The translations under genes and the position numbers were made by a program. The notes beneath the pieces were generated by a model, which was not told the origin of the DNA, did no database searches, and was given only the letters and a program-made list of their open reading frames with translations. Positions 1 to 64,000 of a stretch of DNA of 64,000 nt are shown piece by piece; the first letter of the stretch is position 1; every line of letters begins with the position of its first letter. This stretch comes from Tetraselmis striata (lineage: Eukaryota > Chlorophyta > Chlorodendrophyceae > Chlorodendrales > Chlorodendraceae), in the NCBI GenBank assembly GCA_006384855.1, contig VCJN01000486.1, positions 97,815 to 161,814 of the forward strand. The letters are read 5' to 3'.

Positions 1-643
1 ATCATGCTGGTGGTTTCAGAGACCTTCTAGCTATGTCTTTGTGAAGGAAACTAATTACCTCCAGGTGCCGACGCACTTCTATGAAGCGTTATTGAACGCC
101 TCGGATTGAGCTTGCTAGCTAAATTTGAGAACATTCGCTATAGTTTCTTATAGTTACGTGCACATTTGACATCTGACAGGCAGGGCAGGTTGTTATCCGC
201 AGTGTTGTCATTACAGCGTCGGCACCCGTACCACAGCTACAAGCCGCCATCCATACTCCCCTCGCCATAGCTCCTCCCACAAGCAATGGTTTCGGAGCCA
301 TTTCCCTTAACCGTTGAGGTACTGGGGATGTCAGAATCGCACCTCACACCATTCCTCTCAGCAGTGGCTGTCCTATGCCAGTGCGCATTTGTGGCCTCGC
401 TCGTGAGGGGGTAGCACCATCCTCATGGAATGTCGGGAGGCTCTGCTGTTTTATGCGCCCACAATGGCTTTGGAGCCACTTTGGGTCGGTTTGTGCGCCC
501 TTAAGTGGGAAGTTCCTTCCTTGGATTTCCTTATCCTCTTCTTTACTCAGGGCAGGTTTGGGCCCTCGCGGGGCTTATGTGACATGGGGCTCTGACATGT
601 CTGCCCCCACCGCACGCGCCCCTCTTGCGCCGCTGTTTGCCAG
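1..643. other. Upstream intronic or intergenic DNA
   Basis: No convincing exon is visible here. The phosphoesterase gene that becomes readable at 644 clearly lacks its N-terminal part, so this stretch is probably an upstream intron, with earlier exons outside the window. It holds one copy of a foldback element (63-229) and one copy of a short recurrent motif (286-298), both described separately. The reading frame 375-662 has no codon pattern or motif I recognise. Confidence 0.5.
63..229 (+). repeat. Foldback/MITE-like element, copy A
   Basis: The stretch begins with AGGTGCCGACG and ends with CGTCGGCACCC, an inverted terminal repeat of about 11 bp. Its inner part (GAACATTCGCTATAG near 130, then TTTGACATCTGACAGG, then CAGTGTTGTCATTAC) matches the elements at 48813-48993, 50080-50175 and 58464-58637. 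No coding capacity is seen, so it looks like a non-autonomous DNA element. Confidence 0.65.
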
Positions 644-3600
644 GCTGCCACCGGCAGCATGAAGCTGCCGCGCGGGGACCTTATGCTGATCGGCGGCGAC
701 CTGGCCTACCCCAACCCCAGCGACTACAGCTACGAGCGGCGGCTGTTCAAGCCGTTTGAGGACGCGCTGCCGCCGCCGCGACACTACCACCCGGGGCGCG
801 TGGTGGTGCACAAGCCCGACCTGCCGCCGGGTCACCCCGCCTTTGACATGTGCGACTGCGACTCTCCCCGAAGGTCTGCTAGCGCCTTCTGTACCTTCAT
901 ACACGGTCCGGTGCCTACACTGCCTTCACTGTAGATGCCCGGATGGCGGGCCGCTTGCTGACCTGATTGCTGTGACGCACCTGCAGTGCCGCGTATGAGG
1001 AGGTGCCGCCCACGGAGGTGGAGCACACCAAGACCCAGAGCAGCTGGAGCTGCCGGGCGCTGCGCCGCTACGAGGGGCCGCAGTGCTTCGCGATCCCGGG
1101 CAACCACGACTGGATCGACGGGCTGGAAACCTTCATGCGCCACATCACTTGCAAGGGCTGGCTCGGCGGCTGGCTGCTGCCACAGGAGAAGAGCTACTTC
1201 GCGCTGCACCTGCCTCATGGCTACTGGGTGTTTGCGCTAGACCTGGGCCTTGTGAACGACATTGACATCTACCAGTACCGCTACTTTGCGCAGCTGGTGG
1301 AATCACGCCTGGGGCCCGGCGACAGCGTGGTGCTCATCACGCACCAGCCGCTCTGGCTCCTCGGCTGGTTCCACCAGCGCCGGGAGGGCTCCAACCTGAA
1401 CCAGCTGGTGCACGGTCACCTGCGCGGCAAGGTGCCCGTCCACCTGGCCGGCGACCTCCACTTCTACATGCGGCACTCCCTCAGCACGCCCGCCCAAGCC
1501 GAGCCCAGCAAACCGGCCGACCCGGACGCCGGCTCAGCCCGCGGGCTGCGCTCCAGGCTGAGGTCTCTCGTCACCACGTCTGTCCCCCCTGAGAGGCCCA
1601 AGGCGGAGGCTGCGGGCACAGTGTCGGCCGGCGACAGCAAGCGCGCCGCCGGCGGGGGCTGGGCCGCCAAGGGGCTCAGCCCGCAAGCCAGCTACGCCAA
1701 CCTGCAGGATGCGTCGCTCGCCGGTACCGGCGACGCCGGGGAGCGGGCCGCGCTGCCGCAGAGCCACCCGCAGCACCTCATCGTGTGCGGCGCTGGCGGC
1801 GCGTTTCTCCACCCAACGCACGTACGTCCCCAGACATTGCCCCCTCCCCCCCTCCACCCCCACCCTGCACAGGCCATACCGCTCTTGCCTCCTCCGCCTC
1901 CCTGTCACGCTGTTATGCGCGTGCGCTGCATGTTTCCGATGTCAGATGCCGATGGTCATGCTTTCGCCCGGCCTGCGCTGTACAGATCTTTGCAGAGGCC
2001 TCGTGGCTGATCAATCGCGACTCGGCGGCGGAGTCTGTGGCGAGAATGCTCAAGTGTGAGGTGCGAAATGTCCCCGTTCACCCCCCCCCCCTCCCTTCCT
2101 CCCTCACGCTGACAATCTCCACCTGGCATTCGATCGGTGCATTGTAGCACCGGCGATCCAAACCCCTTGATGGATTGCGGTTTAGGGTTTTAGGGTTCTG
2201 CATTGACTCTTAGTTCAGACGGCATCCGAGTGATGGTCCCGCAGGCAGCAGAGTATTGACTTTCAGGCCTTCACCTCCGTATGGGTAGGCACAGCATGCC
2301 TTTCGTCACGGGAGGGTGTGGGAGCTTTTTAGACAGATGCAGGCGTCGTGTTGCTCCAATATACATATCTCACGCACATGGTTTCGGAGCACAGCGCAAC
2401 AGTCGCTGCAGTTTTGGAGCATTCTCTGCTCCGAAACCATGTTTTCCTTTCCATTACTGTCAATCCACCGCCTCCTCGTTTTTGGTGCATGAACACGCTG
2501 CCCTCGAATCCTGTCCGACACCTTTGGACTTTGGTATGATGCCCTAATGTACCATGTGTACCCTACATCACAAACCGTAAACCCCTGACACGCTCCTGCA
2601 CAGTTTCATCCAAGTGCTGACATTCCTGCCTGCAGGGGTGCGGCTCGTGGAGCCGCGGGACGTCCACCGGCTCATCCCCGCGCGGCTACTCCCTGACGGT
2701 GCCGCCCGGCTGGGAGGGGCTGTTCCCGATGATGCCGGCGCCAGTGCGGCAGCTGCCCGCACCCGTGGCCGGCCCCACCGCGCCCGCTGCTACCAAATAT
2801 ACCTGCCAGGCCGCCTTCCCCGCGCCGGCGGAGTCGCGCCGCCTCGGCCGCGGCAACATTCACCTCTTCCGCCGACAGAACATGAAGTTTGACGTCATCG
2901 GCGGCCTGTGGTACTTCCTGCTCGTCGCCGGCGGCGTGCCCTGCTGCGGCAGCATGGCCGCGCTCCTGGAGGCGGACTCCTTCTCGGGGGCGCTCTCCGC
3001 GTTCGGCACCGTGTTTGCCGAGACGGTGCAGCGCATCCTGCTCGAGTCGTACGTCTCCCTGGCTGCCACCGTCGGCCTCTTCCTGGCCACTTTCGCCTTC
3101 GCCAAGGCCGGCGGCATCGGCAGCAGCGCGGGGCGCGACGGCGACAGCGCGGCCGCCGGCAGCGCGAGCTACGCCGAGACGTACCGCATCCGCTCCGGCG
3201 GGCTGAGCACCCGGCTGGCGGTGGCAGCGGTGCACAGCGCGGCGCACCTCAGCGTCGCCATCAGCCTGATGCTGGGCCTGGACCTCGCGATCGAGACGTG
3301 CGTGCAGCACGGCGTGCTCGGCGGCGAGGGCTACCACAGCCTGTTCAACTGGTACCGCGCCTTCGAGGCGCAGCACTTCCCGGACCCCAACGGCCTGCGG
3401 GACAAGCTGGCGCGCTACAGCCTGCACGCGTACCCCGACGGCCTGCGCTGCCTCATGGCGGTGTTCGACATCCCGGAGGCCATTGCGCTGGGACGCGTCG
3501 CCGTGTGCTCCGCCGGCTGGGGCAGCCTCACCCGCCTGCAGTACCTCGGCTACTACGCCGGCGTGCTGGCCTACTACTGGGTGCTTGCCACGCCCGCCAT

Positions 3601-3953
3601 CGCCGCCATCTTTGGCTGCTACCTCTACATCGCCGTGTGCTGGTTCCACGTGCACTTTGACGAGGGCTTCTCCAGCATGCGCCTTCCCGACTACAAGGGC
3701 TTCCTGCGCATGCACATCTCGCCGGAGGGCGAGCTCAACATCTGGAGCCTCGCCATGCGGCGCGTGCCCCGCCACTGGCGCGAGGACCCGCGCTGGGCGG
3801 GCTTTCTGGGCGGCGGCGACAAGCGCATCCCCTCGCACAAGGCCAAGTACCCCTGCGCGCTGGCTGCCGGCCGGCGACGCCACCCCGTCCGCGGGCTTCC
3901 CCATCGAGATCGTGGACCACATTGTCATCAACAGCCGCACCCGCCTGGTCTGA
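644..3953 (+). CDS. Calcineurin-like metallophosphoesterase with multi-pass membrane C-terminus (3' part of gene)
   Basis: Exons 644-873, 987-1821, 1986-2060 and 2636-3953 join in phase. The phosphoesterase motifs are in order: GGDLAYP (GD metal site), GNHDW (GNHD), ITHQPLW (metal histidine) and AGDLHFYMRH, a D-for-G variant of the GHxH block. GAGGAFLHPTH closes the catalytic domain. After it come at least four hydrophobic segments (about 2885-2960, 3040-3110, 3210-3300 and 3540-3650) and a conserved cytosolic tail. This order matches a plant family of membrane-tethered calcineurin-like phosphoesterases of unknown substrate. The N-terminus lies outside the window. The last exon is one base too long: the frame ending at KYPCALAAG must shift by +1 near 3858-3875 to reach the conserved end FPIEIVDHIVINSRTRLV and the TGA at 3951-3953. 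Without the shift the protein ends in unrelated residues at 4024. The family call is firm; the substrate is unknown. Confidence 0.85.
2376..2442. repeat. Perfect 16-bp inverted repeat in intron
   Basis: ACATGGTTTCGGAGCA at 2376-2391 is repeated in reverse complement at 2427-2442. The spacer of 35 nt contains a further TTTTGGAGCATT half-copy. It lies in the 575-bp phosphoesterase intron 2061-2635. The arm contains the ATGGTTTCGGAGC motif found elsewhere in the window. Confidence 0.8.
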
Positions 3954-4058
3954 CGCCAGCGCCGTCCGCGCGGATGCGACGCGCTGCCGCTCCTGCATGG
4001 CGTACCGTCTGCCACCCCCCCTAGTAGATATCTAATCCTGCCTTAGAGAATTCCTCCC

Positions 4059-4063
4059 TGTAA
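4059..4063 (+). terminator. TGTAA polyadenylation signal of the phosphoesterase gene
   Basis: TGTAA occurs 106 nt after the stop at 3953. TGTAA is the characteristic poly(A) signal of green algae, and its position fits a short 3' UTR. It also supports the frame-shifted C-terminus ending at 3953. Confidence 0.6.
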
Positions 4064-6943
4064 ATAAGTCTGAAGCGGCGGCGTGGGCGTTGAGCGGCGT
4101 GGGCGCTGGTTGCGTGTACCCGGGTGACACCGCACATGGTACGGCGGTTGAGGCGGGCGCCGGGCGCATGCATATGCCAGCCCCATTGCCAGGACATGTA
4201 TAGTGCGCAAGCGGAGAATGAATTTGAAATGTCTTGCGACTTTGCTCCCGGGTGTAGGCCAGATGTGCTGCGGCCCGACTACATGAGCCCGCATAGGGCC
4301 GGCTGTGCCCGTAGCATGCAGTCCTCTGAAGGCCCGGTGGCAGAGTACATTGCATGACGGATAGCAGGTGATGAGCAGATGTGCTGGAAGAGTAGAAGCG
4401 ACACTACGGAAACTCTAAAGAAGATCCTCGAAATATACAACAGTCCAGCAAAAGGAAACCAGGCGGAGCGACAGGAGAACCCGGAACCGAACCCAGCCAC
4501 CAATCAGGCGTCGAGCTCATCCAGCCAGGAGACGGTAGTGCCCCCCTTAACCCCCACCCCCACATAGAAGCACATTGAAGACTGGGTCCCATCCGTCAGA
4601 AGTCCATCGTCCATTGTACAGAAATCGTACGAATTACTCATGCGCTTACCAATTTAGTGCCGCTGTGCCGCCGGTGTAACCGTAATTCTGGCGTTGTGCT
4701 CCATTGCAACATTCTGGCGGTGACAAGGTTTGTGGCTTTGCGCTCTGAATTACACACAGTTTGATGACGACACAGCGCTTGCTGCAGCACAGCCACAGCT
4801 AGCTACCAAAGCAGCATGCAGTACATCAGTACATCAGTACATACAATATCATAGGCCAGCAGGAAAATAAGCGGGCGCTGCACGATAGGAGCTACTCACG
4901 AGCAAGCCCGCAAATTTGCAATCATAAGGCGCGGGACGGATGAGGGCAACGCGCTTGGCTCATCGAGCAGCAGCTCCAGCATCATCAGCCGTCCAACAAA
5001 TCTATATCAGCACTTCGGACTCTTGTTGCAGCAGTTTATTCAATATTATATGCTATCACTGTATGTGTCACTAGCAATAACACGGATTATTTAGACGAAT
5101 ATATTACGTATATATACCGATATTTTAACGTTAGTAAACATTCGGTGCTTGCGTTACTTATGGCAGGGCTTACTACACCCCTGCACATAAGTCCGGCTTT
5201 TGCATTTTCGATCGCAAAGCGCATGCATGGGTGAAGATAACGCCGGCTGCATGTGCATACATGCTGATCTACAGTGGGAATAGTTCGGGCAAACGCCTAT
5301 TGTGCGCTTTATACCCACCCGCGCGACAACACGACCATTTATGGGGGCCCTTTAAAAAACGAGAAATCAGTGCATGATGCGTTGGCGCTTAGAAAATTGT
5401 GGGTTGCGCCAACCGTCTATACCTATGGAAATAGCGGCACTCGTTGCACCAAACTCGGTGAATACGGCCCTTGGCATAAGTTGCACACACCGTGCGTGTA
5501 GGCCACTGAAAGAAGTCGCTATAGGCCCGACGTGACACCCCAACGACAAGTTGGCCACTGTGGGGAGCAGTTTTGGGGTGAAAATGCTGTTGTTTCTGTG
5601 GCAAACGCACGTAGGACAGGCGCTCGATGGCCACCTTGGCGTAGGGCGATGCTCTACTATGGGGGCGCGTGGTGGAATGCCAGTTGCACCGTTTCGTGGG
5701 CGGAGTGGCGCGGTAGGGGCGTGGACTTTGATTAATATGAAATTCCTTGAAAAATGCTGTGGAAAATGACATTATGGCTGGTAGATGTGTGTATCGCTAG
5801 GACGCGGCACATGCCAAGTGTTGGTGGTCCGTGGTCATCCACACACATAACGCTCTCGCACAGCCGAGTATGGGGCTTAGACACACATTTGGCGCAAAGC
5901 CACGCGCCCGACATGGGTGGGCACACAAGGCAGTGAGGGACAACTTGGATGATCATTTGGGGATTTTTCCGGGGCCCCAAAAATCGATTTTTTGATTTTG
6001 AAAGATTGTTTTCGACGCGCATTTGAACGAGACATTGCGTTGTAAAAAAACAAACTGAGCAAACCCTGAGAAGTTATAGCGTTTTAAAGCCAAGGGGGTG
6101 TTGCTGAGCATGGCCAACATTGATGCCATGCCAGTATCTCAACGCCACATGTACTAGCCGCCGCCCACGCGGCTGCACCCCAACCAAATGCACCCGAGCC
6201 CCTCGCCAATGTGTTTCCTCACGTGTTCTTGGCCATCCCGCCGTTTGGTTGTCTATTCACGCGCGTCGGCGTGTGCGTGATATTGACCCTGGTTTTGGTG
6301 CAGTTGCAGGCAACGCCCATCCACACACCAAGTGCAGCGTGACACCCTAGTCAGAAGTCTTTAAGCCTCTGTTTGAGCCACTCGTCATGCAGGTCTTATA
6401 AAGCCCTCTGAGATTACAGGGTTTCATCTCATATACCCTACGTTCAGGTACCCTAGACTTCTGAAGTCCTGAGGCTGCCGAAAAGGGACCCCAAACTTAT
6501 GTGGAGGGGTGTATGTTGTGTGCAAAGAGTGGCAAAGAATAATATATTATTGCGCGCGCATCATCATGGCGGCGCGCCCCGCGTCCCTGCGACGGACGAA
6601 GAGTAAGTGCATTCTCCGGACGCTCTCCCTGTAACCAAAAAGTTTAAAGAGTAAGTACCTGATGTAGTACGCGCAACCCCGACGACGAGCGGTTGACAAG
6701 CGCCCTCAAAAATCGCGACGTCGTCGCCGCAATTGTGGCTGCTTTAGCTATTTAGCTATCACCGCCGCTTCTGTCTATCCTGTCAGACGCATCCGCTCTT
6801 GGTTGCTTTAGACTGCGGTTCTACACGGCTGCTGCGGCCTTCTTCAGCGCGCCCATCTTGTCTCCAGTACCTCACCTGTTCCACCATCACTCAGCTGCTC
6901 CCACTGCTCCGCCGCTGGTGGCTGTCGTCGTGGCCCGGCCAGG
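4064..6943. other. Intergenic region, no recognisable gene
   Basis: About 2.9 kb without a frame that shows family motifs. 4780-5260 is A+T-rich. 5274-6350 holds several medium-length open frames on both strands, including 127 codons on the minus strand at 5389-5772, but none carries a motif I recognise and no splice phases connect them. ATAATATATTAT near 6540 is a short palindrome upstream of the acyltransferase gene. The 5' UTR and promoter of that gene should lie in about 6600-6943, but I cannot place a core element. Confidence 0.4.
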
Positions 6944-9033
6944 ATGGCGGCACCCTCGCTGCGCACGGGGCTGCAGTTCGCCCTGCTGGCCGTCGCGGGC
7001 TATCAGTACGTGCGGGGCACGCTCCCGCTGCTGCTGCTCCCGCTGCTGGTTTACGCGGTGCTGTCGTTTCTCGACGGTAGTGAGACGAGCGCCAAGGTGG
7101 GGCCTGACGCCGTGACGCGATAGCGTCCTGCTCCACACGCGGCGACGATATTCTGGGCCGATTGGTGGGCCTAATCATACTACGACGGTAGCGACTTAGG
7201 ATTTACCAAACACCTAGTGAAAGAATTTAATAAATAAAGTCTAAATAAGGGTACCGTTACGAGTACCCCTATCCGCCCCCTTTTACGTGTGTCGAAGCTG
7301 CAATCCTGCATTTGTTCAGGCGGTACCTGAGGTAAGGAGTGATGATGATTGTAACGTCGTAGGTACGACAATCCTGTTGGCTGCCACCAGTAGCAACTAC
7401 TGTGCCAAATAATAATCAGTGTATTTTTATGAAATAAAATGCATGGAATAATCAAGATCAACTTTGAAACTTGCACTGCCGCTGTATCTGCATATTTTGG
7501 CATGCCATCGTGGGTCGCTCAGTTGCTGGAGCCCGCTTGCTCATCTGCAGGGACGATACTGGGAGGCGTTCCAGAGGGGCCCAATCGGCCGGTGGTGCGT
7601 GGGCCCGGACGGCTTCCTGCCCGGCCGCTGCGTATACCATGACGAGGAGGCCCTGGCCAGCAGCCCGCAGGCCGTCTTTGCGGCGTTCCCTCACGGCGTC
7701 GTGTCGTTCCACCACGCGCTGATGGCCACCGACGCGGACGGCTTCATCAGCCGCTTCCCGCAGCACAGCTGCCACCGCCGCCGCGACCTCGCGGCCAGCG
7801 TGACCTTCCTCATCCCCGGCTGGCGGGAGCTGCTCCTCTGGATGGGCTGCGTCGACGCGGGCAAGCGCACGGCCAGGCAGGTGCTGAAGAAGGGGTGGAG
7901 CATGTACGTGCTGCCAGGAGGGGAGATGGAGCAGGTGCGCGGCGCTCGCCCCATCTGCAGCGACGCGCCGCCATGCCCCTCACCTCCCACCGCAGACAAC
8001 AAACCGCACGCAGGCCGCTTGCCTCCCTTGGGCTGATCTGCAAGCGACCGATGACGGCGTGGTCAACATCATGCCCATCGACGTTGATATTCATGATGTC
8101 CGTTGACACACAATCACCGATGTCGATGATGTCACAGCTGATGCCGACCTCACGCAGTCGCGGTTGCAGTGCTGATGTCACTGCTTTCCCCCCACCCCCT
8201 GAACCCCCGTTCCCCGGCAGCTGATGACTGCGCAAGGCGAGCACCATGTGTACCTGACCCGCAGGAAGGGCTTTGTCAAGGTGCGCGCTCCCATGCAGCG
8301 GTGGAACCATGCCGGGATGTTGTGCGGGCACACCCTCGCCCGCATGTACACATGCATTGGCGCACTCGTAAACGTACTTTGGGTTTGACCATAGTTACAA
8401 TATCGAAAGCCCCGGGTGCAGTCTATGTATAGTCAAATTCATAAGAACTGCCACAAACTCACCCCACACCTCTCGACGCGATGCGGTGAAGCAATTCATT
8501 ATTTTGCGGACCCGCTAACCCAATTAACTGGGACGCTCGCCTCCGCGTGTCGTTCCTCCCAACATATCATCGCTAACAGGCAGGCAGTTTTCATCCTGCA
8601 CCTGAGCAAGTTGCCGTCGTGTGGAAAATGCCTGCGGCCGTGGCCTTCGCCCTTGCATGCCATGCGCTGACATGCGCTGCGCCGCACGCAGCTGGCCATG
8701 GAGTATGGTGTGGACCTCGTGCCCTGCTACGGGTTCGGCGAGACGGACCTGTACCACACCTCCAAGTTCTTGCTCGACGCCCGGCTGTGGCTCTGCAAGA
8801 CGCTGCGCGTCGCCATCCCGCTGGCGGCGGGCCTGGGCTTCCTCACCATGATCCCGCAGCGCAAGCCGCTGCACTGCGTGGTGGGCGCGCCCATCAAGGT
8901 GGAGAAGAACGAGCATCCCACCCCGCAGGAGGTGGACGCCCTGCACGCCACGTTCACCCGCGAGCTGCAGGCGTTGTTCGATGCGCACAAGGCCGAGTGC
9001 GGCCACCCGCACGCCAAGCTGGAGATTCACTAG
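6944..9033 (+). CDS. DGAT2: DGAT2-type diacylglycerol acyltransferase
   Basis: Four exons, 6944-7096, 7551-7934, 8221-8280 and 8692-9033, all join in phase 0 at GT-AG introns and give about 312 residues, normal for algal type 2 acyl-CoA:diacylglycerol acyltransferases. These enzymes make triacylglycerol in the ER membrane. Exon 1 (ATG at 6944) encodes a hydrophobic hairpin typical of the family N-terminus. Exon 2 carries FAAFPHGVVSFH, matching the HPHG active-site block with Phe in place of the first His (plants have EPHS). It also carries a WRELLLWMGCVDAGK block and the family signature VLPGGEMEQ (consensus GG-x-E). Exon 3 contains YLTRRKGFVK. Exon 4 contains LAMEYGVDLVPCYGFGETD, the typical R-x-G-F...Y-G...L-V-P...FGE run. 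The protein ends at a TAG. The identity is firm at family level. Mono- versus diacylglycerol preference cannot be read from sequence. Confidence 0.9.
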
Positions 9034-10155
9034 CTCCGACTGCGGGGGCCTGGCTGGCATGCCATCGACTTTGGGTGGCGCCGAAACGGCTCTCCATTAC
9101 CGCCTTAGAGCGCGGCGTAGTCAACCCCCACACGATAGCTGGCTTGGATGATTCGCTATGGACACGACAGCTGCCGGCTGTCTCCCTGACGATGAGGCCA
9201 CGTAGACCATCTCCTTGCATCCCCTCCTTTCCTCCCGGGAACAAATGGGGTGTCATTGTCAACGAAACTTCTGCTGTTTGTTATGGACGTCTTACATGGA
9301 TGTGCCACCATGCTGCATGGCCAGGAATGCCGGCTGCCATGGATAGGGGTTAATGCATCCTGGCGTGATTCTCCCAAAACCCCCTTGATTCCTTCCCCCC
9401 CCCCCCCCCCCCCTGTATTCGTGCATGCAGCTATTTCTTCCCACAGGCAGCTGGGTATGTAGTTTGCGCATTGCCGCGGGAAGCAGTCCTAACCCAGCAC
9501 CATGGCGATGCCTTAAGATCGGCACAATGTTTTGTGAACACGGCATCAATCGCATGGTTGAGTATATCGCCAGTTAGCTGTGTAGCGCTTAGTACCATTG
9601 CTGTAGCGGGAACACGGCGTGCTCGGCCTCTGTACGTAGCTCGGCCCCGGTAGCGCTGCTGCTGGCCTGGCTCAAGACACAGCAGCAGCGCCGCATGGGG
9701 CTGGCTGGGGCTGGGGCGCATCTGCTGGCACACAGCAGCAGCCTCGAGATGCTGCCTGGGTGAACGTTGCTACGCTTCCTGCTGGATCATGTGCCACCTA
9801 GAGGCTCGTGGAACGGGGACTGCCGCGTTTACGTGCGCATCGCTGGGTTCAATCCCCTCACCCCCTCCGCCTCCCTCACATACCCAACAACCCGCTCACA
9901 AATTGGTGTGCTGCCTATATTGCATTCTGCTGCACTGTCCACGACAAAGCGATGCTAGCCCCAGTATACATGAAACTAGGCCATAAAGGTGTGTTCGTAT
10001 TCTGGACATTGGATTTGGCGAGCATGCATCACGCAGTGAAGATTCATTATGCAATGGTGCGCATATAAGCGAACGAGAACCTTGAGACAGCGATCGTTAT
10101 TTTTACACCAGCGTTTCGTTGCACGAGCATGTGAATCGTAGCTTGCAACCATCGC
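9034..10155. other. Intergenic, nothing recognisable
   Basis: This holds the 3' flank of the acyltransferase gene and then about 1 kb of spacer. A poly-C run lies at 9390-9413. I found no TGTAA signal close to the stop. Several short open frames show no motifs. Confidence 0.4.
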
Positions 10156-11447
10156 CTACCATGTCGCGCGGAATCTATATGAGTATGGCACATTGCGGCG
10201 CCGTGTGAACAACAGGCAGTCCATGTTGATGTTGTACATCTTGCAGACGGACATGCCGGGCGATGGAGTCGTAAAGGATTTCCATTGCTGCTTCGTTTCC
10301 ATCCACGAACGGGCTCTGAATGCTGTCGAGCGCCCCGATGCTGCCACGGCCCAGAGCAAAGGATTCGGCGATCGGCAAGGTAGGGGTACTGCTTGACATC
10401 ATACTGCCTGTGGCAGCCACGGCGCCAGCAGTGCGACTGCCCGAGCCGCACAGCAGGAACTCGTACGTACGTCTTCGCCGCCAGATCAGCCGTGATTTGG
10501 CACAGTCGCCGCTGCTCCGGAGCATCTACGTAGCGCTCCCAAAGTGCGACAAAGGGAACCTTCACATTCCGGATCACCCAGCTTTGGGACTTGGGAAGTC
10601 GTAGTGAGGTGATTGAGAGCAGGATTTGAGAAAGCTTGTCGGCGTTCTCCGGAGCAAAGCAGAAGAAAGTGCTGGCCTCGTCCCCGTTTCCGTCGACAGG
10701 GGATGAGCTGCGTAGCTTTCGGATCCTTGCCTCGCTCCATTCAAGATGGGACTTATAGCCGCGATCCAGGTCTGAGTTGGAGGCTAGCACCAGTGTGGAC
10801 TGAAGCAACAGCATTTCGCGGTCGCCTGACAACAGCACGACCTCGTTGTCCAGCAGCTCATCGCCGAACATATTATTGCTTGGGCTCGCTGCGCGGCATA
10901 TCTCGCACACAGTCGATAACAGCTCTGAGCGCGCTGCCTCTGGCCAAACGTGAACATACTTGGCAGAGCTAGGAAGCAAGTAGGTGCTTTCCATTTGACT
11001 CATCGAGGGCGTCTTTCTCAGCGTCGGGGTTGATTTGCCACCTCCAGCCCGTAGGAGGCGGAATACGATCTCGTTCTGCGACAGGATCGGACTCGTAGAG
11101 GCCGAATGGACGTGATGCGCCTCGTCGGAGTTCGAAGGTCGTGCACAAGTTTCGAACGTCAGGGCCGATGGGAACAGAGCCAGCTTGCGCATGGGGATCA
11201 CTCGGTGCAGTGCATCCGATGGCTGCATCCGAATGTGCAAGAACTGGACTGTCTTCAACTTGCGGAGCTGGACTGGGGTCCCCGCTCTCCGGACTACTCG
11301 GCGAAAAATTGCGCCCAATAAACTGGGCCCGTGCTCGAGCCCCTCCGCTACGTCACGCGGAGCAGGGAGCCCCTCCCCATTACAAGTTGTGCCCGTGCAT
11401 ACTCGAAGAAACGCAGCAGCATGGCGGGCGGCCAATGGTGCGGGCAA
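10156..11447 (-). pseudogene. Unidentified coding region with two apparent frame breaks
   Basis: Read on the minus strand, one frame stays open from 11447 to about 10450 and has a protein-like composition (for example FGDELLDNEVVLLSGDREML and KSQSWVIRNVKVPFVALWER). It then loses sense. A second frame takes over at about 10450-10270 (FALGRGSIGALDSIQSPFVD, then NEAAMEILYDSIA), and a third appears to continue at about 10270-10160 (MSVCKMYNINMDCLLFTRRR). No intron with fitting splice sites bridges these switches, so I read it as one decayed gene or an unpolished one. I do not recognise the family. It could be a host gene, a captured viral gene or part of a large transposon. G+C content is lower than in the flanking host exons. 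Confidence 0.4.
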
Positions 11448-11821
11448 TGGTGCGGTATATGCAGTATATGGCGACCATTGAATTGAATTCCTGTAATGGG
11501 GAATTGAAGAGTTTTTACATCAGGGCTTTGGGGAATTGAATCACTCGCTACGTGCTGCTTGACACCATGTATCCTCCGCCCTTATTGACATGTAGTAGAT
11601 AATCCGATAATCCGACCGCGAGCGGATGTCTTGTTCTACGGACCCGAGAGCGCAATGCGATTTTAATAATCCTTGCTTGGGCGGGGTCCCCCCGCCTGCC
11701 CTGCATGGCGCCCTGGATTTAATCGGGAATAGCGGGCGACGACTACAGTAGGGCCCGCCGCCACTAATAAATGGTACCTCGGTACCATTTATATCATTGC
11801 CTTTTCTTTTCTTTCCTCATC

Positions 11822-12085
11822 GCACGACTCCCGAAATGCTTTGCTCCGCGCGGGACGGGGGTTGCCGGAAAAAGCCCCAGTTCCGGAAATTCTGTAACCG
11901 GTCTTGTGGAAAGCTTCGGCAATTTGCTTCATGGATTTCTAAAACGGAACATCGCCTACCCAGTCGCGTCGGCTATATCCGTAATAACTGGATCGCTGCA
12001 TAAGACTGGTCGCGAAACGGCCCTCTTGGCGACGCTATGAGTATTTCCCTGTTGCCAGTCATGTCCCGCCGGGAGCGAAAAACAA
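11822..12085 (+). repeat. Dispersed repeat family R, copy 1
   Basis: AAATGCTTTGCTCCG near 11835, GCAATTTGCTTC near 11920, TCGCCTACCCAGT near 11952 and GTTGCCAGTC..TGTCCCG near 12050 occur in the same order at 45735-46070, and partly at 31640-31809/36418-36470 and, inverted, at 40680-40800. The copies are diverged. No open frame is conserved between them. Confidence 0.55.
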
Positions 12086-12818
12086 AAACGGCGGTGCTGC
12101 CGGCGCGGCGCCGGCGGCGCCGCCGCCGCCGTCGTTCTCCCGTCCATCAGCGCCAATCGACGAGTTCCGTCGCAGCGCCACCTCCAGCTGCTTCAGAGCA
12201 CAAGCTTCCTCATCTCCCCGTCTCGGTGCCGCCGACTGCCTGCCTTCCCCTGGCCACCCATATTGATCGGAGGGTATTCACGCGGCCCAGGCGGGAGCGC
12301 GCGGCGCGTGACTGCCTGCTCGAGGGAGCCAAGACTACGCCGCGGGTGCGCATCATCGCCCTCATCAGCCCCAGGTGGCACGCATTTCGTCTGTCAACGC
12401 CCGGAAGCTTGGGAATATTGACTGGCAGGCGTTTCCCTCCCCTGCTGTTGCGAGCGCTATCTGGGGAACGGGAAGTTCACCGTACCGGTTCGCTCTGCAC
12501 GCGGTGATATAGCGTCGCGGTGGCCGACTATCCGAGTGTAGCCTGCTGGCTGGCTGTGATGACGAACTGACTGCGAAGACCATTTGCTGGTCGGTGTGTC
12601 AAATAAACTATAACTTCTGAGCCAAGGCCCCTTCACCCTTGCCGCTGCGTTCGTCGCTGGAACATTCCCGAGCCGTGCCGAGTCCTGACCGACCGCCGCC
12701 CCCCCCCCCCCCCCCCCCCGACGCTCTGCCGGGAAGTCCCTCGCAAAGTTCCGGTGTTGCGAGGGCGCCGTCAGTCCAGGGCTGGCTGGCTGGCGGAGTG
12801 GCAGCACCGTGTGAGACC
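12086..12818. other. Upstream region of the plastid protein gene
   Basis: A CGG/CGCCGG-rich stretch (12090-12135) gives a spurious 156-codon frame. A pure poly-C run lies at about 12700-12718, about 100 nt before the chosen start codon, in what is probably the 5' UTR or promoter. No other gene is supported. Confidence 0.4.
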
Positions 12819-15045
12819 ATGCCGATGGTAGCGGAAATGGGCGGTGGGCTCGTGCATGCTGCGGCGGCGCCGGTGGTGGGCACGGCACCGCGGGGGCGCG
12901 TCCGCGCTGCCGGACGGCGACTGAGGTGAGCGCTCCCTCACGAGAAATATCCACTGGAATTATGTTCCGGTAGGCCACATCCCCAGTGAGCATTGAGTTC
13001 GCTCCGCTCCTCACCTCCCACCGCCCATGCAATCCAATCGCACAGCCCTGCCGTATGTGAGAGTATCGCCCTGACATGGCGCCCCGCCTGGCCAATGATG
13101 AGACAAGTCCCACGAACCAAACCGTGTGTCTATATTTGTTTTAATTTCTGAGGCCAGCCCCCCCAGTCACCACCCAGCCCCCCATGCCACAGTTAGCCCC
13201 CCCCCCCCCCCTTCACGCGCAATGGCCTGCTGACACCTCCCCCCCCCCCCGCCCCTTCCCATATTCCCAAACCCCTGCAATGCCGCAGGTGTCGGGCATC
13301 CGGGCGCCGCGACCTGAGCTGGGAATCTGAACGCGCCCCCGCGCCGCTGGCGCCCCCCACCCGCAGCTTCCCACCTCCGCCGCCGCCGCCACCGCCGCCT
13401 GGCCCCGACGAGGTGCCCCTGCCCCCCCCCCCCCCCCCCCTCCGAACCTCACGTCTTCATTCAGTGCTCACCCGCGCGCCCCTCCCGCGCCCCGGCTGGC
13501 GCAGTCGCTGATGGACGGCGGTGGCCGGCGGCGGATGCTGCTGGGCGGCCTTGCGGGCGCGGCTGCGATTGGCCTGTCGAGAGTCATCTTCGAGAAAGGC
13601 ACGCCCGTTCAGCCTCCCCCTGCTCCCCCCCCCCCCCCTCCCCCCTACCTCTCAGCGGCGTGCATGTTGGCTCTGCCCATGTTGCGGTGAGGTACAGAAC
13701 CCGTAGGGCTGAGCTGCTGGAAGGAAGGGGGGCAAGGGGGCGCCGATGATGAGACAAGTCCCACGAATCACTCCGTGTGTGTCTTTGTTTTAATTTCTGA
13801 GGCCGACCCGCGCTCTCGTGCAGCCGGTAGCCCTCATCAGCCCACAGGGGGGGGAGGACCAGCCTTTCCTGAACCTGTCCCCCCTTCTCCCTCCCCCCCT
13901 CTATCTTTCTTCCACAGGCTTCGCGTTCCCCGGCATGGCGAACGGCAAGCTGAGGGTGGACCCAACTACCGGCCTCGAGTGCGCCCCACGCCTCGCCCCC
14001 CCCCCCCCCCCCCGGGGGAAGCACCGCCATTCTCCAACTCCTCACAACTCGCCCTCCCCCCCCCCTACTGGTGGCAGGTACCTCGTCACCAAGGCCGGCA
14101 ACAAGCTCGTGGTCTCCACGGACGCGGAGGGCCACGTGTGGATGGTGGACCAGGCGGGCAACCTGTACTTTGACCCCGGCAACGAGAGTGTCGGCGTCTT
14201 TATCGTGCGGCCCGAGCCCCCCCCCTTCCCTGACCACAACCCATGCTGGTGCAAGCAGACGCATCGTGCACCCATGCGCTGTTGCCCCACCACATTACAG
14301 TGCTTTCTTCTCAGGAGGTGTGTAGTGCCTGCCTGGGCGCCTTGCGTACTGATGCAACGATGACACCCTTTGAGACACCCATTGCCCCCTCTCCCCCTTT
14401 CAGCTGACCACCACAACGCCTGCCTGAGAAGGCAAAGCCTCTCGTCTTACTGGATGTTCTCGCCCCCCTTCCCCGGCATGGCGGCCAGGTGGCGCGCGAC
14501 GGCTGGATAGAGAACATCTGGGAGGAGAGCGGGCGCACGTACCGCAAGGCCATCGGCAACATCGACGACATGTACGCCGTGCCGACCAAGGAGTTTGGCA
14601 CGGTGGTGGGCCTCCCGCCGAGGAAGGACGACGCCCTGGCGCAGCCCATCGACCCCGACATGTTCACCCAGGACACCGGCTTGCCCAAGGTGCGCCTTCT
14701 TCTGGTGGTGGGGGGGGTGTTCACCCTAGTGCCCTAACATCAAACCCTTAAATAGGGTTCGCCATAACAATAGGTTCCGCCTTATGTGTGATCAACCTAA
14801 CCCCTGTCGCCTTTAGATTAGGGTTTTCACCTGAAACCCTAACCAACCCCTAAATGAAATAAAGATGAAAGCAGTCTCTTAATTCCCGGCCTCCTGGGCT
14901 CTATTCCTCCCGCTGAGACCTGAGCCCGACCCTGCGCAAACTGCTGGCTGGCACGCAGGGCACGTACCCGCGCGTGCTGGAGGACCGGGTGGTTGACCCG
15001 GCCTGGGTGGAGAAGCTGGCCCGCAAGTACGGGGAGATCAAGTGA
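12819..15045 (+). CDS. Putative thylakoid-lumen or thylakoid-associated protein with bipartite plastid leader
   Basis: Seven exons fit in phase: 12819-12925, 13289-13412, 13505-13598, 13918-13978, 14078-14204, 14489-14689 and 14959-15045, giving about 266 residues. The first about 77 residues are Arg/Ala/Pro-rich with a proline run, like an algal chloroplast transit peptide. Next comes GGGRRRMLLGGLAGAAAIGL, a twin-arginine plus hydrophobic core as in Tat-dependent thylakoid leaders. The mature part starts around FEKGFAFPG and contains GHVWMVDQAGNLYFDPGN and DGWIENIWEESGRTYRK. I do not recognise the family. Oddities: intron 3 (13599-13917) appears to start with GC (AG|GCACGC); introns 2 and 4 carry poly-C directly after the donor; introns 1 and 3 share a 59-bp sequence. 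The last acceptor is uncertain, because coding-like sequence (TLRKLLAGTQ) precedes 14959. Exons 1-2 are less certain than exons 3-6. Confidence 0.65.
13097..13155 (+). repeat. Intron-shared 59-bp repeat, copy 1
   Basis: It starts GATGAGACAAGTCCCACGAA and ends GTTTTAATTTCTGAGGCC. It lies in intron 1 of the plastid protein gene. The second copy is at 13748-13804 in intron 3 of the same gene, same orientation, with few differences. Confidence 0.8.
13748..13804 (+). repeat. Intron-shared 59-bp repeat, copy 2
   Basis: Second copy of the 13097-13155 sequence, here inside the intron that apparently begins with GC. Both copies share the same first 20 bases and the same end, GTTTTAATTTCTGAGGCC. Confidence 0.8.
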
Positions 15046-15230
15046 GGCCGGCGGCATGACGACGCCGGCGAGCAAGCCGGCCAAGCCGCCCTGGGTACCT
15101 AGGGCTCAACAACCCCAAACCCTACCCCCCCCCCCCCCCCATAAGAACCACCACCAAAATTTTGTCACCCACCAGCTGCTGTGGGCCTAGCCGAGGTGCA
15201 GCCTCCCCTGCCTCGCGCCATTCTTTCCAA

Positions 15231-15235
15231 TGTAA
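15231..15235 (+). terminator. TGTAA polyadenylation signal of the plastid protein gene
   Basis: TGTAA lies 186 nt after the TGA at 15043-15045. A poly-C tract (15125-15140) lies inside the inferred 3' UTR. Confidence 0.5.
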
Positions 15236-18083
15236 ATTATGCAGAGTACTGAAGCCTCGCGGCAGCTCCGCACAATACGCACTCCGCGCCAGCATGACGT
15301 GAAGCACAATCAGGATACCCACTCGCGTGGTCACCCTTTGCACGGACCCCGCTGCCCCCCCCTCTCTCCGCTCCCAAAAGGCTTCCATCCCACGCTGCCA
15401 TGATCCCGGTACATGTACATACATGCGTGCACACTCTCCCGCTCAGACAAGCTCAAAACATTCCACCGCCCGGAACAGGGGGTGAACCCAGATGGCAGGC
15501 ATGGCAGCACCCCCCCCCCCCCCCCCCTGACGAGGCGCTGATGTGGTCCAGCGCCGGGGTCGAGACATAAGGAGGACAGGGGAGGCGGCGGCGGAGCACG
15601 GGCTCCACGGGTCGCGATCACACGACGCCCCCCTGTGCGTTGACGATGGCGCTGGGCGCCGCGACGGGCCATAGTACACGTCCAAACAATCTCGTGCCTG
15701 CCTGTTGAGAGCGCCGCGGTTGGCGGGGACCCCAGCCAGCCTTCTACTAACCACTGCAGGCTTCCACTGATCCTTGTAGCCACGCGTAGGGTTTGCGGCA
15801 TATCAATGGCTTTTGATCCCCTGCCAAGAGTCAGTTGGCCAGTCAATATTACACACGTCCTACCACGAAACTAATCGGGGGCTACGGGACATGAAAATAA
15901 GCACGGATTGTCGGGGAAATGGATTTTCTGCCCGATGTGATGGGGCTCCGCTATCCATAGAAACAATGCGGTTTCATCAAGGTTGCGTCTGCTCTTCATC
16001 GGTGGCTTGCCTTTGCAGTTGTCGTGATTCGGCGCTTGCGATCCAGGCTATGCGAACGGTCACTAGTGACTGCCATGTGGTGTCAATGGCAAACATCGTG
16101 AGGGCCCTCTGAACCGCGCGGCCATAGGTCATGCTGAGGCTGTCCCTATGGCGCTTTAGAGGCACCCGTGACGACAACATGCGGCGCGGTAGATGCTACT
16201 CACAGTCCATCTAGCTTGCATGACCAAGCAAGGCTATACATGTAGACATTTAGACATACAGCTGGTAGTCAACGGAGATGACTCCCAACTATGGCCCTCG
16301 CAGTCTTGCACGGCCTCTCTGTATAGATGTGGCATCTCCAGGTGTCCTTGCGTGTGACCCGTGCCTGTGTGCCGTAACCCGCACGCATTGAGCATGGAAA
16401 AGGCGCAGGCGGGAGTACAGAGCCTGAGTCAGCGACCAGCAGCACTCGCGGCCCTACGTTAAGAGGAAGGATTCGGCTCGCTTGGCACGGGCCTAGCGCA
16501 GAGATGTCGCAGCATGCGAACAAGTCCCAATTGCCAAGAGAGGGTAGGGAAATCACATCTATCATGACAAGTATCAGAATACACCATGAATGCCACACGG
16601 ATTCTCCGACTCGATGCTGTAAAACATTTAATTTGGGCGATCCGCGAACCCAAATCATGATGATACGATATGCTTCAAAGCGCTACTTCAAATTCACCCG
16701 CCAGATGTCGTCTTAAATGAGTCTGAAATGAGGCCGCACGCTGGTGCGGGTACCAAATCAGACTGATTCCTTTCACTCGTACGAGTGCACGGCAAGTATG
16801 TGATATATGAATGCTGATGCGGTGGGACACCGGAAGTGGCGTATCTGTATTCTGTGATGGTACGTATTTTGATGGGCTGTTTAGTCGCCGCCGGGCGGGG
16901 ATACATGTTCGATAGCGCCTATGAAGTAACTTGACAGTTGAATCAGCGATGCGTCGATTTTTCAGAGAATTTTAAAGGAACGGGTTCTAAATCACTGGCC
17001 TACAGTTCCATGAATTGCATTGCCAGCGCTTTGAAGTATCGGTACCAGAGTGTCTTTAGACCATTACCAGCAGCGAGTAGCGAGTACCAGTACTCGTAGC
17101 CTCTCAACCGTGAGATCGTAATCGGACGGCTGTGTAATTAAGGACCGTGGGTGGGTGGGAGGGTGGGCGGGTGGGTGGGTGGATTATGGTACTTAATAGT
17201 ATATGCGAGTAGATAAGTGGGCTGCACGGAAAGTACTGAGAAAGGACAAAGCCATCACCAAGTAGAACTTCGCGCCAATCGGTATTGGTATCCGAGGCGA
17301 ATACACATCACATTCCCACCGCTAGCATGTAAACATAGTGCCATCAACCGGGAAAGCACAGTGTTCGCACACCGCGAGGCGCGCAGCTTCACTTCTATAT
17401 TCACGTGGGTTCATATCTTGCTCCCTGCCGGGGGGGGGGTACGCTCCGTGCAAGCACATCCAACACCGCAGTGACTCCATCTCCCGGAAAGCCAACTCCC
17501 AGTAGAACCCTAGCTCGTATTTCCTAGCTTTCTGCCCACTTCATCATCCGTTCCTCTCCATACAATGGGCCGCGCCTGGCCCTTGACTGCGCGATGGCAT
17601 TCCGCGCATTACCCCATGGTCCGCAGAGTTCGGCGGTCTGAGGCGCTGCGCCGTCACCGCAGCAAGGCATGGGCCGCGGTGTCGCTCGCGCAGGGGGCCG
17701 TCACGTCCGCCGTACAGAGCGCCGTCAACCACACGCCGTGGGCCACCATCCTGCTGGTGGTGGACACGCACGCCGCGGCGGGGGGGGGGGGGGGGGGGGG
17801 GGGCGAGGTGTCCACCAAGGTCGAACCTCGTGGGAGTACGGGATCCCAGGCTCGCGCGCTTGCCCTCAACACGCGCCAGCCGGGCTAGCTCAAGTACTTC
17901 CACCAGGAAGCACACCGATTGGTGCAATGACATTTCTTGTGACTGCGACATAAGTAAACCATATTACCTTTTGCATAAAGAAATTGCCAATCACAATTAC
18001 CGGATGTGTCATGCAAAACACTAAAAGGAGCGAATAAGGATACATCTTTTGCAGGTGGTCTTGCGGCAAGTGAGCTTATCGCA
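15236..18083. other. Intergenic region without a supported gene
   Basis: About 2.8 kb. Poly-C occurs at about 15511-15527 and poly-G at 17781-17803. Short open frames, such as 15813-16112 (+), 16269-16658 (-) and 17565-17888 (+), have no family signature. The last contains a short hydrophobic, protein-like piece (NHTPWATILLVVDTH) but no supporting splice partners, so I leave it out. 17148-17182 is a G-triplet array listed separately. Confidence 0.4.
17148..17182 (+). repeat. G-triplet array (potential G-quadruplex)
   Basis: The stretch is (GGGT)n-like, with eight runs of two or three G separated by single T, A or C bases. It meets the usual pattern for a stable intramolecular G-quadruplex on the + strand. 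It lies in intergenic DNA about 0.9 kb beyond the end of the apyrase gene. Confidence 0.7.
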
Positions 18084-18088
18084 TTACA
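18084..18088 (-). terminator. TGTAA polyadenylation signal of the apyrase gene
   Basis: On the minus strand TGTAA lies about 91 nt downstream of the stop at 18181-18179, as expected for a green-algal poly(A) signal. Confidence 0.55.
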
Positions 18089-18178
18089 AGAGGGGCATGC
18101 TAGTCACAGGCGCGCAACGTGCCACTGGCTTGGGTGGCCGGGCGGGGGTGAAGGGAGGGTGGGGGGGGCGAAAGCGGC

Positions 18179-21100
18179 TCAGAGCTCGCCGAACCTGCGG
18201 TCTGGCTTGTCGCAGTATGGCCAGCCCGGGATCCTCTTCTGGTCTTGGGTGACAATGTAGGACAGCATGGCGCCGCGCGTGTAGGCGAACTTGTTGCTGT
18301 CGATGCGGTCGGAGAAGACGATGCTGGGGGAGCCCATGGTCTGCAGGAAGCGCAGCATGAGCACGCCGCGGAAGCACGGCCCGGAGTCGGTCTCAAAGTC
18401 GTCGCGGATGCCGATGTCGTGCGCCTCCTCGGGGGGCATCGTGCACACCTGCAGGGCCGTCATGGGGGTGGGTGGGGCGGTCAGTGAGCGACCGGGTCGG
18501 CCGCCAGTACCACAGAGGATTGCTTTCTCTGAGCAGGATTGGAGATCGTGGGGTTGATATCAAACCCTACATCAAGCCCTGTCCGTTTTATTATACAAAA
18601 CGGTTGTGATCTGCCAAAGCGGCAGGCGGGGGGGGGGGGGGGGGGGGGGGGGGGATCATGAGCAACACTTAAATAGCAAACCCAAGCGTGGTTCCGGAGG
18701 GTGGGGGGTAGTTCCCTGGCTTGGGGAGGGGGCTGTGCCTGGTGGACGAGCGACTCAATGTCAGCGTAGCTGTCGGGCGCCCAGGCGCCGTGCTTCTTGG
18801 CGAGCCCGAGCGGGCGCGCGAGCTCCAGCATCTTGCGGAAGCCCATGAACACGATCGTGCCCGTCGCCGGCACGTACACGCCCGCCGCGGCGCACGGCTT
18901 GAGCAGGCACTCCTCGCGCAGGTTGAGCACGTAGTCGTCCACAAACCACTGGCACATGTAAAAGTCGCCGCTGCCGACTGCCGGGATCGGCGAGGGACAG
19001 CGGTCAGCTCGACAGCCCACAGCAACACGCGGCGGAGCTAAGCATGTCACTCGTTGAAAGGTCACGAATGCAGATTGGGTGACCTGTTTTGAGCTGCGAA
19101 TTCTCAGCAATGCTTAACGTGTCAATTCAATGCCGTCTCCTGGCTTTCAGTGGGAATTTACTACCCCACTAGTACTTCCATAATACATACATGATACGGC
19201 AAATACGCATCGACCGCACTTTCCTATTGGAATGGTCATGTCGTGTGGGGGGGGGGGGGGGGGGCGTACCGTATGTGTAGTTCTCAAAGCGGTCGGGCAT
19301 CACCTCGTACTCCTCCACCTGCACCTGCCCCGACAGCAGGCAGGGGTCGCTGAAGGTGTGGCCGCCCGAAAAGCGCTCCGTTGGCAGCCCCACACGCGCC
19401 GCCTTGGTGATGCCAAACTGCGGGCGGAGGCAGCGAGCGGCCGGCTGCGGTTAGACGCAGCGCGGGATGGGCAGGGGGGGAATACTCCAATGGGCCGCTG
19501 CCAATAACAGCAGGTGCAATTATCATGGTGGCTTGTGCACCGCCATACTGGTCAGGAGGGCAGGTTTGGGGTGGGTGTTGGGGGGGGGGGGGGGGGGGGG
19601 AGCCTGCCTGCATGCGCCTGCGCGCCTCGCGCTGCCCTAGGCCGTTCCAGGAGTGGGAGTAGATGATGGTGGACGCGTAGGTAGAACCTGTGGAGTTGGT
19701 GATGTGGGTGAACTGGAGGGGCGAGACGGGGTAGACGTTGCCGAGGATGGACGACTCCTGGGGCGCAAAGGACACCTGCGCGCGCGCGAGCTTCATTAGC
19801 CGCTGCGGCACTGCACCCCCCAACCCAGCCCTCCGTGTACCGCCGCCCTGCAGCACGCACCTGCAGACTGGCGCCGCCGGTGTCAATCCACCCGAAGGCG
19901 CCGGGGTCCCTCTGCTTCTTTGCGATCTGCCGCTCGATGCGGTCGTTCTCGGGGTCGTCCTCGCCCTCGTCATCGTCGTCATCGTCCTGCCCCTGTGGAG
20001 CAGCAGCGGGCGCTCAGGCGGGGGGCACCTTTGCGAGCTACCAGGGCAGGTGGTGCAAATGCAAGCGCACATACCCGTAACATTTATATTGGGCCTACGG
20101 TTCACAATAGAATGAACAGTTTCGCAACATGTTGGGTAATCGAATGACCTGATATGAACGAGGTATACATGTTCACCAATGCATAGCGAACCCAAACCTT
20201 GGTCAGGGCGGGCGGGGCAGAGGGGCAGCGTGGCGCACCACCAGCCTGCCCATGAGAAAGTTGAGGTCAAGGAAGCCAAAGCCGCCCTCATCGTCTCCGG
20301 AGATCTGCACCAAGAGGGCGAGACGTTCGTCAGGGAGGTGGTGCTAGATGCCTCCGGGGCATGCGGGTGAGCTTGACGATATTCCGTGGGACAGGAGTGG
20401 GAAGGGGGCGCGGGGAGGGGGGGGGGGGGGGGGGGGGAGACGCGCACTGTCTGTGCCCAGAACTGTCCATCAGTGAAGGGGGGGCGAGTGCCGTAGAGGA
20501 AGGGGTGGTTGTCGGGGTTGGCCAGCCAGATGTTGACGACGCGGAGGATGAGGGCGCGGTCTTTCTCGGGGATGAGGCGCATGCCTAGTGGCGGATGGAA
20601 AGGGACGAGGGTGAGATGAGCGCTGCAGGATGCGCGGTACGGCAGCCGGGCATGCAAGAGGGGGCGGGTAGCCACCTGCAGTGGCGGTGAGGAAGACGGG
20701 CGTGTTGGGCCACTTCTCCTTTGGGATGACCTCCTTCGCCTCCTCCAGCGCCTGCAGCAGGCTCTCCCCTGCCCCGTGCGGGTCGCCCCCCTGGCCCAAG
20801 CACGGAAGGCGAGGGGGCGTCAAGCCGGTAGCCAGCTGCCCACATGACAGACGACCCCCCAAACCGCTGCCCCGCCGCCCTTGGCCTCGAGACAGGAGGA
20901 GGCGGGGTAGGGAGTACCTCGGAGATGGCGAAGCTGGAGAGGGCGGGCATGCGAGAGAACTTCGAAACCAGCTCCAGCTTGGGGATTTCTTTGTAGCAGG
21001 GGTCCCAGGACCTGCGCGCCAGTCCAGCAAATACTTGGGTTATGAAATCATCTCACGTCCGGCCCGGTCGACATTTTGGAGCGCACAACCGGGAAGGCAG

Positions 21101-21384
21101 CCAGCCAGCTCGAGTATGCGAGCAGGTTTCCGTGAGAATAGGCATCGCAGTTGGACGCCGCACCAGACACCGCCCTTGGTGCTGCCAGAGCCGGCGTCCA
21201 GCAGGATGCCATACGCCAGGTCCTTGTCCTTCTTGTGCTTCTTCTTCTTGTCCTCGCCGGCGCGAAGCAGGTCGGGCTTCAGTTCCCTCGACGCCGCGGC
21301 TGACACGTGGAGGAGGCTCGCAGCGCAGAGCAGCGCGAGCGCTGCCGCCGACAGGCGGCGCGCGCCGATCCTGGGAGCGCACAC
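18179..21384 (-). CDS. GDA1/CD39-family apyrase (nucleoside di/triphosphatase)
   Basis: Ten exons on the minus strand join in phase: 21384-21164, 21011-20918, 20790-20676, 20584-20448, 20304-20239, 19992-19861, 19775-19608, 19417-19270, 18977-18739 and 18448-18179, about 525 residues. The family hydrolyses NTPs/NDPs, usually outside the cell or in ER/Golgi lumen. The apyrase conserved regions appear in order: YGILLDAGSGSTK; FLTATAGMRLIP; DEGGFGFLDLNFLMG; GWIDTGGASLQVSF; and VGSGDFYMCQWF. A signal-peptide-like core (RLSAAALALLCAASLLHVSA) starts the readable protein. It is not preceded by an in-frame ATG, so the start codon is probably in a further upstream exon. No C-terminal membrane anchor is visible, which suggests a soluble lumenal or secreted enzyme. 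Oddities: an acidic then basic insert (QDDDDDDEGEDDPEN, QIAKKQRD) between regions 3 and 4, and two introns that appear to begin with GC (after 19608 and after 18739). Family identity is strong. Confidence 0.85.
18628..18654 (-). repeat. Poly-C tract (sense strand) in an apyrase intron
   Basis: An uninterrupted G run of about 27 on the + strand, that is poly-C on the apyrase sense strand, inside the intron 18738-18449. Shorter runs in the same gene sit immediately after the 5' splice sites at 19269, 19607 and 20447. Confidence 0.85.
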
Positions 21385-22579
21385 AGAAGGGCGGGGCGGG
21401 GGCGGGGGGGAAGGCTCAGGGGCATTTCTTCGCCCGCGCGTTGGACGACTTGATCAGCGACCGTTTGTGTAACAATCGAAAGCCAGCGCCCCGGCAGCAT
21501 CAAACCATAGCGACAAGCCGAGACGAACTTGTCGACTCGAGGCAGGCTGGTTCGGAGGTGCTATACTGCGGGCATGCGCAGGCAGATCCGCTGGAGCGTC
21601 TATTGGCGTGGCGATGGCTGGCGCGACGGGTCGCCAGGGTCGGCTGGACTCGTTTGTGCCGGCGCTCTCTCACGGTAGCAAACCGTGCTGTGATCGTCGC
21701 ACGCCAAACGCGGAAACAATCGCATGCCGGGAACCCTGATCGCGCGCTCGGTATGGGGAGGCTGCTCCCCCCCCCCCCCCTCCCCCCCCCCCCCCCCCCC
21801 CCCCCCCGCCGGGAGGCGTTGCGGATGGATGCAAAACGTATTCCGCTTGAGGCTGCCCGCACAATAACTAGACGGGAGGGCGCTGTGATGGGCCAGTTGG
21901 GTCGCCAGCAGCGGGCGGGGCGGATCGTAACACTGATGCAACAGCGACAGGCGGGTAACAAGCGCGCGCTCAATGGGAGCAAGCCAGACTGCGCGACGCA
22001 CCGAAGCGCCATCATGTCGCTACCTGGCGCTAGCAGGTGCTGATGGAGTCGCGTCGCTGGATGAGGGGCGGGGGGGGGGGGGGGAGGGGGGGGGGGGGGG
22101 GGGGGCGAGGTGCCATTCGCTGGGGACGGCGCGTATGGATAAACCTAGACCTGTACCCGCTACCTACCGGTACAGATACTGTGTACTCGCTAGAGTGTGT
22201 CCATGGGTTTGGTTACACACTTGCACTTTCTGATATTGTCCTTTTTTGGTGATTTCCTGATATCGCATTCTGCTGCTAGCTCATGTAATTCTATGCCACA
22301 CACTTGGGGTTTCACGGGGTTTCAATCGGCAACCGAGTCCGGGTTTGCCAAAAAGATCGGAGTCTGTGTTACATGGAAAGCGCCGTTTTGTGGCTAGAAG
22401 GTTCAGCGAAAGCGGCCCGTGGGGGGGGGGGGGGGGGGCGGGGGGGGGGGGGGGCGGGGGGCGGGGGAGGGGGGGGCAGTCTGAGGAGAAGCCCGCAGGG
22501 CGGAGGCGGAAACGGGAGGGCGCTGCCGACGGCAGCGAGCTGGAAGATAGCAGACGAGCTGGTGGTGGCTGTCCTTGCT
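21385..22579. other. Intergenic spacer with long G/C homopolymers
   Basis: Upstream of the apyrase gene. It should contain that gene's true first exon and promoter; an ATG at about 21500 on the minus strand is a candidate but lacks a clear donor site. Near-pure homopolymers lie at 21766-21807 (C), 22065-22105 (G) and 22421-22476 (G). A retroelement 3'-tail-like repeat lies at 22230-22290. No other gene is seen. Confidence 0.45.
22230..22290 (+). repeat. Retroelement 3'-tail repeat T, copy 1
   Basis: TTTTGGTGATTTCCTGATAT followed by CTGCTGCTAGCTCATGTAAT. The same block occurs at 45245-45303, and the second half at 31528-31557. Each ends at a TGTAA, the green-algal poly(A) signal, so it looks like the 3' end of a transcribed retroelement. 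Confidence 0.65.
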
Positions 22580-22808
22580 AGAATCTGCCCGATACCCTAG
22601 CACCGGCCCGTACCCTAGCACCGGCCGGGCACATACATGTCCCGTGCGCCTTTGCGCGCGCGTGCCTGTCTCCCGGCCCGCCGGGCGCTCTGCTTTCACT
22701 CTCTCTTCCTGTCCACAGTCCCCGCAGCTCGAGCCCGGCTCGCTGCTCCCACTGTACGATGCTCCGAGCACTTCCACTCACCATCACCTCCGCGGTTGAG
22801 CCGTTTAG
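22580..22808 (+). repeat. Left direct terminal repeat
   Basis: Contains an internal 18-bp tandem (ATACCCTAGCACCGGCC repeated), a GCGCGCGCGTGCC block and a CTTTCACTCTCTCTTCC pyrimidine tract. All three recur in the right copy. Confidence 0.75.
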
Positions 22809-22991
22809 GTTATGGGCCCTCGCACGTCACGTGGGCGCGAGCGGGGTACAGGGAGAAGTCCGTGCGTTCGGCGCACGTCCGGAGTCGTTCGAAAAACGGC
22901 CGAGGCGGCTGCCACAAGGGCGCCGAAAACTAGCCCACAAGGGGCGAGGGATGCACGCTGAGCCTCCGGGGCCAGTGCACAACCCTCCCGA

Positions 22992-23115
22992 CACCGTATC
23001 GGGGTTCCGCCTACCGGCCCGAGAGAGCCAGCCTCCGGGGCTGCGCTCAACATACCGTATCGGGGTTCCGCCTACCGGCCCGAGAGAGGCAGCCTCCGGG
23101 GCTGAGCTCAACAGA
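22992..23115 (+). repeat. 62-bp tandem duplication
   Basis: The unit starting ACCGTATCGGGGTTCCGCCT at 22992 repeats at 23054 with very few changes. It lies inside the terminal-repeat element. Confidence 0.85.
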
Positions 23116-24431
23116 CAAGTCCCCGGGATCCTGTCGAACCACAATTGTACTTAGCTATGATTAGATTCAAACCTTAGATAGTATATTCAGAAACACACAC
23201 CCACACATCCACACACCTCGCGTCGGCCCATGCCGTCGCATGTCGTGGTTCCACGAGCAATATCACCGGAGGCAGACGGTGAAACGACCGGCGAGCCCGC
23301 TGGTGGCTTTTGTTTAGTGGAAGGACCGCCGGGCGACCGTCGCGAAGCTGCTGTGACCTGCTGGAGTGTTACAGCGCGGAGCGCGTGATTTAGAAGCCGT
23401 CCAAGATCGTCGCAGCGAGAACAACACGCAAACCGCCCATGCGCCTACCTACCCCGGTCTCGCCTATCACATCCCACTTGCTTACAGGAATCAACAACGT
23501 GGTGCTCTTGCCGCCGACGCTGGACCGCGTAGCGAACATCCTTTTCGTCGTGCAGTACCTTATGTTTCGTGCAGTGCTTCATCGTGCTTCATACAACGGC
23601 AACATATCGCCACACAACGACTTCTCCGCGGCAGAACGCGCATCTACGGCACCGTACTTGTGGATCCTATGGGCGGCCGCTGCTACGTACGACCCTTGCG
23701 CCTATTGCGCAGATCTGCATGGCGGCCAATTTGATGCACCGACGGCGACGGCGACAAGGGCAGCCAGTGCGGCGGCCGGGCGTACCAACTTCCGCGCCGC
23801 GCCCGACGGCTGCTAATGCCGCTGCATCATCGGCGAGCACAGTGGCGACCGCGAGGAGGGCGAGTGCATCATCCAGATCAGCAGCCTGCCTACGGGCAGC
23901 CCAGCTACGAGCAACTGTGTATGAGCAGCCTGGGCTCCCCTTGACTGCGTAGGCTTTCTGCCCTTGCGCTTTGGCATGGAGTCGTGCGCGCGCGATGGGG
24001 CTAGCGTCGACGAGGCAGCGCTACTACTGGGCTGGAAGCTCAGCTACGAGCAGCCCGCATTGTGCTCCCCCGCCTGCGTTGGCTACCAGCAGCTCGTGCT
24101 CAGCAGCCCCGCCGCTCGCGGAGAGGTTGCCAGAAGCATCTTAGCGCAGCGCTCTCCCCGGCATCCCCCAAGGCACGAGGATGACGCCCTCGCGGCCTCA
24201 TCACCAGTCAGCTCATCCGGCTCAACAGCTCCACAGCGGGGCGACTGTACAACATGGAGTGCGGTGCACGCGGAAGCGCGTCGCCCGGAAGCTATCAAGA
24301 ATGTATAGAGTAGTCGCGATTAATTACTCTTGCTATTCAGTACTGTATTAGCGCCAGATTCCGAATATTGTTCCAATTGCACACAACGGTCAAACGGAAA
24401 TGACCCCCGAGTACAATTGAGGGGGGCTATT

Positions 24432-24655
24432 GGAATCTGCCCGATACCCTAGCACCGGCCCATACCCTAGCACCGGCCGGGCACATGTCCCGCGCGCCTT
24501 TGCGCGCGCGTGCCTGTCTCCCGGCCCGCCGGGTGCTCTGCTTTCACTCTCTCTTCCAGTCCACAATCCCCGCAGCTCGAGCCCGGCTCGCTGCTCCCAA
24601 TGTAAGATGCTCCGAGAACTTCCACTCACCATCACCTCCGCGGTTGAGCCGTTTA
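24432..24655 (+). repeat. Right direct terminal repeat
   Basis: Second copy of 22580-22808. It differs by a 4-bp gap after GGCACAT and scattered substitutions. Confidence 0.75.
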
Positions 24656-25379
24656 GTCCAAAGTAGCTTCCCAACCGGGAGCGCAGGGCGCGGGCGATGG
24701 GGCAGTCCGCGTACTGAAACATGATGGTACCGGTAACCTAACTTGTTGAAAGCACCAACAGACCGTACGGGTCGCACTAGGATAGTTGAATTGATAGGAC
24801 GAAACCCCATAAACTAGCTTGGATCATTTCAACTTACAATCGAGTCTAGTTTCGCCAGTTACATGCGGTTCGTTTACCACTGCGAGCGTCGTGGGCAGTC
24901 GGCAGGCGTGCCGACTAGACGAAGGCGGAAGATGTCTTGAGTTGTAGGAGGGTCTGCGCCGAGAGGTTAGGAACCTCGATCGAGGCGCATGCCCAGAACA
25001 GCGGCGGACGGGATATGTTGACGGCGCGAACGTCGGCGCGACATATGCCGGACGTGTCGCGGAATTAAGGCGCCATCTCCCGACTGCGCCCTACAGCACT
25101 TGCCGCGCGCCGTGGCGGCGTGCGTCACGAGCCGAAAATGCAAGCCAATAGGAGCAGCGAAGTTCGTGACGAGTGCCCAGCAGAGCGGCGGCACAGGCAC
25201 CAGTAGGACGGGTACAACTGCGCGCACGGGCGCGCTAGCGCGCCACGTATAGCTAGGTGAAGTACTGGTACGCTGGCCGCGACGCGATGGTAACTATGCA
25301 CTTGTATTGGCGACGCACATTACGAGGGGTGGACACGCAACCCCGCGCGATGACAGCGTTGTGAGGCCCATGCCATCAC
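24656..25379. other. Spacer, nothing recognisable
   Basis: No coding signal, repeat copy or motif that I can support between the terminal-repeat element and the DIRS-like remains. Confidence 0.4.
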
Positions 25380-28060
25380 TAGCGGCGGTCATCTCGCCGC
25401 CTCGCGCGAAGGGCGTCGCGTAAAACGCACAACGCTTTGGGGCGCGGGCACGTGGGATCCAGTATGGTCGTGCCGTGCCGACTCTTGGGTGCAGTGTCGG
25501 GGTCGATTGTCGGCGACGTCGCAGAAGACCCGCCGACTCGGTAAGCTGTCGCCGCGGCGGGTCGCGCTTCGCGGAGTGCGGTAGGTGAGGCGGCCGCTGC
25601 TGCTGCACTGGCGACGGCTGCCGACCACCTCGCAAGTCGCAGGCATATGATGACGCCACGAAATGCACAAGTCGCGTTAGGTGGCGGAGCTGTCCCCCGG
25701 CGGGCGGCTCGTGTTGTCAGAGATGATATATCGTAACGTCGGGAGCGGGTTGGCCGGCGTAGAGCCCCTTGTAGCCTACGCCGGCCCGTAACGATGCCAA
25801 TGATATCGGGGCTAGGGTGACGACGAGGCGGCCGCCGCTGCTGCACCGGCGACGGTCGCCGAGGTTCCAAACCCGGAGTCGGACAGGGGTAGTTACGGTC
25901 ACCACGAGACGCCAAGCACGCCATGTGGTAGAGCTGCCCCCCGGCGGGCCGCTGCAGGTTGTCATGGTCCTTGTGACGACGACGTTGCAGTAGGAGGCGT
26001 CGGAGACGCGCCGGGGCGAGCCGTGCAAAATCCTCCCACTGCGACCACACAGCAAACCTTCTCGCATCACGTTTAGGGTGAGGGCAACGAGCCCTCTCAA
26101 AACACCGGCGCATGAGCGGCACCATACCCGTAACGGGCCAATTACGCGGGTAGTTACGAAAAACCACAACGTGTAATGACCGGTGATGCCACGACGCCTG
26201 CTGCGACGACATGCGGACCGGGTTGAAGTGTCTTGTCGGAAAGCGAGTGGCCGACGACACGGACGTAGTCCTCCTCCGTCCGCGCCGATTTGTTACGGTA
26301 GGCGTAGTTGTCGTCGTTGACAACGAACCGTGACGAGCAGCGGCCGCTGCCGTAGTTGTTGTAGGAGCGCAGCGCGAGCGAGCCCGACAACAGGTCGAGC
26401 GCCGTGGTACCAATCAAGTCGGCGCCGAGCATGTCGCGCGGAGGTCCCGAGTCAACCTCGCAGTCCACGGGGCTTCTATGGAGTGATTAACGAGTCTATA
26501 GCGCGGTGCGCGCCGGCCCGGGAGCGTACCGGTACCGTGCGCTCGTGAATGACGCGCGCTCCGCCCGCTCAGACTAGAGGAGGCCATGGCACGGCCTAGG
26601 GTCCCTTGCCGGACGTAGAGCTAGGCCGGAGTGGCAGCCGAAAGACCGCCACGCTCCAGGCGGGTCGTCCGACTCCGGCGCGTGCCCCGAGCCTGCCGGG
26701 AAAGAAGAGGTCGCGCGTAGGCGGGTAGACGATCGTCTCGTCGGAGATCTCCAGCAGTTGTTGGTACCACCGATGGCACAGCGCGATGACCGTCGCAGCG
26801 GCACCCGATTGGCGTAGCTTGGCGACCATGTCATCATGCAGCGGCCATCAGAGGGGTTGCAATTATTGCGAATTTCTGCGCCAGAAATCGTCCGGCAAAT
26901 GGAGAGAGTCCACCGCCTCGGAATGCGGGTCGCGCCACCGAGAATTGTAGCGGGGTAGCTGCGCGTTCTTCATCGAGGCGAATATGTCCAACGTGTGCAG
27001 TCCCCATATGCGCTTCAGGTAGGAGAAAATGCGGGAATTGAGATACAAGTTTTCGTAGTCGATCTCGCGGGTGAGTCGGTCGGCCGCACACGTTGGCCGC
27101 CAACTAGATGTACCGGGGTCGGATGCTGATGTCGTGCATGTAGTCTGAGATGTGCCACAATCGCCGCAGCTCCTCCATCGTGACCGGTGACCGCGAGGTT
27201 ATCGAGGTCAAGGCCGCCACGACCGCGGTGCCTTACTACTCGTGCAGTAGTACCCGTCGTCCGCGCAGATGTGGCCGGAAGAATTCGATCGCCAAACGTA
27301 CCGCCCGCAATTCCTTCCACGTGATGTGTTGCTTGCGGTCGGAATCGCACAAGAAACCGCGCGATTGGTACGAGGAATTGTCGTTGAGTATTGCTCCCCA
27401 TCTGTAGCCGCTGGAGTCTCCGTGTAGGTACGCTGATTCGATTAGCTTAAAGATCGAGCGGCCATTGTGCTATGCCGGTACCGATGTCCACCACTCCCGG
27501 GCGCGCTTCGGTTGATGCGTCAGTTTCACTCTTGCCACCCCCCCCCCCCATCCTCGCAGAGTGGCCAACACGCACTGCGGCACTCGCAGGAAGAACCGTG
27601 CGGGCGCTATCGCGAGGTAGAGGAACCGCGCCTTCCCCGCGAAGGAGGCCAATTGGCGGGCGGGCAGCCAGTGGCGGTGTGAGGCGGCGCGACCGAGGAA
27701 GCCGCTGCCCATTCTGGCCAGCGTCGCCAGCTTCTCCGCCGGCGCGCGGAATTCGCCGCGCCTGAGGTCCACCTCGAAGCCAAGGTGCTCGCCCACCTAC
27801 GTAAGTTCCCAATGTCCCCTCTTCGGGTTGCGGATCAGGCCGAGGCGATCGAGTAGGGCGTCGACGCGGGTCCGTAGGGCGTAGGCCGCCTCGTTCCCGC
27901 GAGTCCGCTAGAAATAAGAACTCGTCGAGGTAGGGAAATATGCGCTTCCTTTTCCACCGGGTGTTCCGGAGAAAGCTCCGGGTGATCTCGGTGATTTCGC
28001 GCGGGGGGGCACTCAAGGCCGGAAGCGGTGACTTTGCTTTAGGCGGCGAAGTCAAGGATG
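25380..28060 (-). mobile_element. Decayed DIRS-like retroelement II (RT end, RNase H, recombinase-like part)
   Basis: Minus strand, many stops and frame changes. At about 27980-27830 the end of a reverse transcriptase palm is readable: KRIFPYLDEFLFLA (active-site YLDD as YLDE), then a DRLGLIRNPKRGHWELT block. At about 27790-27475 comes the thumb/connection part (EHLGFEVDLRRGEFRAPAEK, PARQLASFAGKARFLYLAIA). At about 27430-27130 an RNase H-like domain follows (SSYQSRGFLCDSDRKQHITW, KELRAVRLAIEFF). At about 27000-26880 NAQLPRYNSRWRDPHSEAVD closes it. 26830-26600 gives WYQQLLEISDETIVYPPTRD. At about 26470-26230 (LDLLSGSLALRSYNNYG) a stretch resembles the start of the tyrosine recombinase core-binding domain. 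The QHITWKELRAV type of RNase H and the RT-RH-recombinase order suggest DIRS rather than Ty3. Recombinase catalytic residues are not visible. Confidence 0.65.
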
Positions 28061-28740
28061 CCGTCCTCGGGCTCCGGTTGTAGCTCGGTGTCTCCGGCAC
28101 TAGCTCCGGAATCAGCACCCTCAATAATGCGGGTCGTGCCCCAGGGGTTGGCCGAACGAATAGGGTCGTCCACGGTCGCTCCTAGCAGCCCTATCGGGGT
28201 CAGCCGGGCGAGTAGGGCACCTGTCGCTGCATCAAACTGTCATGCCAGCCCACGCTCGAGGTCCACAGAGGGTGCCGTCACGCACCTAATGCTCCAACGC
28301 GTCGGTAGAAATGTCTGTTTGGCGGGTTTGTTATGGGGCGTCTTGTTCCGGAATATTAGGCATGGTGCTGTCGTAAACGGGTTGAGGAGCAGGTGAGATG
28401 TCTCGTGACGAGCGAGTTCGCATGAGTCGTCGATAGCTCACACCCTGCTCGACCACGAGAATCGAGACTGCGTTGTGCGTGCGTAGGTGGCGAGCGCAAG
28501 GCAGAGAGTGCCGGTGCCCGGGGGTGGGCCCCAACATATGAGGGAGTACGGACGAGCGTCCTCGGTCCGCATGGGTCATGCGCAGTACTATCCTAGGCCA
28601 ACCCCATGAAAATAGCATGCCAATAGAACTAGCCAATGAGGGTATTGACACTCTGCCAATGGGCATGTAAAAGATTATGAATGCCATGCTGAAGGCGATC
28701 CTATCTCTCCTCAAGAACAGAGAAAGTGCCAGCAGCATAA

Positions 28741-29304
28741 TCAACGTACGATGAAACCCAGATGTCTGAGAGTGTGAACATGATCTGCAGTACTCTTTTC
28801 CAAATTAGGACATATGCCAACTCTTCTGAAACCGGCCATAACAGTTTGCAAGAGCACTAGCATCCGCAGCAGTAGGAGCCGCAAACAGAAAATCATCCAA
28901 GTATGGCAGGACTTGACCATACAGCGCAAGCAATGGAACACCTCAGACGTAGTCATCTTAGCGAAGGCATAAGGAGCCGGCTTCAGACCAAACGGGAGGG
29001 TATCAAACTCATAGTATCTGGACCTCCACTGGAACGCAACATAGGACACAGCATTTTCATGTAGTTTAGTATGACTGAAACTACTTTTGAGATCGAATGC
29101 GATCATATGATTGCCAGGAGACATGATATCTCTGAGGTCAGCGGGGCCTTCAAATTTGAACTCTGGACAGTCAATAGCCTCATTGACACGCCTCATATCA
29201 ATAATAAGTCCGAGCTTATCAGAGCGGGACTTAGGGACAGCCACCAGAGGGCTGACGACCACTGGTCTCTCAAAAATCTCAGAAACAGGGGCAAATGCCA
29301 GCAT
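28741..29304 (-). pseudogene. Reverse transcriptase fragment of DIRS-like element I
   Basis: An open frame of 187 codons carries RT fingers and palm motifs: VSPLVAVPKSRSDKLGLIID, AFDLKSSFSHTKLHENAV (catalytic Asp motif A) and YYEFDTLPFGLKPAPYAFAK (motif B). The active-site block VLPYLDDFLF is intact but in another frame at about 28910-28880, after which the first frame resumes (CPNLEKSTADHVHTLRHLGF). So there are two compensating frame changes around 28930 and 28830. The protein cannot be made as it stands. Confidence 0.75.
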
Positions 29305-29843
29305 ATCTCAGCGATGCACTCATCCACAAGCTCAAAATGATGGTGGTTAGCATATCTGTGGTTGCGGATCTCACCTAGAGCGGGAGGACCCGTTTTCACT
29401 TCATATGGAAACCCTCTTGTATTCAGTTCAGAACCCAAGAGTTCTCAAAGCAAATAGAAGGATGGCTGCTCGTTATTGGTGCCAACAACTTCGAACAAAG
29501 GAGAACCTTGCTCCTAGCACAAACTTGTCAGTAGGGGCCAGGGAAGAATCGCTTGAAACCTCGTCCAAAAGAAAAGGATCATCACCTAATGAACATGAGC
29601 AACCAGAACATAATGAATACATCACCATCAATATCACAAATTCATCAAATGCGAATCTGCTCACCAAAAGCGAGAGCATGTAAAACACAAAATACATAAA
29701 CAAGCAGTAGCTGAGCGTAGTAAAAAACAAAGAATAACTCAATTATATTAATTCAAATATTGAAACATAAGCAAAAGCATAAAGATGAACACGACAAACA
29801 AGGCATAGGAGCCAAATTTTGAATCGAAAGCTGATAAGTAGGA

Positions 29844-31308
29844 TCAGCAGCCGCATAGACAACATTTACACGAAAATATGTTGAGGAAACAAATGCAGTC
29901 TCTGAGCTGCTCATTGTCGAAGGCAATAAAATATGTCATGTGGCATATGTACCAAGCCACCATCAAATTGATGTGAAGACAGAAACTCATTCCTTTATTG
30001 ATGTAAAGACAGCAATGGTATGATAGAATACCAAAAATGTTTCTATAATTCGAATTTTGAAAAACATAATAAGCCACACCACCCTTTCTTATAGGGCCGG
30101 CATTTGGGCAGTTCGCTTGAAGGTGGCCAAAAGCACCATACTTCTGGCAAGGCCCAATCATACGGCCACCATGAGGAGGCTGGTACGCAGTACTGCCACT
30201 ACTAGCCTTGTCTTGTGAAATCAAATTGCGAGCCATGACAATAGCAATATCATTCGAGATGAGAATGATTATGGCGACCGCATCATGTGCCACGACCACC
30301 TCCGTGACGACCGCCGCCCCCACGGCCACTACCACCACCACCTTTCTTGCTAGCATTGTTGATAGTCGTAGTTGAAGATTTCGCTAGCTTGATGGCCTTG
30401 CGAGCTCGTTCCTTAGGAGCCGGAGACATATCGAGACCGCATCCCTGCCGCCTCGCCTCTATACTGCCGAGCAGCCTCGGGACTATACTTATGACGAATA
30501 TACAGTATATATCACAGCTTCTTCATATGTCGCACGAAGCAAATTCCAAAATAAAGTAATCGAAGAGCAGACCACTCGGAAGTACCACTAGCTACCTCAG
30601 AAGCAGACGGGTTGAGCAGCCTTCACATCCTTGTTGACGTCCGAATACGACTTGAGAAGCGCATCATATAAAGCCGCCACGCAATAAGGAAAATCAGCGA
30701 AAGGAACTTGTATCGCTGATCGCAAAAGACGGGTGTTTTACCAGAAGAGGCTTCTTTGTAGCCGTCGACATGCTTGGGAAGCTCCCGAGGCAAATTTCTC
30801 GAGTCATTGCCAAACTCGGCATCCTCCTCGCTGTCGGAGGCCGAGTCATTCCGAAAACCCAAGCGCCCATAGAATAATAAGCACAACAAGTGCCGCCAGC
30901 AGGTTCCTTGTCATACCTCCGGTTGGTCGGGCGAGAAGCAGCCGTCGTTGCCGCCAGCGCGACGACCATAAAGTTGAGCTGCGATTCCAAGGCCAAGAGC
31001 CGCCCAAGTCGAGCGGCTTCAGTTTGAAGACGAATTGCTCAATTTGAGTAGAAGCCACAGCTTCGGCGGAGCGGGAAACTTTGGTAGAGCTTTGGATTGT
31101 GTTGATAGAGTCCTCCAGTTGGTGAATACTCCTCTCAAGCAGCGAAAGACTAGCCTCATCCTCGCGGACGCCGGACCCACCGGTGGCATCAGAGGTAGCG
31201 AATGAAGGAGTAAGCACGAAGGTGCCGAGCAAAAGAGTTGCCAAGAGCGAGCACAAGAAAAAGCGAATGATTCATCGTGCCGAGCGAGCTAGTCACAGGT
31301 TCAGACAT
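29844..31308 (-). pseudogene. Gag-like region of DIRS-like element I
   Basis: Reading frames on the minus strand give, in order, a hydrophobic/Ser-Thr start (31308), a heptad-like helix (about 31160-31080), a core segment (about 30720-30610), a Gly/Arg-rich nucleic-acid-binding box (about 30345-30280) and a zinc knuckle at about 30149-30108. The knuckle reads C-x2-Y-x4-H-x4-C: the second Cys of CX2CX4HX4C is Tyr. At least three frame changes separate these parts. Confidence 0.55.
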
Positions 31309-31423
31309 ATTCGAAATCGATAGGAGAAGTAGCAGACCATGCCGGCTTGACACGAGAGAATGTTAATGCTACCTCAATAGCGGCCGCTTGATATAGGCTG
31401 GCCGACAGCAGTGAAAACCGGCA

Positions 31424-31493
31424 GTTTCAGACACCGCGGTCTTCAACTGTTCTCCGCAAGCTGTGTACAGCTACATCCACGGTGTCTGAAAAC
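31424..31493. repeat. Short inverted repeat upstream of the DIRS-like Gag start
   Basis: GTTTCAGACACCGCGG at 31424-31439 pairs with CCACGGTGTCTGAAAAC at 31477-31493 (one mismatch). It lies about 115 bp outside the Gag start of element I, where the inverted terminal structure of a DIRS element would be expected. Confidence 0.6.
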
Positions 31494-31527
31494 ACTCAGT
31501 CACACTACACATATGAATATACAGTAT

Positions 31528-31557
31528 GATATCGCCTTCTGCTGCTAGCTCATGTAA
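31528..31557 (+). repeat. Retroelement 3'-tail repeat T, copy 2 (partial)
   Basis: Carries CTTCTGCTGCTAGCTCATGT followed by AA, identical to copy 3 except for a TAGC duplication there. It is flanked on both sides by ATATACAGTATGAT. Confidence 0.65.
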
Positions 31558-31689
31558 ATACATTAATATACAGTATGATGGTCCTTGGAATTGTTAGTTA
31601 TATGACACACAATAATTCCGTGGTATAGTCGCTAATATTCCGTTATGTTTCGTTATGTAGCCTTAATTAATTGGATCCCTGAGCATTCG

Positions 31690-31809
31690 TCGCTGGTATC
31701 ACAGCGTAGTCGCTGCTGCTTTCCGGGGCTTTCCGTAACTGGATTGCTGCCCAAACGGCCGTCGTAGAGACGACGCTTGCAAAGGTTTCACTGGTACCAG
31801 TCCTGTCCC
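31690..31809 (+). repeat. Dispersed repeat family R, copy 2, left half
   Basis: CTGCCCAAACGGCCGTCGTA and GTTTCACTGGTACCAGTCCT match the family. The copy is interrupted at 31809 by the non-LTR element and resumes at 36418 with GTCCTGTCCCGGGGGCGG. This shows that the retrotransposon inserted into a pre-existing repeat. Confidence 0.75.
31796..31809 (+). repeat. Left target-site duplication of the non-LTR element
   Basis: ACCAGTCCTGTCCC, repeated exactly at 36418-36431. The two copies bracket the 4.6-kb retrotransposon. Confidence 0.85.
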
Positions 31810-31886
31810 ATTATATTACCAGCCCATGAGATTACCAGCCCCACCCACCCAGCGGCCCCGGAGGCGCTGCGGGGCCGTGTGTCGCC

Positions 31887-34800
31887 ATGCCTCACCCGCC
31901 GCCCAGATCGCGTAGCTGCCCTCAACCCCCTCCCACGCGACGTCACCGTTATGCCCGGGCTGTGGCGGGTCGCTTGTATCCGGCGGGGCGCCGCGCGATG
32001 TCTGCGCCTTCCGCCGATGGTGCGGCAGAACGCGCCGTTGACCCCGGGTCGCCGCCGCCCCCCAGTACATCGTCCAGTATATCAGGCAGCCCCGGCGCAT
32101 CGCGTGCGGCGGGAGCGTCGCCCGCGGCAACACCGTCCACCGGCAGTGCACCCGACGCCACCCAGCCAAGGCCGAGCCCGCCCGCGACTGACGCCCCGCC
32201 GGCTCCCACGTACGTCCAGGCGGTGAGCCGGTCGTCGAGTCCCGAGTCCGCGACGGGCGCGGCAGGTACGACCGGCGCGCGCGCTGCCTCGCCTGTGTCG
32301 TCGCCTCGCCGCAGTACTTTCAGCAGTATTTCGGGGCCCGGCGCGTCACAGCGCGATCACGATGGCGCTCCGACCGGCCAGGAAGTCTCCGAGCGGCCCC
32401 AGCCGCGGCCGCGCGGCGGCAACCGCGGCATAGCGCTCACCGGCCTCGATGCTCTCGCCCGCCTGCATTCCAGGCTACACGACAGCGGGCCGGCGCGGCG
32501 GGGCGTAGCACCGGCAGCGGCTTGGACAGTCGCCGACGCGCTTTCAGTCGCTGGCGTCGCCGCGGGCGCCGCATGGGCGCCGAGGATTGACGCCGCAGCC
32601 AGGTCGCTCCAGCCCGCCCGCGTCAGGCACCACCCGGCCGATGTGTTGGCTTTCACCGAGGTCGCCGCCGCGTGGCTAGCCAAGGCGCGCGCCGTGTTGG
32701 CCGAGCGGCACCGCCGTCGGGGGGCGCGCCGCGCCGGTGGAGCTGGACAATCGTCGGTGCTGCCGTCGCCCGCACTGCCGTCCGTCGCTGCGTTCCGGGG
32801 CGTCGCAGCGCCCCCTGTTGTTGCCCCCACGCCGCCAGAGGTGGGTGCACCGGCCGGCCACCCCGGTAGCCAGGCCTCACGGGCTCGGTATCCGCCCCCC
32901 CCTACTCGCCCATCTCCAGCCGGCGACGGGGTGGGGTGGGGCGCGGTGGACCACCTCTCCGACGTGGACATGGTGCACATGCCGGCGGAGATGTCCATGG
33001 AGACGGCGGTGCCGATTGACTTTCAAGAAGCGTGGGCAGAGGCACAACGCTGCGTGAATGAGCGGGTGGTGGCGGCGATGGAGGCCAATGACCCCGTGGT
33101 GTTGGATAGGGCGCTTAAGTGGAAGTACCTGTTGCCGCAATTGTTGCTTAGGGCCCCGAGCCGAGGCGGACGGCGGCGGCTACAAGCCTTGGCGTGGCGC
33201 TTCCGCGCTTTCGCGGAGAGGCGCATGACCGAACTCGTGCGCTCATGGGACGACGCGCGCACTGAGGCGTTCTACGCCGGACATGCCCGCCAGCGTCGGA
33301 CGGACGCCGATCTCTTTGCGGCGCTGCTCGTGGGCACCGCGGACACCGTTGTGGCGTTGGTGGAGGACGGAGAGCTCTCCCGAGCGGCGGGCCGACTATC
33401 TTCTAAGGGTATGGGCGACTTGTCCGATCCTGCTATCCTCGCCCAGCTGCGCGACAAGCACCCGTCCCGTAGCCACCCGATCCCAGACGCCGCGTATGAC
33501 ATTCCGGTGGACGAGGCCGCCCTGACGGTGGACATGCGCGTGCCGTACCAGCAACTCAAGCAGCACGTGGCGGCGGGGCCCTCAGGCATGCGCAACGAGT
33601 ATCTCCGCTGCTTGGTGGGCGAATACGCCCCGGCGTCCGGGCCCGCGGCAGTCCGCGCCATGTCGGAGGTTGCCTCCATGTATCTCCAAGGTCGCCTGCC
33701 CGGGTGGTTCAACCGGCTCTTCGCCTCTGCTAGGCTCGTGGCACCTGTCAAGAAGCTAGGCGAGGGGAGGGCCCCGGACGTGCGGCCTGTGGCAGTCGGG
33801 GAGGCGGAGCGGCGCGCAGCGGAGCGGGCAGTGGTTGACAACATGAAGGAGGCATACGTGTCGGTGCTCGCTCCATCTCAGCTCGGCGTTGGCATTCCCG
33901 CGGGCGACTCTGTGCTCATCCACGGCGTCCGGCTCATCGCCGAGAAGCTTGGCCCACGTGCCGTCATCGTCCACACAGACCTTCGCAACGCTTACAACGA
34001 AGCATGGCGCCGCACCATCATCCAGCGCCACATCGATTGCTCTCCACTACACCCTGTCATCCCTGCGCTCCTAGCCTCCCTCTCCACGGACTCGTATCTG
34101 GTCGTGGACGACCGGTCCGCCCCTCTGCGGTCGGAGGACGGCGTGCAACAGGGCGCACCTTTGGCCACGACTTCCTTTTGCGTCGCGATTCACCCCGAGG
34201 TGCAGCAGTGTGATACCACGTTGGAGGTCAATGACGGGGCGGCGCGCTTCAACGCCGACGATGGAATTTTGGTGGGCCTTCCGGAGCACGTTTGGCCGGC
34301 TCTTCACGCCTTCCGCACGTCCATCAAGGCGTCCGTGGGGCTTGAGGTGCGCTTCGACAAGATGCAGGCGTACAGCGCAGACATGGAGGCGGCGCGGCGT
34401 GAGGCTCCGGCCGACATCGAGTGGCCAGAGCTAGATGGCCATCACGGCATCGCGGTCCTCAACGTGCCGCTCGGATCGCCAGAGTATGTGCATGCGTACA
34501 TGCGCGGCAAGGCGGAGGAGCTACGAGAGGAGGTGGACGCTAGCCTGAGCAAGCTTCTGTCTGCCAAGCCCAGCCGTCGGTACACCCACGCCTTGCATCA
34601 CCACGCATGGGCCCTGCTCAAGCATTGCATGCAACACAAGGCGGGGTATTGGCTCCGCAATTGTCTTCCGTCCGAGGTGGAGGCCTTTGCGGAGGCGGTG
34701 GATGCCACCATCCTCGCGGCGGTCGAACGGGTGCTAGGGGTCTCTTTTGATCCCTCCACGTACGGCACCGACACCAATCCGGTGGTCACCGATTTCTTGG

Positions 34801-35213
34801 CGGAGCTTTTGCACGACCCCGACCCCATGGCAGCGGAGGTGGCTACCTTGAGCGAGGATGCAGTGGCCAGGGCGCGCAGCAGGCTTCACCTCCCCACTCG
34901 ATTGAAGGGAGCTGGCATCCGCCGCATGGCTACCGTTCGTGATGCCGCCTTCATCGGCTGCATGAACGCCATCCTCCCAAGGTTCCTGACTAGGAACTCC
35001 GGCACCAACACCCCCATTCCTGGTTTCTTCGACCCACAGCTCGGGTCCGTACTTGGCCGAGGCAGCTTCAACGCAAATTCTTCCGCCCGCCAGTATGACC
35101 ACTTCCTCAACGATGCTCATGGGTCGGACAGCTACGCCGCGGAGATGCGCGAGGCGTGGGGCCGCCTCCAAGCGGCTACTGCTGGCCATCTCGGCGACGC
35201 AGATGCACGCTAG
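31887..35213 (+). CDS. Non-LTR retrotransposon polyprotein, RT part
   Basis: 1,108 codons from the ATG at 31887. The first about 350 residues are Pro/Ser/Ala/Arg-rich and disordered, with no zinc finger or apurinic-type endonuclease that I can see. From about residue 540 RT motifs appear: KHVAAGPSGMRNEYLR (motif 0/1 type), RAPDVRPVAVGEAERRAAER (motif 2), VIVHTDLRNAYNEAWRR (motif A with catalytic Asp), EDGVQQGAPLATTSF (motif B) and FNADDGILVG (motif C, catalytic DD, with F-N-A-D-D in place of YADD). Motif D-like VGLEVRFDKMQAYS follows. The C-terminal about 250 residues are a thumb/linker. The frame ends in TAG at 35211-35213, directly followed by ATG in the same frame. Confidence 0.9.
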   Translation: MPHPPPRSRSCPQPPPTRRHRYARAVAGRLYPAGRRAMSAPSADGAAERAVDPGSPPPPSTSSSISGSPGASRAAGASPAATPSTGSAPDATQPRPSPPATDAPPAPTYVQAVSRSSSPESATGAAGTTGARAASPVSSPRRSTFSSISGPGASQRDHDGAPTGQEVSERPQPRPRGGNRGIALTGLDALARLHSRLHDSGPARRGVAPAAAWTVADALSVAGVAAGAAWAPRIDAAARSLQPARVRHHPADVLAFTEVAAAWLAKARAVLAERHRRRGARRAGGAGQSSVLPSPALPSVAAFRGVAAPPVVAPTPPEVGAPAGHPGSQASRARYPPPPTRPSPAGDGVGWGAVDHLSDVDMVHMPAEMSMETAVPIDFQEAWAEAQRCVNERVVAAMEANDPVVLDRALKWKYLLPQLLLRAPSRGGRRRLQALAWRFRAFAERRMTELVRSWDDARTEAFYAGHARQRRTDADLFAALLVGTADTVVALVEDGELSRAAGRLSSKGMGDLSDPAILAQLRDKHPSRSHPIPDAAYDIPVDEAALTVDMRVPYQQLKQHVAAGPSGMRNEYLRCLVGEYAPASGPAAVRAMSEVASMYLQGRLPGWFNRLFASARLVAPVKKLGEGRAPDVRPVAVGEAERRAAERAVVDNMKEAYVSVLAPSQLGVGIPAGDSVLIHGVRLIAEKLGPRAVIVHTDLRNAYNEAWRRTIIQRHIDCSPLHPVIPALLASLSTDSYLVVDDRSAPLRSEDGVQQGAPLATTSFCVAIHPEVQQCDTTLEVNDGAARFNADDGILVGLPEHVWPALHAFRTSIKASVGLEVRFDKMQAYSADMEAARREAPADIEWPELDGHHGIAVLNVPLGSPEYVHAYMRGKAEELREEVDASLSKLLSAKPSRRYTHALHHHAWALLKHCMQHKAGYWLRNCLPSEVEAFAEAVDATILAAVERVLGVSFDPSTYGTDTNPVVTDFLAELLHDPDPMAAEVATLSEDAVARARSRLHLPTRLKGAGIRRMATVRDAAFIGCMNAILPRFLTRNSGTNTPIPGFFDPQLGSVLGRGSFNANSSARQYDHFLNDAHGSDSYAAEMREAWGRLQAATAGHLGDADAR

Positions 35214-36362
35214 ATGGAGCGGGAAGTGGAGGCTGCGTCGGGCTCGCAAAAGGAGCTGACGGCATTTCTAGACCAGGCCAACAACTCTCGGCTTCGAAAT
35301 GAGGTGTGCGCTCTCCCTGCCACATGTAGGGAACGGATCTTGTTCAACCAGCTCGACGCGGCGTCAGGCATGTGGACAGTGGCCATCCCCACCGCGCGGA
35401 CAGCCATGACTCCGCATGAGCTGCGGGAGGTCGCTGCCGGGTACTTCTTTCTGCCTAGCCCGTGCTTGGCCCCGGTGGTTGGGTGCCAGATTATTCTGCC
35501 CTCGACGGAGCACAACCCCGTCATTGTTGATCTATACGGCGACGCGCTCATGAACCTCCCGGCGCCTGGAGACGCTCACTGGCGTGTACAGCACGACGCT
35601 ATCGCAGATGCCTTCCGCGATCACTGTGTTCACGACCTAGGTATCGCGGTACGGCGGGAGGTGGATGACTTGTTCCAGCAGGCAGTGCCTCTCGGCAACA
35701 CCGTACCCCGGGATGAACTCAAGGACCTAGTGCCGGACGCAGAGCTCTCCCTTCCGGCGTTCAACGTCGTGACCGGGAGCTATGATCCCCGGAGCTTGAA
35801 GTCCACGCTGCTAGAGTTCAAGACTATGCGGTACGGGGTCAAGTACACTTCAGTGCCCCGGGCCACAGCTGTGGATCGGTTTGAGCGCTCCCTGTTGGGC
35901 GACATACAACGGGGGTTGGCTGCGCGGGACGCGGCGTGGCACAACACAGAGCCCGGACACAAGGGTCCTCTTCGAGACATCCTGGATATGTCGGAGTACA
36001 CGGGCATGGTCTTCGGCACAGTGGGTGAGGTGAGCAAGGGGGTGCACCGCACAGTGCGTGGTATCGCATGCTTGGCTGCGGACCGGGGTGCCCTCTCATC
36101 GCGGGGCACTCGGTGCATCACCCGGGCTCACCAGGAGGCCTTGCTCGCAAGAGATTTCCTCGGGGTCCTGAGCTTGGTGGCCGCTCGAGAGCGTGCTCGC
36201 TGCCTCATCAGACGGCGCAGATTCGTCTCCCATCCCGTTGCTGAAGCTGCACAGCACGTCCGAGGATCACCCACACACACACGCGCTCGCGTGGCCCGGA
36301 CTCTGAACCGTGCGCGCATCACTCATCCATCCCGCCTTATGCGGGATGCGGGCCGCTTTTAG
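35214..36362 (+). CDS. Non-LTR retrotransposon endonuclease part (PD-(D/E)XK-like)
   Basis: 382 codons in the same frame as the RT part, separated only by the TAG at 35211-35213. The first codon after the stop is ATG (TAGATGGAG). The layout fits the C-terminal region of REL-endonuclease LINEs: WRVQHDAIADAFRDHCVHDL (the His-rich block preceding the nuclease), then PDAELSLPAFNVV and STLLEFKTMRYG, where E-x-K would be the catalytic pair. GPLRDILDMSEYTGMVFGTV and VHRTVRGIACLAA follow. It could be made by read-through, by termination-reinitiation at TAGATG, or not at all if the TAG is a new nonsense mutation. Confidence 0.75.
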   Translation: MEREVEAASGSQKELTAFLDQANNSRLRNEVCALPATCRERILFNQLDAASGMWTVAIPTARTAMTPHELREVAAGYFFLPSPCLAPVVGCQIILPSTEHNPVIVDLYGDALMNLPAPGDAHWRVQHDAIADAFRDHCVHDLGIAVRREVDDLFQQAVPLGNTVPRDELKDLVPDAELSLPAFNVVTGSYDPRSLKSTLLEFKTMRYGVKYTSVPRATAVDRFERSLLGDIQRGLAARDAAWHNTEPGHKGPLRDILDMSEYTGMVFGTVGEVSKGVHRTVRGIACLAADRGALSSRGTRCITRAHQEALLARDFLGVLSLVAARERARCLIRRRRFVSHPVAEAAQHVRGSPTHTRARVARTLNRARITHPSRLMRDAGRF

Positions 36363-36417
36363 GCGGCTTGCTGTGTTGATTTTCTAATTCTGGGGAACTG
36401 CCCTTTTTGTAATTCAC

Positions 36418-36431
36418 ACCAGTCCTGTCCC
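36418..36431 (+). repeat. Right target-site duplication of the non-LTR element
   Basis: ACCAGTCCTGTCCC, identical to 31796-31809. Downstream sequence (GGGGGCGGAAAAGC) continues the interrupted family R repeat. Confidence 0.85.
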
Positions 36432-36716
36432 GGGGGCGGAAAAGCAAACTCGCTGCTGCGGGTACAGGTAGTCCGTTGCGATCAAATCGTCCCACGTCGT
36501 CGACAGCGATCAGCTCCCCACAGACGACCCAACGCCGTCAACCTCGTAAAGGCGCTCTACCCATACACTAGCGACCTTGCGGGAACCTATCTAGCCCCGT
36601 CCCGGCAGAACACTACACGTCGTGGTCGTCGTCTGCTGGTCATCAAAGGCTGGATCTGAGCGAAAAGTGGTCGCCGTCACAGCCCGCCGCTGCTGTCCGT
36701 ACTACAGCCCGATCAA

Positions 36717-37985
36717 ATGCCGTGCTCCGCCAGCTCCACGTCGATCCCCCGCCTGCCCCGCGGACTAGTGCCGCGAATCAGACTTACTCAACCGACGAGT
36801 AGGACTTCCCGTCGACTCGGACCACTCGGCACAAGGGCTGGCTGCAACGCGCGCCTCCCGGCCGGGAACTTGATCACCACTGCGTTAAACACGTCGGGCG
36901 AAGCCGCGCCGAGGTCAGCTGGCAGGCCCAGGGGCGCAGCACTGACGATGTCGCGCCGAGCTATTGCTGCGTCGCTTTTGCTGCTTGGGCAAGGAGCGGC
37001 TCCGGCCATAGCTGCGGACGAGGAGGCCATATCGGTGAGCAACAACTAGTTGGAGACAGCGCCCACCGTCCTCTACCCCACTTGACTCTCCAAGCGCACC
37101 GGGCCCACTATGCCGCCCTATCGCAGCTACGACGTACAGCATGCTATGACACGATGCTTTGACGTAAATAGTGATTCCTGCAACTGGGCCATATTCGCGA
37201 ATCCCTAGGATGAAGAAACCCGGCGTGCGATTATGCTGGCCTCAAACGTCGTTCCAGCGCTGTCTGTGGAGCAGTACAAGGCCGCCATTTCCAGGTATGT
37301 TGTGAGCGACATCAAGCACTTGTGCTCTGCAGGTCTACCTCAAAGAGCCGCAAGTGTATGACGCACCAATGCGTGGTACGAGTTTGAGGGCAGGAACGCC
37401 TAGAGGATGTGAAGGGATTGGCATGCAAGCTGATGCGGTGCTGGTACACAGTGGACGCACTTCTCGAGCGGCGCCAAATTGTTGGCAGTGATGTACCCAA
37501 ATAACATACAGTAGTTGTAATGTATATTTGCCCTGTGTATTGGCATGCAGGGCGAGAGCTGACGCCTGGCCGCAAATCCGAGGCGACATCGAGGAGGAAA
37601 ACTTTGACCAGCTGAGCAACTCGTTGCTGTTCGGTTCATTTGATGAAGTGAAGCAGTCCTCATTCTACCTCCCTTGGGTGAGTTCCGGGCAGCCACTTTT
37701 GAGGATTGTGTGCTGTAAGTTCGAGTATTTTGCTCGGCGCTGTGTTGCAATGCTGCACTGATCTGCCACATGCTCGGAACGCTTCAGGCACTGCTCGAGA
37801 AGGATGTCGGCGCTGCTGTGCGAGCGAGGGATGCCTACATGCGTCTGAGTGATGCCATTGACAACTTTAGCACTGCAGCGGCAGAGGGCGCGAAGCTTAA
37901 CTTCTCCACCGAGCAAGTGCGGTCAGCATTTGACGATGTAGACTCCGCACTGGACGTCTTTCTCAGCGCCTCGGCTTCAGCGTAA
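36717..37985 (+). CDS. Putative thylakoid-lumen helical protein (PsbQ-like fold possible)
   Basis: Four exons, 36717-37034, 37209-37294, 37551-37677 and 37788-37985, join in phase and give about 242 residues ending at TAA. The first about 75 residues are basic, Ser/Arg/Pro-rich and transit-peptide-like. Then comes MSRRAIAASLLLLGQGAAPA followed by IAADEEA, a twin-arginine plus hydrophobic core with an AxA-type cleavage site, so the protein should enter the thylakoid lumen. The mature part is alpha-helical: LASNVVPALSVEQYKAAISR, ADAWPQIRGDIEEENFDQLS and VRARDAYMRLSDAIDNFSTA, which resembles the four-helix bundle of PsbQ-like lumen proteins. The fold assignment is inference from helix pattern and length, not from a recognised signature. 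The gene starts only about 285 bp after the retrotransposon insertion, so the insertion may lie in its promoter. Confidence 0.7.
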
Positions 37986-39333
37986 GTCACTGCTGCTGGG
38001 AATAGTGTGCGCGCGTTTGGTCACAATACCGACCATGCAGCATGCACCTGTGGCAGTGTAGCCAATAGAAGAAGTGCTGTACTTGTGCATGTTGAGAACA
38101 CGCCATAAATCTCCTCCACCGCAAGGCGTTCCCGCCATTGTCCATACTTAGAGCATGACAATTCTGTCGAGTCACCGACCCGACGTTACGGTATAATCAT
38201 ATTTGTATAAGTTCCGGTAGTAGTCACTTACACAGCTATGGAATGGAATGGAATGGAATGTACTGCTGCCAGCAAAAAACTTCATAAGTAGGCGCACCGG
38301 TTTTGTGTATTTGAAAGGCATGGGGATATATGCTTGATGGTGCAGGAACTGATCGGGGTGAACAATGTCCCATGGCGCTCGAATGCCTCAGCAGATAGAC
38401 CATTATAACATCAATGGTTTTGGAGGCTGTGCGAAGGGTGTGTGTCGACACATAAATACACAATCATGATGAACAAAGGGCTGTGAATGGACTGCATAAG
38501 AAAGCATGCCGTATTCGCTTTCCTGATTGAAAACGCATTGCTGGCTCAATGATGCCTGCTGTGCAACTATTTCCTCGAACTTAAAACTGAAAATTCTAAC
38601 ATTCATGTCAACGCGCCGCTTCATGTTCAATGCGAGTGTGCGCAGGAGCGGCAGCTGTTGCCATTACAGGCCTTACAACTTGTCTCGTAGCAACAAAGTA
38701 CACAGGGCGGATGGCGCCGAACGGCAATCAGGCGGAAAATTTTAGTATTTACAAGCGGCATATAGCCACCGGAGCGGCCAGAGCTAGTATACACAACCCG
38801 CACTCGCAGGCTGTTAAGCCGCGAGCATGTCGCTGGCTCAGAGCTGTGTTTCGGGTTGCTATGAAAACAGAGTACCCGGGTAGGACAAGAGCCGAACGGC
38901 ACGGCGACATCCCATTCCCGTATGTATATTATTTTTATTTTCTATGTTGGTACGGTGATTAAAGTGTGTTTGAAAAGGCTTCGCGACGTGAGGACGAGCA
39001 AAACTCATGCGGCTATGCAGCGCCGGTAGTGGTGGCGTCAGTAGTACAGGCTCGAATACATGATGGGGATGTCGAGCTGCTGCCGAGCGGGACGAGGTAG
39101 CCATCCGGGTGGGTACGAGTGAACCTGGCTGGCTGGGTACAGGATAGGGACGCCGCGTCGGAGCTCCAGTGGTTCGTGTTTGTATATACTAGTCGGCGAG
39201 TAACCTGAAGGGCAGCTGAGGATCGGTCAGTCCAGATGCCGCGGAGGGTAGGCCGCCTGGAGCCGGAGCCGCGGAACAGGCGCGTTTTTGAGGACATTCC
39301 CCCCTCTGGCCAGGGAGTCGCCAGTCGCGCCCG
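37986..39333. other. Intergenic region
   Basis: No supported gene. (TGGAA)4 forms a short microsatellite at 38238-38259. Open frames here (38403-38630 minus, 38630-38962 plus) have no motifs. The 3' UTR of the lumen protein lies at the left end; no TGTAA is close to its stop. Confidence 0.4.
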
Positions 39334-39655
39334 TCATTGGCGGGGCGCAGTGGCGAGACGGATGTTGACGATGCGGGACTCGCCGCCTGTCGGACAAAAA
39401 CACACGCAGCAGGCGTCAATAAATTGCAGCGGATGGATACTGGTGACTGCAAGCGGCGGCTGCGGTCTCAGCGAGGCAGGTGTAAAGGAGAGGAATGCAG
39501 AAGGGGCGCGGCGCACCAAGCACGGCGGCTTTGAGGTCGTCCAGCGGGTTGGTTCCGACGTTCGCTGTGTATGCGAAGCCGCCAGCGACACTCAGCGGTA
39601 GCAGCGTCATGGCGATCTGGGAGTGCTTCTCCACCAGGATCCTGGCGATGCCCAT
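39334..39655 (-). CDS. Small one-pass membrane protein, 63 residues, unidentified
   Basis: Two exons on the minus strand, 39655-39517 and 39386-39334. The donor is GTGCGC (after 39517), the acceptor is GACAG (before 39386), and the phase fits (one base plus two). The protein starts MGIARILVEKHSQIAMTLL, has one hydrophobic segment with FAYTANVGTNPLDDLKAAVL after it, and ends GESRIVNIRLATAPRQ. It has the size and shape of a small organelle inner-membrane subunit, but I recognise no family. An upstream exon is possible because an AG acceptor (CCGCAG) precedes the ATG. The sense-strand poly-C tract at 39829-39809 lies upstream. Confidence 0.5.
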
Positions 39656-40679
39656 GGCTGCGGCGGTGAGTGAGAGTCGACGGGCTGTGCTTGGGAGGGG
39701 ACGAGACCAGGTACTTGGTCGCGGAGGCTCAATGCATACGCTGTATTCGACTAATCAGGTAGCTGGCGGTGTTGAAGCTGTCGCATGGAGCGTCTCGGAG
39801 CCGGGGGGGAGGGGGGGGGGGGGGGGGGGCAGCTGGTAGTTGGAAAATCAGCAAGGGGGAGTCGAGCTTTGGAACCGAGGCGGAGGGTGTTCAATATATA
39901 CATATACTCGCTAATCGCTAACCGGCTGCCCGGGATCTTGAGGCAGTGGATGTGGTGGAGGGAGGAGTCATCCTGCGTCAGCATTGCCTCGGGTGGCAGT
40001 GCATCAGTATCGGAGGATTCGTCCGGGTTGCTGGCGTGTTCCGAGACCGCGCGGCACTACGGGTACGATACACGTTAACGGCGAACTACGATAGTATGAT
40101 ATTCCGGACCCCGTGATGTAAAATATTTTATAACGATATATGTACGAAAATCTTACGATATGAAAATCTCACTTTCGCCGAGCCGCGTCGCATCGCAAGT
40201 AATATTGATGACGACAAATTTCATACTGTAAGTTATATTATGTATAAACTACTGCGTCTTCCCATTATTTACATACTTCAGTACCGGTGCATTATTTATT
40301 TATTTTACAGTACTGCGCGTTACCAGTACAGCGCTTACCCGTAGACCGTAGTCGCTAGCGCGTGGAACCGTGGAGGCGGGCGACGATTCGAGCAGGCTGA
40401 CGTGGATAACGGCGGACGCCAATGCAAGATTATATTGTCGGAACATTTCATACTCGAGTGTACCCCCGTGCTCCAAATTGGAATAAGCAGTGGCGCTCGT
40501 CAGCATGACTCCAGCCGGCGGCGGATAAGGCGAGATCTAGCAAGCGGGTTCAATGCAAATAAAAGTCATCTACGACTGACGAGTACCTGTAGCGACTACC
40601 TGTACCGGTAGGTCATGTAATTAATATACCTGTACCGGTAGTCGCGACTGATAATCCTTACAGGTATAGTGCTCGTACC
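39656..40679. other. Intergenic region
   Basis: Poly-G occurs at about 39809-39829. A protein-like frame at 39984-39920 (minus; MLTQDDSSLHHIHCLKIPGS) might be an upstream exon of the small membrane protein, but no splice phase fits. 40080-40330 is A+T-rich. 40580-40650 has two near-palindromic ACCTGTACCGGTA copies. Confidence 0.35.
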
Positions 40680-40800
40680 AGCAGCCTAGTCGCGTGCCCT
40701 TTTTTCCCTTCGCCCCCGGAGCGGGACAGGACTGGCAACAGTGAAACCCTTGCAGCGTCTCTACGACGGCCGTTTCGGCAGCGATCCCGTTGGGGTAGGC
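40680..40800 (-). repeat. Dispersed repeat family R, copy 3 (inverted)
   Basis: The reverse complement gives TCGCCTACCCCAACGGGATC, CGAAACGGCCGTCGTAGAGA and GTTTCACTGTTGCCAGTCCT, the same order as in copies 2 and 4. Confidence 0.75.
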
Positions 40801-41499
40801 GACGCTCGGTTTCAAGGAAGGGAGGGGGCGCAGGCATGTTGCCGAAAAGATGCGTTGGCATTTTTACAAGCCTTTGGAGGGACTAGAGAACCTAAGGGCC
40901 AAGCCAATTTGAACGAAGTGAGGGGAGGGTGGGCGTGGCTGTCGCGGTGCGATCCCATGGTGGGTGCGCCCCGACAAAGGAAGGTGGGGACAGACAAACC
41001 CCCTGGTGCTTTTAAGCACACGACGAAGCAGCGTGTGGGAGCATCGCTACCCGGAATGGCTGCGTCGGGAACCGCACGTGTAGGTGCCGTACGGGAGTAC
41101 GATCAATGTCGATGATCGATGCAGTTCCTCGAGGCGCTGCAGGGTCGATGCAGCCCCTTGGGCGGTACGACATACTAGCATCGGATATATCAGCACCGTA
41201 TTTGTGCCGTACCGCGCCTGCTAAGTAGACGACGAGGAAAGGGTAGTAAACATTTCAAGGAAGGGTGGGGGCGCAGGCACATTGCCAGCATATATATCTT
41301 GGGCGCCGACCGCAGGGCGCCGGCCGGGCGGGAGCGCAGCGACCTCCGACGAGAAGAATGGCTGGCTACCGTCGCACGGCGGGGCGTGCGAAGGGCGGGG
41401 GGGGGGGGGGGGGGGGGGGGAGCGGACGATGTAGTCGGTGGCCAGCTCCAGCACGCAACAACGGCTCGACGGCGTCGACCACCTGAGTATCCGGTGCTT
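40801..41499. other. Spacer with one local duplication and a poly-G run
   Basis: TTTCAAGGAAGG followed by GGGGGCGCAGGCA occurs at about 40811 and again at about 41250. Poly-G runs at about 41398-41420. No gene is supported. Confidence 0.4.
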
Positions 41500-41965
41500 G
41501 CGAAAGCGACCGGGGCATAGAACGCAGCGACGGGCCATTGGCGCCGACCTACTGCGTGCCCATGCCGCGAAGGCCGCCGGGACGCATGATGTAGTGGCGG
41601 CGCTATGGGGTCGGCTAGCCGCGTGTCCGGTCTGTGGAGGCGACCGGGGCACATGGTACAGGGACATCGCGGACCAGCTGCGAGCCCCGGGCCGCGGAAA
41701 CGACCAAGGCACAGCGTGCAGTGACGACCCGTTGGCGTCGACCAGCCATATGCGTGCGCAGGCCGCAGAGGCGGCTGGGGCACATGGCGCAGTGGCGGCC
41801 TGACGGCGTCGACCAACTGCGTGTCTGGGCTGCAAAAGCGGACAGAGCATAGGGTGCAGTGGCGGCCTGATGGCGCCGACCAACTGCGTCCCCGAGGTGG
41901 CGACAGGAACCGAGGCACATCGTGCAGCGGCGGCCCGTTGGCGCCGACCATCTGCGTTCCTATGA
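41500..41965 (+). repeat. Diverged minisatellite, ~66-70 bp period, about 7 units
   Basis: Each unit contains GGCACATxGTGCAGTGGCGG, then TGGCGCCGACCAACTGCGT, then a GGCTGCxGAGGCGAC-like end. Units start near 41515, 41583, 41650, 41708, 41777, 41846 and 41912. The repeat produces long open frames on the minus strand (a 253-codon frame at 41190-41951) that I regard as artefacts of the array. Confidence 0.75.
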
Positions 41966-41984
41966 TCGCGGGTGGCGGCAGCGG

Positions 41985-43990
41985 CTACCGCGACCCGAGC
42001 GCGCCACCGCCCGCCTTGGCCCCACCACCGCCCAGCCTCACTCGGGCCGGCACCTCAGCCGCTGGCTTGGCGGGCTGTTTGGCCCTCTGGGCCGGGGGCT
42101 CCGGGCTACTGCCCTCGTCGACGTTGTCGTCAGAGACGGCTTGCATGGCGGCTAGGTTCTTGACCGCGTTGGTATTGTGCTTGATGCTGCCGGCCGCCTC
42201 CTTTTGTTGCTGCTTCAGCATGCCCAAAAACCCCTGCATGGAGCTGTGGCGATGCGGCGGTGCCCGCCCGAGGCAGCGCCACGACCGTTTTACACTCGAT
42301 ACGATCGGCTTACCGCCAAACGTAGGGACCGGGCGGGGGTCCGACTCAGCAACTGCGAAAGTCAGTCTACGTGTTGATTGCTTGTCGCGGCGGTGGCTGT
42401 GTAATCGAGCAAGTGTGAGAACAAACGCGACTCACCTGCCGCTTCCGAGTGCGGCGTCACGTCGCAGACCTCCACCTCGCCCTTGAACATCACGTTAGAA
42501 GGGGGGCACTTGCCAGCTTGGTAGTGCCTCCCAAGCTCGCTCTGCTGCCAGTCCTCTGCAAGGTGGAGGGCCTTCGCGAGTCGGTCCTCGCTTAACAATG
42601 GCCCCTTCCTACCTCCTTGGCCGTCCTTGCCCTCATCCTTGAAATAGTACCGAGCAAGGTAGTTTCTCACGTTTGCCTGCTTCCTGGATAGCAGAAGGTG
42701 CACCGTCAGCACAACCCACAAGGATGGTCGCAGTGGGATTGGGAGGAAGGGGAGGGGTGTACTCTCGGAACGCGGAAATGACGGTCTCCTTGGCGTAGCG
42801 GTGGTCTCGGTTGTGTAGTTGGCACGGTAGTTGAACGTAGCGTAGCAGATCCGCTCGGTGTACGGGGGCGCGGTGATGAGGAACCTCGGCGTCTTCTTCA
42901 GAGGGTAAGGGATCCCCGTCTGAGTCTCGCGCGGCAAGCATTCGTCAAAGACAGCCGAAAGCACCGCATTGTCCTGAGCTGCAGTTTCGCCAGCAACAAC
43001 GCAGCACAGGGCGATACACGCATGTGAAAGTCAAATCCTCTATGCAGTCATGTCACCCACCCGCCGCCGACTCATTGTTCCTCTTAGGGTGGAGTCCAGC
43101 CGCCGGCTCGTGGGAGCATGGCATGGTCCGTGGATGGAGGCGTTCTTAGCGCCACTGCCCATGTCAGATCCCATGGGGGGTGGCGCCGCCTCGGGTGCTA
43201 GGTTCAAGATATGGGCACGCGTCGCGTCAGGTACGCACGAGGTGAAATACAACGTAACGACACCCTCATCGGACGCTTCGGTGCATCAAGCAGGTTCTTC
43301 TTCCCGGCTTCGGTGTACTGCTTCCGCTCAGTGCCGTTGTCCAGTATGTCAGCGAAAGCAAAGCCGAAACCGTCGCGGCCATGCATGGGGTTGCTCTAAG
43401 TGAACGCGCGTATATAGTTGTTGGTCGCATGGCCGGGGAACTGTGCCCACCGCACGCCCTCAACGATGCGGCCCGTGTTGCACATCGCACCGAGTGGTAT
43501 GGCCATGCCTCCAGACCTCACGGCTTTGCTGTAGGGGAAGCCTGGAAGTAGCTTGACGTGCTTGGCCATGATGGAGGGTGCTGGGGGACAACAGCTACGG
43601 TATTGTCAACGCAGGCAAGCACCCCCGAAAGCACTGGCGGTGGGTGCGCAAGGGGCGCACCGCCGGTCGGGCGTCAATGGCGCCTTGAGGCAACTTGTGA
43701 GTGAAATCGCTCAGCTGCTCGATCGTCAGGTATAGCGGTTGTATCTCCGACTCAGCTCCTCCGAGTCGCCGTCGTCGTAAATCACCTTCATCACCAGCTC
43801 CCTATTCGCCGGGGATGCCTCGTCCATCTCCAACTGACGACCTAGATGCTGGACAATACACACGGGCGGCTATCACATGGCGGCGGTGGGTCTGTTTATA
43901 TGGCAGGTGTAGCGGGACGTCATGGAGGGCACCGGGGGAGGGAGGGAGCCCTGGCCGATAAAGCTCCCCCGCGTCCCGAACGTCTAGGTT
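41985..43990 (-). pseudogene. Decayed unidentified coding region, probably from a mobile element
   Basis: Protein-like stretches follow each other on the minus strand, with frame changes and stops between them. About 43770-43690 gives EIQPLYLTIEQLSDFTHKLP. 43570-43400 gives MAKHVKLLPGFPYSKAVRSG and MAIPLGAMCNTGRIVEGVRW. After a TAG the same frame continues into HGRDGFGFAFADILDNGTER (43380-43290). 42960-42830 gives FDECLPRETQTGIPYPLKKT. 42680-42440 gives NVRNYLARYYFKDEGKDGQG. 42239-42100 gives MQGFLGMLKQQQKEAAGSIK. I do not recognise the protein. The surroundings (retroelement relics, repeats) suggest a transposon origin. Confidence 0.4.
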
Positions 43991-44884
43991 ATGACAGCAC
44001 CCACGTTAAGTTTGGCATTCATCTCCTGCGCTGCCATGCTTGCTGCCAGGCCACCATCAAACGACACCGAACGCCCCTCCCCGCTGCTGGGTGCGAGGTC
44101 GTTCGCTGATTCGTTTCGGGGAGACGAGAGCGGCGGAGAGGGCAGCGGGGGCGATGACGGCCACGACGGTGTTGATGCACCCGGCTCGCCCCGCGTTTCG
44201 GTGTGACCCGGTCCGGACGGAAGAGAGGCGTGACGGCCGTACAGTGAAGCAGCTACCGCAGGGGCGCCATCACCACAGGCTGCGACAGGCGCGGCGGTGG
44301 GCGGAGGCGGCTCGGCCTACGCCCATACGACATGCGTGTCGTAGAGCCGAGTCGACGTGAAGCATAGTCACTAGCGCTCCGGTTGCTGCGCATGGTAAAG
44401 TGTCCGCGCGCCTGTTGGCCGGCTTGCTGAGACCTACGGTACCGCTGGCCGTTGCGTCGTCACGGAGCTTGTGAGGCGTTAAAGTACAGTGTGGCGAAAT
44501 CCGGAGGGATTACGCGTACACGCGCGAAGCGCGATGTAGAGCCAATGTACTATGGGGATGGCACATGATGCTACGAGTAGCATATTACGAAACGCGGGCA
44601 AGCCGGGCACGTCATTGCGGCTACTGAGCAGTAAAGTGGCGATTACACGGTAGATACGACAATCACACGCCCATTCCTTGGGAAATCGCGATTACGGGCC
44701 ATTATTGTATAATTATGAGACAGTCCGGGAGGCTAGTGGGGGGGGACGTAGGGCGCTAGTTGAGGGGGCGCACCTTCCGCTTGAGTGGAGGCAGGTCACT
44801 AGCCGCGTGCGGTGCCGCTAAACTAGTAAAGGCATCGGTGTGGGCGCGTTACGAATCGTCGGCAGCGTTTGACCGTACTAAAAA
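43991..44884. other. Spacer, nothing recognisable
   Basis: No frame with a motif, and no repeat copy that I can support. Confidence 0.35.
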
Positions 44885-45303
44885 TTGGGTTGTATAAGGA
44901 TTAAGGATCATGTCCAACCGTCTTATGCGTCAAACCCGTTGCGACATTACGGTGCGGGTGTCCCCGCGGAGGTTGTACGTGGCTGGGCTGCACATTATGA
45001 TACAATTACGCATCAGGCACTTCGAAACTTTGTCGCCGGCCAACCTGCTGAGTTCCGCCGTCACCTGTCGCGCACACGGCGGGGGCTGTTGCAGCGGGTC
45101 TCGGCTTGCGTGCATGGTACCCTGGGCGGCATTCTCTCTGCCGGTGTGCAGATGGCCAAGTCTGATGTGTGTGCTCGTGCCCACTCTGCGTCTACTCATG
45201 TTACTGCTTCCACCCCGCAGTCGATGTAGAGGACCTTTCTGATTGCCTTTTATTTTGGTGATTTCCGATATCGCCTTCTGCTGCTAGCTAGCTCATGTAA
45301 TTA
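44885..45303 (+). mobile_element. 3' end of a retroelement: ORF C-terminus plus tail repeat T
   Basis: A frame ending at 45229 gives YDTITHQALRNFVAGQPAEF and LLQRVSACVHGTLGGILSAG, similar in character to the C-terminal segment of the endonuclease part of non-LTR elements. Sixteen bases later repeat T (copy 3, 45245-45303) begins and ends with TGTAA at 45296-45300. Together they look like a 5'-truncated element with its own 3' UTR and poly(A) signal. Confidence 0.45.
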
Positions 45304-45309
45304 TATATA

Positions 45310-45575
45310 CAATTACGCACCCGAGTATTTTCCACTGCCCGCAGATTGGCCCGGATTCATGCCATGCCTGAGCGGTTCCTTGAACGATGCCCTGCATGTG
45401 GCAGAATGAATATGAGACTATCGAACAACATATGTTGGTGGAGTGCCCGCGGTGGGGGTATCATCGTCATAATTTGGGGTTGTTAGTTCCGGAGTTGGTG
45501 AGGGGTTTAATTAATAATAAGATTAATGCGTATACACATGAGGACTCAAGTGCCTTTATTTTGGGCGGGATACAC
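45310..45575 (+). pseudogene. Non-LTR retrotransposon ORF2 C-terminal relic (CCHC knuckle)
   Basis: One frame reads ARIHAMPERFLERCPACGR up to about 45405. The next frame continues ETIEQHMLVECPRWGYHRHN from about 45415. The joined pattern C-P-x-C-G...E-T-I-E-x-H...E-C-P is the zinc-knuckle found at the end of many LINE ORF2 proteins. A frame break lies between the two halves. The rest of the element is missing upstream. Confidence 0.7.
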
Positions 45576-45576
45576 C

Positions 45577-45700
45577 CTCCCTTCACTGGATTTACACTGG
45601 ATTTACACTCGAATTCCAGTGTAAATCCAGTGGAATTTCACTGGGGATTTACACCCATTCCCAGTGAAATTCCTTGGATTTCACTGGGAATGGGAAAAAT
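45577..45700. repeat. Complex palindrome/tandem cluster
   Basis: CACTGGATTTACACTGGATT is followed by CCAGTGTAAATCCAGTGG and then by TTTCACTGGGGATTTACACC, CCCAGTGAAATTCC and TTTCACTGGGAATGGG. Direct and inverted copies of an approximately 12-bp TTTACACTGGAT/TTTCACTGG unit alternate, so the DNA can fold into several hairpins. Confidence 0.8.
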
Positions 45701-45734
45701 TTTAGGTTATGGCATCGGGCCTTACCTCGCATTG

Positions 45735-46070
45735 CCTCCCAAAATGCTTTGCTCCGTGGGATGGGGCTTTGCCCAAGTCGCCTTACTTGAACGGGCCAAG
45801 GCCCGAACGGGTAGGGCGGATCTTTCGTTACAAGTGCCGGGTCGTATCGCAGTGTTTATTTAGACGGTGATCCAACAGTGTTCGAAATTGCATCATTGGC
45901 CTTCAATTAGTCTCGCAGACTGCCTCCGCAATTTGCTTGTTGACTGTAACGGATCGTCGCCTACCCAGGGCTTTAATCCGTATGTTCGCTGCCCAAACGG
46001 CTGTCGTAGAGACGCTGCAGGGGTTTCACTGTTGCCAGTCCTGTCCCGGGGGCGGGAAAAATCAAGGCGC
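45735..46070 (+). repeat. Dispersed repeat family R, copy 4 (longest)
   Basis: Contains the landmarks of copy 1 in order (AAATGCTTTGCTCCG, GCAATTTGCTTG, TCGCCTACCCAGG) and those of copies 2 and 3 (CTGCCCAAACGGCTGTCGTA, GTTTCACTGTTGCCAGTCCT, CCCGGGGGCGGGAAAAATC). Confidence 0.7.
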
Positions 46071-46410
46071 GCGCGCGCAAGAACCAGCGCAGCGAGGCAT
46101 GCCATGCCAGCGGCATGCCGCGTGTAGTCGACACGCTGCGCGTCCCCGCATGCGCTTGTCGAGCCCTTCGCCGCTCCCGGAGCTAGCTGTAGAGGCAGCG
46201 CTGGCAGTTGCAGACTGCGGTACTGTTAGGCTTCGCCAGTGCGCCGCCTCATGGTGTGAGCCGTACTGCTTCGCGCGTAGCACGGGCGGCTGCGAGATAT
46301 AAGGCGCAGCGGACCTCCGGCAACAGCGCGCCATCAGGCAGAGGTCCTGCAGCAGTGGCAGCGGCACCCCAGGCGTGCGCGCAGCTCCCGTCCAGCGAAA
46401 GACGGGCAGT

Positions 46411-46688
46411 ATGGGCGTGCCGACCGGCTCCACCGCAGGCTGCGGCGAGGGCGGGCCGGCCTTCAAGCTCTTTCCTCCCCTCATCCAGTTCACGCAGGTT
46501 GACGCCGCCGCCTTGCGCCCAACCTTAAGGACCACTGCGCGCAGCTCGCACGCTGGCACGGCCTGCATCTATGTTGACAGTGGCTCACTTACTGTACTCA
46601 ACCCTCCTGATGGCTCTATACGTGTACTCGATAGGATACATTCACGCCATGTAGACACCTTTACATCTCAGCCGGAATCTTAATTGTT

Positions 46689-46728
<40 letters not shown>

Positions 46729-49700
46729 ATTATCCTTCCTCATGAAGTAATGAAGCTGTGTCACCCCCGGACGGGCTTTCTAGGCCAGTAACTGCTCATT
46801 GCGCTTGGCTCAATTGTTCCTGCCTCTGACACTTTCCTCCCGATATGGCCTCTTCCATGGTGTCCCCCCCCCCCCTCCCCTTGTAAAACCAGACACTGGA
46901 GGAAGGGCATCCAAAGCCGCAAACGTTCACAGTGACAATCCAGGTACAGTAGCATGCTGCAGCGGGCCAGCGCAAACACTTTCGAACCAGCATGAATGTC
47001 ATGACACTGGCCACGGTGCTTCACATATGGCCAGCTTCGGGCACGTCTGATTCTGGCTTTGCATGCCCATCCATCCCCTCACCGCGCCCAATGGTCCTCT
47101 TCGCAGAACTTGAGGTCACGCACAATCGCCGTGCGCTATGCGCCGCCTCGCTCCAGTGCCTGGAAGCTTCTGGAGACGCAGCCGGTAGTGCACCTGGCCA
47201 GTGGACTCGAGCACACCTTTCAGGTGAGGAGGCAGCATTTGACGCGCACAGCTGGAGTGCTTACCGTCTGGCGGCCCTGGGCGGCAGGTCGGTCTGGTGT
47301 GGGGGCGAGGGAGAGGGCCATGTGATGCTACAGGCGGGTGTTGATGGCATGTGCGCTCCCCTCCTGTACAGGTGGCATTTCAGGAGCCTAAAAAGAGCGA
47401 ACACGAAGAGCAAAACGAGGACAAGCTGGACTACCATGACCGGCTCAAAGTCATGACCTCGGACTGCACAGTTGACCTTGAGCTGCACGCCATGGCGCCC
47501 ACCGCAAAGCTGGAGGTCCGCCACCATGCCACATCCCCCTCCAGCCTCAGAGCCTTCTTTAGCCCTCAAGGGTACCAGGAGGTCTTGGCCTCACTAACGC
47601 ATCTCGACACCCCCCAGGTGGAAGGCAATCTGGACTTTGGCATTGTGACACAGGAAAGCTCAGCCAAGCGCACGTTGCGCGTACGAAATAATGGCCACAA
47701 GGAGGCCCAGTTTGAGCTGGAGTGCGATGTGACGGGCATTGAGACCAAGGTGAGCTGCCTCATGCTGCAATAGCCGGCAGTCCCCTCTTCCGACAGGTAG
47801 CAAAGGATGCGAAGCGATGCGATGCGCCGCAACCCCAAATCCCGAATGGGCCCTGCACTCACGGACAGCACGGCGGCCCCCGCAGATCACGCCCGAGAGT
47901 GGCACCCTGGCTCCCGGAGGGAGCACGGAGGTGGAGCTTTCCTGCGTGTTTAATGACCTTGGCTCCTTCAGCGGTGACCTCTTTCTCCGCGAGGGCAACT
48001 CCTCGGAGGACAACGCCTCTAAAGTGCGCATCGGCTGCACCGTGATCCAGCAGACCTTCGAGGTGCGTTACCGCCTTCACCTGCAGCTGCTCATGGATTG
48101 ACCGCTGAACCTTGAGAGGGGCAGGGGGCCTCACTGCGAGTCATGAGATCATGTTCAGATCATGTTCAGCGCGGACTCAGCTGGGGGTGACGCGGTGGTG
48201 CAGGTCCTGGAGGCGGGCGGAGCCCACATGAAGCAGCTGAAGTTTGACCCGGTCAGCTTTGAGGACGAGGCGGAGTACGAGATTGAGGTGCTTAACAATG
48301 GGCCGGCACCTGTGCAATGGCGCGGGCATGTCCTCACCAAGAGCGACCATCGCGTGAAGCTGCAGTACGAGGAGGACCAGGGCCATCAGGAGGTGCGCTT
48401 GCCTCCGCCGCGAATCGCCCATCAGTAATCAGCAATCAGGCGCGGCAGCATTAATTGTGCAACTATTGACTGCTAATTATTGACTGCTTGTGCGTTGCGC
48501 TTGGCATGGTAGGATGGGGTGGACGTGGGATCCTACCTCATGGCAGCCCGGCTGCGCAAGTCGACGAGCACCAACCTCCCCAAGGCGTTCTCCATGTCTC
48601 CCGAGTCTGGCCTGCTGCCCGCCTTCGGCACGCAGCGGGTGAAAATGCGCTTCCATCCGCACGCGACGGTGCCCCAGAATGGCTTCACCGCCACCTCGCA
48701 GCCCGCATCCTCGCTGTCTGAGATGTTTGAGTACATCGCGTCCTTTGACCTGGACATTGGCAAGAGGTGCGCCCGCCCTTCGCCCCCCCCCCCCCCCCCC
48801 CCTTAACAGCGTACGGGTGCCGACGGCGTAATACGAACACCGCAAATAAGAACCTGCTCTGCGTGTCAGAGGTCAAATATAGGCAAAACTATAGCGGAAC
48901 TACAGCGAATGCTCTGATGCGGGTAGGTTGCTATCAAGCCTAATTTGAGGCTTGATAGTAAGGGTTCTTTTTTATAGGTGGGTCGGCACCCGTGGTCGAT
49001 CCCCTCCTCCCCCACGCCCTGGCGCTGGCGCATGAAACTTGCACCTCCTGGGTGTTAACCCTCTGTTAAGGCTGCATTGGAATGAACTGTGAGGCACCCT
49101 GTCCACTGGGCTGCAATGCCTTGATTAAAGACCATGCAAGAGACGGAGCCATAGCACATTATACGGTTTGCATACTATACTTGGGGTCACGCATCCGTCG
49201 CTGTGTCTTTTTCCTTCTCAGCGCACTGAGCGCCCCGTTGTCCATGCACTGCCATAGGGCGGAGCTGCCGGTGACGGGACGCGGCGTCAAGGCGCAGGTG
49301 CAGGTGTTGCCGCGCGCAGACATCGACTTTGGTGACCTGATGACCTACGAGTGGGCGGACTACCCGCTAAACGTGGCCAGCATGGCGAAAGACGTCCCGC
49401 TGAACGTGTCCATCAGCCGCTCGTCCTACTTCAAGGTGGAGCCCAGCAGCGGGCTGGTCCCGCCGGGCTCGGCCCTGCCGGTGGTGGCGACATATAGGCC
49501 AAAGGTGATGGGGAATCATTCGGAGACCCTTACCGTCACGGTCGCTGCGCTCTCGGGCAAGGTGCTTGCCACCATTCCGCTGTATGTGCGTGGTACATGC
49601 AGCAAAATTGCGCCCAAGCCGGCGCTGGTGGGCGGCCCAGACAAGCTGCCTGAGGACTTCAAGCGCGAGCACAACTTCATCGACCCTGAGACCGCCAACT

Positions 49701-52700
49701 TGAGCAGACTTGAGCGCCAAGCCGACCTTAAGTACCGCCGCCCAGCGGTGTGGGAGAAGGGCATGGAGGTCACCAACGACGACCCCACCATGAGCCTCAC
49801 GCGCAGCCAGAAGCAGCAGACGGTCGCGCACAAGGACCGGTACACCGCTCTCATCCGGGCACCGCGCACGGCGCGCGCCGCAAGACACCTGACGCGGCCT
49901 GAGGGAGGCGAAGGCGATGTTAACCTCGGCCTGCAGACGACTGTGCGCATCAAGGGCTCGCAGCCAACGGCGGAACCGGTATGTCTCGACATCCAACTGC
50001 CGGTGCCAAAGCATCTATAAGATCCCTTATTATTAAAAGCCTCAAACTGGTTCCTGCTTTACATGCAGCCGGTGATAAGAACACCCGCTATAGTTCCGCT
50101 ATAGTTGGGCGTATTTATTTGACCTCTGGCAGGCCGGGGGGTTCTTATGCGCAGTGTTCCTATTACCTTGCCGGCACCCGTACTTCCACCCCCACTCCCA
50201 CCCCCACTCAGCTGCCAGCCATGTCGTCCGGCTGTGCCCTCAACAGTACCGCAACAGCGCATGCGCCCGGCGACGGGGTACTGTCAGGCATCGATGTGCT
50301 GTGACGGATGAGCCCACACCGCCTTGTGATCCCGCCCGCGCTGCCGCTGAATGTGACTGGCCTCGTGCCCGCGCGCAGCTGGCGCCGATGCTGTACACGC
50401 CGCAGACGCGCATGAAGAGCGGCAGCGGGCGGCCGCGCAACCGGCTGCCCATCAGCGCCTCGGACGTCAGCCTGCTGCAGAGCTACCCCCCGCTGCCGGC
50501 CACGGCGGATCAGGTCGACGAGTGCGGGCGCGAGCTGACGGAGGGAGACATTGCATCGTTGGTTGTGGGCCTGGACGTCATCGACTTTGGCAAGATCAGC
50601 GCCTGCTCCAACAACACCATCAACCTCGCCGTCACAAACCACCTGCGCCAGCACATTCTGGTGCGCTCCAGTGCCCTCCACGGCAATGAGCACACTTCAA
50701 ATCAGAGCCTGCCTCACCGGTCAGAGGTCAAATAAATACGAAAGCATAGTGGAATTATGGAGGATGTTCTTCTCATTGGTTGCCCGATCAGAGGGTAATG
50801 GTAGGTGTTGTATAATATTAATAATATGGTGCTTATAAGAATAAGAGTTATAGGTGCGTGGGCAACCGTACGCCCGCCCCCCCTCTTCATTCCCGCAGCA
50901 ATCCCCGATCTGTTTCCAGAGTGCTCGGCGGGCATTGCCCCCTAAAGCCTTGCCGTCTCGCTATCCGTTCCACCGTGCAGTGCCGGTCGCTGCCGACTGA
51001 TGAATGTCATGTGATGTCCCGGGCAGTTCATGGTGGCGGCCAAGTCGGTGAACGAGCTTGACAAGACAGAGGCGACGTCCGTCTGCCTGCCGCCCGGCAA
51101 GACTGCGGCGCTGCCGCTGGTGCTTAATGTGCCCAACGTGCAAAACTACAAGCAGACGGTGGACTACGTCATCAACGGCATGCACATCTACTCGCTCACG
51201 GTGGTGGCGGACGTGGTGCCGGTGTCGCTGGAGCCCAGCAAGGAGCACCTCAACTTCCAGTTTGACCCTGCAGTGTGGTCCGGCTACGTGGAGCAGACGG
51301 TGCTGTTTGACAACCCCAACACCTTCGACGCCCACTTTGAGTGCCGCCTCGGCAACGAGGTCTTCAGCGTGCAGCCGCCCTCGGGGATGGTGCGCGGCCG
51401 CAGCAGCAGCGAGGTCGTGGTGCGCTGGTCGCCCGACAACGACAAGCCAGGCACGGTAGTGGACGTTCTGGAGATCGTGTGCGTGGGCGGCGTGCCGCCG
51501 CACAAGAAGGTCCACCTGCGCGGGGAGCTGCCGGAGGGGAAGCTGTCTTTTGGGGAGAAGGCGCTCGACTTTGGACCCATGGGGCTCGGCACCGCCTCCA
51601 CGCGCACCGTCACGCTGCGCAACGCGGCCCCGCACGACTGCATCTTCCAGGTTGTGAGGGGTGATGAGGCCGACGGCATGACGGTCTCCCCGACCCACGG
51701 CCAGGTGCTGGGCTCCGACACGCTGGAGGTGGAGGTGTCGCTGCGCGGGCGGGCGGAGGGTGTGTTCTCCAGCGCCATCAGCGTCGACGTCCGCGGCGGC
51801 AAGAGCATTAAGCTGCCCGTGAAGGGGCTCATCAGCGTGCCGGCCATCGACGTCGCAGAGGACGAGTTCGACTTCGGGTCTGCGTACCTGGGAGCCACTG
51901 TCAAGCGGCCGCTCACGCTGACCAACTCGGCCGCCGTGAGCGGCGACCTGCGGATCGACCTGGCAGCCATGCCGGAGTTCACGATGGACCTTCCCCGTGC
52001 AGCATGGGTTGGCAAGCACTACGACAGCTGCCCGCTGGTGGAGGAGGTGCCGCCGGCCACAAAAGCGGTCGGCTTCCCACAGCAGGTGCGGTCCCCTCTC
52101 TCACTGAAAGATTGGTATGGTGTGGTTTGAGCGCCCAGCCTGGAGGCCTGGGGGTTGCTAAAGGGCATCACCCGACCCCAACTAGGTGCCTGGCTGTGGC
52201 TCTTACCGAAAGAGCATACTATTACTTATATGATATTACTTATATGATATTATTACTTATACGATTACTTATATGATATTATTACTTATAATGATATTAC
52301 TTATATGATATATACTATGTATGTATGTATGCATGTATTAATATAAAATGCATGATTTATTGTATTTGCAGAATACTATAACTGTATGTATATATGTACA
52401 TGTGTACATACGTTGTGCAGTATACTGTAGTGCAATATGCTGTATTACTTAGGTGTGAGATACGCGGTATTGCATGCACTCCAAACCTTTCACAACCGAC
52501 AACTTTGAGCCTTGTACTGTCCTCTTTCCCCCGGCTGGCTGGCTGCCTGGCTGACGACGCCCCCCTTCCCGCTGCTCCGCTGGTGGCGCAGAGCGGCCAC
52601 ACATACACCATCACCGTCGCGCCCAAACACACGCTCAAGCTGTCCATGGTCTTCCGGCCGACCAGCGTCCAGGAGCACGCCTTTGAGCTGCCGCTCGTCA

Positions 52701-54468
52701 TGAGCGGCGCGGGCGTGGTGTCGGAGCTGCGGCGCGCAGTGGTGGCGGACGGGAAGCTACCGACGGTGGGCATTGCACCGGAGTGCAGCCTGGACTTTGG
52801 CTCGCAGATCGTCCAGAGAGCAGGCGTGAAGAAGGTACCCACCAGCCTGCCGCTGCTCCTCACCTCCAACGTCAACGAGCCGGTGGGCTGGGAGTTCCGC
52901 GCCCCCAGCACCGACGGACAGCCCAACGGAAAGGGCGTCTTTCGGGTGGTGCCTGGCAAGGGGCTGCTCCAGCCCGGGGTGGCGCAGCCCATCAATGTGG
53001 AGTTCCTGCCCCGCGAGAGCAAGTTGTACGAGGTGCGACACCGCCTGATCCACTGGCCCACCGGCCGGATGCGGAAGGAAGAAGCGAGATGGCCTGTTTG
53101 TAGCATTGGATCATGTGGAGGCAGGATGCGCGGTGCTGTATTTATGATGTTGGTTGCCTGCGGCTAAGAAGTGGCGATGTCTGATATGTGTGCGCTCCTG
53201 CAGGGCAAGATCCCGCTTCATATCAATGGCGCCGACGAACCGTATTTGCACCTCGAGGTCGCCGGCATTGGAACGCAGCCACGGCTGACGTTTGACACCC
53301 CTGAGGTGCGTGAGAGTTCCCAGCCCCAGCAGAGCCGCCGGTCCCTTGTAGCCACATCGGGGGAGGTTGGTGGCCGAGCGCCGTCCAGGCCGCTCGCTGA
53401 TGGCACCCTCTGGCGTGGCGCAGGTGGTGCTGCCCTCCGTGCCGCTGGGCCAGCGGAGCGAGGCGGTATTTTATGTGGTAAACGGCGGTTACGACAACCT
53501 GGAGCTCAAGTTCCGGCTGCCACCTGACGGACGCCGCATCCCGCTGGAGGTGGAGCTGCCGGAGGGCGACCTCATCGGTATCGCGCGCGACCGGCTGCCG
53601 GTTCTTGTCAGCTTCGAGTCCGACCGGCCGCTCAGCTTCACCGCACGGCTCGACTTCCTGGATGCCGAGGGCAAGCGTTATTCCATCCTGGTGCGTGCGC
53701 TGCGGCCGACGCGTGCCGTGGGTAGCGGCCTTTAATTGTGTTCTTGCGAGTGTTGCTAGTGTTGGCATTCACTACATATAGGACAGCACCAGTCCGTTCA
53801 TTGCCTAGTCACATCAACTCGTCGCTTGCTGGCGACGACACGCGGCAGCGGTGGATCATTGTCGTTGTCGTCGTCTAGCCATATCGACTCGGTGCTAAAG
53901 CATCGACGGCGTTCACCTGCGGCAGTGTATCTGCGAGGACTCGACACTCTCTATCGACGACACGAGGCGGATCGTCGTCATTTTCTGGCTACGTCGACTC
54001 GTTACTCCGATACATCGCCACATCAAACGAATCGCTCTCGCCTATATCAGCTAGCCACGTATCTCCTTGCTGCTCTCGTATATCTCCGTTGTCGTCGTTT
54101 CCCAGCTAGGTCAACTGGTCACTGTAGTCCTACATCCCTAGGCTTGTCGTCGTCATTGAGTTGTGTCTGCGTCAATCCATCACTGTCTATCGACGACGCT
54201 TGGCCGGTTATCGTTGCCTAGCCACGTTAACTCGTAGATATTCACTATCAGCAACTTTCAGCTAAGTGGTGATTCTCGACATAATCTAGACTTGATTATG
54301 TCGTGTAGATTATGTCGAGAATCATAGCTCTCGTATTATAACCCTGGGCTTGTTGTCCTCTTTACGCTCATAGCCACGCCTAGTCGTCCCTAGGTCGTCA
54401 CTGTCTATCGACGACACTTGGCGGGTCGGCGTCGTGTAGAGCTACGTCGACTCGTTGATGCTTAGCAC

Positions 54469-54499
<31 letters not shown>

Positions 54500-57400
54500 C
54501 TTGTGACTGTCGGATTCGCGACTGATTTGCGATTATGTCCGTTGTGGCCTGGCCCAGGTGAGCGGCGCGACGGACAACAGCGTGCTGACGACCGGGCAGT
54601 TCTTGGCCGCCAACGTGGGCGGCCTGAGCTGGGCGCCGGAGGACGATCCCGCGGGGCTGGGGCCGCGCCTGGAGGAGGCGAGCTACAGCCTGCCGCCCGC
54701 CAACGGCGACGCCGTGGGCCCGCTGCGCCTGCCACCCGGGCTCCTCTCCTTCCTGCGCGCCGCGACCAACCTGACGGCGGCCAACCTGGCGCCGGAGGAG
54801 CTGCCGGGCGCGATGGCGGCGGGGCGCGGCAAGGGGCTGGTGGAGATGGTGGAGGGGCTGAGCGGCAAGCCCTTCCCCGGTAAGGCCGGAAAGCTGAGCG
54901 CCTCGCGCAAGGAGGCTGCCGACCAGGTGAGGCCACTGGGCATGGCGCGCCAAGGCGTTGCCTTAGCTTTGAACTGCAGTGACCTCCTCATCTGTTTGTC
55001 GGCCGTGGTCGGCCTCGTCCAGAGTTAAGTATGTTGGAGTCGTAAACTGTCATTCCGCGAGTGAGCAGTTTTCCGTCGTCATGTCATCGTCGTGGTCGAA
55101 TACAATTACGCGACAATAGCAGCCCCCCAGCAGTAGTAGTAGGGAATCGTTCGTATTTATCGTAGCGCACTACCTCCTGTACAGGTACTGGTACTGGTAG
55201 CAGCCGCGCGGCGCACGATGATTTTATTTTTCGCGCACTTTATACTCTTTTCCATTAAAATCGCCGGAATTGTCGGACCTGCACCTTGCAATCATCATGA
55301 GGGCATTACTCAGTGTTAGGGTTGGAAAGCCATATGTAGGTGCATCTAATCTACGGTATACATACTAAACCATATTGTGCGCAAAGTGCGCACAGTTGCT
55401 CCGTCCTTAGGCAGCCAACAACTACTGGAAGGGATGATAGGGTGTCACGAACCTCAGCCCTAAAAGGCCAGGCCACTAGTTGGCGCTGCTGTGATATTGC
55501 GAGGCTGACGTCCCTGCTTGGGAGGCAGAGTGTGTTCTGGAAGTGTGTCCTGGGCGCATCTGACGGCATGCTGGATGGCCCCCTATCCGGAGCCAGGTGG
55601 CCGCCATGTTTGACCGCCTGCTGAGCCACCTGAAGAGCCACGGCGCGCTGCTGAACGCCGTCAAGCCGCATTTCCTGCTGCCGCCGGCGGACCTGCGCCT
55701 GTGGCTGCTCAACCGCGAGGCGGAGGCGGAGGCGCCCAGCGGCGCGGAGGCGGACCTCGGCGGCGAGCAGGCCGCGGCGCTGGCGTACGCGCGGCAGCTG
55801 CTGGACGACCGGGACGCGTTTGCGGAGCTGCAAGCCCGCGCCTACCACGCTATCTGCCAGCAGGTGCGAAATCCCCCTCCCTCCCCTTTTCCTGCACCCC
55901 TTGTAAGGAAGCGTCTGCCGCATTGAGGCTTGCGGTATCAAATGTCAAGAGTTGTTATTCACTCAAAATCAAACATTGTATATAAACATCTATCAAATCA
56001 TATGTGACATGTTTTGTTGGGGGGGGGGGGGGGGGGGGGACAACAGTGGAGCGGCTGATCTTCTGTTTGATTGAGTTTGGTGGGGCTCTAGAGACAGGTG
56101 CACTAGTCTATCCTCATTCACTTGATGCCGCCAGTCATTCAGGCCAAAATCCAGCACCGCATTGACTAAATCACAATAATTTAATTCAGCTGCGTATATA
56201 AGTACCAACGCAGCCGACAACTGGTGCGCTGACCCTATACAACGGTCCGGTCGATGCATCATGTTTGTATGGTAGATCATGTGCGCTTTTACCCCTCGTA
56301 CCCCGCCAATGCCCCTCTGCCCCCTAGGGCTTACCCACCGCCCGGCAGGCGACCCCCGTGGCGGGTGCGTGCTTGGCTGACTTCCCGCACTCCCTGCCTG
56401 CAGGTGGTGAAGGTGTACGTGGTGTCGCGCATCACGCCCAGCAGCCTCAAGGCGCTGCCCAAACCCGCAGGGGCGGACGCGCTCTGGCCGCCCTCTGACC
56501 CCAAGGCCTACGCCACCTCCAACGTGTACTCCCCCGGCGAGGCGGTGCTCCTGGCGTGGGCGGGTGCACACCTGGCCGCGCGCTTCCCGGAGCACGCCGT
56601 CCGCCTTCGCGCCTTCGACGAGGGCATGCTGCGCTCCGGTCTGCCGCTGCTGGCGCTGATGCTGAACCACTGGCCGCCGCTGGAGGGGCAGCTCAGCCCT
56701 GGCGAGGCCTCCAGGCTGAAGAAGGGGCCCGCGGCGGAGGAGGCCGCGCGGCCGGCCAACGCCGCCATTGCCGTGCGGCTGTGGGCAGCGCTGCAGCTGC
56801 CCTTCCCACTGAGCACGGCGCAGCTGCTGGAGGCCAGCCCTGCGGACGGGCTCATGCTGCTGGCCTACGCCTACCAGGTGCGGCACGGAGCAGGCACCCG
56901 CTGCCGCGCTCACCTTCCACAACCCCCCAGGCGGTGGCCACTGGAGATCGGGTATCACAGTGCCGGACCTCCGGGCGCATTCCGTTACCAACGCACACCC
57001 CGCCGGGCCTCGGTCTGTTGCTGGTGGAGAGGAAATGGGGGGCAGCTGTGAGCTTTGGCGGCTTTGCAGCGCTGTCACCGCACTTGCGCTCTGGGTTTGA
57101 GGTGTATGAACCCCATATGCCCCCCCCCCCCCCCGCCCGCGCGCGCTGAGAGGAAACTACGTTTATCTTGAAATATATCAGAATATACAGCAAATATCAC
57201 ACAGATCTTCCGAGTCGAAGTTGCAAAACAAATCATTAGTTTTCGGACTCGCAAATCCAAGCAAGTGTTGCGGGTATATGTATCATAAGTGTCTGTACAG
57301 CGCCGAGCACAATAGAATCCATTCTTGTCTGGGGGCCGCACCGGTTGTCGTTTAGAATGTTGCAGAGGAGAGGGGTATCTGTCATGCCGCTGTTGATACG

Positions 57401-60400
57401 GCAGCAGCTGGGCCGGCGTGGCCAACGCAGCCGCACTCTTTGTTCTCGAAAAGCAATCCAGCTATGGTTTCGGAGCATACCGCTGGAAGGGGGACTTGCG
57501 TTTGGAGGCGCGGCAGGAGGGCGACTGCTGACCGCCTGCTGACAAATATGCCCTGATGACACGGAGCGCTGATATCCTCTGCTGGGAGGCGCGGTCGCTG
57601 ACACCTCCCGCCCCTCCTCCCTCCGGCCCCGCGGGCACACGCACCCAACAGGCGCTGCCGCAGTTGGTCCCGCTGACGTCCATCATCTTTGAGGGCAAGC
57701 TGAACGAGGCGCAGAGCAAGTCCATTGAGCTGTCTAACCCCAGCCGGCGCATCATCGCGTACAACGTGCGCCTGGAGGGCAGCCCCGAGTTCAGCGTGAC
57801 GGAGGCCATCGTGAAGCTGGAGCCGCGCAGCACCCTGCAGTTCCCGGTGCAGGTCACGCCGGTGTCCAGCCACCGCAGCGAGGCCAAGCTGGTGCTGTCC
57901 AGCCGTGCGGAGGGCGGCTCGGGCGCGCCGGCCGCCACGCTGGTGTTTGACCTCGTGTCGCTCCCGCGCGCCCGCGCACCGCTTGAGCGCGTCACCACCA
58001 CCGCCAGGCGGTACGAGCTCAAGATTCTGCAGCTCAAGGTGGCCAACCCCTTCCCCTCGGACACGGACCTCACGGTGCAGCTCCTGCCGGAGCTTGCGGA
58101 GCCGCTGCCCACGCCCCGGCCGCCCAGCAACGAAAAGGGGCGCCGCGGCGGCGGCAAGCCCAAGGCCAAGCCCACCAAGGAGCAGGCCGCAAAAGACAAG
58201 GCCGCCAAGGAGGAGGCCGCCGTGTTCAAGGTGCCCAGCTCCCCCCCCCCCCCCCCCAGTCCCTTGAAGATGATCCACACTCCAAACCCCCGCTGACTGT
58301 CCCTTCTCAGGCCTATCGGACCTTTGCGCTTGGCGGGATACTTTGTAGAATATTCGATAGCGCTAGATATATTATTCATGCATTGATTTAAAACAGACAA
58401 CTCGTGGTAATAATCTTTATTATAGGTAAGCCGTTGTTATAAGCGTGATTACTTACGGAGAGGGACGACGCACCTGTACTCGGAGCCCTTTTCACAAGCC
58501 TCAAGTAGGGCTCGCATGCAACCTATGTAAGAACATTCGCTATAATTCCAGTGAAATTTCGTCTTCTTTTGACCTCTCATTGGCAGGAAGGACAGGTTAG
58601 TATCTGCAGTGTTCCTGTTATTAGTGTGTCGTCACCCAGATGATACCTGCGACCCTGATGACCGCCCACCCTTGTTGCCGCCTTGCAACTCCTGCAGAAG
58701 TTCCCTGATCCCTTTGGCTGCGAGCGCACCCGGATGAAGCTCAAGTTTGGGCAGACAGACACGCTGAAGATCGCGTACATGCCCTGGACGGAGGGCACCT
58801 CACACTGCACCGTGCTGCTCACCAGCCAGGCGCACGGGCAGTTCTGTTACGAGATCACGGGGGAGGCAACGCCGGCGGACACGCTCATGAAGGTGGACTT
58901 CCAGGTGGACATCGACGGGCCGCAGGTGAGCTCCCTCCCCCGGCTTCCTTTACCAGCTAGAGTGCATCCGGTTTCTCCTCATGTAGAGTGCCTTCATTCT
59001 GTGGGTCGGTACACTGTTCGGATATTCACAACATTTTGTGGAAACGTGTGTCAATGACACATAATAGCAATGACATGGGTTTGGAGAATGACATGCGATT
59101 TCGCTTCCGAGCATTGTATGTTTGGAGTACATAATTACAGTATTTATTGGGTCACTATCAACCGGGCCAATCTGAGGCTAATCCAAACACACATACTTGT
59201 CACCAACATGACAGCACATGAAAATCAGCGCAGAGCACCAACGTTATTGACCACTTGCTTTTATTTCCCCCTCCCCCCTGCTTCCTTTACCACCTGGAGG
59301 GCATTGTGCTTTCTCCTCATGTAGAGCCTTCATTTTGTGGGTTGGTATACCATTCGCACATTCGCACTTTTTGTGGAAATGCGTGTATGACATATCATAT
59401 AGCAGTTCCATGGTTTCGGAGTTTTACATGCAATTTCCAATCCGATCGTAGTTCTGGAGCACATAGATGTAATATTTATTGGTTCACTATTTACATAGGC
59501 AACCTGAAGCTAACCCCAACACACATACTTGTCACCAACATTACAGCACATGAAATCAGCGCAGAGCACTAACAATGTTGACTACTTCTTATTATCGCCC
59601 CCTCTCCCTGCTCCCTTTACCACCTGGAGGGCATCGTGCTTTCTCCTCATGTAGAGCCTTCATTTGTGGGTTGGTATACCATTCGGACATTCGCACTTTT
59701 TGTGGAAATATATGTACGACACATCATATAGCAGGTACATGGTTTCGGAGCTTTACATGCGATTTCATATCCGAGCGTAGTTCTGGAGCACATAGATGTA
59801 GTATTATTGGTTCACTACTAACATGGGCAATCCGAAACGAATCCAAACCTAGAAACTTGTCACCAACATGGCAACAGATGAACAATTATTGGCCACCTGA
59901 CATGATTGGCCCCCTCCTCTGCTTTTAGATCCGCGACCTGCCTCTGCCCTACCTGAACAAGCAGCTAGAGGAAGCCAAGCGGACGTTCATGGAGCGCCAC
60001 CCGTCGGCGAAGAAGAAGGACCAGACATCGCTGATCCCGCCGGGCTTTCAGCCGCTGACGCCCAGCGGTGCGCCAGGCCAGGGCGGCCCGCCCGCAGTGC
60101 ACTACACGGTCGCGTGCAACAACCCCAACGTGGACGTGGTCACCATGGATGGCCACGGCCTGGACCTGCACGACAACCCGGACTTGGTGTGGAAGGACAT
60201 CGCGCAGCGCACCGGGCGCGCAGCCACGCCACTGGCCGGCCTGGGTGATGAGACGCCCTCGGGGCGGGACCCTGGGCCCAATCGGCTGCGCCTCACGCTC
60301 GCGCCGCGCGGCAGCGGCAGCTACCCTGTGCGCCTCACGCTGACCAGCGCGTACGACACGCGCAGTGTACTCGTAACCTTCATCGCACAGGTGCGCCCAA

Positions 60401-63400
60401 CTCATAAGTGGAAGCGCAGTTACATGTGTCACCACGGACTCTGGGGGCGTCTGTTCAAAATATAAAAAGGACTCGTAGAGGGAGCCAGAATGTTATCGTA
60501 TTATCTGGTTCCAGTGTCTCTAAAAATCGAGGCAGCACCTCTGGGCCAGAATTTGTGGATTGGGCGGTGCAGTTAATTTTACGGTAGACAGTATCGACTG
60601 ACATGCTCCTCATATATCGGCGACGCGGGGCGTCGTCGTCACCTGTGGTCGGAACGGCAGGTGCGCGGCCGGAACAGCACGCTGGAGTTTGAGTCGCCGG
60701 CGCGCGCGTCGGTGATGCAAGAGGTGCCGCTGGTGAACAACAGCAACCGCCCGCTGGAGGTTCGCGCCAAGGTGGTCGGCGGCGAAGCGTTTTCGGGGCA
60801 GGGCGCCGTGACGGTGCCACCCAAGAGCACGCTACCGTATGAGCTGCGCTTCTGCGCGCCCTGGATCGGCGAGTACAAGGGCACGTTAGAGATGAGCATC
60901 CCGAGCACGGGCGAGATGAATGTGTACTCGCTGATGGGGCGCGCGGGTGAGCCGGCGGCAGAGGGGCACATGGAGCTGGAGTGCGTCGCACGGCAGAGCG
61001 TCGCCCGCAAGCTGACAGTTCCCAACAACGGCAAAGGCGTCGCGCGCTATCGTGTGTACAGCGACCTCGACTTCGTGGCCGGCAAGGAGACGCTGAGCGT
61101 GGAGTCGGGCCGCACGCGCGAGTGGGCCATGAGCATCACGCCGCCGCGCGCGGGTCGGTTCACCGGGAGCATCACCTTTGCGACGGATCAGGGCCCGTAC
61201 GTGTGGTTCACACTCGAGCTGACGGTGTCGGAGAGCGCGCCGGTGGACCGCATCGAGGTGACGGCCGCCGTGCGAGCAGCCGCGGCCATCACGGTCGACG
61301 TGCGCAACCCGCTGCAAGAGCCCACCACTTTCAACGTGTCGTATGCTGGCCGCGATGTGCTCGGGGTGAGCGAGCTCACGGTGCCGGCGTCGTCGACGGT
61401 AGAGCACGTGTTCTACTTCATGCCCCTCGGGGAGGGCGTCGACCTGGGGCGCGTGCAGTTCGAGCACCCCTCACTGGGCGTCTTTTGGTATGAGCTCACG
61501 CTGACCTCGACGCCCAGCGATCCCATCAAGCTGCCCGAGATGAGCGCGCCTGTGGGTAGCCGAGCGACCCAGCTGGTGAGCGTGCCCAACGCCGGCGCCA
61601 CGGAGGTCGTCTTCGCCACGTCGTCCTCCAACCCGCGCAACTTCGGCGTGTCGCCGGAGTTCGTCGCCGTCCCTCCCGGAGGTGAAGCGACCATTGTTGT
61701 TGAGTTCTCGCCGTCGTCGCTGTCGGCGGCCGCGACGGGGCTGCTGCGCCTCGACTCGGCGGATTCTGGGCAGTGGGACTACGAGGTGGTGGGCCACGGC
61801 GAGCGCCCGCAGCCAGGCGAGCCGCTGGACATCGGCGCCAGCCCCCGGCACGCCCGGCACCGGGCAGATGGTGTGGCGCAATCCGCTCGACGAGATGGTC
61901 ACTGTAAGGCTGGCCATTGAAGCAGACTCCACGGGCGGCGCCGACGACGTGGGCTCCTTTTCGCTAATGGAGCGCCGCGCCGCAAGCGGGATCCTCGTCG
62001 ACACCGGCGAGGCCGTGCCGGTCGCCGTCGCCTTCGCGCCGTCAATGCTGCGCGACTACGCGGCGCGGCTCGTTCTCTCAGCGGAGATTCCATCGCAGCG
62101 CGAGCCAGTGCGCTTCGAGTTTCCCCTGCGCGGCCTAGCGGAGACGCCCTCCTCGGGCTCTGTCTTTAAGTTCTCCACCAAGGCGCGCTCCAAGCTGGAG
62201 GCGCCCCTGGAGGTGATGCTGACCGGTCTGAGCGGGATGTCGCCGGAGGAGGTGTTTGGGTTTGAGGTGCACCCGCCGCCGGCAGAGCGCATCGCCATCG
62301 AGCGCTCCCTCTCCATTCGGGAAGTGCACACCGCGATCACCACGCCCGAGGAGCCGCTCAGATACAGCGTGGTCTTTCACCCGCAAAAGGTGCTTCAGTC
62401 CTCCCCCATGCCATACTCGTGATTGCAGTGTCTGGGAGCAGTCAATTCTGGATTATTTGGGGCATTTACAATTTCGTGAATTCAGTCGAGGTGCTCCGAA
62501 ACCATGAAGGCGGCATCGGCGACTACTACTGCTACCAAGCTACATTACCCTCTTTGTATACATTTCCACGAACTAATAGCTATCACTATCACTCCTGACA
62601 TTGCTCCTTGGCAAATACAGTGAAGGCTGTATCGTCGCAAATATTCACTCCACAAGGAATATACCTTGCAACAACTTTCCTTGCATCTCTGCCCTTTGTC
62701 CATGCTGACCTCTCATTTGTGTTTCGTTCCATGTCTTCCTGCAGACCATGTCGTGCATGGTGGACCTAATCATCACCAAGAAGTCTGGCGGGCGGTGGCG
62801 CTTTGAGATGCAGCTGGAAGCAAGCCAACCCGACCTAGATGGGGAGCTCGTGATCGAAGCAGGCGTGGGGCAGCTGGGCCGCCTCCCTCTGTACCTATAC
62901 GCGCAAGGCGAGCAGCCGGTGGAGTTTACGGCCAAGCTGACCACGGACTCCGATCTTGACCTCGAGGTGCAACCGCGCAGCGGCCTGCTTTTCCCTCGCG
63001 ACGAGGATGGCACATGGGAGACGTCCAACAAGCCGCCGCCGCTAATCCTCACCTACAGGTAGGCCATCCACAAACACGGGCTTAACGCTTGCCTTCATTG
63101 TTCTCCATGTCTACTGTTTGGCCATCCTTCCGCCACATGAAAATGTCACCATGCATCATCCGATCCATCCACAAACATGCCCCATCTAGCCAAACATGCC
63201 CCATCTAGCTTATGTAGTTCATAATCATCGTAGTGCGTGACAGTAACTGCCACGGTCTCTATGGCGCCGGCGTATTCATTGTCTGCAATGCCATAGCCTG
63301 TGGCTCCTTGTTTCGATTTAGGAGAGGTATTATTGTGGCTTGGAGCTAATTTGTGTGTGTCTGCCATGCGATTGCAGGAACAAGGACTACGGCAAGAGGG

Positions 63401-63601
63401 CGCGCGGGAAGCTAATCGTGCAGACGCCCGAGTCGGAATTCACGTACCTGCTGACTGGCATCATCTCCAAGTATGTGCCGCCCGACCCGAAATCCACCGT
63501 GTCACGGGTGAGCACAAAGCAGGGACGAGAGCCTGTTGCGGAAGAGCCCCAAGAAGAAGAACTTTGTGGCGGCTGCAGCGCGGAACGCTCACCGAAAGTG
63601 A
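46411..63601 (+). CDS. CFAP47: Cilia- and flagella-associated protein 47
   Basis: Twenty-three exons join in phase: 46411-46497, 46893-46943, 47107-47223, 47372-47515, 47618-47749, 47886-48062, 48159-48392, 48513-48766, 49258-49978, 50379-50660, 51027-52085, 52592-53032, 53204-53305, 53424-53690, 54558-54926, 55597-55863, 56404-56877, 57652-58230, 58698-58925, 59929-60390, 60661-62389, 62745-63058 and 63378-63601, about 2,900 residues (human about 3,200). Repeated ASH/MSP-type beta domains occur throughout (VEGNLDFGIVTQESSAKRTL; FDPVSFEDEAEYEIEVLNNG; LSFTARLDFLDAEGKRYSIL). About residues 1360-1730 form the calponin-homology-like part (LPGAMAAGRGKGLVEMVEGL; WAGAHLAARFPEHAVRLRAF). VSGATDNSVLTTGQF before it is typical of CFAP47. 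A Lys/Ala-rich linker (KPKAKPTKEQAAKDKAAKEE) follows the ASH domain in exon 18. The protein acts in the axoneme, in the central-pair region of motile cilia. Exons 21 and 23 are each one base too long (near 61835-61845 and 63512-63524), so the reading frame breaks twice as written. Identity is strong. The start ATG and the exact last exon are less certain. Confidence 0.88.
46690..46724. repeat. (CT)n microsatellite in the first CFAP47 intron
   Basis: About 17 CT units without interruption, followed by GTGCATTATCC. It lies in intron 1 (46498-46892), which also has a poly-C tract near its acceptor (46865-46875). Confidence 0.9.
48783..48802 (+). repeat. Poly-C tract directly after a CFAP47 5' splice site
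   Basis: The intron begins GTGCGCCCGCCCTTCG at 48767 and runs straight into about 20 C. The same arrangement occurs at 13413, 13979 and 58231 (+ genes) and 19269, 19607 and 20447 (- gene). Confidence 0.9.
48813..48993 (-). repeat. Foldback/MITE-like element, copy B (complete)
   Basis: Ends in perfect 12-bp inverted repeats ACGGGTGCCGAC (48813-48824) and GTCGGCACCCGT (48982-48993). An internal hairpin CTATCAAGCC...GGCTTGATAG lies near 48929-48956. In reverse complement its body matches copies A, C and E (GTAGTTCCGCTATAG, TTTGACCTCTGACA). It is inserted in CFAP47 intron 8. Confidence 0.8.
50080..50175 (+). repeat. Foldback/MITE-like element, copy C (partial)
   Basis: GAACACCCGCTATAGTTCCG, TTTGACCTCTGGCAGG, CAGTGTTCCTATTACCTTG and CCGGCACCCGTAC match copies A and B. 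The left end is missing. It lies in CFAP47 intron 9. Confidence 0.75.
50718..50785 (-). repeat. Foldback/MITE-like element, copy D (partial)
   Basis: The reverse complement reads AAGAACATCCTCC...TTTGACCTCTGACCGG, matching the left and middle parts of the family. It lies in CFAP47 intron 10. Confidence 0.55.
52213..52335. repeat. A+T-rich tandem repeat in CFAP47 intron 11
   Basis: Many units of ATTACTTATATGAT with small variations (period about 14-17 bp) run into (ATGT)n near 52316-52335. Confidence 0.85.
53820..54470. repeat. Long-period repeat array in CFAP47 intron 14
   Basis: A motif of about 60 bp (CTATCGACGACACTTGG...GGCTACGTCGACTCGTT) occurs near 53950, 54187 and 54407, and partly near 53830-53890, so the period is roughly 220-240 bp. 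The intervening DNA is also TCGTCGT-rich and diverged. The intron (53691-54557) is 867 bp long and almost entirely this array. Confidence 0.6.
54272..54326. repeat. Perfect 19-bp inverted repeat in CFAP47 intron 14
   Basis: TGATTCTCGACATAATCTA is followed by a spacer of about 15 nt and its exact reverse complement TAGATTATGTCGAGAATCA. The spacer itself repeats GATTATGTCG from the arm. Confidence 0.85.
54471..54499 (+). repeat. Poly-G tract near a CFAP47 acceptor
   Basis: About 29 consecutive G on the sense strand, about 58 nt before the acceptor at 54557. This is an exception to the rule that sense-strand tracts are C. A second sense-strand poly-G lies at about 56020-56039. Confidence 0.9.
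58464..58637 (+). repeat. Foldback/MITE-like element, copy E
   Basis: GAACATTCGCTATAATTCCA (58531), TTTTGACCTCTCATTGGCAGG, CAGTGTTCCTGTTATTAG and TGTCGTCACCC match copies A-C. The left end is diverged (GGGACGACGCA). It lies in CFAP47 intron 18. Confidence 0.7.
58935..59925 (+). repeat. Three tandem ~320-bp units in CFAP47 intron 19
   Basis: Units start at about 58940, 59278 and 59608 with CTTCCTTTACCACCTGGAGG-like sequence. Shared landmarks in each are TTTCTCCTCATGTAGAG, CTTTTTGTGGAAA, TTGGTTCACTA and CACATACTTGTCACCAACAT. Units 2 and 3 are closer to each other than to unit 1. The array makes up nearly the whole 1,003-bp intron (58926-59928). Confidence 0.85.
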
Positions 63602-63748
63602 GCAGTGTGGGTTTGCACATTGCAGTGGCTGCGCTTCTTAGTGCAGCTACACCAGCAGTGGTGGCGCTTCCGCCAAGCATGATGATGGGCGCCGCTGGGT
63701 GCCTGAAACACATGTCGGACGGGCGCAGGGGCAATCTTAGCATCATGT

Positions 63749-63753
63749 TGTAA
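63749..63753 (+). terminator. TGTAA polyadenylation signal of CFAP47
   Basis: TGTAA lies 148 nt after the inferred stop at 63599-63601. This supports the gene ending inside the window and therefore the +1-shifted last exon. Confidence 0.5.
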
Positions 63754-64000
63754 TGTCAATTCATAGTAGCTACAAGCCTTCACATACAGTTCTGCAGTGG
63801 AGTGTGAAGTATTAAAATGTCACTGCATTTGGCTAAAACTGCTGGAGATCAGGGGCACAAAGGAGCGATGCTCATCCAGGTGGAGGCTCTGGGTCGGTTT
63901 TGGTATGTTTTTACTCTCATTTGCCCATCATTTGCATGGACCATAGACACCGCTGCGCCAGGCAACCACGTGGTAACCATTCAGGAAATTGTTTACATAG
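63754..64000. other. Downstream flank of CFAP47
   Basis: No supported feature. If the stop at 63601 were wrong, a further CFAP47 exon could lie near 63840-63890, where a short open frame is flanked by AG and GT, but the sequence does not look conserved. Confidence 0.35.

Follow-up and report, generated by a model that had tools for sequence, protein, structure and literature searches.

In the 64,000-nucleotide window of green-algal nuclear DNA analysed here, introns tend to open with a C-rich zone that sometimes includes about 20 C on the RNA-sense strand, and within this one window the pattern looks linked to splicing. The zone spans positions +7 to approximately +40 of the introns; the zone itself, its strand specificity and position, as well as the long tracts and their excess near donors, are established in this window. 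Splice-site definition in GC-rich algae is poorly understood, and both gene finders and transgene design rely on it.

Genes and intron sets

The genes of the window include the flagellar gene FAP47 on the forward strand and an NTPDase gene on the reverse strand. Protein homology backs 23 introns spread over three genes, and a further 17 introns that are predicted only, one of which (18747) has a weak donor, were counted apart from this set. The set of 23 leaves out a possible intron of 55 nt at 61871, a point at which the frame of FAP47 changes, and retains the intron with a weak donor at 49979; the acceptors of introns 48767, 49979, 52086 and 54927 are approximate. The gene finder merged gene A and DGAT2 into one gene and extended gene C to 18934, and both models were cut by hand; an earlier, permissive gene finder was dropped because it produced many tiny exons. 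The donor matrix of the gene finder was trained on the donors of FAP47 and DGAT2, those at 48767 and 58231 among them. The searched part (167 aa) of the predicted gene C protein had no matches in Pfam or PDB, and a tRNA scan and an Rfam search at gathering score over the whole window returned none. A search with a FAP47 exon gave no match among viral contigs, nor did genome contigs yield a relative, and a fragment of the predicted protein of gene A had no relative in viral contigs.

A C-rich zone follows the donors

At positions +7 to +30 of the 23 homology-supported introns, C amounts to 0.505 of the bases and G to 0.214, the corresponding values in intron interiors being 0.253 and 0.241. The zone is also present in the 18 supported introns that carry no C run (C 0.440, G 0.241). 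C exceeds G in 19 supported introns and falls below it in two (Wilcoxon p = 0.0003), and the run-free introns divide 14 to 2 in the same direction (p = 0.003). T is lowered to 0.145 at +7 to +30 versus 0.274 in intron interiors, and in 13 introns the gain in C is paid for by A and T with G unchanged; since C replaces A/T while G stays constant, the zone is not mere avoidance of G. The C excess is lost, within error, by +31 to +60, and the exon ends upstream of the donors are even (C 0.31, G 0.30). Donor-like decoys show no excess of C over G, either at 20 sites in exons or at 23 sites antisense to exons, and the 3′ intron ends of the window are likewise C-enriched. The zone correlates negatively with donor strength over the 23 introns (Spearman −0.50, p = 0.016; −0.30, p = 0.30 within FAP47); compensation of weak donors by C zones, which is suggestive overall and not significant inside FAP47, is not claimed.

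Introns that open with poly-C

In five of the 23 homology-supported introns, a C run of 17–21 nt begins at most 26 nt from the donor, and no G run of at least 8 occurs in the first 45 nt of any of the 23. Two of the five lie in FAP47 on the forward strand: 48767..48802, with donor GAG/GTGCGC and C20 from +17, has collinear FAP47 segments on either side, of which the upstream segment is weak on its own, and 58231..58257, with donor AAG/GTGCCC and C17 from +11, is also flanked by FAP47 segments. The other three belong to NTPDase on the reverse strand. At 20417..20447 the donor is ACA/GTGCGC with C21 from +11, and an NTPDase4 alignment spans the junction; at 19247..19269 the donor is ACG/GTACGC with C18 from +6, and the junction is spanned by an NTPDase alignment. 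The third, 19580..19625, contains C21 from +26 and requires a GC donor because there is no GT between 19673 and 19560. The NTPDase protein spliced across this intron matches the GDA1_CD39 profile over 4–412. The first-pass annotation had placed this donor at 19607; the homology supports the intron, but the gene finder chooses 19625 (GAG/GCGCGC), with 19607 as a possible alternative in the same phase.

Seven poly-C introns had been listed originally, and all of the cited runs are present; five are the homology-backed introns above, whereas the remaining two, both in gene C on the forward strand, come from the gene finder only, which also predicts them with the runs masked: 13413..13440 (GAG/GTGCCC, C19 from +10) and 13979..14013 (CGA/GTGCGC, C18 from +18). 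Shorter C-rich starts had been noted after three further donors, all on the forward strand. Two are gene-finder predictions, at 14205..14225 in gene C (C9 from +13) and at 2061..2091 in a metallophosphoesterase-like gene (GAG/GTGCGA, C11 from +21); the third, 55864..55893 in FAP47, is bracketed by FAP47 segments and is a C-rich zone without a run of 8.

Abundance, location and orientation of the tracts

The window contains 32 C/G runs of at least 10 nt, compared with a mean of 0.2 over 20 order-1 Markov simulations, and 24 of at least 15 nt, compared with 0.05 expected; the tracts of 10–29 nt form a separate class made of G/C only. Within the 23 supported introns, five of the six sense-C runs of at least 8 begin in the first 45 nt, where random placement inside the same intron predicts 1.1 (p = 0.0005), while neither of the two sense-G runs of this length does so. 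The 17 predicted-only introns show no significant shift (four of nine sense-C runs in the first 45 nt, 2.4 expected, p = 0.14), and one of them has a G8 in this region. Gene-model-free support for an association between donors and runs is modest: with a donor-like score of at least 4 sought 5–40 nt upstream, such a site precedes 6/32 runs on the C strand and 3/32 on the G strand (7.2% expected), but at a loose score of 2 the order flips to 10/32 versus 15/32 (25% expected). Among 199 other donor-like sites, which include true predicted donors, C8 follows five and G8 follows five.

Orientation tracks the gene strand, 14 of the 16 runs of at least 10 nt in five gene bodies being sense-C. The proposal that the runs are linked to the transcript is borne out within the window by this orientation and by the lack of C excess at decoy donors. 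The further statement that the runs are sense-C on either genomic strand is correct for these 14 but has two exceptions in forward-strand FAP47 introns, a sense-strand G29 at 54471..54499 (+781) and a sense-strand G21 at 56019..56039 (+156). A sense-strand C15 at 57120..57134 (+243), also in a forward-strand FAP47 intron, lies far from its donor. Pairing of a C tract with a G tract of the same intron was considered and rejected, the longest G run being 2–6 in the nine introns with C runs.

These data bear directly on a neutral explanation, which we regard as nearly as likely as a splicing role for the C zone. According to this account, the genome makes many G/C tracts by slippage, selection removes those that put G runs into the RNA or coding strand, and sense-C tracts remain in introns and flanks; the part of the intron near the donor would be tolerant, and C-rich for compositional reasons, with no role in splicing. 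The abundance and G/C-only nature of the 10–29 nt class are as expected from such a process. Many long G/C tracts lie away from donors, some of them outside genes, and the bias to sense-C extends to the gene flanks (11 of 13 runs within 1.5 kb); because of this, tract survival may be unrelated to splicing. The portion of PMC2211496 that is cited here also reports orientation-biased intronic G/C tracts in Caenorhabditis elegans (84 vs 47, the majority being sense-C on our interpretation of its strand wording) with unbiased location. However, tract location in this window is biased, and the run-free introns show raised C with undepleted G at +7 to +30. Should the tracts be tolerated slippage products only, they would still illustrate, in a natural setting, how tract survival can differ between strands, and would do so with a positional component that is reported to be absent in C. 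elegans.

Possible role in splicing

The explanation that we tentatively place first is that the C-rich zone mirrors the C-rich zone ahead of the 3′ splice site and may be where a C-preferring RNA-binding protein docks, which, once bound, would aid U1 in defining the 5′ splice site. On this view, poly-C tracts would be the extreme form of the zone, in which an existing C-rich stretch has been lengthened by replication slippage and its length is tolerated provided that the transcript carries C there rather than G. The bound protein, the assistance it would give to U1 and the lengthening by slippage are our inferences, and the earlier suggestion that a poly(C)-binding protein acts near U1 appears plausible. 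A broader version, possible but rather doubtful, is that in this group of green algae the 5′ intron end is labelled by a cytosine code, namely a C-rich enhancer recognised by a U1-helping C-binding protein; both intron ends would be C-defined where animals and fungi use U, and the poly-C tracts would be hypermutable versions that could tune splicing. If true, a large lineage would have one more element in its splicing code, a C-rich signal past the donor.

Formation of an R-loop or G4, as also suggested previously, is possible in principle; the specific proposal that a G-rich template strand forms a G4 or related structure just inside the intron, slows RNA polymerase and thereby aids co-transcriptional splicing seems unlikely to us. 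The location of the tracts just past donors is compatible with it, as is the template-strand G that accompanies each sense-C tract of the gene bodies, but the two long sense-G tracts in FAP47 are not, and the C excess of introns without long runs, in which G4 formation is unlikely, is left unexplained. Quite improbable is an artefact of assembly, or of donors having been picked since a homopolymer cannot code. Two of the seven cited introns do depend on prediction, and a search for donor plus C-run patterns matched 24 bacterial and two viral stretches (the mirrored G pattern matched two viral stretches); in the bacterial genome collection, 14 of the 24 matches to donor plus C16 lie at most 150 bases from the end of a sequence stretch, as sequencing artefacts would. 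None of the viral matches was accepted as a relative, the run adjoining the stretch end in three of four. In the window, however, the runs are internal and follow the gene strand, and the donors are identical when G/C runs are masked; for the five introns with protein homology, this control and the homology exclude a gene-prediction artefact. The idea that an introner-like intron-creating mechanism left the tracts or C zones behind can practically be set aside, since although a repeat of about 110 nt is common to four FAP47 introns, two of them with poly-C, it is internal, occurs in both orientations, off the splice sites and also in poly-C-free introns, and is all that a blastn self-comparison with the runs masked reveals, with no shared intron ends.

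Comparison with known systems

The comparisons made here refer to the cited portions of each source. Green algae are rich in introner elements (Micromonas, PMC4815162; survey, PMC9860276), which share high identity including their ends, whereas the intron ends in the window are dissimilar. Among the titles listed in a search of an open-access library, none concerned poly-C tracts after green-algal donors. As in Caenorhabditis, long G/C homopolymers are over-represented and the intronic ones are orientation-biased, but the tracts of the window are shifted to the donor side of the intron, a location bias that is absent from the Caenorhabditis data as described (PMC2211496).

The C-rich intronic RNA close to splice sites resembles the targets of mammalian αCP/PCBP, for which C-rich motifs are also described on the downstream side of exon 5 of CDK2, an enhanced exon (PMC4797308). 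In the mammalian case binding is demonstrated, mainly at the 3′ splice site and for a subset of cassette exons, whereas the pattern in the window is one of sequence. The first-pass annotation took the 3′ end of an intron as the normal place for a pyrimidine tract, which is not universal: in Fusarium, 83% of predicted polypyrimidine tracts are given as lying between the 5′ splice site and the branch site (PMC5677156, citing Kupfer et al., 2004). The position of the C excess, +7 to about +40, is similar to that of these fungal tracts, 8–40 nt from the 5′ splice site, but the fungal definition asks for three or more T within six nucleotides and no A, whereas in the window, judged by base composition, T is lowered and C is raised.

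A close parallel is found in Chlamydomonas reinhardtii (PMC2830987), the introns of which are reported to be enriched in C at their 3′ end, where a polypyrimidine tract would otherwise stand, and in the window C similarly replaces the U-rich tract at 3′ intron ends. The difference from Chlamydomonas, as described for the 3′ end in that source, is that C-richness here extends to the 5′ end, although the Chlamydomonas data may show both ends. We tentatively read the pattern as a 5′ counterpart of the published C-rich 3′ intron end of Chlamydomonas, with poly-C tracts that may have grown from it by slippage.

Genes and introns in the window

The window was taken for green-algal nuclear DNA because it has a GC content of 60% and its best protein matches are to the flagellar FAP47 of entry 7n6g, presumably from Chlamydomonas. 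The plus strand carries a metallophosphoesterase-like gene (about 658–4021, with a Metallophos match slightly below the cut-off), a DGAT2 gene ending at about 9033 (DAGAT match), a predicted gene C (about 12837–15041) and the FAP47 gene (about 47157–63507), and an NTPDase gene lies on the minus strand (about 18179–22012; GDA1_CD39, E = 5e-40, profile positions 4–412 of 423 after splicing). A LINE-like reverse-transcriptase frame is found at 31830–35210 (+), with an RVT_1 match below the cut-off (E = 5e-5), and is followed by a second frame without a match, the whole region spanning 31830–36359 (+).

The 23 supported introns, those backed by protein homology, comprise 14 in FAP47 and two in DGAT2, with aligned protein segments on both sides, and seven in the NTPDase gene, the spliced protein of which aligns with its family over nearly the full length and three junctions of which were inspected singly. 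At 61839–62021 the FAP47 reading frame shifts without a good intron, the sole predicted intron being one of 55 nt at 61871; this may reflect a very short intron, a frameshift or an error in the sequence.

The gene finder was trained on the FAP47 and DGAT2 exons; as its background model is strand-symmetric and its donor matrix stops at +6, any C bias farther downstream cannot come from the model itself. The donors at 2061, 13413, 13979, 14205, 48767, 58231, 20447, 19625 and 19269 were still called when G/C runs of at least 6 nt were scored as neutral, 19625 being the site called for the intron given as 19607 in the first-pass annotation. At 19607–19625 in the NTPDase gene (−) the intron is of the GC–AG type, with two same-phase GC donors possible.

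Repeats are also present. One repeat, about 110 nt long, is dispersed as five copies in both orientations [128–231 (+), 48811–48918 (−), 50075–50183 (+), 50692–50783 (−) and 58530–58637 (+); 68% mean column identity], four of them inside FAP47 introns, and is possibly a short mobile element. A FAP47 intron also holds a tandem array (58933–59882; 329-nt unit, 2.9 copies). Elsewhere there are a 228-nt repeat (22581–22808 and 24433–24656; 95% identity), a degenerate tandem array (41462–41964) and palindromic repeats (45584–45694).

A C-rich zone after donors

The poly-C runs previously placed directly after 5' splice sites are present in the sequence. On the RNA-sense strand, a C run of 17–21 nt begins at +6 to +26 in five of the 23 supported introns, one of the five having a GC donor, and the first 45 nt of these 23 contain no G run of at least 8 nt. 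When the 17 introns from the gene finder only are included (n = 40), a C run falls in the first 45 nt in 9/40 and a G run in 1/40. Each run was then placed randomly within its own intron: p was 0.0005 both for the supported set (5/6 C runs in the first 45 nt) and for the combined set (9/15), and 0.14 for the predicted set alone (4/9). Tested without gene models, the association gives a weaker signal: a donor-like site scoring at least 4 at 5–40 nt accompanies 6/32 runs on the C strand and 3/32 on the G strand (7.2% at random places), and for a score of 2 the counts are 10/32 and 15/32 (25% at random).

Among the supported introns, the 18 that carry no run have a C fraction of 0.440 and a G fraction of 0.241 at +7 to +30, compared with 0.253 and 0.241 in the interiors of supported introns. 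The gain in C is a loss of A and T with the G level unchanged (13 introns), and the excess wanes by +31 to +60. With run-bearing introns included, C is 0.48 in FAP47 (14 introns), 0.59 in NTPDase (7) and 0.40 in DGAT2 (2). The 20 donor-like decoys within exons and the 23 that are antisense to exons have about as much C as G and no run of at least 8 nt; 199 other donor-like sites, true predicted donors among them, have C 0.31 and G 0.29, with five C runs and five G runs. Exon ends upstream of donors are balanced in C and G, and C enrichment also occurs at intron 3' ends. The poly-C tracts are thus the extreme of a C-rich zone that is general at the 5' end of these introns.

Long C/G tracts

C/G runs of 10–29 nt form a separate length class, the maximum A and T runs being 7 and 6 nt, and 21 of the 32 tracts of at least 10 nt crowd into 12699–22454 (between a tenth and a sixth of the window). 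C is on the sense strand in 14 of the 16 tracts inside five gene bodies and in 11 of the 13 within 1.5 kb of them (three lie farther off), counts that are not independent because the tracts are clustered. The earlier claim that the run follows the sense strand whichever genomic strand the gene uses holds in that the tracts change orientation from gene C (+) to the NTPDase gene (−), but it has exceptions: FAP47 introns contain G29 and G21, and C14/C26 lie upstream of the NTPDase gene.

Discussion

For this one window, with supported introns from three genes, the data fit two layers: a splicing-linked C-rich 5' intron zone, and a tract-forming tendency, the products of which survive best where the RNA reads C. 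Our preferred mechanism is that a C-binding protein at the 5' zone would aid U1, by analogy with the poly(C)-binding proteins, which are described in PMC4797308 as acting at C-rich tracts; an explanation without selection for splicing has almost the same probability as such a protein aiding U1.

The feature is not described in the available parts of PMC4378016, PMC4815162, PMC4938644, PMC9860276 and PMC11686069, and the combination of a C-rich zone with tract formation at the donor appears to be new. Each layer has counterparts in the portions of the literature available to us. The published C-rich 3' end of Chlamydomonas introns (PMC2830987) resembles the C-rich 5' zone but lies at the opposite intron end, whereas fungal introns (PMC5677156) provide a counterpart by position, with T there and C here. 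The tract layer has its counterpart in C. elegans (PMC2211496), where the orientation of tracts is biased but their location in introns is not.
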